Shown here piece after piece: positions 1-64,000 of a DNA stretch of 64,000 bases. The DNA lies in NCBI GenBank assembly GCA_963575645.1, contig OY754468.1, positions 19,616,465-19,680,464 on the forward strand, in the 5' to 3' direction. This DNA is from Xanthostigma xanthostigma (taxonomy: Eukaryota > Arthropoda > Insecta > Raphidioptera > Raphidiidae). Within the stretch, counting starts at the first letter, position 1. Each line of letters begins with the position of its first letter. The position numbers were made by a program, and so were the translations under genes. The notes beneath the pieces were generated by a model that was not told the DNA's origin, did not search any database, and saw only the letters and a list, made by a program, of their open reading frames with translations.

Positions 1-104
1 GCTTATTATCGATACATTGCTCTATCGGGTTTATAACCTTAGTGGAGTGGCGAAGTCTAAACTCTAAATGAAACATCCTGTAGAGACAATATTGCAAATT
101 TTAC

Positions 105-469
105 CTAATGTAATGGCTACTATCAGTATCCACATTTCGGTTTGTGTTTGTGGATGTATGTCGCCAAAACCAACACAAATAGTTGCCATAGCTATCCAGT
201 AAAGTCCAGTTAAGTAAAGTGTCCAAGGATCAATGGATTCAAAATCTACAACATTTTCGAAATTACTCAAAGATAATTTTCATAATCAATTTGAATCACA
301 TGTCGTACTTGCATGACCCATATAGATCCGGTATCTATGGATCCATGATCCCAGTTTAGGAGTTATCGTTATTCTTTCATTTACTCTCAAAAAGTCACAC
401 GAAAATAGAAGCAATATCGATGTCCATACATTAGTGAATATTATGATCGTCAATAAGCATATAAATATA
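105..469 (-). pseudogene. Channel E25: repeat 3, S5, pore and start of S6, with two in-frame TGA codons
   Basis: 121 codons; acceptor TTTTTAG, likely donor GTAAAA. S5 is TNVWTSILLLFSCDFL; the pore is LYWIAMATICVGFGDIHPQT, the only visible repeat with a K+-channel-like GFG filter; MWILIVAITLG starts S6. Between S5 and the pore helix the frame holds TGA at 286-288 and 280-282. No pair of GT and AG sites in matching phase would remove them. Either this repeat is broken, or there is a local sequence error or polymorphism. The next exon is outside the window. Confidence 0.75.
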
Positions 470-3400
470 CTAAAAACAAAAGTATTTGTGTTAAGATTGC
501 TCAGCTTTTACTACGTATACACACAGCAAATGCACTGCGCATGCGTGTAGAGTGCGTATGACGCTTCAACAGAGAGAGAGAGCAGAAACGATTCTCCCAC
601 TCTTTCCTTTCAACTGCCGGTTGAAGTCGAAGAAGGGAAAGCGTTCCACTTTCCGTTGTTATCCAGGACTATTTACCCCCCTAGCGCGCCTTAAAAAAAT
701 TAGGTGAGTCCTGAAAGGAAAGCATAAAAATAACTGAGCCAGGGCAAAAAAAATAATGATCAATGCCACTGTTTTTGGAGTCACTCTTTAAACTCAAGAT
801 GGTTGGAACCGACCCAGCGGAATGTAATAGGCCCCACTCACGATCAAACTTCATGCCACAGTTCAGTGTTCAGTGAAGTTGGGCCGATTAATCGAAAGAC
901 TGACTGGTACCACACACAGTTCATGCAAACTGTTCATTTTTTTAAATTTTTTGTGTTCAGTAACTGTTGGCATACACTCGTCGAGTATAGATATATAAAA
1001 TATATATTATATACATACTATAATATTATACTATAGATAATTAATAAGAACTAAATGAGTTATTTAAATGGCGAGGATTGGCTGTTCATAGCTATGGGAT
1101 TGTATTTAAAATAGGGAAATAAGAAAAAAAAGAAGAATATGGGTGAAAAATTTGTTAGAAATGCGTGATTCAAGAAGTCATATTTATTTGATTAATGAAT
1201 TACATCTTGAACCGCTTGATTGGAATAATTATTTACGAATGGATGAATTAACTTACAATTATTAGTTACCCCATTTATTAAGAACCAGGACACAAATATG
1301 CGAAAATCTATTTCTGTACAAGAAAGACTTGCAACAACATTGAGATTTTTGGTTTCTGGTTGTACAAAACACAGAACTCCAAAAACTGAACTGAAAAAAA
1401 CCCACACACCCAGCAGTTTACTTCAACACTGAACTCGTTCAAAAATCAAGATGCATTTGATGAGTTCATGCTTGACTTCAGTGTTGGTTTCAGTGTTTAT
1501 TTGTCCCACACATTATCATGCTTCACTGAACTATAAGTTTGAACACTGAACTGTGGCATGAAGTTTGATCGTGAGTGGGGCCTATTAGCCTGATTCAAAA
1601 GATGAATTGGTACGTCATCGTAAACTTACATGAGCCATCCAGTGCCCTTGAAAATGTTCTCTCTTTGGTACTCGAGGGCGGAACGTAAACGATACATTTG
1701 AATGACTCTGTTGAGTGCGAACAGTTCGAGTACGGCTGGTAACTTGATTTCCGGACCAGTCAATGCCGGTGACACGCTTTGAATTATTTTCTTGAACGGA
1801 CAACACGCCACTATGTCAGTTATCATGGCATGGGTCATGTATCTCTTCGCGGTTAATAGTGGATGACTAATAAGCACACCTTTTGAATTGTAATACCCGG
1901 CGTGCAAACGAACATATCTGTAAGTTATGTAAGTAATAATAGTTTAGTAGGAGAGCTATCAAACATTTTTGGGTGGGCATTTTAAACAAACGGTAATTTT
2001 TAATACTTACACAAGTGTGGAGTGCTAGGAAAAAAATAGTATTACTAATAAATGGATAACATTTTTCTCGAATATTTTCTTATGCAATCTTATAAACATT
2101 TTATATGAATTTATAGAGACAAAAATGGCGATTGCGAAAATGTAAACAAAATATTTTGGCATTTGAAAAAAAATGTATGTACACTTCCGGTTGACTTTGA
2201 AGTTCAAAAAAATATACCTTAAAGTTTCCGATAGTAAATTCCGAGTTGAATAAAAAAATTATCCAAATTTTTTTTGATACAAGAATTGTTTGTTGTTACC
2301 ACTATTGCTGAACACACTGTATATTTATATTTTATTTAAGCAAGACAAGTTTTTATTTTTTTAATAAATTATTAGCGATCAATTAAAAAAAAATCCAACT
2401 TACATATCAATGTACGCTGATACATCCAAAAATAGCTCAACATATATAATTGAGGGAAATATCGTGCTAATAAAATAGTGAGCTGGAAATACAACTCCAG
2501 AAAGAAATGCGCACACAGAGCGATATATTTCCCACCAAAGCATAAAATTTCCACTTGGAATCGTCGTCCGGGTTAATAAGAAATATCTGTAAAATGCACC
2601 TTTTTATAAAGAAAGTCACTTTTACACACATTGCAAATAATCAAGTGGTGACATTAAGGTATTTGCTTTGCTAAAAAATTTGCTAAAAGTTTTGGGGCGT
2701 ACGCATAGTAAACAGTGGAAGAATCAATAGTAAAATAATCCAAAACTTTAATCTAAGACTGTGACGTATAGCTAAGAGCCAGTAGCCGTGTGACAACACA
2801 TATTTTAATAAACCTGAATATTATAAGCCTATATTTATGATGGCAAACATATAAGTAACTAGAATACGCTAATGCGTATGCTTGCCATAAGTGAAAGTGT
2901 CCTCAGTTAAGGAGGTTAGCGCATGAAAAAATTTAAACATTTTTTAATAAAATTTTTTCTATATACCTACCTATTCATAATAATTTGTGTAAACTAAATT
3001 AAAAATTTGAAAATTATTGACCACTTAATTTTCGAAATATTAATGATTGAAAACTGGGAAATTAACACGGTAGAGATAGAGAATCAGTACACGATGTCTT
3101 TAAACCTATTTTCGGTAATGTTTAAATAAAGATTTTTTTATAAAAATGACTGTAATAGATATAAAAACTTTTTTTTAATATAAAAAAAAAATTATTCACC
3201 ATTTAAATAATTTGTATTTAACATTTTTTGAACCACATAACTGTGTAAGCTGGACGCTACCAAAATTTATATAAATAAAATAATTAAATTTAATAATAAA
3301 TTAAGAAGAAAATTATTCTTAATAAAGTTTTCGTAATATAATTTTTATAGCTCTAACATACAGTGTGTGCATTCCTAAATTCGCTACAGTAGCTGTAAAT

Positions 3401-6400
3401 TCGCTACAGTAGCTGTAGCGAATTTAGGAATGCACCCACTTATGTAAACAGTCAGCCTTGAAATCTTATTTTTCAATTTGACAGATAATATTCTTTTGCA
3501 AAATGAATGTGTATACTACCGAAGAAAATATTCAAATGATTACAACATAATCGGACTTTTTTTATTAATGGGACATTAAATTCCCAAAAACACTTAAATA
3601 TGGTGCGAGATCAAATATCTCCGCCTATTCGTGTTGAACCTAAAGACATTTGGGTCACTGATTTACCAACGCGCATACGTCATACCAGTCAGACAATTTT
3701 TGAATGAAATGTTTCCAAACAGATGGAGTTGTTTTTTTGTTTTATTTTTGTACAAAAAAATTAAAATAATGATTTATAAGAGCTTTTTATTATTAAAAAA
3801 GCCAAGTAAAGTAAAAATAAATCTAAATTAAATAGAAATCCTCAAGATTACCACGATAATTCAATAGAAATAACAATTAATGCAGTCATGGCTAACTCTG
3901 ATCCAAGTATTTTTTCCCAATGCTAATTTCCCTATGTGCACCTTACGCGTTTACATATTGTATAATATTTATTCGTGTTTTTTGCAAAATTACAGACAAG
4001 AAGGAAAAAATTTCTATTTTATTTTGTTATTTCAAGGTTGGCAATTTAGTCAAATTGTCAACTGTAAGTTTCATTTATTAACTTAAAAAAAAAATAATTG
4101 ACTAGTGAATTAATAATAACCATGAAATAGTACTATCTTAATACCTATATGATCAATTAAAAATAATCCTATTATATTTTTCTTTTCCTTTTTAAATAAA
4201 TTTAGAATAGATGTTCAACTAGTAGAAAGTACCACTCAAACCTTCTTAAGCGAGAGAACGCTGTAGAAAGCCAGAAATCAGCATTGTTTTGCATCATTAG
4301 TTACCATAGAGATAAGGAACTGTTCTCTCTCTTAATTGCAGACACTTTCACTGCTCTCTCGCGTACTCTATTGAAATATCTCTATGGTTGTATCATCCCG
4401 GCAGACACCATAAAAGGTCTGCTGTATGAGCGCGATGATATTATTATGCAAACATATGAGTGCGAGGTGAGAGCATTCGATGACTTTTTTTGACAGCCTC
4501 GTGAAATTTAGGTGGTTTATTTGTTTCCATAATTTTGTGAACGCATCTGCAGAAACTATCTTGAACGAGACGTGAAACGTAGCTACGGACGCAAATCAAT
4601 AAGGATAGTCAACGTAATTTCATCGACGAGTGATTTAATTTGTGAGTGAAAATTTCCCAGAAAGTGAAAGTATGATAAAATCAAATTAAAAGAAGTTTTA
4701 CTTCAACCACGCGTAAAGGTTACATAATATAGTACTCATTTATTTTGGTGAGATTTATTTAAATATTTTAGAAACCTTGATAAACTGAACAATCCATTTT
4801 CAAACGGTGCCATATAATCACTTCCAGGTAAGTGTCTTTCTCTTGATGAATAAACGTACCATGAACTTTTCTTTGGTTCTCGTTTTTCATACATCATGAC
4901 TTGAGACATGTGCTCGAATTTTCGCGGCATTATCTTTTAACGAAATGAAAATAGAACATGTAAAATCTAACAATACAGAATTATTTTTAAGCTGTTTCTT
5001 CTTTTTTAGCAGCGTGTAATAGACGAACAAAAAGCCGTTCAAATTTTTTAAATTTCAATAAATTAAGCTTATAGTTTCGTAAATAAATATTGAAAATAAA
5101 AAAACAGTTGTTTTTTTGTTCTGAAGAACTGTCAAAAAGAAATTACTTATAAGTATTGCTTTGGCAAAGTGATACCATATCTTATGTATAACTATCGCTC
5201 AAACGAGTATCACATTTCATAATATTAATTACTAGCCGTTACCCGCGTCACTGCACACGTTAACTGAAATTTTATTACCTTTTTATAATAGGTATTATAG
5301 TTAGGTACGCGGTGACAAAAGTGCCTTGCAACTCCCAAACGGATGATAAGCACGTTTTTGTATAGTTCGAGTGTCGTTCTCGAAATCCGTGTTGTCGAGT
5401 AGGGGTCTGGCGTCCGACGTTGAGCGGCTATAGTATTTTTTCCGAATTTTGCCCAGCAGTTCCAAAAATCATTTCCCAAACGGATGAAAATTACTGGAGG
5501 GCATCTACGCAAACCCCCAATTACCGGAAAAATATTTTCATCCGATTTGATCCTTGCCGTAGCCTGCAGTACAATTAAATGGACCCAGACTCCGAAATGA
5601 AAAAAATCATCAGCCGCATGCATGCAACCGGACTGATATAAATGGTTATTATTTATGTTATTAGAAAAAAAAGTTTTCATCCAAAATGCGCCTGGCTAAA
5701 CTATGCCAAATAACAAAAAACCCCGCCAGCGCGCGTGATTTTGATCCCGGAGTTCTCCGTAAATTTTCTGATAATATGTGGCTATACATATATACTTTGG
5801 TATCAATCGGCCTATATAATAACCAAATTTAATTCACGAGCAAAGCGAGTCAAACGCTAGTAAAGAGATACTAGCTAATTTGTGGATGAAGTATGCGCTT
5901 GGAGCGTTCACACGGTCCAAAAGTCGGAGTGTTCCCTTCATAATCGTCAAATCAGAGGAAAATAGTCTCATCAATGTTTAGGACAATAATACACAATTTG
6001 ATTGTAATCGGCCTTTCCACATTAAAGATTGAACATTCAGATCCTGCAGTTTCCCGTGATAATGAATATATCGGAGCATTATTATGGATGATCTGGACTT
6101 GACCGCAACTTTGGATGAAAATAATTTTTCGATGTTCTGTAGGTGTCAAAGAACCTGTGGGCAAATTTTCATCCATTTGGGAATTACTTTATCAAATTTG
6201 GCCCATTTAAATTTTGGAAAATTGTTACAAAGCGATCGCGATACATAGAGCAAAACAAATTTTTTTACATATTCTCAGACACGAACTATATCTCCCTGCC
6301 AAATTTCAAGTTCAAATGAGGAAATTTCCCCCCCCCCTTTTTTCCATTTTTTTTAGAGCTTTTGGAAGAGCTCTTTGCAAATATCAAATCGGATGAAAAT

Positions 6401-9400
6401 ATTTTTCCGGTAATTGGGGGTTTGCGTAGATGCCCTCCAGTAATTTTCATCCGTTTGGGAGATGATTTTTGGAACCGCTGGGCAAAATTCGGAAAAAATA
6501 CTATAGCCGCTCAACGCCGGACGCCAGACCCCTACTCGACAACACGGATTTCGAGAACGACACTCGAACTATACAAAAACGTGCTTATCATCCGTTTGGG
6601 AGTTGCAAGGCACTTTTGTCACCGCGTACCTAACTATTAGTCAGAGTGCCCGTCGGCAAAAAATTTATTGATACATACTCTCTCCAAACTTTGTATATGG
6701 CTTCATTAGGCCTAGTCTGACACCTATTTCCTCTATGACTTTTCATGATTTTGGGGCGTTTTCCCTATAAAGTTTCCTAAACATGTCGTTTTGACGACAT
6801 GTAAAAATTTATACATACTGTTTGGTTTTTTAATTGGATAGCTTAAAAACTTCAACCAAAACGCTAAAATAATGTTCTCTGACAAATAACATGAGCCATT
6901 TAAAATGTCTGACACCTCGAATATGTCGAAAAAACGACTATAAGAAAATTTATGAATAACCAGCTGATTTTCTCAGTATCTTATATTTGAACACTGCAAA
7001 ATCAAATTTTCATATTGTCTGACGGGGATAGTTTTCCTATTTTCCAGTCTGACGCGTCAAAGTTGTCGATTTCATGACTCTAAAAAAATTTATGAATAAC
7101 CAGCTGATTTTCTCAGTATCTTATATTTGAACACTGCAAAATCAAATTTTCATATTGTCTGACGGGGATAGTTTTCCTATTTTCCAGTCTGACGCGTCAA
7201 AGTTGTCGATTTCATGACTCTAAAAAAAATATCAATAATCAGCTGATTTTCTCAGTATCTTATATTTGAACACTGCAAAATCAGCTGGTTATTCATAAAT
7301 TTTTTTATAGTCATGAAATCGACAACTTTGACGCGTCAGACTGGAAAATAGGAAAACTATCCCCGTCAGACAATATGAAAATTAGATTTTGCAGTGTTCA
7401 AATATAAGATACTGAGAAAATCAGCTGGTTATTCATAAATTTTCTTACAGTCGTTTTTTCGACATATTCGAGGTGTCAGACATTTTAAATGGCTCATGTT
7501 ATTTGTCAGAGAACATTATTTTAGCGTTTTGGTTGAAGTTTTTAAGCTATCCAATTAAAAAACCAAACAGTATGTATAAATTTTTACATGTCGTCAAAAC
7601 GACATGTTTAGGAAACTTTATAGGGAAAACGCCCCAAAATCAAGAAAAGTTATAGAGGAAATAGGTGTCAGACTAGGCCTAATGAAGCCATATACAAAGT
7701 TTGGAGAGAGTATGTATCAATAAAATTTTTGCCGACGGGCACTCTGACTATATGTACCAAGTAGCCAGCAAACAGACACAAAACTGTCACCGTCATGCGC
7801 TAGGTAGCCAAAACGTGTTCCAAGACCGATACAGTGTCGTTTTAGCTACTGCGCATGCGAGTGATAGTTTCGTGTCCGTTTTCTGGCTGCTTGGAATAAT
7901 AATAAAAGAATTTGAAACTGTCTTAACATACAAACACTTTTCTTTCTTCTTCCACTGCTTTAAGAATAGTTTTTTCCGACAGTGGATATTCCATAAGTAT
8001 ATTACGGATACTGACATATGACAGCCTCATCAATCTAGCATGGGTTAATGTCCTAATGTCATGAACAACGGGTCGCACTGAAATTAAAACAACAATTTAA
8101 TTTAAAATAGCATTAAACGAACAGTGCGAGATCCCATATTAGAAATATATAGCCTCATCTATTATTTGATGATGACAAAGATTATATGTCAGATAATGCC
8201 TATACATCGCCTAATCGCGTACCGATGCTGTTAAATTAAATAAATTCCAATTAACTTTTTGGGTCAACTTCCCCGATTTGTTAATCATAAAAATCGAACC
8301 TAAGATGAGAGAATATGACACAAATAAAATGTTAACAAAACAAATAAACCCAAAGTACACAGAACATAACTATTTTCAAGATATGTTTGTGGGGATGATC
8401 TATATTTATGTATAGAATCAATGTTAAATTCCAATTCCTTGTGTCATATTGTCTCATTTTAAGTTCGATTTTTATAATTAACAAATCGGGGAAGTTGATC
8501 CAAAAAAGTCAATAAGAATTTATTTAATTTAACATCATCGGTACGTGATTTAGCTAGGTAAACTATGTGCGATTTATCAATGTGTCGCCGGGATATTGTC
8601 AAATCCGTGATATTCTAATTTCACAAGTGAAATTACAATATCACGATTGACAAAGAGTCGTGATATTATAATTTCACTAAGTGAAATTATAATATCACGG
8701 GTTTGACAATATCCCGGAGACATATATATTATTTAACATATAATCTTTGACATCATCAAATAACAGATGAGGGTATATATTTCTAATACCGGATCTTAGA
8801 CTATAATCAATGTTTTCGCTTACCTAAGAGCATTTCATAAACACAAAAATTAGAAGACGGCCCGCAGATTTTTTTCAGTATATCAATTTCAGGTAAGACG
8901 GTCTGCAAAAACGAAGTGAGTTAATTTGTATTTAATTCCATTGCACATACCGCTACACTGCCAGCGGTTGTACTCGATATCGCTTTGCGCGTCAGAGCTG
9001 AGTTTCGTTTCAACAAAAAGTTATATCTAAGTTAATTTCGCACGAAATCTATTCAAATTGTATCTTTCTGAAAAGGGGAGAGTCTGTTTTACAAAACGGA
9101 ACAATTCTTAGGATGATTAGAAGTCGAAGTCTTTTAACTAAAAGTGCGAATAGTAGTTGTAGGTACGTCCGAGCTATACGGGTACAAAACTTGACGAATT
9201 GCCTTTTTTATTCGCTTTGTATTTTCTTATGCAACCTTACAGATAATTTTATAGGAATTTATAGAAAAACAATAGAGATTTCGAAAATGTAAAAAATAAT
9301 ATCTATATTATGTTTGCATTTGAAAAAAAATGCATACACACTTCTAGTTGAATTTGAAGTATAAAAAAATATACCTCAGCGCAGTTTCTGAGAGTAAATT

Positions 9401-12400
9401 TTGAGTTGAATAAAAAACGATTCAAATTTTTGAATCTAGTAGAATACAAGAATTATCACTGTTATCACTATCGTTGAACACACTGAAAAAAAAAAATGTT
9501 TTTTTCGATTTTTTTTGTCCTGCCACACTAGACGATTCCCTTAAACACCAAGGAGTAGGGCGGGACGTTAGCTTACTTCACAATATCCTTGAATAAGTAT
9601 GTAGCATTCGTGACAGACTTCCCCAGCATAGGCGACCATTTCATTTGGTGGCAGAATGTATGTCTGTGCTGCCGATGCGATCTTGTTTAGACATGCTTCG
9701 GGCATAATCTAGGTAACAAAACACATACGATACCCACGTTAAAAAATCTAATCATAATCAGATTAAAAGCAGTATATACTAGGGTACGCACCAGTAAATA
9801 GTGTACAAAGTTTAATCAAAATCGGTCCAGTGAGTTCGAGTGTTGTTTGTAGGTACAAATAAACAGACACATTTTGTGATACCCGGTTTCCTGTCTGGAT
9901 GCCATACAAGTGAGAGTGGTAGTTTTCTCTGGTTTTGATCAATAGCGGTAAAAAACGATAAGAAATTGTCTCAAAGCGGTAGCTCGGAGAGTACTACAGT
10001 TGAAGACGGTAGAATTTCCGTAAAAACCAAAGACGTATGAGTATACAGTATGGTCACTTAAGTGTGCAACATATGGGAAAATTTTTAATTAAATGCACAA
10101 CCAAAATACAAATATTGCCAAAATTTGGTGCATGTCCGATAATCATTTTAGGTGCTGTTAGAATTGTTGAAACTCAAACAGCATACAGGATGGGTCAAAA
10201 AAAATAAAAATTGTACAAGAGTAAAGTGCCCTTATTTAAAAAAAATCAGCGAAATGTTATAAGAAAAAGTTGTTTAGAATTAAAAGTTATGGCCAAATAC
10301 CAAAACATGGCCTTCTAAAAAAAAAAAATTTTTTGAAAAACCAAAATTATAATTTTGTTGAAAATTTTTTTTTATACTTACCTTAACTAATAAATTATTC
10401 AAAATCAAATCAATTTCGCATAACTTTGTTCAAATTCAGGCATATTTGTAAAATTAACTTAGATTTTGAATTTTTTATGAAATCTGTTTGAGTTTCAACA
10501 ATTCTAAGAGCACCTAAAATGATTATCGGACATGCACCAATTTTTGGCAATATTTGTATTTTGGTTGTACATTTAATTAAAAATTAAAAATTTTCCCATA
10601 TGTTGCACACTTAAGTGACCATACTGTATATATGAGCCTAGCATTTCCTATATTAGTTAATACAATGTAGTAATGACAACATCCAATTAGATATGAGCGC
10701 CGCGCCGGCGCGCCGTCGCCACCGACGATTCCCTCCCGCCGCCGCCGCCGTGAAAATGTAACGGCGCGCCGAGCGAAAAGGCATATGTTTAAACGATCAG
10801 AAAATGTTGAAAACATATTTTTAAAGACTACTTTATATTTTTTTATGACTTAAAAGAAACATCTTTGTTTTCTCTAAGATTTATTTTCTTGTTAATTGTT
10901 ATTAGAACTTTATGACAACGTTGATTTTTTCTGCCAATCGAAGTGCCAAAAATATTTTAGCTCTAGGCTAGAAACCATTTCCTTATAAAAATAATTTGTG
11001 TTAAATAAATAATAATTCTGATTGTTAAACTACATGTTTTGTTTTATTGTATCCTGCCCATCATTAAAAAATGCTCCTAAGGTCACGCCGCCGACTACGC
11101 CGCCGCCGCCGACCTCAAAAAGTTGGCGCGCCGCCGCCGCTCCTTTACCCATCGGCGCTCATATCTACATCCAATAGAAGCACTCGCCTTTTTCTAAATA
11201 CCGATAACATATAGGTGTGCAGTTTTGAAAGACGATGTGGCGATTTGTGATTGAATGTTGAATGGACAGCGATTAAGTGTTGTACGTGGTCATCGCGTAG
11301 ACAAAGATGATTTCTTTATTTGGTAATTTTATATTTATATTGCATTATGTGTTACTCTATTACTGCTGACAATATGTAAAATATAGGATGTATGTCAGCG
11401 TCAAATGAATCGGATGTGTAACCAGAGATGTGGTTAAATTGCATTTTATATTGTTAAGGGGAATCGCCACAACGATAATTAGGTAATGAGGTTTGTAAAT
11501 AATATTGTAGATAAAATTATATTTTTGATTTGCTTAATCAAATTTAACTGATAAAAACTTTGACAAAAACATATTCTATGCCTAAAGTACAATGTCGTAT
11601 GAATAAATGAAAGGTCTGGATAATTATTTTATGATTTCTTACATAGGTACCTAATACCTATATACATAGCATCGCTTAACCATGTTTAAATATTCTTAAA
11701 AGTCGTGAAAAATTCTAAATTCACCAAAAGCAGTCTTATTCATTCATATCAAAGTCGCAAAAAATGTCACTTTCGAAAAATATTAATTTAAAATAATACT
11801 CATATGGTCTCCATGGTAATTTGGCTGCTACACATAGACAAATTTGTGGCTTTACCGAATGTCGGCTCGGAGAAAACGAACGTAATAAAGCGTCGGGTGC
11901 AAACTGGCTCCGCTCTATGTTTTAAAGATCAGTTGCAGTCCGACGACATTGATGTAGGATTTGTTTTCACCGGTGTCGTTTAGAATGTGATTAGTTGTGG
12001 ACAGCAAAAAATGTGCGCAAAGATATATCCCTTTCATTTATTTATCTGAGGTAAAAACGGTAGGTCTGGTTACCTTGAAAATAGGAATTTGCTTGATTGC
12101 ATCAATACAACGATGAATTTTCTGAGCGTCTCTGAGATGTTCAGGTGCGTCGAAATATAAATCATTGTCGTTCATAACCATATATCCATTGCAGTTGTAC
12201 CATTGCAATATTAAATACTGGTTCACTCGACTTTCTATAGAAGTCAACATTTTTTGTGCTTTGAGAAATTTACGTAGTTCAAGAACAAGATTAAGATAGG
12301 ATTCTCTAAAAGAGAAAATATATTTCAATGTATTTTTTGGAAGCACTTTTCATATACAGGGTGTGTCACAGAAAACCGTACATAGGGAAAACTCCATTTT

Positions 12401-15400
12401 GCAAATTAGTTAGGATCAACGATTACTTTAGCCACATCTGAGAATGGGTACCGTGGTCACGTTGACACCATTATTTAATAACAATAATAGCTAATAATGA
12501 ATAATTAAAAAAATCAGTTAAAATAATTCGTTAATTAATATTAAATTAATTTATTTTTATTAATGAAACAATATTATATTGGGAAAATATTTTTTATTCA
12601 ACACGCGTGAGCAATATATATTTTCAGGGCCCTGTTAAATTCGGGAGAAATAATAAATTACTTCATGTTGACGCGTAGAGTGCTAATAATGAGCCTAAAC
12701 TGTACGATAATGTATTACTGCATAGTTTCTGGACCAATAGGAACGCGGTAGCGAGCCGAAACTGTACGGTAATGAATTATTACAGCTTTGCAATTCAGCG
12801 AAAGTCAGGGCCATCTTGTGTGCATCGAGGGCGGTGGGTACGTCAATCAATGAAGTGATTTATTATTTTTCCCTCTTTTATCAGGGCCCCGATTACATAT
12901 TACTCGTGCTAGGTGAATAAAGTATTATGTGCGACCATTGATCGAAAAATAATATTCCACTCGCGTGTTACCGCACTCGCTACGCTCGTGCGGCAAATTT
13001 CACGCTCATGGAATTTTCTCCTTCTCTCACTAGTCGCACAATATACTCTTACTTAATAATTAAACGAAACAAACAGTTACAATAAAAAAATAAAGCAAAT
13101 GTTCAAATAAACCTCCATTTTTAATTAAGCAGTACTTAATCGGTTATAAAAACTTTTTCACACTTTGTCTAACATTACTAAACTGTCAAATGAACAACAA
13201 TATGCATTTGTTACTGTAGGTATGCAATTATGCATACACCATTCTAACCTCTGAATAGAGGGTGAAGCAATCTATGATCTTAACTAATTTGTATTGTGTA
13301 CTTTTCTCTATGTACGGTTTCCTGTGATACACCCTGTATAATATGTATACGGTATAGTTTTTGATTATCTGCGGTATTAATTATGTCCGTTGATCATTAA
13401 ATGGATATTCTGCAGAGTCAACCGGAGGGAACGCCAATTTCCAAAAAAACTTTGGAATGCAAACCACATTTCAACGTTTCCCCTGACGGGCTCTATCCAA
13501 TTTATTGTGCACGTAGCATAGATATATAAGTAACTAGAGTTCGCTAGTTCGTATGCTTGCCATAAGTGAAAGTGTCCCCAGTTGAGAGAGAGAACGATGC
13601 AGCGGGTCCAGAAAACCAGATATATGTTTACTCAAATCAGCATTGTTTTGTATAATTAGTAACCACAGAGATAAGAAACTTTTCTCTTTCTGAATTGCAG
13701 TCACTTTCACGACTCACTCGCGTACTCTAGTATAATATCTCTATGGCACGTAGTGAATAATTTAGTAATTGGAGTAAAGAGAAAAAAAATCACCTTGGCT
13801 GATTTATTAATTGTAAAACTGCTGAATAATCAGATATGATAAAACTTGAGAACATTAAAGCAATTGTAAAAAACAATATTAAAAATATCATCTCTAGTAT
13901 GGTGTGTCCGTAAAAATCTCCCAAGTTGGTCGTCACAATAAGCATAAGTCCAAAAGCAAACGAAAGAGAAAATATATTGTTGGTTCTTTGCCACGTAGAT
14001 CCCTTATCAACGTCGTCAATTTTTCTCATCAACACATACCAACTATCTTCTTTGCAAACCCTAGAATAATTCATTATAATTCATTTTTCAAAAAAATCGG
14101 GAAGTTATTGTTTTCACTCCGATTTTCGAAAATCGAGTTTTTTCAGGTCTCGGCGTTTTGAGGTCTTAGGAAGCTATTCTGACTATTTTGACTATTTGTC
14201 CGTAGGACTGTTGTGTGTGTGTTTATGTAAATTGTAAACCTCTTATTACTTTTGAACGGAGTGCCCGATTGAAACGCGGTTTGCGGCATCTGACGTGACT
14301 TTGCTGAACTTAGATTTCCTGAAAATTTGGAACGATTCGGCTCAATAGATTTTGAGAAATTTCAAAAAAACAAGTTTCAACGCTTTTTAGAAATTTGTTT
14401 TTTAGAATAACTGTACTAAAGTGATTAATTCCAAAATCTAATCAGCTATTCTCCACAGAAAACTGCGTCGATTGTCGCAAATCGCATCACAATCGGTTTA
14501 TATCGTAAACGAAAAATTCCTAAGAAAATGTTTTTTTTAAGTTCGAAGAGCTGAAAAATAAACTTCTTGCTATATATTTTATATATTTTTGAGCGTTTTG
14601 GACTCGAAAATAGCGGGAAATTTCAGGGATGATCTGCAGGGTCAAACTTCTTTTAAAATTTTTTTGGTCATTTATTTAGGGACAGATGCAGAATTCTCGA
14701 AAGAAAATCGGCTATGTTTTAAATATACTATAGATCATATTTTACCCTTTAAAACAGGCCAACATGAAGGCCATGGTTCCAATCCAATAAGAAAATAACA
14801 TCAAATAAACTACGTATTTACAACATCGAACTAGCGCCATATTGATTTTAAAACTATTTTCCAATTTATTAAAGTAAAGAAAAATCTGCAAAAAATTTTA
14901 GTCAATAAAAAAAACTGAAAATAATGCACGACAAAAGTTAAATTAAACAATGGCATAGATGGGTTTTGGAGATGACAAGGGGAAGGGTTCAATTGGCCCG
15001 CGGATATTAAAACAAATTTGAATATGATTCTTTTACTTTTATTAGCATTTTTACTTTTACTCTTAATAAAAAGCTTTTTCCGATAGTTTTTATATTTTTT
15101 TGTTAACAATTCCTAGTAATAATAAATAATTGGTTACTTCCAGATGATTTCATTATTGTTAACACTGTGTCAGACACTGATTTATAATAAAAAAATAAAA
15201 TATAGTTTAAAAAAAACTAAAAAACACGCTTTATATCGGACTAAAAAGTAAAAAATAATTGTTTTAAAATAAGCTTAAAAAGCGTGGGGCGCTTTGTTCC
15301 ACATTTTCGTACATCGAGCGCCCAACGCTTTTTAAGCTTATTTTAAAACAATTATTTTTTACTTTTTAGTCCGATATAAAGCGTGTTTTTTAGTTTTTTT

Positions 15401-18400
15401 TAAACTATATTTTATTTTTCACTTTTTAGTTTGAGGATCTATAAAAGAATTTATTAATCCTGGGGGTCCTAATAAGGATAATGGGAAACTGTTATCAAAT
15501 TATTGCATTGTCATCGGTCCTTGATACGTATGCAAAGTTTCAAATTAATCAGACTTCGGGAAATTGGTGAAAATTATGCTCAAAGATTCCGTTACGGACA
15601 TACATACATAGTTACAACCCAAACTAATATAAAGCGTTTAATAATAAGGATAATGGGAAACTGTTATCAAATTATTGCATTGTCATCGGTCCTTGATACG
15701 TATGCAAAGTTTCAAATTAATCAGACTTCGGGAAATTGGTGAAAATAAAGCGTTTACTACAGAGGATCTATAAAAGAATTTATTAATCCTGGGGGTCCTA
15801 ATAAGGATAATGGGAAACTGTTATCAAATTATTGCATTGTCATCGGTCCTTGATACGTATGCAAAGTTTCAAATTAATCAGACTTCGGGAAATTGGTGAA
15901 AATTATGCTCAAAGATTCCGTTACGGACATACATACATAGTTAGTTACATACATACATAGTTAGTTACAACCCAAACTAATATAAAGCGTTTAATAAAAA
16001 ATCGTTTTTAAGTGATTTTAGCAAAGTTGAAATATTAATATGCTATTTTTTAGCTATCAGACAAACCATATCTAATTTATCAGGTCTCTGTGTCAGATGT
16101 GTCACTACTCCCAATGGGATTGCTGAAATCCTGCCTGCATTGGCGGTAACACTAAAGTCTCAGTGATATCTTAGAAGAAGAAAAAATTTATAGAAAGATA
16201 TAACTTTTTTGATGCCAATACAAGAAAGATTAGCGAACATATCGTCCCCGTTTCCCCTTGCCAGCCGTCCTTGAAAATATTATTAACGATTTTAGGAACT
16301 TATACCTTGGGAAATATTCATTTACGAAAAAAAGTCACTTAAGAACTTTTTTTGAAGTTTTAAAGACTTATCCAATGATACTTTACACCTTACGGAATAA
16401 AATGAAAATTTTCATTCCTCAGTTCTATTAGTTAAATAGACGGTGACAGAAATGGTCAAGGAGCACTTGGTGGCAGAAATGCTCTCTTTCGTGTAATCTG
16501 AATCACTTAAAAAACGGCAAAATTCAAAATTCCTCTACTTAAGGGCAGAAAATGACTGAAAGAAAAAATATTTTCTGCTAATTTACTCCTTGCAGAGACT
16601 TTCAAAATCCTTTCAAAAAATCGTAAAAGAAACATCAAAAAAATAAAAAAAAATTGAATTTTAAGTTGAAACTTAGCGGAATGGTTGATTGGATGGCCGG
16701 AAATATGAGAAAAATTGTCGGGGCTTTAAGTGACCTCATTTCCTTTCGGATTTTTCAAAATTTGCACAGGCAAAAATTTGAAAAGTCTTCGCTCGGTGGC
16801 AGAAATTCTTACCAGGCTCTCTATTAGTACCCAAAAAGTTTGAAAAAAATAATATCTGCTGATTTTGTCACTGCTAGATCTATCTGCCAATTTAATGTAG
16901 TATTTGTCATTATTGCATTACCTGAATACCATGTTAAACTTTCTGCGAACATGCGTTTTTGCAAGGTCGATTTTGACAGAAAACTGTACCTCGGGATTCT
17001 CTACAAGAAGACGAACCGTTTAAGCTCGGTTTCACTCACCGAGCCTTTTTTAATTATTTTTTGTATTTATTTATTACACTAACAGTAAATTGGCAGAAAA
17101 TATTTTTTTTGCAATTAGGAGGTCCCCTCAGAAGCCTTTCAGTCAAGTTCTGCCATTTAGTGGAGGGATTTTGAATTTTGCCGGTTTTTTTTTTAAGTGC
17201 CCCAGCGTCGTATCGCAGCGCGCTAGACTCCTACTCCACTAAGCGGATTTGTAGAGGGGGACTCAGACTACACGAAAGAGAGCATTACTGCCACCAAGTG
17301 CTCCTTGACCATTTCTGTCACCGTCCTTTAACTATATGTATGGAAAGCTACCGCTAAATTATTTTTTTTTGTAATTTCATTAAATAGTTGTATGGCGGTC
17401 ATAGGATACCTGCGCCTGTATTTCATCTGAATCGATGGAAAGATGACAAAGTTATAGGGCTGTAATATACGAACAGACTGTCATGGGTTAGAAGGATAAA
17501 ACAAAATGAAAGGATTTCACTGTTTTTTTCACAATTTTGTTTTTGGTTGGCAACCAATTTTTAAAACGCAAAATCGACTAAAAAGGAAAAATCTCAAATT
17601 TTTATTTTGTTTTATCCTCCTAGCCTACCAAAGATTTTCACGAAACCGTTATCATTTCATCATGTCCGTCCGTCTGTTCGTATAATTTCAAATAATCCTT
17701 TCCAATTATTCTGCTATTTAAACATTAACATAGTATCGAATTATATGGTTTTATGCATTTTCTCTATTGCGTAGATAAAAAAAAAAAAACAATTACTTTA
17801 TGGCATTTTAAAATACGATTTGAAAATAATAAGATTACAGCTTGTTCGTGTGTCGTAATTTTTAAGTATTTATTAAAGGTTGCTAGAGGAAACACTGCCA
17901 AAATATCCATAATTAGACTCGGTTGTTTTAAGCGCATCGAAGCAATCACTTTTATTGAAGTCGTATCTGAAAAAAATAAATATAAATAATTTATTGGTTT
18001 TATTGCCACGTTATTGTTTGTGACATGAATCATTATACCGGGTTTTTTTTTTAAAACTAGACGTTTTTTTATCATCGATTTTTAGGCGCGATTAGCATAA
18101 GCTTTAGCGCCTTATTTTATGTGAAAATGAACATCTTTTGACTGAATTTTTTAATAATTTAGCTTGTTGATTTTTTTAACTTTCCGCTATAAGAAAAAAA
18201 ATTTCAAAAAAATCCGGAAATTTTTGTTTTCACCCGATTTTTGAAATTGAGTTTTCATCAGATCTCGACGTTTTGCGCGAAGTTTCAGGGATGGCCTGCA
18301 AGGTCAAACTTCTTTTCAAATTTTTTAATGAGCGTTTTGGTAAAAACTGCGAGCCAGATTGAAGAAAATTTCAGACAAAAAATGCTTTTTTCCACAAAAA

Positions 18401-21400
18401 AACAATATCCGACCATAAAAAATGGGGGTTTCCATTTAAAAGACGAAAGGTCACTCCCTCCCCCTGCTAATAGGTGAGGTGATGGGAGTGGGTATTTTGT
18501 CAAAACGATTTCCCTTTCGAAACCCAACAACTTTCGTTCGAAGTTTTTTTTATTGAATCCGTTATTTTTTAAAGAAAAACGTCTAATGGTTTTAAAAAAA
18601 CACCGTTATACCAAGGTATTTGAGCTAAAACATTCTTAGTGCAAAAAGTTTTGAATGAAATAATTGATATTTATTAAAAAGGGATCAATTTTGCACGCAA
18701 ATATATTATGCATTCACATTTTAATAGCGAAGTCGTCATATAAACCTGTTTATAAAAATTAAAAGTTACACAGCCATTATTAGGGAAAATTTTATTATAT
18801 ATTACAGGGCACTGCACCGTCAGGACTGAAACCTTAAAACATCCAATTTTATGTTGAATGATTTTTCAATTAGTCTACCGTTACCGATAGATTCCATTAG
18901 ACTTTTTACATACATAATCTGTATAGCTGTCAATAACATCAAATTGCACATACCGCTAAACGGTATGTGCTTTATTATCGCTTTGTGCATCAGAGCTGAC
19001 TTTCGTTCATATAAGAAGTTATATCTAAGTTAATTTCACACGAAATCCATTCAAATTGTAACTTTTTGTAAAGAGGAGATTCTGATCTATAAAACAGAAA
19101 TGGTTCTGTTTTATAGACCAAAATTGCGATCTGTAGAGTCGTGACGTACATACGTACAGACCAACCGACAACTGCTGTTTGTGATTTTCAATTACAATTG
19201 TAATAGTATTAAATACTATTACAATTGTAATTAAAAATCACAAACAAACAATTACAATTGTAATAGTATTAAATACTATTACAATTGTAATTGAAAATCA
19301 CAAACAGCAGTTGTCGGTTGGTCTGTACGTATGTACGTCACGACTCTACAGATCGCAATTTTGGTCGGATTGCCTTGGGTTATATTTTATTCACTTTGTT
19401 TACTATCAGACCAGAACCTTATTTAAATTCACTAAAATGTGTTCAGTAGTTTAATTTTTATAAACAGTTTTATTTTATTATTTTTGACAGCTAATAGTTA
19501 AAAAAAAACAAAATAAATATTACATATTGTAACTGTAGTGTATTACGTAGAATAACTGCTACACTTCTATACCACAATAACAACGATATAGTACGACATC
19601 GGTATGGCCGAGCCGTTAAAGCGTAGGTCCAGTAATGGCAAGGTCCCGGGTTCGATTCCCGCCGACAAGTAATAGTTTATTTTTCTTTTCTTTTTGTTTT
19701 TTTTTTAATTTTTATTTTTTTTCTATTTTTTTAATTGTTGTTTTTTAATCTTTTTTCTCAATTTTTTCATTACAACATGTACAGTGGTATGTGCACTTTT
19801 GGTTTTGCTAACTATTCGTTACTTGTAAGAAGAGGCGATTCAGAACACTGCGTGATATACTGATTTGCAAAGCCAGTGAATATTGGCGTTTTCAGCTGTG
19901 GCATTATCTAGGTCTAGAAGGTACGTTTTTTCGGTTTTATTTACAACAAAAAAAAAAAAAACAAACCTTTCTCAACTGCCGTAAATATTTGAATTACGAT
20001 ATCCAAAATGAAAATGATATCAACGCCCATTAAGAAAAATTTCAGGGACACGGGATAAGTTAATAAAAAAACAGCGTGATAAGGGTACACCACACAAAAT
20101 ATCAATACAGTGACGACAACAATTGTGTCCCAAATTTTAACGGCCACACTATGCGGTCGTAAGATCCACGGCCATACTGTTCGGACGCACATGTCATCGG
20201 ATAGTTGTTGGGATATCTGCAAGTTAACATCTCACATTAATAATGGATGATAGAAAAGACTAATGTACAAGCACTCGCCCATAGAGAATAGAGAGCAAAG
20301 AGACTGATCTTCGCAAGACCCGAAAATCGATGACAGTACAGGATTCGTAAAAGCTTTAAGACCGCTGCACACGAGGCTGGTTTTGCCCTTAGATCACTGC
20401 TGGGACTTGTGCTGGATGGCGCGCTGGCTACGAGAATGGTAATGACGTCAGCGCGGGCTCGTGTTCATGGTTACAAGATGGATTTCAAAATTAAAACCGG
20501 GCTATTTTTCTTGCTTGTTTCTGTGCTGCCTTTTAATCAGAAAACAGAAGCTTGTCGCGTGGACGATATGAGCAAACGTCATTAACAAACATGGCGTCAT
20601 AATGTGTGTTCGGTTCAGAAACAATAAACGTTCACTATTTGATAACATTCGAGCTGTCACTGCGCGCGCACTAAATCCATCTACAAAGCAAACTTTAATA
20701 CACGCATGGCTTGAAGCAAATCACGAAATACAGCCCCACAGCGCGCCTAAAATATGTAAGGAAGAAATCTAAAACCAGCCTCATGTAAGGTTACCAGATG
20801 GTCTGAATGAGAAAACGGGACATTTTACAGCCACCCCTCCCCCCCAATTGATAATTGAAGAATGAAAAAATATTTTTGAAATTTCTGAAATCTAAAAAAA
20901 TTTGTTGTAAAAAAAATATTTTTTTTATTCCTATCTATCAGTTCCCAATTTTTACACTTCTATCTCAGTACCGAGCAACTGTCAGGAACGAAAAATCCTC
21001 CGACCCTAAAAATAACTTTAAAAAACCCTTCTTCAGACAAAAATTGATGAAACATCTGAAGTGTGCTGTGTGTATCAATCCACAATCGATATCTATCAAA
21101 ATCGTGTAATTTAATATGAGACGAACACGATTTTGAATAATTTGAGGATAGAAATATAGTGAAAAAAGAGACTTAATTATAGTGGTCAGTATGTTTATTT
21201 GTTCATAACACATCAATCATGAATATATACATGTGTAAAATATACTTCGAGACACAAATTTCAGTACAAACCGGGACATTTGCATAGATTTTGAAAAAAT
21301 TCCGGGAAACCGGGACAGGAGGGCGAAAACGGGACATGTCCCGGAAAACCGGGACGTCTGGTAACCCTACCTCATGTCAGACGGCTTTTATCCGCGGCGC

Positions 21401-24400
21401 TGTAGCTATGAGGTTCCGAGTCTTCTATAAACGGAATTAACGCCGACGTACCCAGTGATGTGCCCACATGACTCTTTATTGGGAGCTGGCTCCGTGCGCT
21501 CCGCTCACTAAAAAAAGTAGCTCAGAGGAAATCGTTCAAAAGAGCGACACTAGACAGTACGCACTACACAAGAGTGCTGACTGCAGAAGTGTGTACTGTC
21601 ATCATACATGTTCAAGAGTCACGTAGCTCTGCACAGCACAATACACTACAGTCAGCTCTGAGCTCATTTTCAAATGACTATTATTATATTATTCGTATTT
21701 CGAATAAACTATTACCTAAGTATAATAAAAGCTTAACAATAATAATGTTTATTGTTACAATATTATATCTTTGTCAACGACGTCAATGTGAATGGTTTAA
21801 TTACAAGTGTCATTCAACATTAAACGACTCGGCAAAGATAACTCCGTACGTGCAAAGTTCACTAATGTGTCTGTGCCCTGTACTGTGTGCGCTCTGCAAA
21901 TGTGCGAATGCAACAGTACAGAATAGCTCAGCACAGAGCAATGGCGCTCGGAGTGAGTCATTCACAAAAAAAGAATGACTCGCTCCGCTCCGAGAAAGGA
22001 GTCGTTCATTATGAACGACTTGCTCAGGAGCGACACATCGCCAGACATACCAGTGTTTACAGTCACTCCTTATGCTGTCACGAATTTGATCTTTTATTAA
22101 TTCAGTTAGGGTCTTAGAGCTTCAGCGCCTCTACCGCCGGACTAAGAAGTCTTTTTTTCCCTTGATTTTTGGACAACGACGAATACATGGATATTAGTCT
22201 CCATTCTTCGTTGATACCTTGATCAAGAAGAATAAGACCGTGTAAAAATGAATGCCATTACCTTACTTGGAACATATAAATCTGAACATATTAATCGACC
22301 GACTTCTGAACTCGATGCATTGTCATAATTTACTGATATGGAATGTCCTCCGCTCTCTTCTTTCTTTCGAATTTTTTCTTTTACAATTTTTAGCACATGT
22401 TTCGATCTGAAAATACTATTGAATTAGGTACCCCGCGTTACAATTTCAAACTTATAATTGCTAGGTTATTCATGGAACTTTACGAAAAAGGAAAGAAATA
22501 TTTTTAAATGTTATCTTGAGTAAGGTTATTGCCTGTCCTGAATTTTTCTTTGTGTTCCGCTGTAAGCGCGAAGAGTTCCGTTAGAAACGAAAATTTACAA
22601 AATGTAAAAACGAAAGTATGGTTAAAGATCACGCGGAAGAAGAGAAACAAGCGATGTTGACCTGGAGATGGATTAAACGAAAAATTAATTATTTAGGATT
22701 AAAGAATCAGTTTTTTATAGATCGATCTGAAACACCGGATCGATTCAAGAACTTCTCGAATCGGACCGATTCACGTGATAATAAACAAATAAACGATAAT
22801 ACACAATAGAAATAGAAATATATAATAATAAGTACAACTCATTAACGTTGTCTACCTCAGGCAGGTCTGGACACATGAGGATAATGGAGCCTCTATGACC
22901 TTGACAGAGCACTATTTTGTTAGAATTTAGAATAGACAAAGCAAGTAGATAAGCAAGGTTTAAGATTTATTTTTATTTTTTTACAGTCACATATGATTAT
23001 AATATTATAATCCAGGCCTGGGCAAATGGCGGCCCGCGGGCCGAATCCGGCCTGCAGCACAATTTTGTCCGGCCCGCGAATCATTTTGTAAATTTTAGAA
23101 AAATAGTAAAGAATGTTCAAATGCGGAAATAGAATGTGAGGAGATTTTTTTTCTCTCCAAATGCGGAAATAGAATGTACTCTGCAAATTTTTGGCCCGCG
23201 GTCAAATTTTCATCAGCTATACGGCCAGCGGTCGAATTTTCATGTTATGTAGCCCGGCGATCAAAAGATTTGCCCGCCCCTGTTATAATCTAATCCACAA
23301 AAGTAACTCTTTTAGCATTCACAGGTTAATGCTTAAAAATCTATGGTGATTGAAGAAGTACCCTTCTAGATTTGAGATGCATTACAAAATCGTTAATCCC
23401 TTCTTAAAAATCTATGTTTTTGAGCATATCACATTCTATGCACATCAGCGACAAACTGGTTAATCTCTCTTGAGGCATCGTACTTAAATTATACTTTTAT
23501 ATATTTAAATTTACCTAAACATGCTGAAATTGGAAAAACTGATTTTTGGGCGAGGGTAGAGTAGCTTCGCGAATGCAAAAGCTAATAAGTCAGTTATTAT
23601 CGTTTGATTTTTTCGAAATAAATGTGTTTTTTGGTAATAAATACCGGTTATTGTTTGGTGATCTGGCAGAAACTAGGGGGCCTCTATCGATCGCGGGGTT
23701 CTGGGCACGTGCGCAGAGGGAAAGAGGGGCATCTTTGTGGCAAGCACTAAAAGCAATTTATATGCTTTTTTTTTCTTATTCTACCGCTTTATTTAGAAGT
23801 CGCTACCGTTCTATAGTACGATATATTAATTACTTACTTATGTAGTAATTGGTTTTCCAAAATATTTTGCTTAGCTAGATCTATTCTGTTCTGAAAATAG
23901 CACAGAATATGTTAATAGAATATTTCTTTAGTTAATACGTATAATGCTTTTCGACATGTAATTAAAAATCTTTTTCGGTAATTACCTGCACTTTTGTTTG
24001 CAAGTAAGCGTTTTGTTTACATTCGCTATATTTAACGGCGACTCTCCAAAAGTCACACTTGTGAAGTATTTGAATTTCGCAAATACCGCTAGCTCGAACT
24101 TGAACTGGTGAATTGCTGCTCACAATTAAAGATGATTCGCCGAGTATAGAACCTGCTGATATTGTGAACACTGGACTCTCGTCATCCATTGCTGATAGAA
24201 TCTAAAAAAAGTCTATTCTGAACACGGATGCACTTGCGTGCAAAATTTCACATCACTAGCGTAATTCTAAGTGAGCGAAAATTAAAATGATGCCGAAGTA
24301 ATTACTAAAGGTTGCTGCACACGAGACTGGTTTTGCCGCTAGAATCACGACTGAGATTTGTGCTACTAGCCGTGAGGATGGAAGTAACGTCAACTTTATT

Positions 24401-27400
24401 ACTAAAAATACTGCATTGTAATTAAATATTTAAAAAAAGAACAAGTATTGTAAAATATTAATTTAAAAACTCAAAAAGAATTTAAATAATAAAACTTTTT
24501 CAACAACAATAGGGAAACCCTTTAATTCGATATAGGGGGAACCCTGTCGTAGTTAAACAAAAGTATTTTATTAAAAAGATATTTTTTACTTTTTAGTCTA
24601 CGTCGCTATAAAAGTGTTTTTTTTTGAGTTTTTTTAAACTCTTATTTTAATGATAACCCAAAAAACCAACAATGACTATATTTATTAATATTATATTTAT
24701 TAATTTTTATATCAAATATTGTATTGTCATGGGTTCTTAATACGTGTGCAAAATTTCAAATTATTCAGACATCTTGAAGTGGGTGAAAATTAAATTGAAA
24801 GATTCCATTAGATACAAACATAGATACACACATATAAGTGAAGCTAATAAAAGGGTATTGAAGATAGTTAACAATGTAAGGAAAACTAACCTGTACATTT
24901 CCTTTAACAATATATATCATTTTGGTTATTTTTTCGCCTTTCTGAAATAATATATCGTCCTGAGGACAGAGATCTGTATGCATATTGCAAGCAACAGCTC
25001 TCAAAAGCGCAGAATCCAAATCGTAAAAGAGATGTGACTGAAACAATTTTATTGAAATTGTATTCCAGGGACAATTTATAATTCATACACATTGCCAGCG
25101 AGTTTCAAAAGTTGTACTATTACGCACGAGATATATACGGTAGTTTTTGCAGTTATCGTCTATAAAAAAGCTGTTTTACACTTCAGTTTTGAAAAATTGT
25201 CACTTCTAAAGCAGGTTATAAAAGAATAACTGTCATAGAAATACTTATTTATTATGGAATGTTTATACCGAGAAGTGTTTTGTTTGGTTTTACCGCACTC
25301 GTGCGTAATGGGTCACTTTACATACCTGTATTCAAGCAGGGAGTAGTGAATATTTTTTTAAAATAAAGTCGACTGATATACTTGACAAATATGTTGTCAC
25401 TTGTCGATACAATTTCATGTTTATATGAGAAGTTTGTGTAATAAATAAACAATATACATTGCCTGCCGTTATTTCCATTAATTCGACACTAGTATATATT
25501 TTGCGTTGGCGGATTGGCGACAGAGTAGTGTATATGTTACGGTTAATACAAGAAAGTAGTTTATTCGCGAATTAACCGGCTAATACCCGAATTAACCAAC
25601 GTCAAGGATTGGTTAATTCGGGTAATTAGCCGATTAATTCGCGAATTAACTACTTTCTTGTATTAACCGTAACATATACAATTGATCTATAATTAATTAT
25701 TACATAAAACTTATTTAAGATATCTCATATTTCGCTCTCGAGATCATTGTGTAGTCGTCCATATACGGTAGATGACACAGCAATTCAGATAATAAATTAA
25801 GTAGCACTGACAACCTTGTGCCGCCTCTCATCACATTGTGTCATAACATTATGAATTGTGTCATAACGTTTCTCATGCGCTGACAGTTCAGATGCGATTG
25901 TTTCAACATTTTGCACCAAAAATAAATCTTGTGTGACGATTAATACTCCTGTTTTAATATTTATCAGACAATGTTTTTTTACATATATGTTTTAGACTAG
26001 CTCTTAACAAACTCTACATAGTGATTTCGAGAGCGAAAGATATATAATGTATCGTTCAGTTTACCTTTAATAAAGCGTTCCAATAAATGTCCAAGTTCAC
26101 TTCATGGTATAAAGTAAAGGGTAATTTTTGAAATAATTCTGAATCTTTGATGCCACCTTTTTCATGCCATGTCATTAAATAATACTGTACAAGTTGTTGT
26201 CGCGTCTTTCTTGGTACTTTACAATCTTTTTTCTGAAAATTGATAAAATATGTAAGTAATAATTTATATCTACTACATATTTTTACAATTGTTTATAATT
26301 CAAGAATTGTTGAAAATTTTTAAAGTGCAATCAAAGTGCCGTATCGTCGAAAAAAATGAATTTCAAAGATGTTACTAATTTAAAAAAAGCATTTAATCTT
26401 TTTCAAAAGTTTAAAATAAAATGTAGTTTCCGTTTATATGACGAGATATTCGACAAATACAACAAAAATGAAACATTTCTAGAATAATTTTTGAAACGAC
26501 CCCGCACAAACCTTATGGGATTTGGTTCTCGGTTAAATTGATCGAAAATAGTTTTATTTTATAGTTTAAAAGTCATTAATAAAAAGTGTTAACTATAAAA
26601 TACCTAAAACCATTTTCGATCAATTTAACCGAGAACCAAATCCCATAAGGTTTGTGCGGGGTCCTTTTTGGTCGTACGTGTTTGACTTACCAAGTCTTGG
26701 TATATAAGTCGAAGTCGTTGGTCATATTCAGCATATCTGCGATATTTCTTTATTTGCATGGATGTCCATGAGCCCACAAAAAATCCAATAAATAGTGCAA
26801 AACTTAAAACCATCATTAAAATTGCTATCGATTTCTCATTGTCATTTACAGCTATTATGTCTCCAAGTCTAAAATGAATCATTCGAAAATAAAACGAAGC
26901 ACCAATAAATTTATGCTAAGGCTTCTACGTGACCTACTTTCGTAATTGCATTTTTTGACGTGATAACGTCTTATAAATTGATGAAACACCGGCTGCACGC
27001 ACGAAAAAGAGTAACGTTCCGCAAGCGAGAGCGCGATATAAGCGATAGTCTCTCTCTTCTCGCGTGACGTCAAAGAGTAGTGTGCGTTCAACATTTTTTC
27101 CGGCTGTTCCAGCGAAAAATACATCTGACAGATGGCCAGATAAATTAACGGTTTGTTAACAAATATATAATATATATACATTCTTTTAAATGTCTTTTAT
27201 AATTGCTTAAAAATATGTATTTTGCTTTGGTTGATCAAATTATTAGTCGGTAAAAATATAGTTTGACAGCTACTAAAATTTAGGTTTATTAAATATGATA
27301 TTCGAGCGGAATACGTTATCACGTAAAACTATCGTCCGTAAACCGACTTACAGACAACCAATTTTTTTTTATCTTCTATAAGAAATTATTCCATAAAAAA

Positions 27401-30400
27401 CTATGTGAATCCAATATCAGTGAGAAATAATCTGAAAATGCCTAAAATTCGAGGTTTCTAGAAATTTCAAAAATCAGACAGAATCATTAACAAAATTCTC
27501 AAATCAAAAAATTATATTGCCTAGTGATCGTCCAGTGGTCAAAATTTGACCATAATGCATTCCGTATTTACTCAGCTATTTTTTTACAGTGTTGAACGTA
27601 ATAGACCGGACTCTCAGTGGAGTTCCGTTTGCAAAAATTGCGGACCTCAATCTGACTTCTGATATATATTGTATAGATCCCAGACATCCTACAAACAAAT
27701 GTTGCCAACCAGTTTTGTGGTCCCCCTCCCCGGCAATTAAAAATGGCATACTACAAATTAAAAAAAAAAATCATCAAGCCATGCCGTGTGGGGTATCAAA
27801 TGAAAGGGCTTATTGAGTAGATCACGAATATATAGCACACTATAAAATTTCGTACATTTTCTCTAAGAATTTATTGAAAATTTACTAAAATGCTCCATTT
27901 TCGAGTTAACTTTAAACCACTATAGATTGAAAACTAATGAATATATTTTTATAATTATTATTTTTAATAACTAACAATAGTCCATTGTTTACGAACCAAT
28001 AGTTCGTACAGTGAAAAAATTGCACGGGGGAGCAATCAAAGATGGCGAGTTTCGATATTTCAATATATTTCTTAAAATTTCGGACTCTCAGTGGAGTTCC
28101 GTTTGCGAACATTGCGGACCTCAATCTGACTTCTGATATATATTGTATAGATCCCAGACAGCCTATAAACAGATGTTGCCAACAAGTTTTGTAGTCCCCT
28201 CCCCCCTCCCCTCCATCACAAATATTAGGTACTGATAAATTACAAAGATTTTTGGTTTTAATATGGAATTTCATTAGAAAATTAGTACTTATGTGTCTAT
28301 ATTATGTGCCATAAATAAAAAACATATAATTCTTGTCAAATTTAAGGCAAAGCCTATGTTTTGGCACAACAATTTGTGTCGAAGACAATAATAATAATAA
28401 TAATACATTTATTCCCAAGAAAGATATTACACAATGTATTTATACAATTAAATTGTGGAATTAACCTATCCAACTTGGCAGAGCCAGTGCTAGGATAGGT
28501 TAATACTGATAGTACTACTAATAATAATTGTGTAGGGTGTTGTCTTTCGTGTGTTGGTGTGTGTGGCTGGGTTTATTGGTGCATGTGTTTAGTGTTATAC
28601 GGTGTGCATGTATTTGTGGGGGGGAATGTTTGTGAATTTGTGTGTGATTGTCTGTATGGTAACTATTTCGATGAATGTAGTTATAGATATGTATAAATAA
28701 GAAGAAAACAAAAACAAAGAAAGAATGAAAGAATAGTGACGATTGAGATAATGAAGAAGCATATAATAAGTGAGTAGTGAGAATCAAGGAGCGTCAAGCG
28801 AGAAGCAACGAGAGCCTATCATATTCTTAGATTAGAATATGGTAGGCTCTCCTTGCTTCATCGGTTACTAGCCATTTGGTCAAACACCTATTGAACCTTT
28901 TTATGTTATGCTTCACAGACCTAATTTCGCTGGGAATGTGGTTGTATATTTTTGGGGCTAGGTAGATCATATGTCTCTGGCCAAAGGTCTTCGACATTTT
29001 CGGTAGTTGTTCATAGTTTTGAATCTGAGATCTAGTATCATGAGGATGGGATAATGGATTTTGTAAAGATGGAGTTCGATGATATAGGTTTAATATGGAT
29101 TTTATGTATAGCTGTGAGATGTCTAGAACTCTAAATTCTTTGAACAATTGTGCTGTCGAAAACCTAGGGTTTTTCCTGGTTATGACTCTTAGGATCAGTT
29201 TTTGAGCGTTTTTTATCGGTACTAGGGTACTTCCATAAGCACCACCCCATGCTGAAATACCGTATGTGAGTAAGGATTGGCAAAGAGCATAATACACATT
29301 TTTAATTAATGTCGCTGTCAATATGTGTCGTAACGGTATAAATATATAAGTTAGTTTGCGTATTTTTTTCGTCAGATCATGTATATGCGTGTCCCATTTT
29401 AATCTATTGTCTATTGTTAGTCCTAAGTACTTGATATTGTCGGCTCTGGTCAGTGTAGTGCAGTCACAGTTAGTTTTTTTTTGTTTGCATTGATGTAATT
29501 GAAGTGTTAAGTCAGTCGGCTGTCCGGTGATTGTCGGGCTGAAAGTTAAGTATTTTGTTTTGGTTGTATTTAATGTCAGTAGATTGTCATCTAAGTATTT
29601 AGCCACCTTTGCCAATCCACTCTCAGCTTTGTTGTATGTCTCATTCCAAGTCACACCTGTGAAATATAGTGCAGTATCATCTGCAAAGGACGTTATGGAA
29701 CCATCAATGTTAAGATTGCATAAATCATTCACATAAATCAGAAACATGATGGGTCCGAGTACTGTACCCTGCGGGATTCCATACTTAATGATTTGTGAGT
29801 TACTCATTGTTTTATTCACAGATGTGACCTGTCTTCTCCCCGAGAGATAGCTCTTAAACCAATCCAGAGTCACACCTCGAATACCTATGTTATTCAGTTT
29901 TTGTATTAATATTTTGTGTGATACCGTATCGAAGGCCTTTGCCAGATCTAGGAAAATTGCCAAAGATTTCAAGTTTTTGTCAACGTCTCTTACTATGTCA
30001 GTTGTTAGTCTTACGATAGCGTCGTTAGTCCCTTGTCCATGTCTGAATCCAAATTGATTACATGATAATATATTATGTTTGTCTAAGTATTGTGTAAGTC
30101 TTTTTTTAATGGCTTTTTCTAAAATTTTAGACGTAGTGTTTAAAAGAGAGATTGGTCTGTAGTTCGTCACGTCGGTCTTGTCTCCAGATTTAAATATGGG
30201 ACATATTATGGATTCCTTAAAATGTTCAGGTACTACGCCAGTTTCAAAACTTAAATTTATTATGTGAGCTAATGGTTGGGCAATATAATTTTTGGTTTTT
30301 TTAAAAAGGTCAGGTTGCAACGTGTCTGGTCCAGGTGCACTATTCGTCTTTAAGTCGTTAATAATTTCGACAATTTCCCTATTGGTGACAGGAGTAAGGA

Positions 30401-33400
30401 ATAGAGAATGAGGTAAATTACGGGAAGGTATTGTCATATCAGCTAAGTCTTCTTCGGTCGTCTGTAGTTTTTCTATTAGTTGTGTTGCTAGTCTATTTCC
30501 TACGGTGGAGAAATGGTCGTTAAATACGTTAGCAGCAGCCATTGGGTCTGTGTCTGTATTTATAATGGAGTTGTCTGTATGTACGATATGTGTATTTTGT
30601 GTTTTATTTTTATTTGTATTTGTTATTTCTTTTATAGTTTGCCATATTTTTTGTGTATTGTGAGCTTGTTGTTCTATGCGTGTTTTATAAAATGTATTTT
30701 TGGCTGTTTTTATTATACTGTTGCAAATATTTCTATATCGTAGATAATATGTTTTTAATTGTATATTTAAGGGGAATTTTTTAACCTTCTGGTGCAGTTT
30801 ATTTCTTTTGTGTATAGACTTTAGTATATTAACAGATATCCATGGTTTTAGTGAATGATGTTTGTGTTTTAATGTGTGGGTTTCTGTGGTGTTTTTAATG
30901 TGTGTTTGAAATGTGTGTATGAATTTTTCGGCTGCTACATTAACGTCATTTGTCGTCATTGTTTCAGTCCAAGGTTCCCGGTTTAAAAACTCTAAGAGAT
31001 TTTCGTAGTTCGTTACGGATTTGATAGCTTTTGGTTGTGGCACATTATGTCTTAGGTTGTAGTTAATGGTTAGTATCGTAGAATAGTGGTCAGTAATTGT
31101 CGATTCAAATATTACAGCATTTATTGCGAGTCGCGTTTTGATCATAAAGTGATCAATGCAGCTTTCGGTTTCATTAAAAATTCGAGTCGGTTTGGTAATT
31201 GGTGGTCGAATATTGTATTCTGTAAATAGATCTAAATACATGTCTGCTTGTGGATGTCTATTAGACGCTGATAATATGTTGATATTGAAGTCGCCAGTTA
31301 TTATTATTGTCTCGTATTTATGTATTTTGTCTAAATTTAGTCGTAGATCGTCAAGGAATGGTAGGATATTGCGTTCGGATGGAGAACGATAGATGGACAA
31401 TACAACCAAATTCCCATTGATAATTACCTGTAATGCATTTGATCCAACTATTGATATTTCAGTAACTGTTGTTGATAGTGAGGCTTTGATGTAGATCACT
31501 ACTCCATCGTTTTGATGTTGGTGTTGACTAGTTTTAAAACTATTGTATCCCGTTATTTGCTTCGGTATATAAATATTGTTCAACCAGCATTCTGTAAGAA
31601 CTATTAAATCAAAAGCATGGTTAAAAGATGATAATAGCAAAATCAGCTCGTCAAAGTTTTTATTTATGCTGCGTATGTTTAGGTTTATGATTTTTAAATT
31701 TTCAAATTCTGTACATATTATATTATTTACGATACTAACATCGTCCGTTATCACATTTTCGATTGATTCTATTGTATCTATTTCATCGAAAAAAGAAACC
31801 ATCCAATATTTTCAGTGTGTGTTTATTTGTATTTGAAAGAATATTTAAGAAAATAAAAAAAAAAAATTGTATGTGAACTAAAACAAACAAAAAGTATTTA
31901 AAAAAAAACAGAAAAACGTTTTTCGTCTTGGCATGGTTAGTACCCAAAATCAATTTGCATTTGCAATACCCATGTGGTTCTACACAAAGGAAGAAAAAAG
32001 AAAAGAAAAAGTACATTTTTTTTTTAAAACACAAGATTAGTTAGTGAATTTATTTATATTCAATTTTAGATTCTGTTTGGATGATACAAACAAACGTTAT
32101 TTTATTTATGCAGCAACTTTTCACATGTTAACTAGCAAGTTACTATTTGTTTACCTACGCCAACTATATTCAAACAGAAACTCCAAAACAGTGGTACATT
32201 TTAGTTTTAAATCTATAAATTTTTAAGAACATTTTCTGAACTAACAATTATGATTTTAGTCTGTTCTGTTTGACGCAAAAAGATTTTACCATTCCTGGTC
32301 CAAGCGTATTTGTAGTTGGCTGTTTTTTTGAAGTCTCTTGCCTTCGCAAATAATATTCGATTTATTCTGGTTAATGACTCATTTATATAGATGGGTCTTG
32401 GTTGATCACACAGGTTAGCTAATTCCGCATCTAAATTGTTTGTCGCTAGTCTACCTACATCCCTTTTCTTAGCTAGGAATTCTTCTTTATCAATTCTTCT
32501 TATGAACTTGACGATTATGCCACGCGGTTCTTGCGGACGGTTTGGATTGATGCTAAGTCGGTGGGCGATGTCGATCTTTGATGGGTGAAATTCGAAATCA
32601 ATTGCTCGGGAAACAGAATTTAAAGTGTCCATAATGTTTTCATTGCGAACTTCTGGTACTCCACGCATTTCAAGGCAGTTAATACGCGCATACTATTCTT
32701 GTGAATTTATAATCACTTGTAGCTCTTCGTTTTCTTTTTTTAGTTGCTTATTTATTGAATCAAAGTTATCTATTCTATTTAGACATGTGTTGATTTTCTT
32801 TTCCTGTTCAACTATCACATTATTGAATTCATTAATTTTTTCATGACATAAATTCAAAGATTCAGCCATGTTTTTTTGATTGGTATTGATTTCCCTCAGT
32901 TGTTTAAGTATTTCCTGAAGCACCGAATCATTGCTACTAACTGAATCGCGCCTTTTTGATTCTTTTTCGTTCGTCGTGCATTCCTTACATTTCCAGCCAC
33001 AATTGTTAGCGGATATGAATTCTATATCAGAAGCACTCATGTTGACACATTTTGCATGGAAACTTTTGTTACATTTAACACACTCAATTTTAGGAAATTG
33101 CCGAGTACCTACAGTTTTTGTGTTACATATATTGCATGTATCGGACATTTTTAGTGTCACTGTGTATATGAATCGTATACGTTAATTTTATAGTAGATTA
33201 TTGATTTTACAATTACAAATTACAAATTAACTTTTAAGTCTAACCACCCTTCTTTTATTGCTTCAAGATCTTATTTTCCTAATGTATCGTATGAAGATCT
33301 CAATTATTTGTTGAATGATATGTTAAAAAGAAATATCTAATTTCAATTTTTGATGATATAGCAAAAATATGGAGATCCTTTCACAAACACGTCTGTACAC

Positions 33401-36400
33401 TAGCACTGTTGTCTATAATATCATCTGCTGTTGTTTGTTGCTTAGAAATTAAGTAACTGCAAACTTTTTCGAGATCTGTAAATTGCTCACTAGTTAAAAG
33501 CCCATTACCCATAGCAGAAACTGCATCCTGAACAAAATACAGATTCGCGGCGTTCAACATTTGTGTTTTTGTACCTATGCGACTTGTGGTGTCGCAGCCA
33601 GTTAAAGAGTGCAACCCTGGTAAAATATCACATATATTTTCGCCAAGACTTCGTGCAGCTAAATGGCACCCAAGAAAACGGTTTTTATTTCGTGATCCCT
33701 CAAACCACAAAGCGCAGCAACCTAAATTTTTAAGTTTATTCCAGAAATAAAGGCCTAATACAAAGATATCGGTGTCAGGGCTTAGAATAATTATCTCTGC
33801 ACTGTCGTTGTGTTTGACAGAATGAAAAATATGGCAGAACATTCTTGAATCTAATTTTGACAATATTACAAAAGAGAGAGAGAGAGCGTTAATGTAACAA
33901 AGCTTGCTACAATGGTTTTAACGAGCTGGCAAAGTCGCATGACACAGAACCGCGCGCGCGCGCGGCAACATGGCTTTTTACGATGTCGATAGCATCAGGT
34001 AGATGAATCACAAAACATTTCGCGGTCCGCTATTTTTGCAAACGAACATCCCCTTGTAGCCTGCTCTATAAACAATGAATGTTATTTATTTAATTTAATA
34101 AATTTGTAACACACATTATACATAAATTGTATCTTTCTGCACTCCTCAATTTTTAACTATGCCAGATCTCACACTCCTCCGTGCTTAAAGAGAGGTAGGT
34201 ACAAAGTTTCCCTCCACGTATTTATATTTATATAGATTATAACCGATCACGTACGCCGTACACGTTTTTTTTTTTTTTTTTTAAAAGGTATATCCAATTG
34301 TATATATCCACATATATAGAGCATATGCACATATACAAGAGAATATCACTTGGGGGGGTGGCACTACCTCTTGGTATCTGGCCAGTATCATTAAATATCA
34401 AAGCTGGGTCTAAACGACAAACACAAAATATCCATGAGCAGAGGTGGGATTCGAACCCACGACAGTATGATCCAAAGGCCAGCACGCTGACCATTACACC
34501 ACGCTGTCCTCGCCGTACACGTTTAAGTAAGTACTAATCGCTTTTTACAAAAATATCTACGAATTTATTCGTGTTGCGTAAGCACATTACTTCATTAGAT
34601 TTGATGTTCTAAACAGGTCAAAATGTAGATACAGCGGTACGAAACAGATGGATTTCTCACAGAATCTACTAATTCTAATGCTCGGTTGCAGAAAGCATTG
34701 TTAGAAAATTTGATTTAACAATGATTTTGGGGCTTAGATTGTGATCACATAATAATTACAGTTTCCATACATCGGAAGCAGTCTAATGTTGGATTCAAAC
34801 TCCTTGTTATCAATTAGATGGTATACACTCACACAAAAACAAATAGTTGTTCTACATAGAAAAAAACCGCTTTTTAAGCTAAATTTTGATCCAAATGTGT
34901 AGAAAAATGTTGTTTAGAAATCAAGCAGGATCGATTTAAAATTCTACTATGCTTTCCATATGGAGAAACACGTAAGTTCACAGTTTAAGGTCATTATCAA
35001 ATCAGATTTTTTGACCATCCCTAGTCTGCTTAATGAATTCTTATAATTTTTTGTGAATTTCAGTACATTTTTTATAGGATTATTACGGATTATCTCCTGA
35101 ATATTTTCAGTAACGGGAGACTTAGGCCTAGTTTATATGAGAGGCGTTCAACGCGCGTTGGCCCAACGCGCGTTTACAGCTTCTATACAATTGTATAGGA
35201 CTGTTTATATGATAACGCGCGTTGGTGGCGCGTTGAACGCGCGTTATCATATAAACAGTCCTATACAATTGTATAGAAGCTGTAAACGCGCGTTGGGCCA
35301 ACGCGCGTTGAACGCCTCTCATATAAACTAGGCCTTAGGCCAGGTTTATATGAGGCGTTCAATGCGCGTTAGCCTAACGCGCGTTTACAATTTCTATACA
35401 ATTGTATATAAATGTTTATATGATAACGCGCGTTGGTGGCGCGTTGAACGCGCGTTATCATATAAACAGTTATATACAATTGTAAAGAAATTGTAAACGC
35501 GCGAAAGGCTAACGCGCGTTGAACGCTCTTCATGTGCGCTAGCCCTTATTTACTAGTTATTAATTTCAACTCGAATAATTAGTGGCGTAACTATTCCGTT
35601 TGATGCCCGTGGCAAATTTTAGGTACTAATGGCCATATTCACCGAACGTAAGTAGTTTTTTATTCGGTTCATTTGTTTCATTCCTTCGAATAAATAGCGA
35701 TAATTCAATTCACCGAGCATAATTATGTTTACTCCAAGTATAAAATAATCTATTCTGTCCAAATTTTCGGGTATAAATATTCATTCGCCTGAGAAAATAA
35801 TAATGGCGCCACATAGATCATAAAACTTAACCTATGAATGTGGAGTATTATATCTGCAGTTGCTCTTGTGAATTTATTTATGTGTTGTTTAATAATCTTT
35901 TATGAAGTGTATAGTTGTAAAACATTAGTTAGTGGAAGTTTTGTGTGCAATTGGTTAGGAGAAAACATTCTTATTTTAATGAAAATTTTTTTGACGTTTA
36001 CACTAACGCCATCGGTCGAATTTTTGGGGGAACGTCACAATAGTCAACAAAAATATCAAGGAGTATAGTTTAGTGTGTATTTATTATCAACTAACTATTT
36101 ACCTGATAATTTGGTTGGTAATTTTATTGTAAAAAATAAATTTGTTCCAAGGTTAGTAATTTCTATCTAGTGTTCAATGAATATGGCCAAAAATGTTGTA
36201 AATAGTAAATGTTAGGATCCCCCTGTGATCACGGCTCTTTCAGGCCCGTGGCCCCGTGGCATTTTGCCCGCCCTACCATCCTATTGTTACGCCACTGCGA
36301 ATAATTAAAACGTACTTACCCTTCAAACATGACGGTTGACGTGACAAAGTATATACACAGTACGTACCAATCAACTGGATCTTTAATTTGACTCATATCC

Positions 36401-39400
36401 TTCATTTCAATATAATCTCCCCAATTTTCTGATTTCTGTAAATATATCGCACACCCCTTAGTATGTATATTATTTTAATATTTCATAATTATTATATTTC
36501 TAGGGTGGGGTTAAAACATCGAAATAAAACTGTAACTGAACTTTTATCTATACTAATATTATAATATAACAAGGTAAAGTTTGTAGGAGGTAATCCCAAA
36601 ACTACTCATCCGATTTCAAAAAAAAATTTCACCAATATTTAGAATGGACCTTCAGGATGGACATAGGCTATATATTATGGATTCGTGGAGTCTAATTTTG
36701 CAACGTAAGTCGACGAAAAAACGGTGGTGATCTACAAAATTCGGGCGAGGCCGGACCGAGCCGCTATTATTAATATGTAGAATTGTGAGATTATATTTTT
36801 AGGATCGAAGAAGACTCACTCCGTGAACGGATGCATTTCAAATAGTATCTATATTATAAATATAAATTAATGCAAGTCAATCTTCCTTTGAACGAAATGA
36901 AGACTTTTCAAAATAATCCCAAAGACTTAATTGGTACGTCTATAAAAATTATAGAATACATTTTTCATGCTTACTGAACTTTTGAGGCCGTACCAAATGC
37001 AGCCCATTGTGTGTATCATAATGAAACCTAACACCAGTGCAGTTTTATAAAAGTAATATTTATTTCCAACACCTTTAGCTGATTCGACTGTGGGTGATAA
37101 AAGACATGTTTTTTAGTATAGATATAGAATGGAAGGTACACACTGTATACCGTATAAGAAAGTTTTTTTTTTTTTTGCAATATGAAACATACATCATTAG
37201 CGGATTTAATCAAAATAAATTCAAATTGGTAAAAATAAAAAAAATTAAAGCGTACCATTTGCATCATTACTATTTTCCATCTATAAAACTTTTCCGTTAT
37301 TTTCTACTTTTTTAAACTTCCACTTAAAAGCAATGGGCGAATGAAGGAATTTTTTGGACATTAGGATAAGATAAGCAAATTTTGAACATATAGAAGTTTG
37401 ACCATGGCCATGGCCTTGAATAAGGAACCATCTCGATATTCATCTGGAATTATTGGGGGAAACCATGGAAAAACTCAACAATATGGCCGGTACAGGAATT
37501 AACGTTTCTCGGCGAGGCGCAGCAGGAAAAAGTTCCAGCCACATCTGCCCCCGGCGGGATTCGAACCCGGTACCTCCCGAATGCGAATCTAGTGCTCTCA
37601 CCACTACGCTACACCGCTCGGTAAAAAAAATTAGATAATAGATACCAATTGGAAGGTTGTCTGATATAGAAATATGAATAGTTTATTGTTTTTGGAGAAA
37701 ATTGGCGCATGCCCAGAAGAGATATATGCTATACTTACAGCATTGTTTTTTTTTTATTATAATGGTAAATTTTTCATAACGGTTTATTATTCTATTTATT
37801 TTTGGTAGAAAGTTTTGTTTTGTTTTCCTAATTTTATAGTTTCTGAAATAGTCTTAAAATTAAAGTCAGCCGTTCTTTTTGCTCTGTAGATCTATCAAAA
37901 ATAAATTAGTTAAATAGCTGACTAGCATGTCAGCTACCTAGGTTGTTTCTTTTATTTATAAATTATTATTAAATACTTTGTACTTACTAAAATAGTGCAC
38001 AACTCGGTACAATCTTAGAGTTCTCACAACTAAACAAGAAATGTAGTATGCATGCTGATGAGTGAATTGCCAATTTAATGTCATAAGAGATATAACGAGC
38101 AGTATTGTATCGAATATTACCGCCCCTAGAAAAGATAAGTGGTGGACATAGAATAATTATTATTGTGTGGTCTAATTGCCTAAGAGCTATCAAACATTTT
38201 TGGATAGGTATTGGATGCACTATAAAAACTTAACTAGCACTTCTTTTGTAATGTCTAAATACCAAATCGAAGACCTGGCTGAAGGGTAGTGGAATCTAAC
38301 CAACCCTTGAATTTTTAATTTTTTGAAATTTTATTTGTAAAAAATATTCGTAATTCTTAAGGCATATTGAATTTTTATACCTTCAAATTCAGTATTTAAT
38401 AAAATAAAATACTAATAAGCCAGATTATTTGGTCTGGTCGAAATGTTTGCCAGGCGGTTTCAAAAATACCATCAATACCGAAAATTATAGAATAGCTGAT
38501 CGTATTACGAAAACATAATGTTTTTTTGACAAAATACTAGTCATTTAATTACTTTTTTATTTTAATAAAGATTATTTATAATTATTTTTATTCAACTCAT
38601 GCGCGTTATTCATGTTTTATCATGCCTAAAATCCGAACCCTAAATAGCCATTTACCTACTGGTGACAATTACTTGTCATAACTCAATGAAGATTCCTACT
38701 AGCTCGGCCATTGTGGAGTAATGAAAATAAACGTAACTATTTTCTGAGTCGTAATGAAATAGTAGGTAACAACAACAGTCTCTGTTGTTACCCATTGAGG
38801 CTAAAATTGAGAGGCCGAATGTTTTCGACATGGAGTTTATTCATAACCGGCTAACCTCAAACCAAAACATTGAATCGTGCTGTTTGGTGCTGTTAGTATT
38901 GACAGTTTTTTTTATAAAGAAATAAATAGATATTTACAACATCTCATTAATAACAATAAATAAAACATGAATAACGCGCAATTGTTGAATAAAATTATGG
39001 GCGTAACTTGTAGGCTAAGTCATGACCTGTCAGCGCCATGAATGACTTAGACTACTAGTTACGCCAATAACTATTACTTCATATATGTTTGTCATCATAA
39101 ATTATGATTTTACATATTTTTTAAATAACTGAAAGAATTAAAAAAAATGTAACAGTTGTTATGACTAGAAAGTTCCGCGAAAACTTCCTTAAGTCAGCGT
39201 TTTGCTCTTATTAGCATATTCGTAAATGCTGACGTAATGATTTAGTTCCTCATATTACCGTATATTTGAACAAATTAATACGGTTATTGTTTATACTTAC
39301 ATATAAATCGTACTTTAACATCCCTTGTCGACGCAACTCTAGGTAGGCAAATATGCAGAAGAGCGGAAATAATATCTAACATAAATAATAGATTACAGAT

Positions 39401-41519
39401 GACTTGAAATACAAAAAAAATTGTTACAGTTCTATATGTATGAAATGCAACCTGAAAAATAATATATCTGTGTAAATAAAAATCTATTGCCGCACGTATG
39501 AAAGATCATCACTTTAAAATGGCACGACCGATTTGCTTGATTTTTTTTTTGTTGTGTTCGTAATTGTCAGGACAAAGTTTGTATGAAAGAAAATTTTTGT
39601 AAAATCCACCAGAAAAGTCGAAAACTTGGATGTTATTCTTATATGAAAATCTCAATAAAAATGTGACGATCAGTTTGATAGTTCTGCTGTATAGATGAGA
39701 AGATCAATATACCTAATATTTTCAGAAAGAGAGAGATAAAGAAATAGGGAGAGAGAGAGAGAGACTAGGTATATTAATAAATCTTACAGTTTTGCACCCG
39801 GGTGAACCGGAACGTGCCGCTAGTATAATATAGAATAGAGGAAATAGTAGTACCTAGACTTTTGATGGTCGCATAATCATCAATTTTTTAATTTCTTACA
39901 AATCCAATAATAATTTAATAAAGATCAAGAGATCATAATACAATAGAGTTACTATAATATTATTAGTGAACGTCCATTCATTACGTAAAGTATTTTTTTT
40001 AATTTTACTAGACACTCTCCCCTCCCCCTTGGTGATATTTAGTAAGATATAGTAGGACCTCGCGTTTCCCTCACGTGAGATATTATATCCTATTAGTTAT
40101 TACTTTAAATAATTAAATTTACTAGTGGTCGACCAGTGATCGAAATTCGACCGTACTTCATTAAATTAAACTTTGAACGTTATTGAGATTCTTTTGTCAT
40201 TATATGAATTTCTTCTTAATCGATTTTACCTTTCATTAGTACACATCGTGATGAAACATAAATTGTGCACGTCCCCTCATTAAAACGAAAATAACGATGT
40301 ATGTTTCATCATAATGTGTGCGAATTAACACAGTCAAGTCGAACTACACTCTTTTTGTCCTTCCCGTATTTATACAGCAGAACCTCTGTAAGTCGAGCTT
40401 CAAGGGAGACGCCAAAAAATCGAGTTATAGAGTTTTCGACATATGAAAGATTTCGACTTAGGTGGATTTTGTATAGAGGTTAAGATTCATTCTAACTAAC
40501 GTTGAGTTGCTATGTTCGAGATACAGAGGTCCAATTTATTTTCTCGAGTTATGGATGGAAATGTACTGAGGTGGCTTGTAGGGACTCACTGCAGTTATTT
40601 CGACGTAGAGGGTTGAGATTTCGAGTAATGGATGTTTTGGGGCTTGAAGGGGAGGGAACAAAACATTTTTTCGAGTTTTGGAGGTTATCGACTTATTGAG
40701 GTTCGACTTATGTATATAGATTTGGTTGATAGTGTATTTTGCTTCATACCTACCACTAAATACCAAATGTTATTACTGATATCTTCTATATGTACTACAT
40801 TTTTTCTTGAAATAAGAGCAGAAATATAAATACTATTTATTTTGGTCGACAATTTTATTTATTTGAATAAATACTATTTGTTTTCTGTTACAATAATGTA
40901 TATTCTCTGAATTAAAAAGTTAACGTGGGATTTTCATTGACCCCCCCATCCTTTAAATGATATTTGGTGACGTTTTGCCGGACACCCCATTTTGAGCTTA
41001 CAATTGTTCACAGACGATGGAATAGGTTTAATTCAAGATTACATACCTCATAAAGGTCGTAACAAAAGTCCATAGCAAGCAAAATAGCGAGTACAAATGA
41101 CCATGTCTGGGAGTGGTGAAGAAAAACTAGAAAAGTTACGATGTCATTTCTCAAAAACAAAGGAGTATACGATGCCTGAAATGTAAAAAAAAAAAACTAA
41201 AATTTACTTTCGGTTTTTAACAGTATTTTTGTCGCTCGACTATTGTAATGTTCACACAGCGCCGGATTTAAATTTTTGGTGCCCTAGATTAGTGAACGGT
41301 ATTATAGGCCGTAGGTTGTAGCCCACATCGTCCACGCCGTATGTCGCTTCTGTGCTGAATTATTCCAATTTTGAGTCAACAGCTGGGATAATAAAAGTAA
41401 TAATTATTATGTACCTCGCTTTGTGATCTTGATTCCGAACTTGATGAGAAATTATCTTGGTGCCAAACATTTCGGGACTGTATTGTTGCAGATATTGATC
41501 TTTCTATCGGTATACTCAT
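105..41519 (-). CDS. Serial-repeat CNG/HCN-like channel gene (25 visible exons; 3' end beyond left edge)
   Basis: Envelope of a large gene whose exons (E1-E25, transcription order) are listed separately. I chained them by open frame, GT-AG sites and splice phase; apart from E4, and E25 with its two stops, every exon length agrees with the translated codon count. The product is one chain with repeated units of S1-S6, pore loop, C-linker and CNBD: repeat 1 in E1-E13, repeat 2 in E14-E21, repeat 3 from E22. This is the HCN/CNG/EAG superfamily fold, which acts in the plasma membrane and normally assembles as four separate subunits. By analogy with four-repeat CNGK channels, one chain could form a whole pore (inference). 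Arguments for one gene: phase-0 joins between repeats (E13-E14, E21-E22), no start codon in E14, and no stop at either repeat end. The alternative is a head-to-tail array of separate genes, with E22 as a possible new start. Selectivity filters differ between repeats, and the E25 stops could mean a pseudogene. Confidence 0.8.
825..1587. mobile_element. Inverted-repeat element, 763 bp, in channel intron E24-E25
   Basis: Ends TAATAGGCCCCACTCACG and its complement (right end GGGGCCTATTA). The arms share about 45 bases, including the repeated CAGTTCAGTGTTCA theme. No transposase frame. Confidence 0.75.
1630..1917 (-). CDS. Channel E24: repeat 3, S2-S4
   Basis: Ninety-five codons between TTACAG and GTAAGT, phase 2 at both ends. 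YVRLHAGYYNSKGVLISHP is the classic S2-S3 loop (R-x-x-T/A-G-Y-x-x-x-G-x-L); MITDIVACCPF is S3; LELFALNRVIQMYRLRSALE is S4 with three arginines. Confidence 0.9.
2075..2325. repeat. Dispersed repeat, copy shared with 9225-9487
   Basis: Long similarity to 9225-9487 in the same orientation (for example the CTTATGCAA and GGTTGAC/AGTTGAA blocks). Family unknown. It lies in the intron before channel exon E24. Confidence 0.6.
2404..2586 (-). CDS. Channel E23: repeat 3, S1-S2
   Basis: Sixty codons; acceptor TTACAG, donor GTAAGT, phase 2 at both ends. IPSGNFMLWWEIYRSVCAFL matches the P-x-S-x-F-x-x-x-W-D/E entry into S1 of the family; IIYVELFLDVSAYID is S2. Confidence 0.9.
3368..3434. repeat. Short palindrome
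   Basis: TGCATTCCTAAATTCGCTAC and its complement flank an internal duplication of the AGTAGCTGTA theme. The rest of the intron 2587-4775 holds AT-rich DNA and repeat fragments (2850-2915, 4205-4400 related to 13510-13745). Confidence 0.7.
4776..4933 (-). CDS. Channel E22: linker between repeats 2 and 3 (or a separate gene start)
   Basis: Fifty-two codons plus two bases, with GTTTCT as donor. EHMSQVMMYEKREPKKSS and RHLPGSDYMAPFENG resemble the linker in E13 (KHVLKIVKEKIRKKEESG and RLICSDLYVPS), and the phase fits E21. The acceptor is an unusual AAG after a pyrimidine tract. The second codon is ATG with an in-frame TAA just upstream, so E22 could instead start a separate downstream gene. Confidence 0.65.
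5297..6636. mobile_element. Inverted-repeat element with ~260-bp arms
   Basis: The left arm (5297-5555) and right arm (6378-6636) are near-exact reverse complements (CCGCGTACCTAACTAT at the right end). The open frames in them are mirror images of one repeat, not genes. It directly abuts the next element. Confidence 0.8.
6638..7750. mobile_element. 1.1-kb near-perfect inverted repeat
   Basis: Both ends carry TAGTCAGAGTGCCCGTCGGC in opposite orientation and the arms remain complementary almost to the centre (about 7195). The left arm has a 140-bp internal direct duplication (6951 and 7091). TAT flanks both sides. A truncated, rearranged copy lies at 41725-41990, about 200 bp upstream of the channel start codon. 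Confidence 0.85.
7932..8077 (-). CDS. Channel E21: repeat 2, CNBD end
   Basis: Forty-eight codons; acceptor TTTAATTTCAG, donor GTATGT, phase 1 in and phase 0 out. RPVVHDIRTLTHARLMRLSY is the last beta strands, with valine where the nucleotide-contacting arginine would be. YVSIRNILMEYPLSEKTILK matches the C-helix region (L-x-x-Y-P). The exon is squeezed between two inverted-repeat elements (6638-7750 and about 8131-8807). Confidence 0.75.
8131..8807. mobile_element. Inverted-repeat element with nested palindrome, between E21 and E20
   Basis: The ends GATCC(C/G)..TATTAGAAATATATA are complementary, and long arms follow. Inside lies a second palindrome at 8588-8717 (CCGGGATATTGTCAAA at both ends) built from repeats of GTGATATT and TTTCAC. 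Confidence 0.8.
8824..8902 (-). CDS. Channel E20: repeat 2, CNBD middle
   Basis: Twenty-six codons plus one base; acceptor TTTTTGCAG, donor GTAAGC. SSNFCVYEMLL aligns with the phosphate-binding cassette G-x-x-F-G-E-x-x-L-L, with the first two FGE residues changed to VY. It begins 17 bases beyond a hairpin element. Confidence 0.75.
9577..9708 (-). CDS. Channel E19: repeat 2, CNBD first half
   Basis: Forty-four codons between TTACCTAG and GTAAGC, phase 0 at both ends. CLNKIASAAQTYILPPNEMV and AYAGEVCHECYILIQGYCE follow the CNBD consensus (Y-x-P-x-D/E-x-I/V ... G-E-V ... Y-I-L/I-x-x-G). Confidence 0.9.
10046..10626. mobile_element. Mariner-like non-autonomous element, TA-flanked
   Basis: The 581 bp have terminal inverted repeats CAGTATGGTCACTTAAGTGT, flanked by TA on both sides. 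Arms of over 100 bases are near complements. There is no transposase frame. Confidence 0.85.
10688..11167. mobile_element. hAT-like non-autonomous element, very GC-rich ends
   Basis: Terminal inverted repeats TAGATATGAGCGCC and an exact 8-bp target duplication CATCCAAT (10680-10687 and 11168-11175) support a hAT-type insertion. The subterminal regions are dense in GCCGCCGCC and GGCGCGCC, an island in otherwise AT-rich DNA. Confidence 0.85.
12074..12305 (-). CDS. Channel E18: repeat 2, C-linker
   Basis: Seventy-seven codons; acceptor CTCTTTTAG, donor GTAACC, phase 0 out. ELRKFLKAQKML and ESRVNQYLILQWY are the C-linker helices, PEHLRDAQKIHRCI the L-x-x-x-I helix, and IKQIPIFK leads into the CNBD. 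A 980-bp TA-flanked element begins about 50 bp upstream of the acceptor. Confidence 0.85.
12357..13336. mobile_element. TA-flanked inverted-repeat element, 980 bp
   Basis: Ends CAGGGTGTGTCACAGAAAAC and the complement (GTTTCCTGTGATACACCCTG), flanked by TA. It is mariner-like and internally AT-rich with no coding frame. It begins about 50 bp upstream of the E18 acceptor. Confidence 0.8.
13794..14060 (-). CDS. Channel E17: repeat 2, pore and S6
   Basis: Eighty-eight codons; acceptor TATTCTAG, donor GTGATT. CKEDSWYVLM is the turret C-x-x-x-S-W-Y of the family; NNIFSLSFAFGLMLIVTTNL is the pore helix running into the filter TTNLGDF; ILEMIFLILFFTIALMFSSF is S6. The filter lacks the first glycine and the aromatic residue of GYG. 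Confidence 0.9.
14090..14640 (+). repeat. Dispersed repeat shared with 50560-51150 (reverse) and 18190-18330
   Basis: Extended similarity in opposite orientation around GAACGGAGTGCCCGATTGAAAC and the CTTAGGAAGCTATTCTGAC block. No coding frame; probably one end of a larger element. Confidence 0.65.
14746..14885 (-). CDS. Channel E16: repeat 2, S5
   Basis: Forty-six codons plus two bases after a TTTTGCAG acceptor. YVVYLMLFSYWIGTMAFMLA is S5, ending ACFKG before E17 (VCKEDSWY). The GTAAAA donor fits the phase of E17. Copies of a dispersed repeat lie on both sides. Confidence 0.8.
15190..15420. repeat. Perfect-arm palindrome, family P copy 1
   Basis: About 230 bp with nearly perfect arms containing AAAAAACACGCTTTATAT and AAGCTTAAAAAGCGT. 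The loop is centred on the GGAACAAAGCGC/ATGTACGAAAATG area. Copies are at 44545-44770 and 49300-49525. Confidence 0.85.
15430..15990 (+). repeat. Tandem units attached to palindrome P
   Basis: Three partial copies of a unit beginning GAGGATCTATAAAAGAATTT or AATAAGGATAATGGGAAACT and ending near GACTTCGGGAAATTGGTGAAA. The same unit occurs in four copies at 49540-50200 and once, reversed, at 44300-44530. Confidence 0.8.
16000..17790. other. Intron sequence with inverted repeat arms, no gene seen
   Basis: AT-rich DNA between E16 and E15. Segments near 16440-16500 and 17270-17330 are complementary (GGTGACAGAAATGGTCAAGG and its complement), so most of 16440-17330 is an old inverted-repeat element. 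No credible exon. Confidence 0.6.
17797..17966 (-). CDS. Channel E15: repeat 2, S3-S4
   Basis: Fifty-six codons, phase 1 in and phase 0 out at GTAATT. PSLIMDILAVFPLATF is S3 with the usual M/V-D-I-x-A-x-x-P pattern. AVILLFSNRILKCHK is a weakly charged S4 (R, K, K). Confidence 0.85.
19116..19366. repeat. Near-perfect palindrome, 251 bp
   Basis: Arms starting GACCAAAATTGCGATCTG, with a centre made of alternating blocks TTACAATTGTAATAGTATTA. The flank 18940-19090 resembles 8935-9080. Confidence 0.85.
19597..19673 (+). other. tRNA-like sequence (Leu/Ser-type A box), probably pseudogene or SINE head
   Basis: TATGGCCGAGCCGTTAAAGCG is A-box-like and GGTTCGATTCC a B box; a T-rich tract follows. The acceptor stem pairs poorly and no clear anticodon arm is present, so a functional tRNA is unlikely. 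Confidence 0.45.
19967..20216 (-). CDS. Channel E14: repeat 2, S1-S2
   Basis: Eighty-three codons plus one base after a TTGCAG acceptor. It starts ISQQLSDDMCVRTVWPWILR with no start codon of its own; WDTIVVVTVLIFCVVYP is S1 and FFLMGVDIIFILDIVIQIF is S2. The phase-0 join to E13 is the key evidence that repeats 1 and 2 are one protein. Confidence 0.85.
20357..21391. mobile_element. Inverted-repeat element of family G, split by a later insertion
   Basis: The left end AAGACCGCTGCACACGAGGC belongs to the family seen intact at 56958-57408 and 58390-58813. Its right end is interrupted at 20787 and resumes after 21369. A partial copy is at 24306-24393. Confidence 0.75.
20787..21369. mobile_element. 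hAT-like element nested in family G
   Basis: The ends (A)AGGTTACCAGA and TCTGGTAACCCTA are the hAT-type GGTTACCAGACGTCCC terminus, and the 8-bp duplication CCTCATGT is exact (20779-20786, 21370-21377). The insertion splits an older element, giving the relative age. Confidence 0.85.
21440..22110. repeat. Repeat region, no gene
   Basis: Contains short inverted and direct motifs (GACTC/GAGTCATTC, GAGCGACAC at both ends) suggesting a degraded inverted-repeat element. The open frames here show no recognisable domain. Confidence 0.45.
22262..22406 (-). CDS. Channel E13: linker between repeats 1 and 2
   Basis: Forty-eight codons after a clear CAG acceptor. KHVLKIVKEKIRKKEESGG is a basic helix, and the exon ends RLICSDLYVPSK at a phase-0 GTAATG donor. 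Read unspliced, a stop follows after 13 codons, so an alternative short product ending here is possible. Confidence 0.8.
23013..23282. mobile_element. hAT-like MITE, 270 bp
   Basis: Ends CAGGCCTGGGCAAA and TTTGCCCGCCCCTG with an exact 8-bp target duplication TTATAATC (23005-23012, 23283-23290). The interior has GGCCCGC repeats typical of hAT subterminal ends. Confidence 0.9.
23433..23482 (-). CDS. Channel E12 (tentative): helix after repeat-1 CNBD
   Basis: A 50-base open segment (YDASREINQFVADVHR) between a TTTAAG acceptor and a GTGATA donor. It converts phase 0 (E11) to phase 2 (E13), as required, and would form a charged helix. Both splice sites are weak. Confidence 0.5.
23986..24201 (-). 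CDS. Channel E11: repeat 1, CNBD second half
   Basis: Seventy-two codons, GTAATT donor, phase 0. AGSILGESSL is the phosphate-binding-cassette start and keeps the G-E. Where cyclic-nucleotide binders have R-T/S-A, this copy has SPVQVRAS, with no arginine at the contact position. It probably binds nucleotide poorly or not at all (inference from HCN/CNG structures). Confidence 0.9.
24891..25037 (-). CDS. Channel E10: repeat 1, CNBD first half
   Basis: Forty-nine codons, phase 0 at both ends, GTTAGT donor. LFYDLDSALLRAVACNM begins the CNBD, and DILFQKGEKITKMIYIVKGN matches the beta-roll consensus (I-x-x-x-G-E/D ... M-Y-F/I-I-x-x-G). Confidence 0.9.
25529..25680. repeat. Palindrome, 152 bp
   Basis: TGTATATGTTACGG at one end and its complement at the other; the interior repeats GAATTAACCGG-type blocks. 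It lies in the intron between E10 and E9. Confidence 0.8.
26065..26232 (-). CDS. Channel E9: repeat 1, C-linker
   Basis: Fifty-six codons, phase 0 at both ends. KVPRKTRQQLVQYYLMTWHE matches the family pattern of P-x-x-L/T-R-x-R/Q-V-x-x-Y-Y-x-x-x-W, followed by LFQKLPFTLYHEVNLDIY (the L-P-x-x-L-x-x-E-V element). A clear CNG/HCN-type C-linker. Confidence 0.9.
26498..26663. repeat. Palindrome, 166 bp, 27 bases downstream of the E8 donor
   Basis: GACCCCGCACAAACCTTATG and its complement, with arms of about 65 bases and an AT-rich loop. It would fold in the nascent channel transcript right after the splice donor. Confidence 0.8.
26691..26868 (-). CDS. Channel E8: repeat 1, filter end, S6 and first C-linker helix
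   Basis: Fifty-nine codons after a CATTTTAG acceptor. LGDIIAVNDNEKSIAILMMV is the post-filter GD followed by the outer S6; FALFIGFFVGSWTSM is S6; KKYRRYAEYDQRLRLIYQDL begins the C-linker. The GTAAGT donor lies 27 bases from a 166-bp hairpin. The preceding intron is 9.4 kb and holds the LINE and a SINE. Confidence 0.9.
27594..28210 (+). repeat. Pair of ~130-bp direct repeats
   Basis: CGGACTCTCAGTGGAGTTCC and the following ~120 bases occur at 27607 and at 28080 with few differences, separated by unrelated AT-rich sequence. Possibly the remains of terminal or tandem repeats of one element. Confidence 0.7.
28827..31802 (-). CDS. LINE ORF2: APE endonuclease plus reverse transcriptase
   Basis: An uninterrupted 991-codon frame. 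Residues about 35-250 form an APE-like endonuclease: NIRSINKN, TECW (catalytic E), GDFN, CIDH and the terminal TDHYSTI. Residues about 480-790 are the reverse transcriptase: YRPISLL, FGFRHGQGTND, LDLAKAFDTVSH, GIPQGTVLGP, the catalytic FADD at about 706 and IKYLGL. No RNase H is seen. It nicks the target and primes reverse transcription of its own RNA. The intact frame indicates recent insertion. Confidence 0.95.
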   Translation of the reverse strand: MVSFFDEIDTIESIENVITDDVSIVNNIICTEFENLKIINLNIRSINKNFDELILLLSSFNHAFDLIVLTECWLNNIYIPKQITGYNSFKTSQHQHQNDGVVIYIKASLSTTVTEISIVGSNALQVIINGNLVVLSIYRSPSERNILPFLDDLRLNLDKIHKYETIIITGDFNINILSASNRHPQADMYLDLFTEYNIRPPITKPTRIFNETESCIDHFMIKTRLAINAVIFESTITDHYSTILTINYNLRHNVPQPKAIKSVTNYENLLEFLNREPWTETMTTNDVNVAAEKFIHTFQTHIKNTTETHTLKHKHHSLKPWISVNILKSIHKRNKLHQKVKKFPLNIQLKTYYLRYRNICNSIIKTAKNTFYKTRIEQQAHNTQKIWQTIKEITNTNKNKTQNTHIVHTDNSIINTDTDPMAAANVFNDHFSTVGNRLATQLIEKLQTTEEDLADMTIPSRNLPHSLFLTPVTNREIVEIINDLKTNSAPGPDTLQPDLFKKTKNYIAQPLAHIINLSFETGVVPEHFKESIICPIFKSGDKTDVTNYRPISLLNTTSKILEKAIKKRLTQYLDKHNILSCNQFGFRHGQGTNDAIVRLTTDIVRDVDKNLKSLAIFLDLAKAFDTVSHKILIQKLNNIGIRGVTLDWFKSYLSGRRQVTSVNKTMSNSQIIKYGIPQGTVLGPIMFLIYVNDLCNLNIDGSITSFADDTALYFTGVTWNETYNKAESGLAKVAKYLDDNLLTLNTTKTKYLTFSPTITGQPTDLTLQLHQCKQKKTNCDCTTLTRADNIKYLGLTIDNRLKWDTHIHDLTKKIRKLTYIFIPLRHILTATLIKNVYYALCQSLLTYGISAWGGAYGSTLVPIKNAQKLILRVITRKNPRFSTAQLFKEFRVLDISQLYIKSILNLYHRTPSLQNPLSHPHDTRSQIQNYEQLPKMSKTFGQRHMIYLAPKIYNHIPSEIRSVKHNIKRFNRCLTKWLVTDEARRAYHILI
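32213..33160 (-). pseudogene. LINE ORF1: PHD finger, coiled coil and RNA-binding domain, broken by one TAG
   Basis: A 316-codon frame interrupted only by a TAG at 32693-32695. The N-terminal half has a C4HC3 PHD-type finger (CNIC, CVKC, HAKC, KCKEC) and a coiled coil rich in E, K and N. The C-terminal half (IDIAHRLS, RGIIVKF, KEEFLAKKRD) resembles the RNA-binding domain of L1 ORF1/FP-type proteins. It would coat the element's RNA. The frame continues unchanged beyond the TAG, so this is a single nonsense change. Transcription runs with the host gene. Confidence 0.8.
33381..33863 (-). pseudogene. Fragment of a repeat-encoded protein with SPDTD and LPG...TGCD motifs
   Basis: An open stretch of about 155 codons without credible ends. 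ILSPDTDIFVLGLYFW and LPGLHSLTGCDTTSRIG are motifs I associate with dispersed proteins in invertebrate genomes that look like PIN/FEN-type nucleases, probably transposon-borne. Family and function are inference. A GA microsatellite borders it (33867-33885). Confidence 0.4.
34265..34510 (-). mobile_element. tRNA-derived SINE with poly(A) tail and target duplication
   Basis: The minus-strand head starts AGGACAGCGTGGTGTAATGG (A-box-like) and has a perfect B box GGTTCGAATCC. The element ends in an A tract of 18 or more (T tract at 34265-34282). The flanks carry the same 11-base sequence CGCCGTACACG (34254-34264 and 34511-34521), a classic target-site duplication. Confidence 0.88.
35125..35335. repeat. 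Nearly perfect GC-rich palindrome, 211 bp
   Basis: Arms start AGGCCTAGTTTATATGAG and hold several ACGCGCGTT blocks; the centre is at about 35230. The same protein-like open frame appears on both strands because of the symmetry; it is not a gene. Confidence 0.9.
35336..35550. repeat. Second, diverged copy of the GC-rich palindrome
   Basis: Adjacent to the first copy with the same GTTTATATGA and AACGCGCGTT blocks, but with mismatches between its arms, so it is older or was copied differently. Confidence 0.85.
36320..36435 (-). CDS. Channel E7: repeat 1, turret and pore helix
   Basis: Thirty-eight codons plus two bases, ending at a GTAAGT donor inside the filter codon. KDPVDWYVLCIYFVTSTVMF is the pore helix. 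Joined to E8 the filter reads TVMFEGLGDI, so the usual TVGYG/CIGYG is replaced by FEGLG. Confidence 0.85.
36540..36790 (+). repeat. Dispersed insect repeat fragment
   Basis: CTATACTAATATTATAATAT followed by the ACTACTCATCCGATTTC and GGATGGACATAGGCTATATA blocks and a GCGAGGCCGGACCGAGCCGC end. This pattern is common near ends of dispersed arthropod repeats. Confidence 0.55.
36975..37087 (-). CDS. Channel E6: repeat 1, S5
   Basis: Thirty-seven codons, entering in phase 1 and leaving in phase 0 at GTAAGC. TALVLGFIMIHTMGCIWYGL is a typical S5 end: the family often has a histidine followed by C-x-W/F-Y at the outer end of S5. Confidence 0.85.
37390..37622 (-). mobile_element. Second tRNA-derived SINE family member
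   Basis: The minus-strand head has GTAGCGTAGTGGTGAGAGC (A box) and GGTTCGAATCCC (B box), followed by an unrelated body. Left end approximate, no duplication identified. It sits inside an older repeat shared with 53.7-54.3 kb. Confidence 0.7.
37660..37980 (+). repeat. Dispersed repeat, related to 47130-47410 and 53690-54290
   Basis: Shares TTGGCGCATGCCCAGAAGAG, the poly(T)-ATAATGGTA block and the AGCATG block with 53690-54290. The family ends near ACTAGCC(G/A)TTACCCGCGTC. Confidence 0.6.
37988..38125 (-). CDS. Channel E5: repeat 1, S3-S4
   Basis: Forty-five codons after a TTTTCTAG acceptor, ending at GTAAGT in phase 1. FDTILLVISLM is S3. LVVRTLRLYRVVHYF is S4, with arginines every third residue as in voltage sensors of the family. 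Confidence 0.85.
38381..38411 (-). CDS. Channel E4 (tentative): 31-base micro-exon, S2-S3 loop
   Basis: A 31-base open segment (YFILLNTEFE) between a TTATTAG acceptor and a GTATAA donor converts phase 0 (E3) to phase 1 (E5), exactly what the join needs. The acceptor has a weak pyrimidine tract. Chance cannot be excluded for so short an exon. Confidence 0.35.
38420..39290. other. Intron sequence, small hairpins only
   Basis: Contains a short hairpin at about 39000-39065 (GGCGTAAC...GTTACGCC) and AT-rich unique-looking DNA. No exon beyond the tentative E4 was found. Confidence 0.5.
39301..39375 (-). CDS. Channel E3: repeat 1, S2 segment
   Basis: Twenty-five codons between a GTTAG acceptor and a GTAAGT donor. 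ILFPLFCIFAYLEL is hydrophobic and is followed by RRQGMLKYDLY, which resembles the S2-S3 loop of the family (compare RLHAGYYNSKGVL in repeat 3). The exon leaves in phase 0 but the S3-S4 exon enters in phase 1, so a small exon must lie between them (see E4). Confidence 0.7.
40375..40711. mobile_element. Tigger/pogo-like MITE fragment
   Basis: Starts TA-CAGCAGAACCTCTGTAAG and holds GTCGA-type subterminal blocks; the right side has GAGGTTCGACTTATGTA. The right end is approximate. Confidence 0.55.
41047..41175 (-). CDS. Channel E2: repeat 1, S1 segment
   Basis: Forty-three codons between a TTTCAG acceptor and a GTATGT donor, phase 0 at both ends; the other two frames are closed. The hydrophobic stretch WSFVLAILLAMDFCYDLY is taken as S1. 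The loop to the next hydrophobic stretch (E3) is unusually short, so one small exon may be missing in the 1.7-kb intron that follows. Confidence 0.75.
41415..41519 (-). CDS. Channel E1: start codon and cytoplasmic N-terminus
   Basis: The 35 codons begin at an ATG (41519) that has an in-frame TAA 21 bases upstream and no ATG between them. The peptide begins MSIPIERSIS and ends in a serine-rich tail (SSSSESRSQSE), followed by a GTACAT donor in phase 0. It looks like a short soluble N-terminus. A further upstream non-coding exon cannot be excluded. Confidence 0.7.
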
Positions 41520-42213
41520 AGTGAAATGATTAAAATAATATTAGTTTGAATTTACTGAGTAAAAACAATTTAGATATTATTTTTTGTTTGACAAACTTTA
41601 CTAAAAACAAACGAACATTTTAAATAAATCAAATGTAACTTTGTTCTTAAGGTTGTTCGATCAATAGAGCCAATTGCTAAATAATAAGCCGAAAAACTGC
41701 ACGTTAGATGTCTTTCAAAAAATTAGTCAGAGTGCCCGTCGGCAAAAATTTTACTGACAAATACTCTCCCCAAACTTTGTATATGGCTTCATGTCGACAT
41801 ATTCGAGGTGTCAGACATTTTAAATGGTTCATGTGTTATTTGTCACAGAACATTATTTTAGCGTTTTGGTTGAAATTTTTAAGCTATCCAATTAAAAAAA
41901 CAAACAGTATCTATAATAGTCCAAGAGACGGCTGCAGAAAATGTGTCGTCATAAGGTGGACGAATGAAAAAATTAGAGATGATAGTTAAGATCATAATTA
42001 AGAAAGATCGCTAAGGTTGCCTGCGAAAATCCTGCCGAAACAATGTTTTTTTAATTTGTTTATCAGTTAATAGACCAGTGAAGTAACCTTTTGACAAGTA
42101 CAAAATTAATAACAGAAAACGAATGATGAGGAAGGGAAGAAACTGCCGTCAGAAATACAGAAACCAAAAATTCAAATGCGTAAAAGGCCGGAGGGCTGTG
42201 GGGGGTGCATTTT

Positions 42214-42640
42214 AGGGGTCAAACGCGGTTTTTCGTTTTTTCCGGCGAAAGTTGACCTCCAATCGAAAAATGTTGTATGGCAATGTTGTAGGTATTAAAA
42301 GGATCTACCTACAACGTTTATGAATATAACTTTTTCACATAACCTTAAAGATTCAAAGAAATATTGAAAAAACCGTGTTTTTCCTTTTTAAATTTTTTTT
42401 CATGTAATTTTCAAGAGACTTACCTTTCTATGTCCTAAATAAGCTGTAATTTGCAGGAGAAAAAAATTAAAAACGAAAAACACGGTTTTTTCAATATTTC
42501 TTTGAATCTTTAAGGTTATGTAAAAAGTTATATTCATAAAAGTTGTAGATCCTTTTAATACCTACAACATTGCCATACAACATTTTTCGATTGGAGGTCA
42601 ACTTTCGCCGGAAATAACGAAAAACCGCGTTTGACCCCTA
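42214..42640. mobile_element. Inverted-repeat element, ~430 bp
   Basis: AGGGGTCAAACGCGGTTTTT at one end and its complement at the other, with arms about 180 bases long and a short AT-rich loop. Confidence 0.8.
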
Positions 42641-43269
42641 TTTTTCATACAATTTAGCTCAACCGCAGCGGATAATTAAATTAAATCTATATTAACAATA
42701 TACTTTTTAACCGACTTCAACAAAAAGGAGGAGGTTCTATGTTCGTCTGTATATTTTTTTTTTTTTATGTATGTTCACCGATTTCTCCGTCAATTATAGA
42801 CCGATTTTCAAATTTTTTTGAAGTGAAAACTTCTTTAGCGGCGTTGTACACTTTTTTTGTAATGGGTAAAAAATGTTAAACTCGCGTCAGGGACACGCGA
42901 CCGTAAACTCGCGTCAGGGTCACGTGTCCTGATCGAAAATGCGTAAGACGAAAACTTTTATTTATACAACGTTAGACATCTAGCGTTGAAATATCGTACA
43001 TAAAAATGCAATCTATGATACAAGCCATTTTGATCGAAAATTCGTAAGACGTTAATATTCAAGTTTTCACTTCCGCCGGCACTCCCGGTGTGCAAAGGGT
43101 TTTTTTTTTTTATTCGAAAGAGTGCACCTCAGAGGTGCTCTCATCGGAACCAAGTCAGGATCTGATTGTGGAATCCGGAGAAATCGATGGAAACTCTCAA
43201 ATTTCAAAGGCACGCATGATGTTTTTTATGTCTGTTCACCGATTTTTAGTGTTAGATTAACACTAAAAA

Positions 43270-43485
43270 GAGAAAAATAAAATATTTTTAACAAAAAAAT
43301 TGAACCGACTTCACACTAAAAAGTAAAAAATAATTGCGTATTGAAATGTTTTGGAGTCGGTGTAGTTCTCGGAATAGATTTCATTTTGGCTGACACCGAC
43401 TCCAAAACATTTCAATACGCAATTATTTTTTACTTTTTAGTATGAAGTCTGTTCAATTTTTTTGTTAAAAATATTTTATTTTTCT
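43270..43485. repeat. Palindrome, ~216 bp
   Basis: Arms contain GTAAAAAATAATTGCGTATT and GGAGTCGGTGT. Composition and core motifs (ACTAAAAAGTAAAAAATAAT) relate it to palindrome family P. Confidence 0.75.
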
Positions 43486-43488
43486 ATT

Positions 43489-43770
43489 CTATAGTGAACA
43501 TAGGAATAAAATCGCAATCGAACCATTAAGCACGGGTGTACCCAGAAGGGAAAAACAAACACGGGGGACACGGCTTAAGAAATTTCTAATTTGCCCCCTC
43601 CTGGGCCAAAAGCTGGGTATGCTTATGTTAACGTCATAGAAAAAGTCAAAGTTTTTGAAACATATTGAATGCAAGTACATCAACCAATCCTATCATCGGA
43701 GAAATCAGGGAATTTCATCGAAGAAAGAGACGCAGATATATTGTCGATACGCTTTGTTGCCTTATTAACC
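43489..43770. repeat. Dispersed repeat shared with 61080-61930
   Basis: GAACATAGGAATAAAATC and, 200 bp on, the TATTGTCGATACGCTTTGTT block recur at 61089 and 61891, with extra sequence between them in the 61-kb copy. Confidence 0.65.
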
Positions 43771-44544
43771 AACATAATATGTAAATTGTGCAAAAATTAC
43801 AAAAATGTATTCTGACGTGTAGTTTTAAAGATATTTCAATATAAATAAGTGAAAATTCGTTAAAATATATTGTGTTAGCCATACTTAAAAATAAAGGACA
43901 TCCTAGTCGTGAAACCTTGGCAACGCCATGGTTAGTCTCTATATTCTAGATGATTTTTTTCGCATTATCGCTGATATTATTTTTTCATTTTACAATACTT
44001 TTTCTAGCAAACCGTCCGTTGTATCGAAATTGAGGAATTTTTTCACTCATCATTTACATTTATATACATATATCAGATTCAAATAAAATAAATAAAACAA
44101 TTAATTTTAAACCTTTCTGTTCTATATGTAAAATATCAAATTATATTTTACATATAAAACAGAAAGGTTTAAAATTAAATCTATTGGAAGCTTTGGAAAT
44201 TAACAAATGCAAAAATTCATCCAATCTATTAAATGATCAAAAAGACATCTCCACATCACCTTTACTAAACCTAAAGTTTAATTTTTAATGATTATAGTGT
44301 TCTTCCTTTGTTCTTTTTAAACGCTTTATATTAGTTTGGGTTGTAACTAACTATGTATGTATGTATGCATGTAACGGAATCTTTGAGCATAATTTTCACC
44401 AATTTCCCGAAGTCTGATTAATTTGAAACTTTGCATACGTATCAAGGACCGATGACAATGCAATAATTTGATAACAGTTTCCCATTATCCTTATTAGGAC
44501 CCCCAGGATTAATAAATTCTTTTATAGATCCTCAAACTAAAAAG

Positions 44545-44770
44545 TGAAAAATAAATATAGTTTAAAAAAAACTAAAAAACACGCTTTATATCGAACTAAA
44601 AAGTAAAAAATAATTTTTTTAAAATAAGCTTAAAAAGCGTTGGGCGCTCGATGTACGAAAATGTGGAACAAAGCGCCCCACGCTTTTTAAGCTTATTTTA
44701 AAAAAATTATTTTTTACTTTTTAGTTCGATATAAAGCGTGTTTTTTAGTTTTTTTTAAACTATATTTATT
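44545..44770. repeat. Palindrome family P, copy 2
   Basis: The same hairpin as at 15190, with a single reversed tandem unit on its left (44300-44530). Arm differences (ATCGAACT in place of ATCGGACT) occur symmetrically in both arms. Confidence 0.85.
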
Positions 44771-46204
44771 TCTATGAGTTGGGATTTACCACCCCACCAC
44801 CCCCCCCTAGTTGTATAAAATCTACCTAATTTAGACCTATATTATTTTTGTAAACTGTAATACTGTATATCTGATGAAGCTGCTGTGACAGCGAAACATA
44901 TTATGTTAAATTTTTATAATTAAAGTGAAAATCTTTTTTAACTTAATTGTTTTATTTATTTTATTTTATAATGGATTTTCATCAAGTAAAAGCAGAAACT
45001 ATTAGATTTATATCAGATTCAACTGATTTCAACTAAAGACGCGCAATAACTAATATAGATGTCAAAACTAATTGTTTTATTATTGTTAATTAATAAATAA
45101 TTCGATAATTTTGAATATAAGTGGTCTTATAGTAACAAAAAAAAAATTGATTTTATTATGACTCATAACGTACTGATCGAACAACCCTAATATTTACTTG
45201 ATAAAACAAAATTAATAAATATGAAAAATAAGCTAAAAGGAATACTAATATACAGTGTGTTTTTAATTAATTGCGGTATACAGGTCAAAAGAGAATGATT
45301 ATATCTAACCCCATGAATCGATATAAGCAAAAAAACTGCTTGATCAGCATCTGATTAGTCGCTTGAAACTCAATTCAGCAGAACAAACCAATCAGCTCCC
45401 AGCTAGACAGAGCATAACTATACCTAGGTATATTCCAACCAGCCAGCATACGGACACGAAACCGCCACCGTCATGCGCAGGTAGCTAAAACTTGTTCCAA
45501 AACCGATACAAACAGTTTCGTATTAGCTACTGCGGATGCGGGTGAAGCGCTTTCGTGTCCGTTTGCTGGCTGCTTGGAACATGCCTTATCTCGATGGTGA
45601 GAAAGACTATAATGTTAAAACACCATGGTAAAAGTTGTATTACAATTTAGATGCATTTGTAATCTGATTCAATTAGAAAATTTTCACTTGACGAACATAC
45701 TAAAAATATCTAATAGTGCCACGTTATGATAGTTTGCTACAATTGTTAAGAAATACCCATTGTTACAACGCTACTAGAAAAATTTATTTTCAAACACTGT
45801 CACCGTCGGGCACACGAATCCGAATCTTTTCACTTTCGCGGCGTAATGAATTATCATTACTCAATCCAAACAGTCAATCTTTCACATATATATTTAAAGC
45901 GTATTTTCATATCATGCGAGAGCTAATTTTTATTGGGGAATTATAAAACGGTCGAATAAAAAAAAAATTGGTGACTGATGATGAGATACTGTTTTAATAA
46001 CTTGAGATATTAATATAATAGTTGGGTGACTAAATTACTAAGTGAGCGACTAAATTACTAAGTGAGTGACTAGAATGCCTTCGGTAATTTTGAAGCAGAT
46101 ATCTTCTTTTGTTTTTACTTACTTTTTATTATTTTTTTTTTTCACTTTGAGACTACAACTTAAAACTCATATTTTCATGAAGATTGAAAACCACCGCCTT
46201 TTTT

Positions 46205-46390
46205 GATAAAGGGGTATGTGAATTGTCTCGCAGTGAAACGCGATGGGGCAAAGGTGGAGTTTTTTTAAAAAAAATTCCGGGGTGAACGATAAAGGGGTAT
46301 GCGAATTGTCTCGCAGTGAAACGGGAAGGGGCAAATGTGGAGTTTTAAAAAAAACAATTCTGGGGTGAACGATAACGGGATATGCGAATT
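46205..46390 (+). repeat. Tandem repeat, period 83 bp, ~2.2 copies
   Basis: GATAAAGGGGTATG recurs at 46205, 46288 and (varied) 46371, each followed by the GAATTGTCTCGCAGTGAAAC block. It adjoins a hairpin at 46388-46507 (TAGTTAATTGTTTGAATAGA and complement). Confidence 0.75.
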
Positions 46391-46509
46391 AAATAGTTAA
46401 TTGTTTGAATAGATCTGCGTTTTCTAAAAAATGCATATTTAATTGACAGTCAATTAAATATATATTTTTTAGAAAACGCAGTTCTATTCACACAATTAAC
46501 TATTAACAA

Positions 46510-48150
46510 AATGCCGCTCAAAATAAATAAATCATTTGCCAAATTTTGAAAAAAATGCAGGACGTAACGTTGACACTTAAACAAATATTAGGTCGCTCAA
46601 ATATTATGAAGTTTCCCATTTTGTATTTTAAGTAACTCAAATGGATGTTTGTAAGTTGCTGTTCTGTTGATTTCTCGTTACGCGCAGTCAGTCGCTCACT
46701 TATTAATACAGTAACCCAAATTGATTATTTTTGTCACCCAAAATTGTAATTTACAGTCACTCGTTTAAATACTACCCATTTTTATTTTTGGTAAAGCCAG
46801 TCACAATTATCCTGAAAATTGAAAAATGAAATGATTTCCATTCATTAATTATTTCAAAATATTCATTTTTTTGTACGTGGGATCGTAAACGAGACTACTC
46901 AACATCTGATCTGCTATTATTCCTAATTCGCAAGCCACCAAATAGTTGTTCATTCGATGCGGGGCATTTATCCTTTAAATGAGAAAAAATGGCACCTATT
47001 GAAACACTTTTAGAGATGCTTCTTTTAACATAGAGAAAAAAACAGCATTTTTATAACTAAGAATTATTTTTATTGTCATTTTTAAGCCTTAGTACATATT
47101 TATAATACATATACAAAACTTATATGAACTATAGTTTGACCATTCCAACTACACAGGTGGGTATGTTATTAATTTATATGAAAATTCTCTTTTCATAATT
47201 AAAAAAAATCGATTTAAAGTCCCCTGTGTTCAAAAAACATATTTTTGGAAAAAGTCAGTTTTTCTGTTTGCTTGTGAAAATAAATTAGGTAGGTGGCAAG
47301 CATACTTTGGTTAATTTTTACATGATGACGTGACAACAAATTATTATGTAGGTAACCATGCAAGCGAGTGGGAAATATCATAATATTTAATACTAGCCGT
47401 TACTCGCGTCACCGCAACCGTTATCAGAAATTTTATTTTCTTTGCTTGTAATATGTCAAAAGTGTTTTTGGTAAAATTTAACTTCATGGGCTCCAACGAT
47501 ATTGGCGAATTTAGAAATGGACGAAACTGTCTATTGCTATAGGACAGTTTAAGAAGTCGATCCCTTGAAACAAACTTTTTTTCAAACGCTCGATATTAAT
47601 AGCACAGAATACCGTACTGATAAGTCATTTTTAACACCGTGTAGCCATCTTGTCAGTTACTTGGCCAATATCTATGTATTTTCCCAACATTTCAGATTCC
47701 AATTATGGTGTCGTTTTATTTGCGCAGTGAAAAGGGGAAGGCGTTTAGAGGAATTTCTTTAAAAACAATTGCGGGATCGTTTTTTTTGCGCAGTTAAAAG
47801 GGGAGGGCGTTTGAGGGGAGTTTTTTAAAAAACAATGACAGAGTCGTGTAGTTTAATAAAACATTATTAGTGTGATCACACTGTTCAGTGAAATTTCGTA
47901 CGGTGTCTAAATATTAATTATTCCTTCAATTTCTGGCGTTTGTACAGTTTCTTTTCTTGAGAAAAGTGTGTTACAAACGTAAATGACTTCTTCAACTGTC
48001 CTATAGCAATGAACAGTTTCGTTCGTTTCAAAATTCGCCAAAATCGTTGGAGCCTATTAAGTGAAAATTTACCGTGTTTTTGAAATTGGAATGTTCCTGT
48101 CGTCTAATTGGCTGGAATTTTTTCTGACACATTATCTTAACTAAAAACAT
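46510..48150. other. AT-rich and dispersed-repeat DNA downstream of nrv
   Basis: Includes copies of the ACTAGCCGTTACTCGCGTC repeat (47390) and complementary segments around 47500-47545 and 47985-48060. No gene seen; part may be the nrv 3' UTR. Confidence 0.45.
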
Positions 48151-48157
48151 TAATAAT

Positions 48158-48261
48158 TTACTCCACCAGAAGATCGAAACGAATGGCGCCGCGACCCTCC
48201 ACGTAATCGTGCACTAGGTTAGGAGCCCAGGCTGCACACTCCACATTGATTACAATATGAC
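48158..48261 (-). CDS. nrv: nrv exon 7: C-terminus and stop
   Basis: Thirty-three codons and TAA. INVECAAWAPNLVHDY holds the sixth cysteine; GAIRFDLLVE is the terminal beta strand. Immediately downstream (to about 47.4 kb) is dispersed-repeat DNA, so the 3' UTR is probably repeat-derived; I see no convincing polyadenylation signal. Confidence 0.92.
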
Positions 48262-51200
48262 CTAAAACAAAGTCAATAAATACAAAAACTTGAAACTATA
48301 AAGATTTGTGGTGAGATGAAATTAAGTGTTGATAAATTATTCATGATGTTATTTTGATATTCACTCGTCGAGGATAGCCATGTGAGCCCCTGACGATTAA
48401 GTTGCAGTCAGACTAGATTGTGTTTTCAGATCACGTCGGGGTCACCAGATCTAGATTTCGTACTGCACCGAACTTGCACACTGCTGAGGTGGTCAGATTG
48501 CTTTTTGTATTGTTAAGGGTAATCGCCATGTTATGTTCGTGTGCATATTTTTGTAACAAAAAATATGAGAAGGGAGCTTTTTTAGGAAAAAAAACGCTCG
48601 TACAGTATTTGAACTAAAACTCATGAAAAGAAAGGATTTGTTGGGTCAGATAAAAATAGAGAAAGAAATTATCGTTTGTTGTATAAATTGATCAATAAGT
48701 TGCAACGTATACAATAATTTATTGTGTTGACAAACTATTTCAATTTACTTTAATTATTTATTTAAACTTGACTAGTGGAATCCATACTCTCTGTTACAGA
48801 TTATCTAAAGCGGCATACACAAGCTGCGATGCAAGCATCGACTCTATGCTTCATGAAACTTAAGAGTATTCGTCCCTGCAAATACCCCCTGCACCCTTCA
48901 TCTCAAATATTTTCCCCTCGCCTAAAAACGGTTCGCGCTCTCCCGACGCTATTTTTAAAGCAAGAGGGTTCTGGTAAACGCCAAATGAAAGACAAAGAAT
49001 CAGACTACAGATCCTTCAGGCGAATTTTTTGAAAAAAAATTCCTGAAAAAACTTACAACCTTTTAAAAAAAATAATAAGTTACGTAATATTTCACACGTA
49101 GGTGAAACTGTTTTTCAAAAAATTCGCCTGAAGGATCTGTAGTCTGATTCTTTGGCGTTTACCAGAACCCTCTAGCTTTAAAAATAGCGTCGGGAGAGCG
49201 CGAACCGTTTTTAGGCGAGGGGAAAAGATTTGAGATGAAGGGTGCAGGGGGTATTTGCAGGGACGAATACTCTTAATGCATCAGTTGCATAAACGCCTAC
49301 TTAAAAAATATAGTTTAAAAAAAACTAAAAAACACGCTTTATATCGGACTAAAAAGTAAAAAATAATTGTTTTAAAATAAGCTTAAAAAGCGTTGGGCGC
49401 TCGATGTACGAAAATGTGGAACAAAGCGCCCAACGCTTTTTAAGCTTATTTTAAAACAATTATTTTTTACTTTTTAGTCCGATATAAAGCGTGTTTTTTA
49501 GTTTTTTTTAAACTATATTTTATTTTTCACTTTTTAGTTTGAGGATCTATAAAAGAATTTATTAATCCTGGGGGTCCTAATAAGGATAATGGGAAACTGT
49601 TATCAAATTATTGCATTGTCATCGGTCCTTGATACGTATGCAAAGTTTCAAATTAATCAGACTTCGGGAAATTGGTGAAAATAAAGCGTTTACTACAGAG
49701 GATCTATAAAAGAATTTATTAATCCTGGGGGTCCTAATAAGGATAATGGGAAACTGTTATCAAATTATTGCATTGTCATCGGTCCTTGATACGTATGCAA
49801 AGTTTCAAATTAATCAGACTTCGGGAAAAGAATTTATTAATCCTGGGGGTCCTAATAAGGATAATGGGAAACTGTTATCAAATTATTGCATTGTCATCGG
49901 TCCTTGATACGTATGCAAAGTTTCAAATTAATCAGACTTCGGGAAATTGGTGAAAATAAAGCGTTTACTACAGAGGATCTATAAAAGAATTTATTAATCC
50001 TGGGGGTCCTAATAAGGATAATGGGAAACTGTTATCAAATTATTGCATTGTCATCGGTCCTTGATACGTATGCAAAGTTTCAAATTAATCAGACTTCGGG
50101 AAATTGGTGAAAATTATGCTCAAAGATTCCGTTACGGACAGTTAGTTACATACATACATACACACATATTTACAACCCAAACTAATATAAAGCGTTTAAA
50201 AAGGGAGTCATCTATGTAGTAGGTATAGACAGAGCTGGTCCGTCAAAGGCAAACTAGGCAACGGCCTAGGCCCTTGGGTGCTAAGTTTTCTCGGGCCGAC
50301 GTTCGATATATAAACTACTTTGCATTGTACTTACGCGTTGGGCGTTCAAAGAATACGGCGACAAGCGGACTGAGGTAAGCGTACTGATTTGTATATGGAA
50401 AAAAGTAGCCTGGAAATCCTCGAGTTGGGTAAAAAGCTATCGGTCCAATGTTTTCTTGATCGACAGCTGTTACACCTCTACAGCTGAACCAAATAACGTT
50501 TAGCTGTAATGAATTAAAAAAAAAATTGTAGAGAAGTTTGACCCTGCAGGCCATCCCCGAAAATTCTCGCTATTTTCGAGTTCAAAACGCACAAAATTAT
50601 GTAAAATATAGCGAGAAGTTAATTTTTTAGCTCTTCGAGCTCAAAAAAAAGACACTTTCTTACGAATTTTTCGTTCACGATATCTCGTGAACAAATGAAT
50701 CGATTTTGATGCGGTTTGCGGAAATCGACGCAGTTTGTTAAGGAGAAGAGCTGATTAGATTTTGGAATTAATCGGTTTGTACCTAGTTTAGAAAATATAG
50801 CAAAAAAAATTTCCAAAAATTTTTGAAACTTGTATTTTTGAGATTTCTCAAAATTTATTGGGCCGAATCATTCCAAATTTTCAGGAAATCTAAGTTCAGC
50901 AAACTCACGTCAGATGCCGCAAACCACGTTTCAATCGGATACTCCGTTCAAAAGATATAAGAGGTTTACATACACACACACACACATACAGCCCTACGGA
51001 CATCATCGCCAAAATAGTCAGAATAGCTTCCTAGGACCTCAAAACGTTGAGATCTGGCGAAAACTTGATTTTAGAAAATCGGGGTGCAAACAACAACTCG
51101 ATTTTTTTGAAAAAAAATTTTTGATTTTTTTTTATAGCGGGAAGTTAAAAATATCTACAACAGTTCCATTACGGAGTACCTAATGCAAGGAAAGTTTTCA

Positions 51201-54200
51201 TCTAACCTGCATGATGTCACACACTAGATCTGCATAAGCCAGTACAAGCCTGCACAACCAGCAAATTTTCGTGCAGGTTTCGTCATGTGCAGTTTTCAAG
51301 TAGTTTATCAATTCAATTATTGTATTAATGAAAATGATACATCATTAGCACACCACAGATAGGTTCAGCACGGCTAGACAGAAATTACAGGTGATCGACG
51401 ACGGTCGCTGTTCGCTACTGCAGATGCTGGTCTAATGTGATCTGCTTCGTTGTATAACGCGGGAACCTTCGCGAATTGGCTTTTTTTGCTCCGTGCTTTG
51501 CAGGTCGTGCAGGCTTATGCTTGACAAGTGTGCGCGGTCTTTTATATATTAGTGAAATACTATTAAAATTATATACCTCTTCAGGCCTCCTTTGTTCAGA
51601 ACGACGTATGAGGTATTTCAAATCTTCTGGGACATTTGTGGGCAGCGATCTTGAATTATTATAATATTGTGGTTTCCATCCAAAAATCTAAAAATATATT
51701 ATGCCGGCACTTCACATGGCTATTTGTATTTGTGTATTTGGCATATTTGGCAAACAATTACCAAGTGTAGAGGGTCTATTTGACAAAGTGTTGGCCTTAT
51801 TTGCCTATTTGACAAATAAGGCCAATACCAAATACGCGTTACCGTGCGCTTGTCGGTTTTTCGAGGCACATCAAAGGAGTCAAATAGGCAAATACGGCAA
51901 ATAAACCGTCCGGCTATATTCAGAAGCGCACGCGCCGTGAACCTGTACGGACATGCAGTATTTTTGTGTCTGTGCTGTGAGCGAGAACTGGGACAATTAC
52001 TATTGAAAATGAATTGGGACAATGAAACACTGCTAAAATTCCTGGAATTTTGAACCTGCGTCCTGCTGCCAAATGTTTGTGTGTTTGCTATTTGACTGCC
52101 ATATGTGGATGGTCGTATTTGCCTCTATTTGCATGTTTGTCTTGAACGTCATATATTTTGCCAAATACAACAAACACCCAATAGCGAACACAAATAGCCA
52201 TTTGAAGTGCCACCTTTAAAAAAAACGTACAGCTAATCGGGTGGCGAAACCATTCCAATTCCAAATATACTGATATTTTACGTAATAATAATAAATATTT
52301 ATATAACAGTTTATTCCATTGTGTTAGTTCCTTATCTGTTGTAATTGTCAGCTAGTTCACTTCTTTTTGAGGAATAAAACTCAAAGTAGTATGATTTTTT
52401 TTATCTCCTTTTTATTATGTAGCATGAAAATATAAGTACCTCAATTTAAATATAACTCTATATACAGTTTGCGAAACATTGAATAGTTCGTTGTTTAATA
52501 ATTAATTGTAATGGGACAGACTTCTTCGGAACAGACAAGTTTAAAAATATTAACAATTATGGCAGACAGTGTATTAAACAATTTTTAATTGAAAAATGTG
52601 TTTATAAAATGAATGACTTTTTAAACTAATTGTATTATATATTCTATTGTATTGCCGTATTCTAAGAATCTAAGCTATTTCCAGTTTTACAGAATAAAAA
52701 TATCTATCTATCTATAGCAGTATTGTGCACTTCGTAATAAAAGCATGAAATTTGGCACAAAGATATCTCTTCATATTGTTAAAAGAAGGAGCACGTGAGA
52801 TCTAGTCTCTGGTGGAAATAAGTGTGGTAAAACTACCCCTATAGATGTTTTTATATACAGGTGACCGGTAATTACTCGTATTCCTTTAGGGAGAAGAAAC
52901 TATGACTAATTGGGAATGATTTCAGCCTCTATCACTTGTGGGTCAGAAATGCGTTCGAGAAAATCTACTTCGGTTTTCTTTAATAAAAAAAATAAAATAA
53001 AATTCTCCACAGATAAGTGTCATCATAAAAAATTACGCATTTCCGACGCCCAAGTGATAAGGCTAAATCATTCCAAATTAGTCAGTTTATTGTCCCGAGA
53101 GGTATACGAGCAATTAGCGGTCACCCTATATATACACATGGCTAAAGCAGGTATATTTGCGAAAATATTCTGAAGTGTGATTTTAGACCAAAATTAGTAC
53201 CATACACCATTATTTTGAATGATAGATAGATACATAGATTTATTTCGAGAATAGCATAAAAGCTGTGAAATATTATATCAATATACATATCATTACATAT
53301 ACTCGTATAATAATTAATTAAAATATAGATAAAATTAGAACTCGTCAATACAATAAAGACATTTTTCTATTAAATATTTTTTCAATTGTAATTTAAAAGG
53401 TGATAGAAGCAGGTCTTTAATTTCACTCGGAACTTTATTAAAAATGTCCACTAAATTAAAATTTCATTATTTCGATACATAGAGGATTTTGGCAGTGGAG
53501 TACGCAGGTTGCCAGCTCGTCTGGTGTTCTTATGTATCGAAATATTTGTATTAAAATAATTTGAATGTGATTTCACAAACACAGAAACTTCATAAACATA
53601 CATCGAATAAAAATTAAAAATTTTATAGTTTTTAAAATAAGGTTTGCATGAGGTTCGTGTAAGTACTGAGCTTAAACAATGCTCTGATAGTCTTTTTTAC
53701 CATTCCAATCCACAAGTGGGGAATGGTTACTAGTTTAGGTCGAAAATCACTTTTCAGAAATTTTACAATATCTTTCCGTTTTGAGGTCCTCCGAATCCAA
53801 AAAACATACTTTTGGAAAATCTCTGTGCGTCTGTTAGTCTGTTAGTCTTTTTGTCTGTGACCACGATACAGGTCAAACACGGATGAGCGGATTGAAACCA
53901 AATTTTGGGAGGATGTTTGGTATGCAAATATGAAGAGCCCTATTGTTTTTGGGGAAAATCGGCGCATGCGCAGAAGAGATATATGCTAAAACGGTGTTTT
54001 TTATATAATAATGGTATACTTTTCATAACGGCTTATTATTCAATTTATTTTTTCAAAAAAGTTTTGTCAAAAATTTTTTTTTCTAAACTTTATAGTTTCG
54101 GAAATATTTTGAAAATAATAAAAAATCATCCGCTCTTTTGTTTTATGGATCTGTCAGAAATAAACTAGTTCGGCATGCTTTGATTAATTTTTACTTGACG

Positions 54201-57200
54201 TGGAACATATTATGTAGGTAACCACGGCAACGAATATAGAATATTGAATACTAGCCATTACCCGCGTCATCTCACGCGGTATCAGATATTTTATTTTATT
54301 TATTATAATCAAATGTCAACATTTTTGAAGTTGGAATGGCCCCGTCGCCCAATTGGCTGGAATTTTTGTAGTATGAATAGACCACTGCACTCACTTGCGG
54401 CTCTCCATAAAATAATGCCGTAATTGATCGAAGAAAACACAAAACTGAACAGTAAAGCGCGTGTATAGAATTTATTGCTGTATCAAAATACTCGGTTGAA
54501 GAATTACCTTGTTTAATTTGAAAAATACGCATGGTTGTCCTCTACTATAACCGTACTGATAATCAGAATTGCAAGGGCCAAATCCTCTGAGGTCTACTGC
54601 ACATGTTTGGTCATCGTTGCTTGGTGAATGATTGAAATTGCAATTTATTTTATGCTCATTATATTCTTTAAGCCTATAAACTAGACAAAAAAACAGAAAA
54701 TATAAAACTTACTTTACCAAAATTTAGTATAAATCATTATATCTATTTATTATCTCTAAAACGCGTCACAAATAACAGAAAACGAAACAATTTATAAAAC
54801 GAGAGGAAGCAGGAAAATCCTGCTTCCCAGATTTGTTTCTATACCATCAATTACAAAGTGTTCAGATTGCGTCAGTCAGGGCCGTATCGACAATGGGGCA
54901 AGCGGGGCCCCGAGGCTCCCAACGAAAAGGGGCCTCTTTTCGTTCCATACTTTTTAAGAGTTTGATGGTGACCACACTCGTTTTTTTACTTTTTGGAGCC
55001 CTTCCTCTAGACTTAAGTATGTAAAAAAACTCATTGAAAAAAATAGTATTTTTGTTGTTTTATCTATCCATTCGAATATGTTTAATAGTTCCATCACGAA
55101 TATAAATAAACAACGACAAAAGCAATGTAAGACATGAATGACAATCTCATGTCATAATTTTGAACATAATAATAAGTAATGGCCTTTTTTAACCACTTTT
55201 CAAATTCTACGTAGAGGGCCCCAACGTTACTTCTTGTTACGGCCCTGGCATCATTTACGGTTCCTCATGAGTGCTGCAGAGTTGCAGAACAACAACAACT
55301 TCATAAGTTTAGAATGAATTATAGTTTCCATATTTAACCAATATTTAATGTTAGGAAATAGTGTAATAGTTACACAATAAACGCTAAAGTTTAATTAATA
55401 GCCACTGACAGACCACAAAACTCGTGTGTGTTCTGTGTGGTAAACTTTCTTGCACTCAGGCGCTATATTATGCGCTCCGAAGCAGCAAATAAAACATCAT
55501 CATCAGATACCTTTTGTGTACTCTTGACCCACAAGTTTAGCGTGTTCTTTAGATCAGCTTTGAGCTGTACTTACCGTCAGCACAAATGAGTTAATAATTA
55601 AAACATCATAAACATGGATGTGATTCATATTTTAATTACCCCCTACCCCGTGTTAGAAGTTATCTTCGGTTGACTCTTTCAGAACACCCATTTGCTATAA
55701 AAGGTATACTTCAGGAATTTTGTTTTGTGTGCCGCATATTATTGACTTACTTGAAAGAAAATCGTCGATTTGATTTGTCCACAATTTGTAGCTTTGATTG
55801 TTACTTGGATCGTAATTGATAAAAGAACTCGTTTTGGGTATCATTGTTAAACCTAAAAATAAATCGTTAATTACCTACTAGACCTTTTTACTACTCATTA
55901 GCGGTTCATCCCAGTTTCACCGGGGTGCGATAGATGTATTTTGTGTTATCGGGAAAATTCTGCAAAATGTATTGAAAACAACTACAGCGCAGAAATGTTT
56001 GAACTAATAGCTTTGAGCAAATTCTACCAGATTTGTTTCTGAACTAGTAGCTTTGAGCAAATTTTACCAGATGTCGCTACATGGTACTAAACAGTTTTCT
56101 TGTTTGCTTCTGAACTAATAGCTTTTAGCTAATTCTATCAGATGTCACTACGTGTTACTAAAACAGTTTTTTTGATAAAACACCGTAATTTTGCACAACA
56201 TAATATTTAATAAAAACTATCCTATAGTGTAAGTTGGATAAGCAAGACACATTTACAAAATTTCATTAAAATCGGTTCAGTGGTTTCAGAGATTAGCGCG
56301 GACGAATATCGTGACACGAGATTTTTGTATACAGAATGTTCAAAAAGTCCCGCAACGCCGGAATACCTCAGAGATTAGGTTTTTTTGAAAAATGTTGCGA
56401 ATGAAAGTTGCTCAACTCGCTGTAATGTATTTTTCGGTCACAAAAATTCCTCCCAAGGGGGTGCCCCCGTGGGGGGCAGGTGGTAACTTTGACATTTGAA
56501 ATGGCAACCTCTTTTTTTTATTGGGTCGAGTTCTTTGAGCAAAAAAAGACATTTTTTGTCCGAAAATTTTTTTGTTCAAGCTACAGATCACAAGTCTCTC
56601 AGATTGTAATCTAAGAACTGGATAGAAGTATCAATTACCTGGATTAGATCCTATTAAAGACTCCTCTAGTATCCATTTTGGTTTTTTCTCGTCTATCGTT
56701 CTAAAAAATATAGCCATCATAAGACTGAAAAAAGCTAGCAGCGCTGTGTAGAAGCAAAAATAGAAACAAAAACGTTTAGCTGAAATGAAAAATATAGAAT
56801 TAATATAATTAATTAATTACAGATCTAATTTATTTTAAAACATGGCCATACGTCCCGCTTTGAGAGGGTTCCCAAAATACGTAAAAATGTCCCGCTTTGA
56901 TAAAACAAAAACATAGCAGCAAGCCAGTCTTGTCGCCCGCACGTGCATAGACAATGTTAAGGCCGCTGCACATGAGGCTAGAAATGCTGCTAGAAATGCT
57001 GCTAGGAGTTCTGCTAGCCGGTAGGCTGGGTACGAAGCTGGAAATAACGTCACTGCGGGCTGCCTTGCTAGCTCAGAAGATAGGTTTTAAAATTAGAACA
57101 GGGGCTATTTTTCCTGCTAGATTTGTTGCTAGATGTGAGAAAGAACCAATCAGGAAGCAGTATCTTCACGAGGGCACTTGAACACTCACATGGCGTCATT

Positions 57201-59019
57201 CTGCCAGACAACAGACACGTTTTGCTCTGTGTTTATATTCGAACTGTCACTGCGCGCGCACCAGATCTATCCACAAAACACGCTTTAAAAATAGTCTCGT
57301 GTGAAGCGAGTACTTAACAGCAATCAAGAAAACCAGCGCTAGAAAACTAGTAGGCAAACCTAACAAGGAATCTAGCAGCGTTTCTAGTCTCGTGTGCAGT
57401 GGCCTTTACTTGGTACATATTAAGCGGTACCTAAATAAAGCAGTAGATTAAGAGTATTCGTCCCTGCAAAATACCCCCTGCACCCTTCATCTCAAATCTT
57501 TTCCCCTTGCCTAAAAACGGTTCGCGCTCTCCCGACGCTATTTTTAAAGCTAGAGGGTTCTGGTAAACGCCAAATGAAAGACAAAGAATCAGACTACAGA
57601 TCCTTCAGGCGAATTTTTTGAAAAAAAAATTCCTGAAAAAACTTACAACCTTCTGAAAAAAATAATAAGTTACGTAATATTTCACACGTAGGCGAAACTG
57701 TTTTTCAAAAAATTCGCCTGAAGGATCTGTAGTCTGATTTTTTGTCTTTCATTTGGCGTTTACCAGAACCCTCTAGCTTTAAAAATAGCGTCGGGAGAGC
57801 GCGAACCGTTTTTAGGCGAGGGGAAAAGATTTGAGATGAAGGGTGCAGGGGGTATTTTGCAGGGACGAATACTCTTAAGAAAAAAACGGCGGTTTCAAAA
57901 AGTTTACAAAAACTATATAAATTACTTTTAACGCTTGCTCAAAATTCGTTGCTTATAATCAGTTTTGACGGGTTCTGAAATAAACACCTGGGTCATTTAA
58001 AAAGCCATGCGTGGGTTAGTGTCTGACCCGTGGGTCATAGGTTCGCCATCACTGCTCTAGCTTGTAACGTTTGACTCTGGGAGCTTGACATATTATTGAG
58101 ATGAGACCATGCTTATTTCGCTTTTCTAATTTTGGTACAGAGCACAAAATTGAAGAAAATGACGGCAACTAGGTAAAGGGAAGACATAAACAACGCGAGT
58201 GGCGTTTGTTATATCCCAAGTCGTTTACAATATCTTAGCTGCATCATGATTCATCATAATGTTTTGAAATGCCAATAAACAGATAGCCCAGTGGCATAGT
58301 ATAAAACAACAATATGATAATACAATAGTAACAAATAATGTTAGCAAATAGCCCAGCGGTACACAACACAAAACAAAATAATTATTCTTGTAAAGGCCGC
58401 TGCACACGAGGCTGTTTTTTTGCTAGAATCACTATTTTCTCTGTCACTGCTGGGACTTGTGCTGGCTACCGTGCTGGCTACGAGAATGGAAATGACATCA
58501 CTGCTCTCGCGAGTGGTTACGAGCTGAATTTCAAAGTTAGAATCGGCGCTATTTTTCGTGCTTATTTCTGTGCCGTCTTTTAGCAGGAACCAATCAGAAA
58601 ATAGTATCCTGTCACGTGGGCCCATAAACGTCATAAACAAACATTGCGCTCCAGTGTGTGTATTGTTCAGAGACAATAAACTTTTGTTAATATTCGAAGT
58701 ATCACTGCGCGCGCACCAAAACCACCTGCAAACCACAGCACGCTTGAAATCTAGCAGCCAAATCTAGCAAGGAATCTAGCGGCAAAACCAGCCTCGTGTG
58801 CAGTGGCCTTTACACAATAATTGTAGCATTTAAACGGTGTATGTATATTTTATACTTTATAATACATACGCGATTCACATTGTTTTAATTTAGCAGTTAG
58901 TGCGCATGCTGGTAGTTAGGATGCTTCGTATGACAAGTTATACTGAAAATATATTGTTCTAACTGTTAATATTAATCTACTGTATTCAAAAAGTGTCGCT
59001 TACCTTCTCTTTTGAACAT
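48158..59019 (-). CDS. nrv: Na+/K+-ATPase beta subunit (nervana family), seven exons
   Basis: Non-catalytic beta subunit that folds and delivers the sodium pump alpha subunit to the plasma membrane. Seven exons give 271 codons, somewhat shorter than the roughly 300-320 usual for the family because the cytoplasmic N-terminus is only a few residues. Order: short N-terminus, one membrane segment, then an ectodomain with exactly six cysteines in the conserved three-pair layout (NCNF/TCAV, GPCN/QPCV, SCRG/VECA). Family landmarks are PKW...SLIG-NPG, VFFKLNK, GWKPQYYN, NIGP, RGFPGYFFPY, YLSPLVAV and the terminal IRFDLLVE. Possible N-glycosylation sites occur at NQS, NHS and NNS. All splice phases agree. 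The stop is at 48158-48160. Which of the insect paralogues (nrv1/2/3-like) this is cannot be decided here. Confidence 0.93.
48860..49276. mobile_element. Inverted-repeat element family H, copy 1
   Basis: Ends TTAAGAGTATTCGTCCCTGC and its complement; arms of about 190 bases. A second copy is at 57448-57877. Right beside it begins palindrome P copy 3. Confidence 0.85.
49300..50200. repeat. Palindrome family P copy 3 with four tandem units
   Basis: The hairpin at 49300-49525 is followed by four copies of the unit (starts near 49545, 49700, 49825 and 49970), one of them shortened. It lies just upstream of nrv exon 7, in the intron between exons 6 and 7. Confidence 0.85.
50335..50503 (-). CDS. 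nrv: nrv exon 6
   Basis: Fifty-six codons plus one base. VIWFSCRGVTAVDQENIGPI, RGFPGYFFPY and YLSPLVAVFF are diagnostic beta-subunit blocks; SCRG gives the fifth cysteine. Donor GTAAGT. Confidence 0.95.
50560..51150 (-). repeat. Dispersed repeat, reverse copy of 14090-14640
   Basis: Contains CAAACCACGTTTCAATCGGA, the CACACACACACACA run and GGAAGTTAAAAAT blocks, matching the reverse complement of the 14-kb copy. Confidence 0.65.
51577..51687 (-). CDS. nrv: nrv exon 5
   Basis: Thirty-seven codons, phase 0 at both ends, acceptor TTTTTTAG, donor GTATAT. IFGWKPQYYNNSRSLPTNVP matches the family motif I-x-x-W-x-P-x-x-Y followed by L-P-x-x-x-P. An inverted-repeat element starts 19 bases upstream of the exon. 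Confidence 0.92.
51706..52211. mobile_element. Inverted-repeat element next to nrv exon 5
   Basis: Ends GGCACTTCACATGGCTATTT and the complement of GGCACTTCAAATGGCTATTT. The interior repeats TATTTGCCTATTTGAC-type blocks. The intron flanks contain no transposase frame. Confidence 0.75.
52858..53126. mobile_element. TA-flanked MITE, copy 1
   Basis: Starts TA-CAGGTGACCGGTAATTAC and ends ATTAGCGGTCACC. A better preserved copy is at 63611-63897. Confidence 0.75.
53690..54290 (+). repeat. Dispersed repeat in nrv intron 4
   Basis: Starts ACCATTCCAATCCACAAGTG and ends near ACTAGCCATTACCCGCGTC. Related copies at 37660-37980 and 47130-47410. Coding capacity not evident. Confidence 0.6.
54508..54680 (-). 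CDS. nrv: nrv exon 4: first two disulphide pairs
   Basis: Fifty-seven codons after a GTCTAG acceptor, ending at GTAATT in phase 0. It holds four ectodomain cysteines (INCNF, TCAVDL, GPCNS, QPCVFFKLNK), matching the beta-subunit pattern. Confidence 0.92.
54870..55740. other. nrv intron 3, partly repeat-derived
   Basis: The segment 54880-55255 has complementary ends (AGGGCCGTATCGAC... and ...GTTACGGCCCTGGCA) with GGGGCC blocks, so it is probably a degraded inverted-repeat element. The remainder is AT-rich. Confidence 0.5.
55751..55852 (-). CDS. nrv: nrv exon 3
   Basis: Thirty-three codons (starts LTMIPKTSSF, ends TNQIDDFLS) between TTTTTAG and GTAAGT, phase 1 in and out. It corresponds to the region before the first disulphide; NQS is a possible glycosylation site. 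Confidence 0.88.
56639..56779 (-). CDS. nrv: nrv exon 2: transmembrane segment
   Basis: Forty-six codons with CAG acceptor and GTAATT donor. FCFYFCFYTALLAFFSLMMA is the single membrane helix, followed by KPKWILEESLIGSNPG, the conserved juxtamembrane ectodomain motif. Confidence 0.9.
56958..57408. mobile_element. Inverted-repeat element family G, intact copy
   Basis: Ends TTAAGGCCGCTGCACATGAG and its approximate complement (CTCGTGTGCAGTGGCCTTTA); the interior has several GCTAG-type repeats. In the first nrv intron. Confidence 0.8.
57448..57877. mobile_element. Inverted-repeat element family H, copy 2
   Basis: 430 bp with the same arms as 48860-49276. The two copies differ by few bases, implying recent activity. 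Confidence 0.85.
58390..58813. mobile_element. Inverted-repeat element family G, intact copy
   Basis: GTAAAGGCCGCTGCACACGA at the left end and an exact complement of its first bases at the right end (GGCCTTTAC). 424 bp, no coding frame. Confidence 0.82.
59004..59019 (-). CDS. nrv: nrv exon 1: start and short cytoplasmic N-terminus
   Basis: Sixteen coding bases (MFKRE plus one base) before GTAAGC. The in-frame TGA 33 bases upstream, with no ATG between, makes this the first start in the exon. The N-terminus is short for the family; an alternative upstream first exon is possible. Confidence 0.7.
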
Positions 59020-60100
59020 TTTGTCTTTACTAATATTGCTCGAACTTTTTCAAAATGCGTAAAAGGATTATTTTTTCAAACTTATAACAAGATTTTGTAC
59101 TATAATATCACTAAATACAAATGCGAATTATTTTAATTTAGATGCGTATTGTGTGTATAACTTACTGACATTGGAAAAATAAATTTATCTTTTACATACA
59201 AGCGATACGAAATGTAGTTACCACATCCTGTGTTCAGTGTAGAGCCGGCCTTGGGCTACCATTTACTAATATCTACTTTCTTTTTTTTAAATTTTTCAAA
59301 TGTTTTACATTATACTGGTTAATTACAATTTGTTTTTTTTTCGATTATCTATCACCATTATTTTCTTAATCTCTAAATAGTAAAAAACAACGTGGCTATC
59401 CGCGTCTGTTTGTTCGCTTACTTCTTCTAAGCTACGCGATGGATTTTTATGTAGTTTGATGTGGATCGTGTAGAGATTTGCTTCCGGAAAGTTTATGTGT
59501 ATAATAGATTCATATTAAACAACTTTCATCGTTGATTCACCCACAGCTCTCACTTCTGTGAAGGTTCATATCTGACGTTATCTATCTCGCATGATGTGAA
59601 ATATACAGTTACAATTGGCTATATATTAGAATGATGAATTGACCTTACTGTGTCACTGTGGAGTAATGTAACTCAGTCCGCCGCGATAGTGGAAAGATTC
59701 GGGGTTCGTATCCCGATGGTGACATTGTTTGAGAAATAAATTTTTCTAATATAGCCATGTAACAATGGGTGTTTCAACAATGTAGCAACAGAAGCTATTC
59801 TTTAAAGTTATTAAATAGTAGTACGCACTATACCGTATTAAAATTCACATTAAATTTAAAGATAGTAGAGAAATCTTGAAATCTTGTAATCAAATTGTAA
59901 AAGACGCGCTTACATGGCTTACGCTGATAAGAGATATGCACTAAAGAATTAAAAAGGCCAACAAAAAAGTCCGCAATAGCATATTATGTCTATCTTCTAG
60001 GGATGAATCACAGTAACCATTTTTATCTTTCAAAAATTTGATCAAAAATATTGTGTTATTTGCGAAGTTCATTTAACCAACATGGTATTCATTAATCTTT
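59020..60100. other. Upstream of nrv: no further gene seen
   Basis: AT-rich DNA with one tRNA-like segment. The nrv transcription start must lie here or further right if there is an untranslated first exon; I see no unambiguous core promoter. Confidence 0.45.
59648..59728 (+). other. tRNA-like sequence, possible SINE head
   Basis: A B-box-like GGTTCGTATCC, with outer complementary ends TGTCAC and GTGACA about 70 bases apart. Too degenerate for a working tRNA. Confidence 0.4.
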
Positions 60101-60106
60101 ATCCAG

Positions 60107-60646
60107 TTAAGGTAGTACGAGCACCAAGGCAACTTTAAATAAAAGGCTTGATTCTTTTTTATATTTCGGTAGATGGATGATATGTTTTCATTGATTTCTC
60201 AAAAACTAGTCGGTGGAAATTATAAAAGAACTATTTAAATTAAAGTTAAAACCTTAATAAATTATTGAAAACAAAAAAAAAACCGTTGTGCCCAACTAAT
60301 TAAAAAGATATTTAATTATAAAGATTAAATATCTTTTTAATTAGTTGGGCATAACAGGTTTTTTTTGGTTTTCAATAATTTATTAAGGTTTTAACTTTAA
60401 TTTAAATAGTTTTTTTTTAATATCCACCGACTAGTTTTGGAGAAATCAATGAAAACATATCATCCATCTACCGTTTTACCATAAAGCCAATGTTAAATAT
60501 GCCTACTTTTGAAGTCATTTATATTTAAATAATCGGGCAATCCCCCCTAAAATTTTCAGAATTGGTTTAGACTTCCAACGTCCAACTTCATATAAAAAAA
60601 ATCAAGCCTTTTATTTAAAATTGCCTTGGTGCTCGTACTACCTTAA
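60107..60646. mobile_element. Inverted-repeat element with nested palindrome
   Basis: Ends TTAAGGTAGTACGAGCACCA and complement; a second palindrome lies inside (about 60170-60470, centred on the TAATTATAAAGATTAA area). 540 bp. Confidence 0.82.
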
Positions 60647-61079
60647 ACATGTTTAATCCACAAAACCGGGCGAAGCCGGACCGGACCACTATAAAATTAT
60701 CCTGGTAGAAGAATGAAGAATCCTCAATGGATAAAGGAATGCTATTAAGGAAAATAATATCACCTCAAATTTTGAGTTTCACTCCTTTTTTGTTTCGACA
60801 TTTTTTCATGCCAGAAATGTTGTCTTATGACGTCCCTGGCTTAGTACATAATTATTGATATAACTGTGTATTATTAATTATACAATAAAAAAACTTATGC
60901 TAACCATGTGTGTACCATTGAAAATATAAATTAAGTACAGCGGGTAGAAGCATATATTTGTCTTTTTTTGGTAACAGTTTGTTGGCTCTGATTGACTACT
61001 GTTATAGATAAATAACTTTTGATAAAGACAGGCATAACTCCATGCTAACATTTTGTCAGAACAACCCATATACTTTTAT

Positions 61080-61930
61080 TCTATATCGAACATAGGAATA
61101 AAATCACAATCGAACCATTAGGGTGCAAAGATATTCTGTCTTTTTTAAGTCGTAAAACTCGTTAGTTCTGATTGGCTTAACGTCATAGAAAAAGACAAAG
61201 TTTTTTAACAGAAATTTTATTGACTACTTTGTTTTGACGTCATGGATGACATCATAATATATTTAATACCATGGATAACATAAAGATATGTGTCATGACT
61301 CATGGCTGCCGTTGTTTACAATGGTTTGTGCTATGGAGGGCAGATGGTCCTCTACCGTCCATAGTTGCTTCAGTTGATGTGCATTCAGAGGCCGACTAGA
61401 CCCGGACCTAGGGCGGCCGCGCGGGGAGCACGATGTCGGCGGCTAATTAAATAATAATATAAACATAACACTTTTGGACTATGAAGTTAATATTTTCTGG
61501 TGCCAGCTGAATTGAACGCAAAATTGTTTGTGTAAGTAGGTACTATACTTTTTACGCGGCAAAATCAGTAGAAAAGGGCGGCTACTACTAAATGGCCTAG
61601 AGCGGCCGAGACTGCTAGTTCGCGTCTCTGCATTGATAGTACAGTTAAAGGAATGCGAGAAAAAAACACCAATATATACAAAACAAATTCACTAAACAGG
61701 TTCTACATGACATTAACAATGCACAGGTGTCAAAGGCTTTGTTTATATTTGATCTGAATGAAATAGAGATATCTTTTATTTCAACGTTTTGTTCAGATTG
61801 AATACTGCAAATACATCAACCTATCCTATCATCGGAGAAATCAGGAAATTACATCGGTATATTATTACATCGAAGAAAGAGATACAGATATATTGTCGAT
61901 ACGCTTTGTTGCTTTCACTCACCGCACATT
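61080..61930. repeat. Dispersed repeat, longer copy of 43489-43770
   Basis: Same ends as the 43-kb copy but with inserted sequence in the middle, including a GC-rich CGGACCTAGGGCGGCCGCGC patch at about 61400-61430. Confidence 0.6.
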
Positions 61931-62324
61931 GAGTAGATAGACAATGGTTCGTATAGTTAATTAATTATTAGATTATGGAACAACCAATGAATAACTTCAA
62001 AAAAGAGACATATATAGCTTGCACTGTTTGATGCTTACACTCATAACTGCATATTGAGTAAATAGACAAAGTTTGGTATAGTTATTCTTCCATATAATTT
62101 GATTATGTGCCGCTTTCACTCTCGATCTCGCCCCTGCTCTTGCGCTGTAACGCTGCTGGTTCGTGCTAGGCCCTTAACTTTTTTTAAAATTTAAGTACAA
62201 AAGTTTCTATTTGAAATCGTTTATTAGAAAATTGATTAATTCTGACAATTATATTTGATTAAATAAAATTATCGATCAATTTTTTCAGACTATATATTGA
62301 CAAAAATTATAAAAAATTTAATTA

Positions 62325-62820
62325 CAGTGTAACCTCTTTATAACGAATCTCAAGGGACCAAGCATTTTCTTCGTTATAAAGAGTTTTCGTTATATGGAGG
62401 GAAGAAAGAAAAATAACCAAATTTCACCTAATTAATTTATTCCAAACACATATAATCTGTTAACTTTGCCTGACGTTTTTTGCTATGCCAATATTTGTTT
62501 AGTATTTTATTAAGTATTTTATGCATGTCTTAAGATGTGGTGGAATCATCTTCATTAAAAAATAGGAATTTTTTGATAAGTTTGGCGGCATCGAGTACTT
62601 GTTGAATAGTTAGTGATGATTCAGAATCGTCCTCTTTACGTCTGTAAATATTTGCTGACGCCTAAATATGAGCATATTTCTTCGTAATAGAGAATGGCTG
62701 TTGCGCTATAAAGAGGGTATTAATGTATGGGTTTTAAGGTAAACCAACCAAACTGTAAAGATTTCTACGTTATAGGGAGTTTTTCGTTATAACGAAGGAC
62801 GTTATAAAGAGGTTACACTG
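62325..62820. mobile_element. Pogo/Tigger-like element, deleted derivative
   Basis: The 496 bp start CAGTGTAACCTCTTTATAAC and end in the exact complement of that start, flanked by TA. The minus strand at about 62545-62660 still reads as the end of a pogo-type transposase (RRKEDDSESSLTIQQVLDAA, then KFLFFNEDDS and a stop), so this derives from an autonomous element. Confidence 0.8.
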
Positions 62821-63610
62821 TATATGTAATGTTATATTTTTTTGTATTTTATATTTAATTTTTTTATTATTTTTTATGTATAATTCTTGCAGTCAACTAA
62901 ATGTAATCGTCCAATATTAAAGTTATTAATATTTTACTGTGATCAACGAAGACTGTTTAATAATTAATTAATTAATTTAGGTATATATTAACTAATTAGC
63001 TGGTACACAGGAATATTAACAATAAAATTAAATAAAAATAAGGAATCTAAAGTAATACTGACTAAAAGAGTACAACGGGATGCAATATTTCTAAGGCGAT
63101 TACATAATTTGCTGGAAGAATTATGGACAAATATTATAAAGCAGATGTCACAAAATAGTGACAATTTCCACTTAACCACAGCACTGCCTGATATTATAAT
63201 TTCGAATCAAAGTCAATGCATAATATCCTGCATCTATTTCAAGTTTATCAAACTATAGTATAGTTTAAATTTAATTGCATAACGTACTAGTGTCAATATT
63301 CATTTTCTTATTGAACAGACGAAACAATTAATCTGTTAACAAAATTTGTAAAATATTAGCCATGGAACCCACGGTGTTTATATTTTAAATCATAAAAAAA
63401 TATTTGAAGTTTAGTTAAATATTTTATTTTTGATATTATCTACAATTTATACATATTTTACAAAATTTAAAAAAGTGCTTAAACCTATTTATAATTTGTA
63501 TGGTTGGTAATTTGAAGGATTTTCATTGTCTCCGTGACCTGAAACAGAAAATCATTTTTTTTTTGATACATCACTTAAAATGAAAAAAAGTTCTCTGCCA
63601 ATAAATAATA

Positions 63611-63897
63611 CAGAGTGACCTTGCTCGTATTCCTCTCTGAAGAAGAAACTATGACTAATTTGAAATGATTTAACCTCTGTCACTTGGGGGTCGAAGAAAA
63701 TCTACTTTGTTTATGTAATACGTTGTGTGAAAACTTACAACAAATAAAAAATAAAATAAAAAATTATTCACAGAAATGTCATTATCATAAAAAAAATTTG
63801 ACGCATTACCGACTCCCAAGTGATATAGAGGTTAAATCATCCAAATTAGTCATAGTTTCTTTTCCCGAGAGGTATACGAGCAATTACCGGTCACCTG
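63611..63897. mobile_element. TA-flanked MITE, copy 2
   Basis: Starts CAGAGTGACCTTGCTCGTAT, ends GCAATTACCGGTCACCTG, TA on both sides; 287 bp. Arms contain GAAACTATGACTAATT on one side and its complement on the other. Confidence 0.8.
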
Positions 63898-64000
63898 TAT
63901 ACGTTTCGGTATTATTGTTTTTCTCCAAAACGGCTGAACTAATTTTGGTGTGGTTTGTTGTTAACATTTTATCGCTTTTTATTAAGATTTTTAAGAGATA

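Follow-up and report, generated by a model that had tools for sequence, protein, structure and literature searches.

The 64-kb stretch of insect DNA analyzed here (hereafter the window; C5:19616465-19680464 of its own genome assembly, 623 Mb in 28 contigs, with window coordinate c corresponding to genome position 19616464 + c) contains most of a gene that, judging from sequence comparisons, most probably encodes a single chain of four 6TM-pore-C-linker-CNBD repeats and descends from the CNGK channels (we put the probability at about 0.85). We call the product a CNGK-derived variant rather than a CNGK because the GYG/GFG filter feature of CNGKs was tested and found in only one of the repeats. 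What would be new is that an insect has a family of CNGK-type proteins with four repeats in one chain and with pores that appear to have departed from the K+ signature. Within this family, the window gene is the intron-rich member, with the filters nearest to those of CNGK. The insect origin of the assembly is borne out by the odorant-receptor family 7tm_6, which matches it 78 times and, to our knowledge, is confined to insects; the 14 controls of this comparison are, as far as they are named, prokaryotes.

Gene Model and the Fourth Repeat

The exon joins were derived from the open frames and the splice context of channel-like frames, with the small exons E11 and E19 located by phase. The 25 exons rebuilt in this way run along the minus strand from 41519 to 105, with all joins in phase, and are listed below together with those found beyond base 1; the basis is the spliced model unless another is given. 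From the first linker onward, an earlier sequence-only reading of this DNA numbered the exons one higher than we do (its numbers are given in parentheses).

41415..41519, minus: E1, N-terminus from ATG; ATG, GT donor and phase with E2 only, the start codon being least certain
41047..41175, minus: E2, repeat 1 S1
39301..39451, minus: E3, repeat 1 S2
37988..38125, minus: E4, repeat 1 S3-S4
36975..37087, minus: E5, repeat 1 S5
36320..36435, minus: E6, repeat 1 pore helix
26691..26868, minus: E7, repeat 1 filter (..FEG/LGD..) and S6; also filter alignment
26065..26232, minus: E8, repeat 1 C-linker
24891..25037, minus: E9, repeat 1 CNBD, first half; also Pfam
23986..24201, minus: E10, repeat 1 CNBD, second half, GE kept, without the cassette Arg; also Pfam and alignment
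23838..23890, minus: E11, post-CNBD helix; small exon located by phase
22262..22406, minus: E12 (E13), linker from repeat 1 to 2; also paralog alignment and join scores
19967..20216, minus: E13 (E14), repeat 2 pre-S1 to S2; also PDB match and join scores
17797..17966, minus: E14, repeat 2 S3-S4
14746..14885, minus: E15, repeat 2 S5
13794..14060, minus: E16, repeat 2 pore (TTNLGD) and S6; also filter alignment
12074..12305, minus: E17, repeat 2 C-linker
9577..9708, minus: E18, repeat 2 CNBD
8824..8902, minus: E19, repeat 2 CNBD; small exon located by phase
7932..8077, minus: E20 (E21), repeat 2 CNBD end
4776..4933, minus: E21 (E22), linker from repeat 2 to 3 and repeat 3 pre-S1; also paralog alignment and join scores; 5' end uncertain, weak acceptor
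2404..2586, minus: E22, repeat 3 S1-S2
1630..1917, minus: E23, repeat 3 S2-S4; also matched in the paralog searches of the genome
309..469, minus: E24, repeat 3 S5
105..245, minus: E25, repeat 3 pore (CVGFGD) and start of S6; the gene continues left of base 1
-1948 to -20178 (C5:19614516 down to 19596286), minus: E26-E37; genome extension

The sequence-only reading had described two complete repeats and most of a third, connected in frame; our independent rebuild arrives at the same result, and the joins proposed there, 22262 to 20216 (E12/E13) and 7932 to 4933 (E20/E21), are identical in our model. Its further suggestion that the two linkers resemble each other did not survive: the local score of E12 against E21 is 20, compared with a shuffle mean of 19.1, and is matched by 37% of 1000 shuffles. 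Of the four paralogs tried, three have a start that E2 weakly resembles (shuffle p 0.04-0.06), and that of the paralog on contig C4 shows no such likeness. Inspection by eye and a repeat profile both failed to reveal channel-like exons in the region preceding E1 (41.5-64 kb); the profile could miss a repeat as diverged as repeat 1 is from repeat 3. A candidate exon between E14 and E15 (17331-17480) was rejected: its frame is open, yet phase does not call for it and it has no channel likeness by eye.

Extension of the assembly left of base 1, proposed earlier as a check, recovered what was missing of repeat 3 and a fourth repeat as well. In the 49 kb beyond base 1, repeat 3 is completed by its S6, C-linker and CNBD, and a full repeat 4 follows, all within 20.2 kb of base 1. 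The full model has 37 exons, with 6147 coding bases across 61,698 bases (61.7 kb); all 36 introns are GT-AG, which was a condition set in choosing the boundaries and is not an independent test. The exons form a single open frame of 2048 residues that ends in TGA, with no stop or frameshift, and the lengths of repeats 1-4 are 553, 472, 523, and 500 residues, respectively. The G+C fraction is 0.363 in exons vs. 0.332 in introns. A missing micro-exon was also sought in the repeat 3 CNBD and became superfluous once an in-phase acceptor gave E29 from -8780.

Paralogs in the Same Genome

Searches with P0006, a CNGK-type protein discussed below, and with the two query proteins P0123 and P0124 detected at least nine paralogs with the same repeat order, so that the family, for which this count is a lower bound, has at least 10 members including the window gene, most of them without introns in the coding frame. 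The members other than the window gene are as follows.

C11:2731645-2779701 (2.73-2.78 Mb): four tandem copies, frames of 2021, 2019, 2016, and 2007 codons
C11, 21.98 Mb: distal paralog, frame of 1798 codons
C8: paralog, frame of 1747 codons
C2: intact paralog, frame of 2005 codons
C1:6478127-6487403: paralog 97% identical to that on C2, repeats 2 and 3 split by a 3.4-kb insertion
C4: paralog in three frames, repeats 2 and 3 sharing one 992-codon frame

Seven of the nine are single uninterrupted frames, although two of these have incomplete ends: in the C8 and distal C11 members, S4 of repeat 1 is not aligned and the final CNBD is cut short within the frame. P0123, an intronless single frame, contains four cNMP_binding and three Ion_trans stretches. 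Judging from these seven frames, the genome does encode single-chain four-repeat proteins. The tandem genes on C11 are intronless, 89-96% identical and represent a fast-evolving recent expansion. Their dN/dS values (Nei-Gojobori) are 0.49-0.71 over six pairs, and those for the two halves of C1 compared with C2 are 0.25 and 0.27. The insertion in C1 carries a 443-codon frame that, by eye, resembles a hAT transposase, and the blastn pieces on its two sides share 9 bases, the pattern expected of a target-site duplication. At C4:51389743, the genome also has an ordinary CNG-type exon with TIGETP.

Probable Continuity of the Chain

Sequence support for one polypeptide now goes beyond splice phase alone, and the mRNA would run across all the joins. 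Scored against a profile of six paralogs from which the window gene was left out and in which the C4 member had been put end to end from its three frames, the spliced joins J1, J2, and J3 obtain 36.0, 54.1, and 39.5 bits, respectively. The alternative is a row of three or four tandem single-repeat genes that end after E12 and E20 and restart at E13 and E21. In its favor, in-frame stops are located soon after both donors (12 codons past that of E12 and 2 past that of E20), ATG is the second codon of E21, and the E21 acceptor is weak (-3.5 bits, as good as 60% of the 2800 AGs in the gene, with no adjacent pyrimidine tract). Nevertheless, the residues flanking the first two joins align with paralogs that have them in one open frame, as most paralogs do throughout, and even the fragmented C4 member holds repeats 2 and 3 together; the phases of E12 and E13 match, and a start at the ATG of E13 would leave only six residues ahead of the WPWILRPHS pre-S1 motif. 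Given the match of the joins to the paralog profile and the single-frame paralogs, we consider separate genes very improbable. Because the E21 acceptor is weak, the position of the join between repeats 2 and 3 is uncertain and the exact join may differ from the model; weak sites occur elsewhere in the gene as well (E33 donor, -0.45; E30 donor, 0.44; E18 acceptor, -5.8 bits).

Domains, Pores, and Ligand Sites

A CNBD (PF00027, cNMP_binding) is detected in every repeat of the single chain, with 36.2 bits (6.1e-9), 23.2 bits (7e-5; under the 27.5 cut-off), 33.8, and 38.6 bits in repeats 1-4, the last two values being over the cut-off and referring to the complete repeats. Ion_trans matches repeat 1 (1.2e-7) and does not match repeat 2, and Ion_trans_2 matches the in-window part of repeat 3 below the cut-off (5e-4), the complete repeat 3 over it, and repeat 4 just under it. 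The PDB sequence matches are the plant channel GORK for repeat 2, over nearly all of that repeat (5e-25), KCNH, CNG, and SthK chains for repeat 1, and SKOR (1.5e-8) for repeat 3, which is SKOR/GORK/KCNH-like. On these sequence scores, the channel matches are not due to chance. Repeats 1-3 (repeat 3 in part) are only 13-16% identical to one another.

In the G-[YF]-G columns, which depend on the MAFFT alignment, repeats 1-4 of the window gene read GLG, NLG, GFG, and GLL. Thus, a G[YF]G filter is present in one of the four repeats (repeat 3), in none of the 36 repeats of the nine paralogs, and in all four repeats of P0006. The phosphate-binding cassette is degraded throughout: repeat 1 has GE and lacks the Arg, repeat 2 has neither, repeat 3 has FGH with an Arg one place ahead of the usual column, and repeat 4 has FGL and no Arg, so that no CNBD of the window gene combines the cassette Glu and Arg in the usual columns. 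In the S4 segments, some basic residues remain.

Relationship to CNGK

The sole CNGK-type reference in this comparison is P0006, which was retrieved in a protein search and is called CNGK from its four repeats and filters; it has 2204 residues and four pore-CNBD repeats (R1-R4) with the filters GFG, GFG, GYG, and GYG. The phmmer scores (bits) against R1, R2, R3, and R4 are as follows.

Window gene, repeat 1: 95.6, 71.9, 89.3, 31.8
Window gene, repeat 2: 78.7, 93.8, 68.6, 76.5
Window gene, repeat 3: 100.7, 86.1, 170.7, 77.7
Window gene, repeat 4: 73.0, 91.1, 67.4, 117.8
One-repeat control, KCNH: 110, 121, 158, 122
One-repeat control, plant: 99, 106, 120.4, 120.1
One-repeat control, CNG exon of the same genome: 99, 127, 156, 95

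Each of the four window repeats obtains its top score with its same-number counterpart in P0006, and the same-order assignment ranks at the top of all 24 (477.9 vs. 439.1 for the next). Because the one-repeat controls favor R3, the preferences of repeats 1, 2, and 4 do not reflect a general pull, whereas part of the preference of repeat 3 is general, given that all three controls also peak at R3; its margin for R3, 70 bits, is larger than the margins of the controls. When the repeats are scored by halves, the C-terminal half of repeat 1 prefers R3 (69.8 vs. 59.4) and the TM half of repeat 2 is level for R1 and R2 (39.9 and 38.4).

A 13-row tree joins repeat 2 with R2 at 87/87, the other joins being weak. 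In a 35-row tree, each window repeat groups with the same-number repeats of six of the nine paralogs at 100/100; R3 joins the repeat 3 group at 76/91 and R4 the repeat 4 group at 58/24, R1 and R2 fall outside the same-number groups (p-AU values of 0.32 and 0.44, respectively, do not reject such a grouping), and it is the KCNH row, not R1, that adjoins the repeat 1 group (89/87). Given the long branches of the trees, the main basis for CNGK descent is the same-order scoring of the window gene.

If single-repeat CNBD channels had fused independently in insects, a CNGK-like build would have arisen in another lineage. The weak tree joins with the P0006 repeats, the placement of the KCNH row and the 20-24% identity of window repeats 1-3 to their same-number P0006 counterparts are compatible with such an origin, as are the scores of six paralogs, for which the same-number P0006 repeat is the best match in 13 of the 24 cases (repeat 1 in 0/6, repeat 2 in 6/6, repeat 3 in 5/6, repeat 4 in 2/6); we weighed these scores and the KCNH placement against CNGK descent and for independent fusion. 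Yet the order of all four window repeats is retained despite the pull of the controls to R3, the lengths are similar (2048 vs. 2204 residues), and both proteins have FGL instead of FGE in repeat 4. Furthermore, the split between repeats 1,3 and 2,4, which PMC7576140 reports for CNGKs, also appears in our tree, though at 26/80. We therefore regard independent fusion as improbable, if less so than separate tandem genes, and favor descent from CNGK. The sequence-only reading had likened this DNA to the single-chain, multi-repeat CNGK channels, in an insect, and this likeness is strengthened by the fourth repeat, the terminal stop and the same-order scores, together with the same-order paralogs.

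Conduction and Proposed Mechanism

The CNGK-derived chain should fold as a pseudotetramer, with four pore loops around one central pathway, four S1-S4 modules outside, and a ring of C-linkers and CNBDs below the pore. If it reaches the membrane and conducts, the most likely mechanism would be an asymmetric pore, with repeat 3 alone supplying a K+-type filter strand and with K+ selectivity weakened or changed. Its gating might depend on voltage, on pH, or on some ligand besides plain cGMP or cAMP; zebrafish CNGK offers a precedent for the loss of cyclic-nucleotide gating (PMC4749565). We consider conduction through the center of the chain moderately likely. The protein could instead be a regulator or sensor without central conduction, or its gene could be heading for loss, which would be compatible with the one-chain reading. 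The absence of the filter motif from three window repeats and all paralog repeats, the incomplete cassettes, and the disruption of the C1 paralog by an insertion all point in this direction; against it stand the 2048 codons kept open over 37 exons, dN/dS below 1 in the paralogs, the intact CVGFGD of repeat 3, and the remaining basic residues of S4. On balance, a chain that does not conduct through its center seems to us less likely than not.

Comparison with Known Systems

With Nav, Cav, and NALCN, the window gene shares four repeats per chain and unequal pore loops. These channels are not known to have a C-linker or CNBD, and the window gene, which has CNBDs, is related by sequence to the CNBD channels. 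KCNH, HCN, CNG, and GORK/SKOR channels, among which are the best PDB sequence matches, have the domain plan of each of its repeats. As far as is known, they contain one repeat per chain, unlike the four in one frame found here.

The closest parallel is CNGK, with four 6TM-CNBD repeats per chain of ~2000-2200 residues, a CNBD in each and, by score, the same order. CNGK (or tetraKCNG) channels are reported from sea urchin, ascidian, zebrafish, sea anemone, sponge, and choanoflagellate (PMC4749565, PMC7576140, PMC8835908); the hosts described in PMC4749565 are marine invertebrates, freshwater fish, coelacanth, and a choanoflagellate, and the CNGKs seen in the tree of PMC8835908 come from ascidian, sea urchin, acorn worm, amphioxus, sea anemone, and fish. 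CNGK pores are described as GYG or GFG, and the domains as nearly identical and unspecialized (PMC4749565, PMC6259924); in sea urchin CNGK the third CNBD alone works, whereas zebrafish CNGK is pH-gated and has lost cyclic-nucleotide gating (PMC4749565). The window gene differs in the divergence of its repeats, in keeping one filter of four, in its degraded cassettes, in its insect host, and in belonging to a family of mostly intronless coding frames. The sites given for zebrafish CNGK by Fechner et al. are residues 483-497 after the first CNBD, residue 934 in the second CNBD cassette, and residues 1254-1269 in the third S5-pore loop (PMC4749565); the corresponding points of the window gene lie near 488, 970-980, and 1263.

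A search of public proteins of 734-2336 residues returned one protein, P0002 from EukProt (2248 residues), and no insect protein, and a second search found none among 6791 candidates; the word filter of these searches misses relatives at 25% identity, so that absence elsewhere is not implied. P0002 also has four pore-CNBD repeats per chain; however, it is barely matched by the in-window part of repeat 3 (E 0.49), and its filters differ by eye from those of both the window gene and CNGK. Scans of prokaryote and viral contigs gave none that was confirmed, and a LINE scan gave none. Two-repeat tandem CNBD channels are described for dinoflagellates and oomycetes in PMC7576140. The literature searched, in the titles, abstracts and passages covered, reports no insect CNGK or four-repeat CNBD channel (cf. 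PMC3481119, PMC6660944, PMC8004680, PMC10120453), and in PMC4749565 the word "insect" occurs once, in the reference list.

We tentatively propose, at slightly less than even odds, that insects or one insect lineage turned an ancient CNGK into at least 10 single-chain, strongly asymmetric four-domain proteins without K+ filter or ordinary cyclic-nucleotide binding. This would be a second, independent path that starts from a symmetric K+ pseudotetramer and leads to a new selectivity or to pore asymmetry of the Nav/Cav kind, its products having spread as copies that mostly lack introns, with the window gene (37 exons, filter nearest to CNGK) as the most ancestral member. An insect CNGK member, if real, would mean that a sperm-signaling channel moved onto land, beyond external fertilization. 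The family would offer natural variants of the single repeats of a one-chain channel without the K+ filter, in which the origin of four-domain asymmetry, as in Nav and Cav, is testable repeat by repeat. A role in sperm is a guess by analogy with CNGK biology; if testis-expressed, the gene would become a candidate for insect sperm physiology. A search of the genome for CatSper-beta produced no match, and the control likewise matched nowhere.

Other Elements in the Window and the Genome

The 9.4-kb intron 6 contains a non-LTR retrotransposon (28827-33181, minus strand). Its ORF2 is open over 994 residues (Exo_endo_phos, RVT_1); its ORF1 occupies two frames and includes Baculo_FP_2nd and a PHD-like stretch that, at 23.2 bits, stays below the cut-off of 24. 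Beside it, at 33381-33917 on the minus strand, is a 178-residue open frame with no Pfam match at E 0.01. A search of Rfam returned nothing at the gathering score.

The repeated stretches at 15185-15896, 44399-44774, and 49284-50107, which are partly inverted and contain open frames of 41-45 residues that are 100% alike, are window copies of a recently spread short mobile element. At 35101-35545, there are close-set direct and inverted copies of one unit, with translations about 76-83% alike. A genome pattern search that skips simple repeats gave 0 exact TTAGG matches; 11 of the 16 contig ends examined bear, instead of plain TTAGG, arrays of a short unit, 21-22 bases long at ten ends and 42 at one, e.g., AAAAAAGGGAAAAAACGGGCC.
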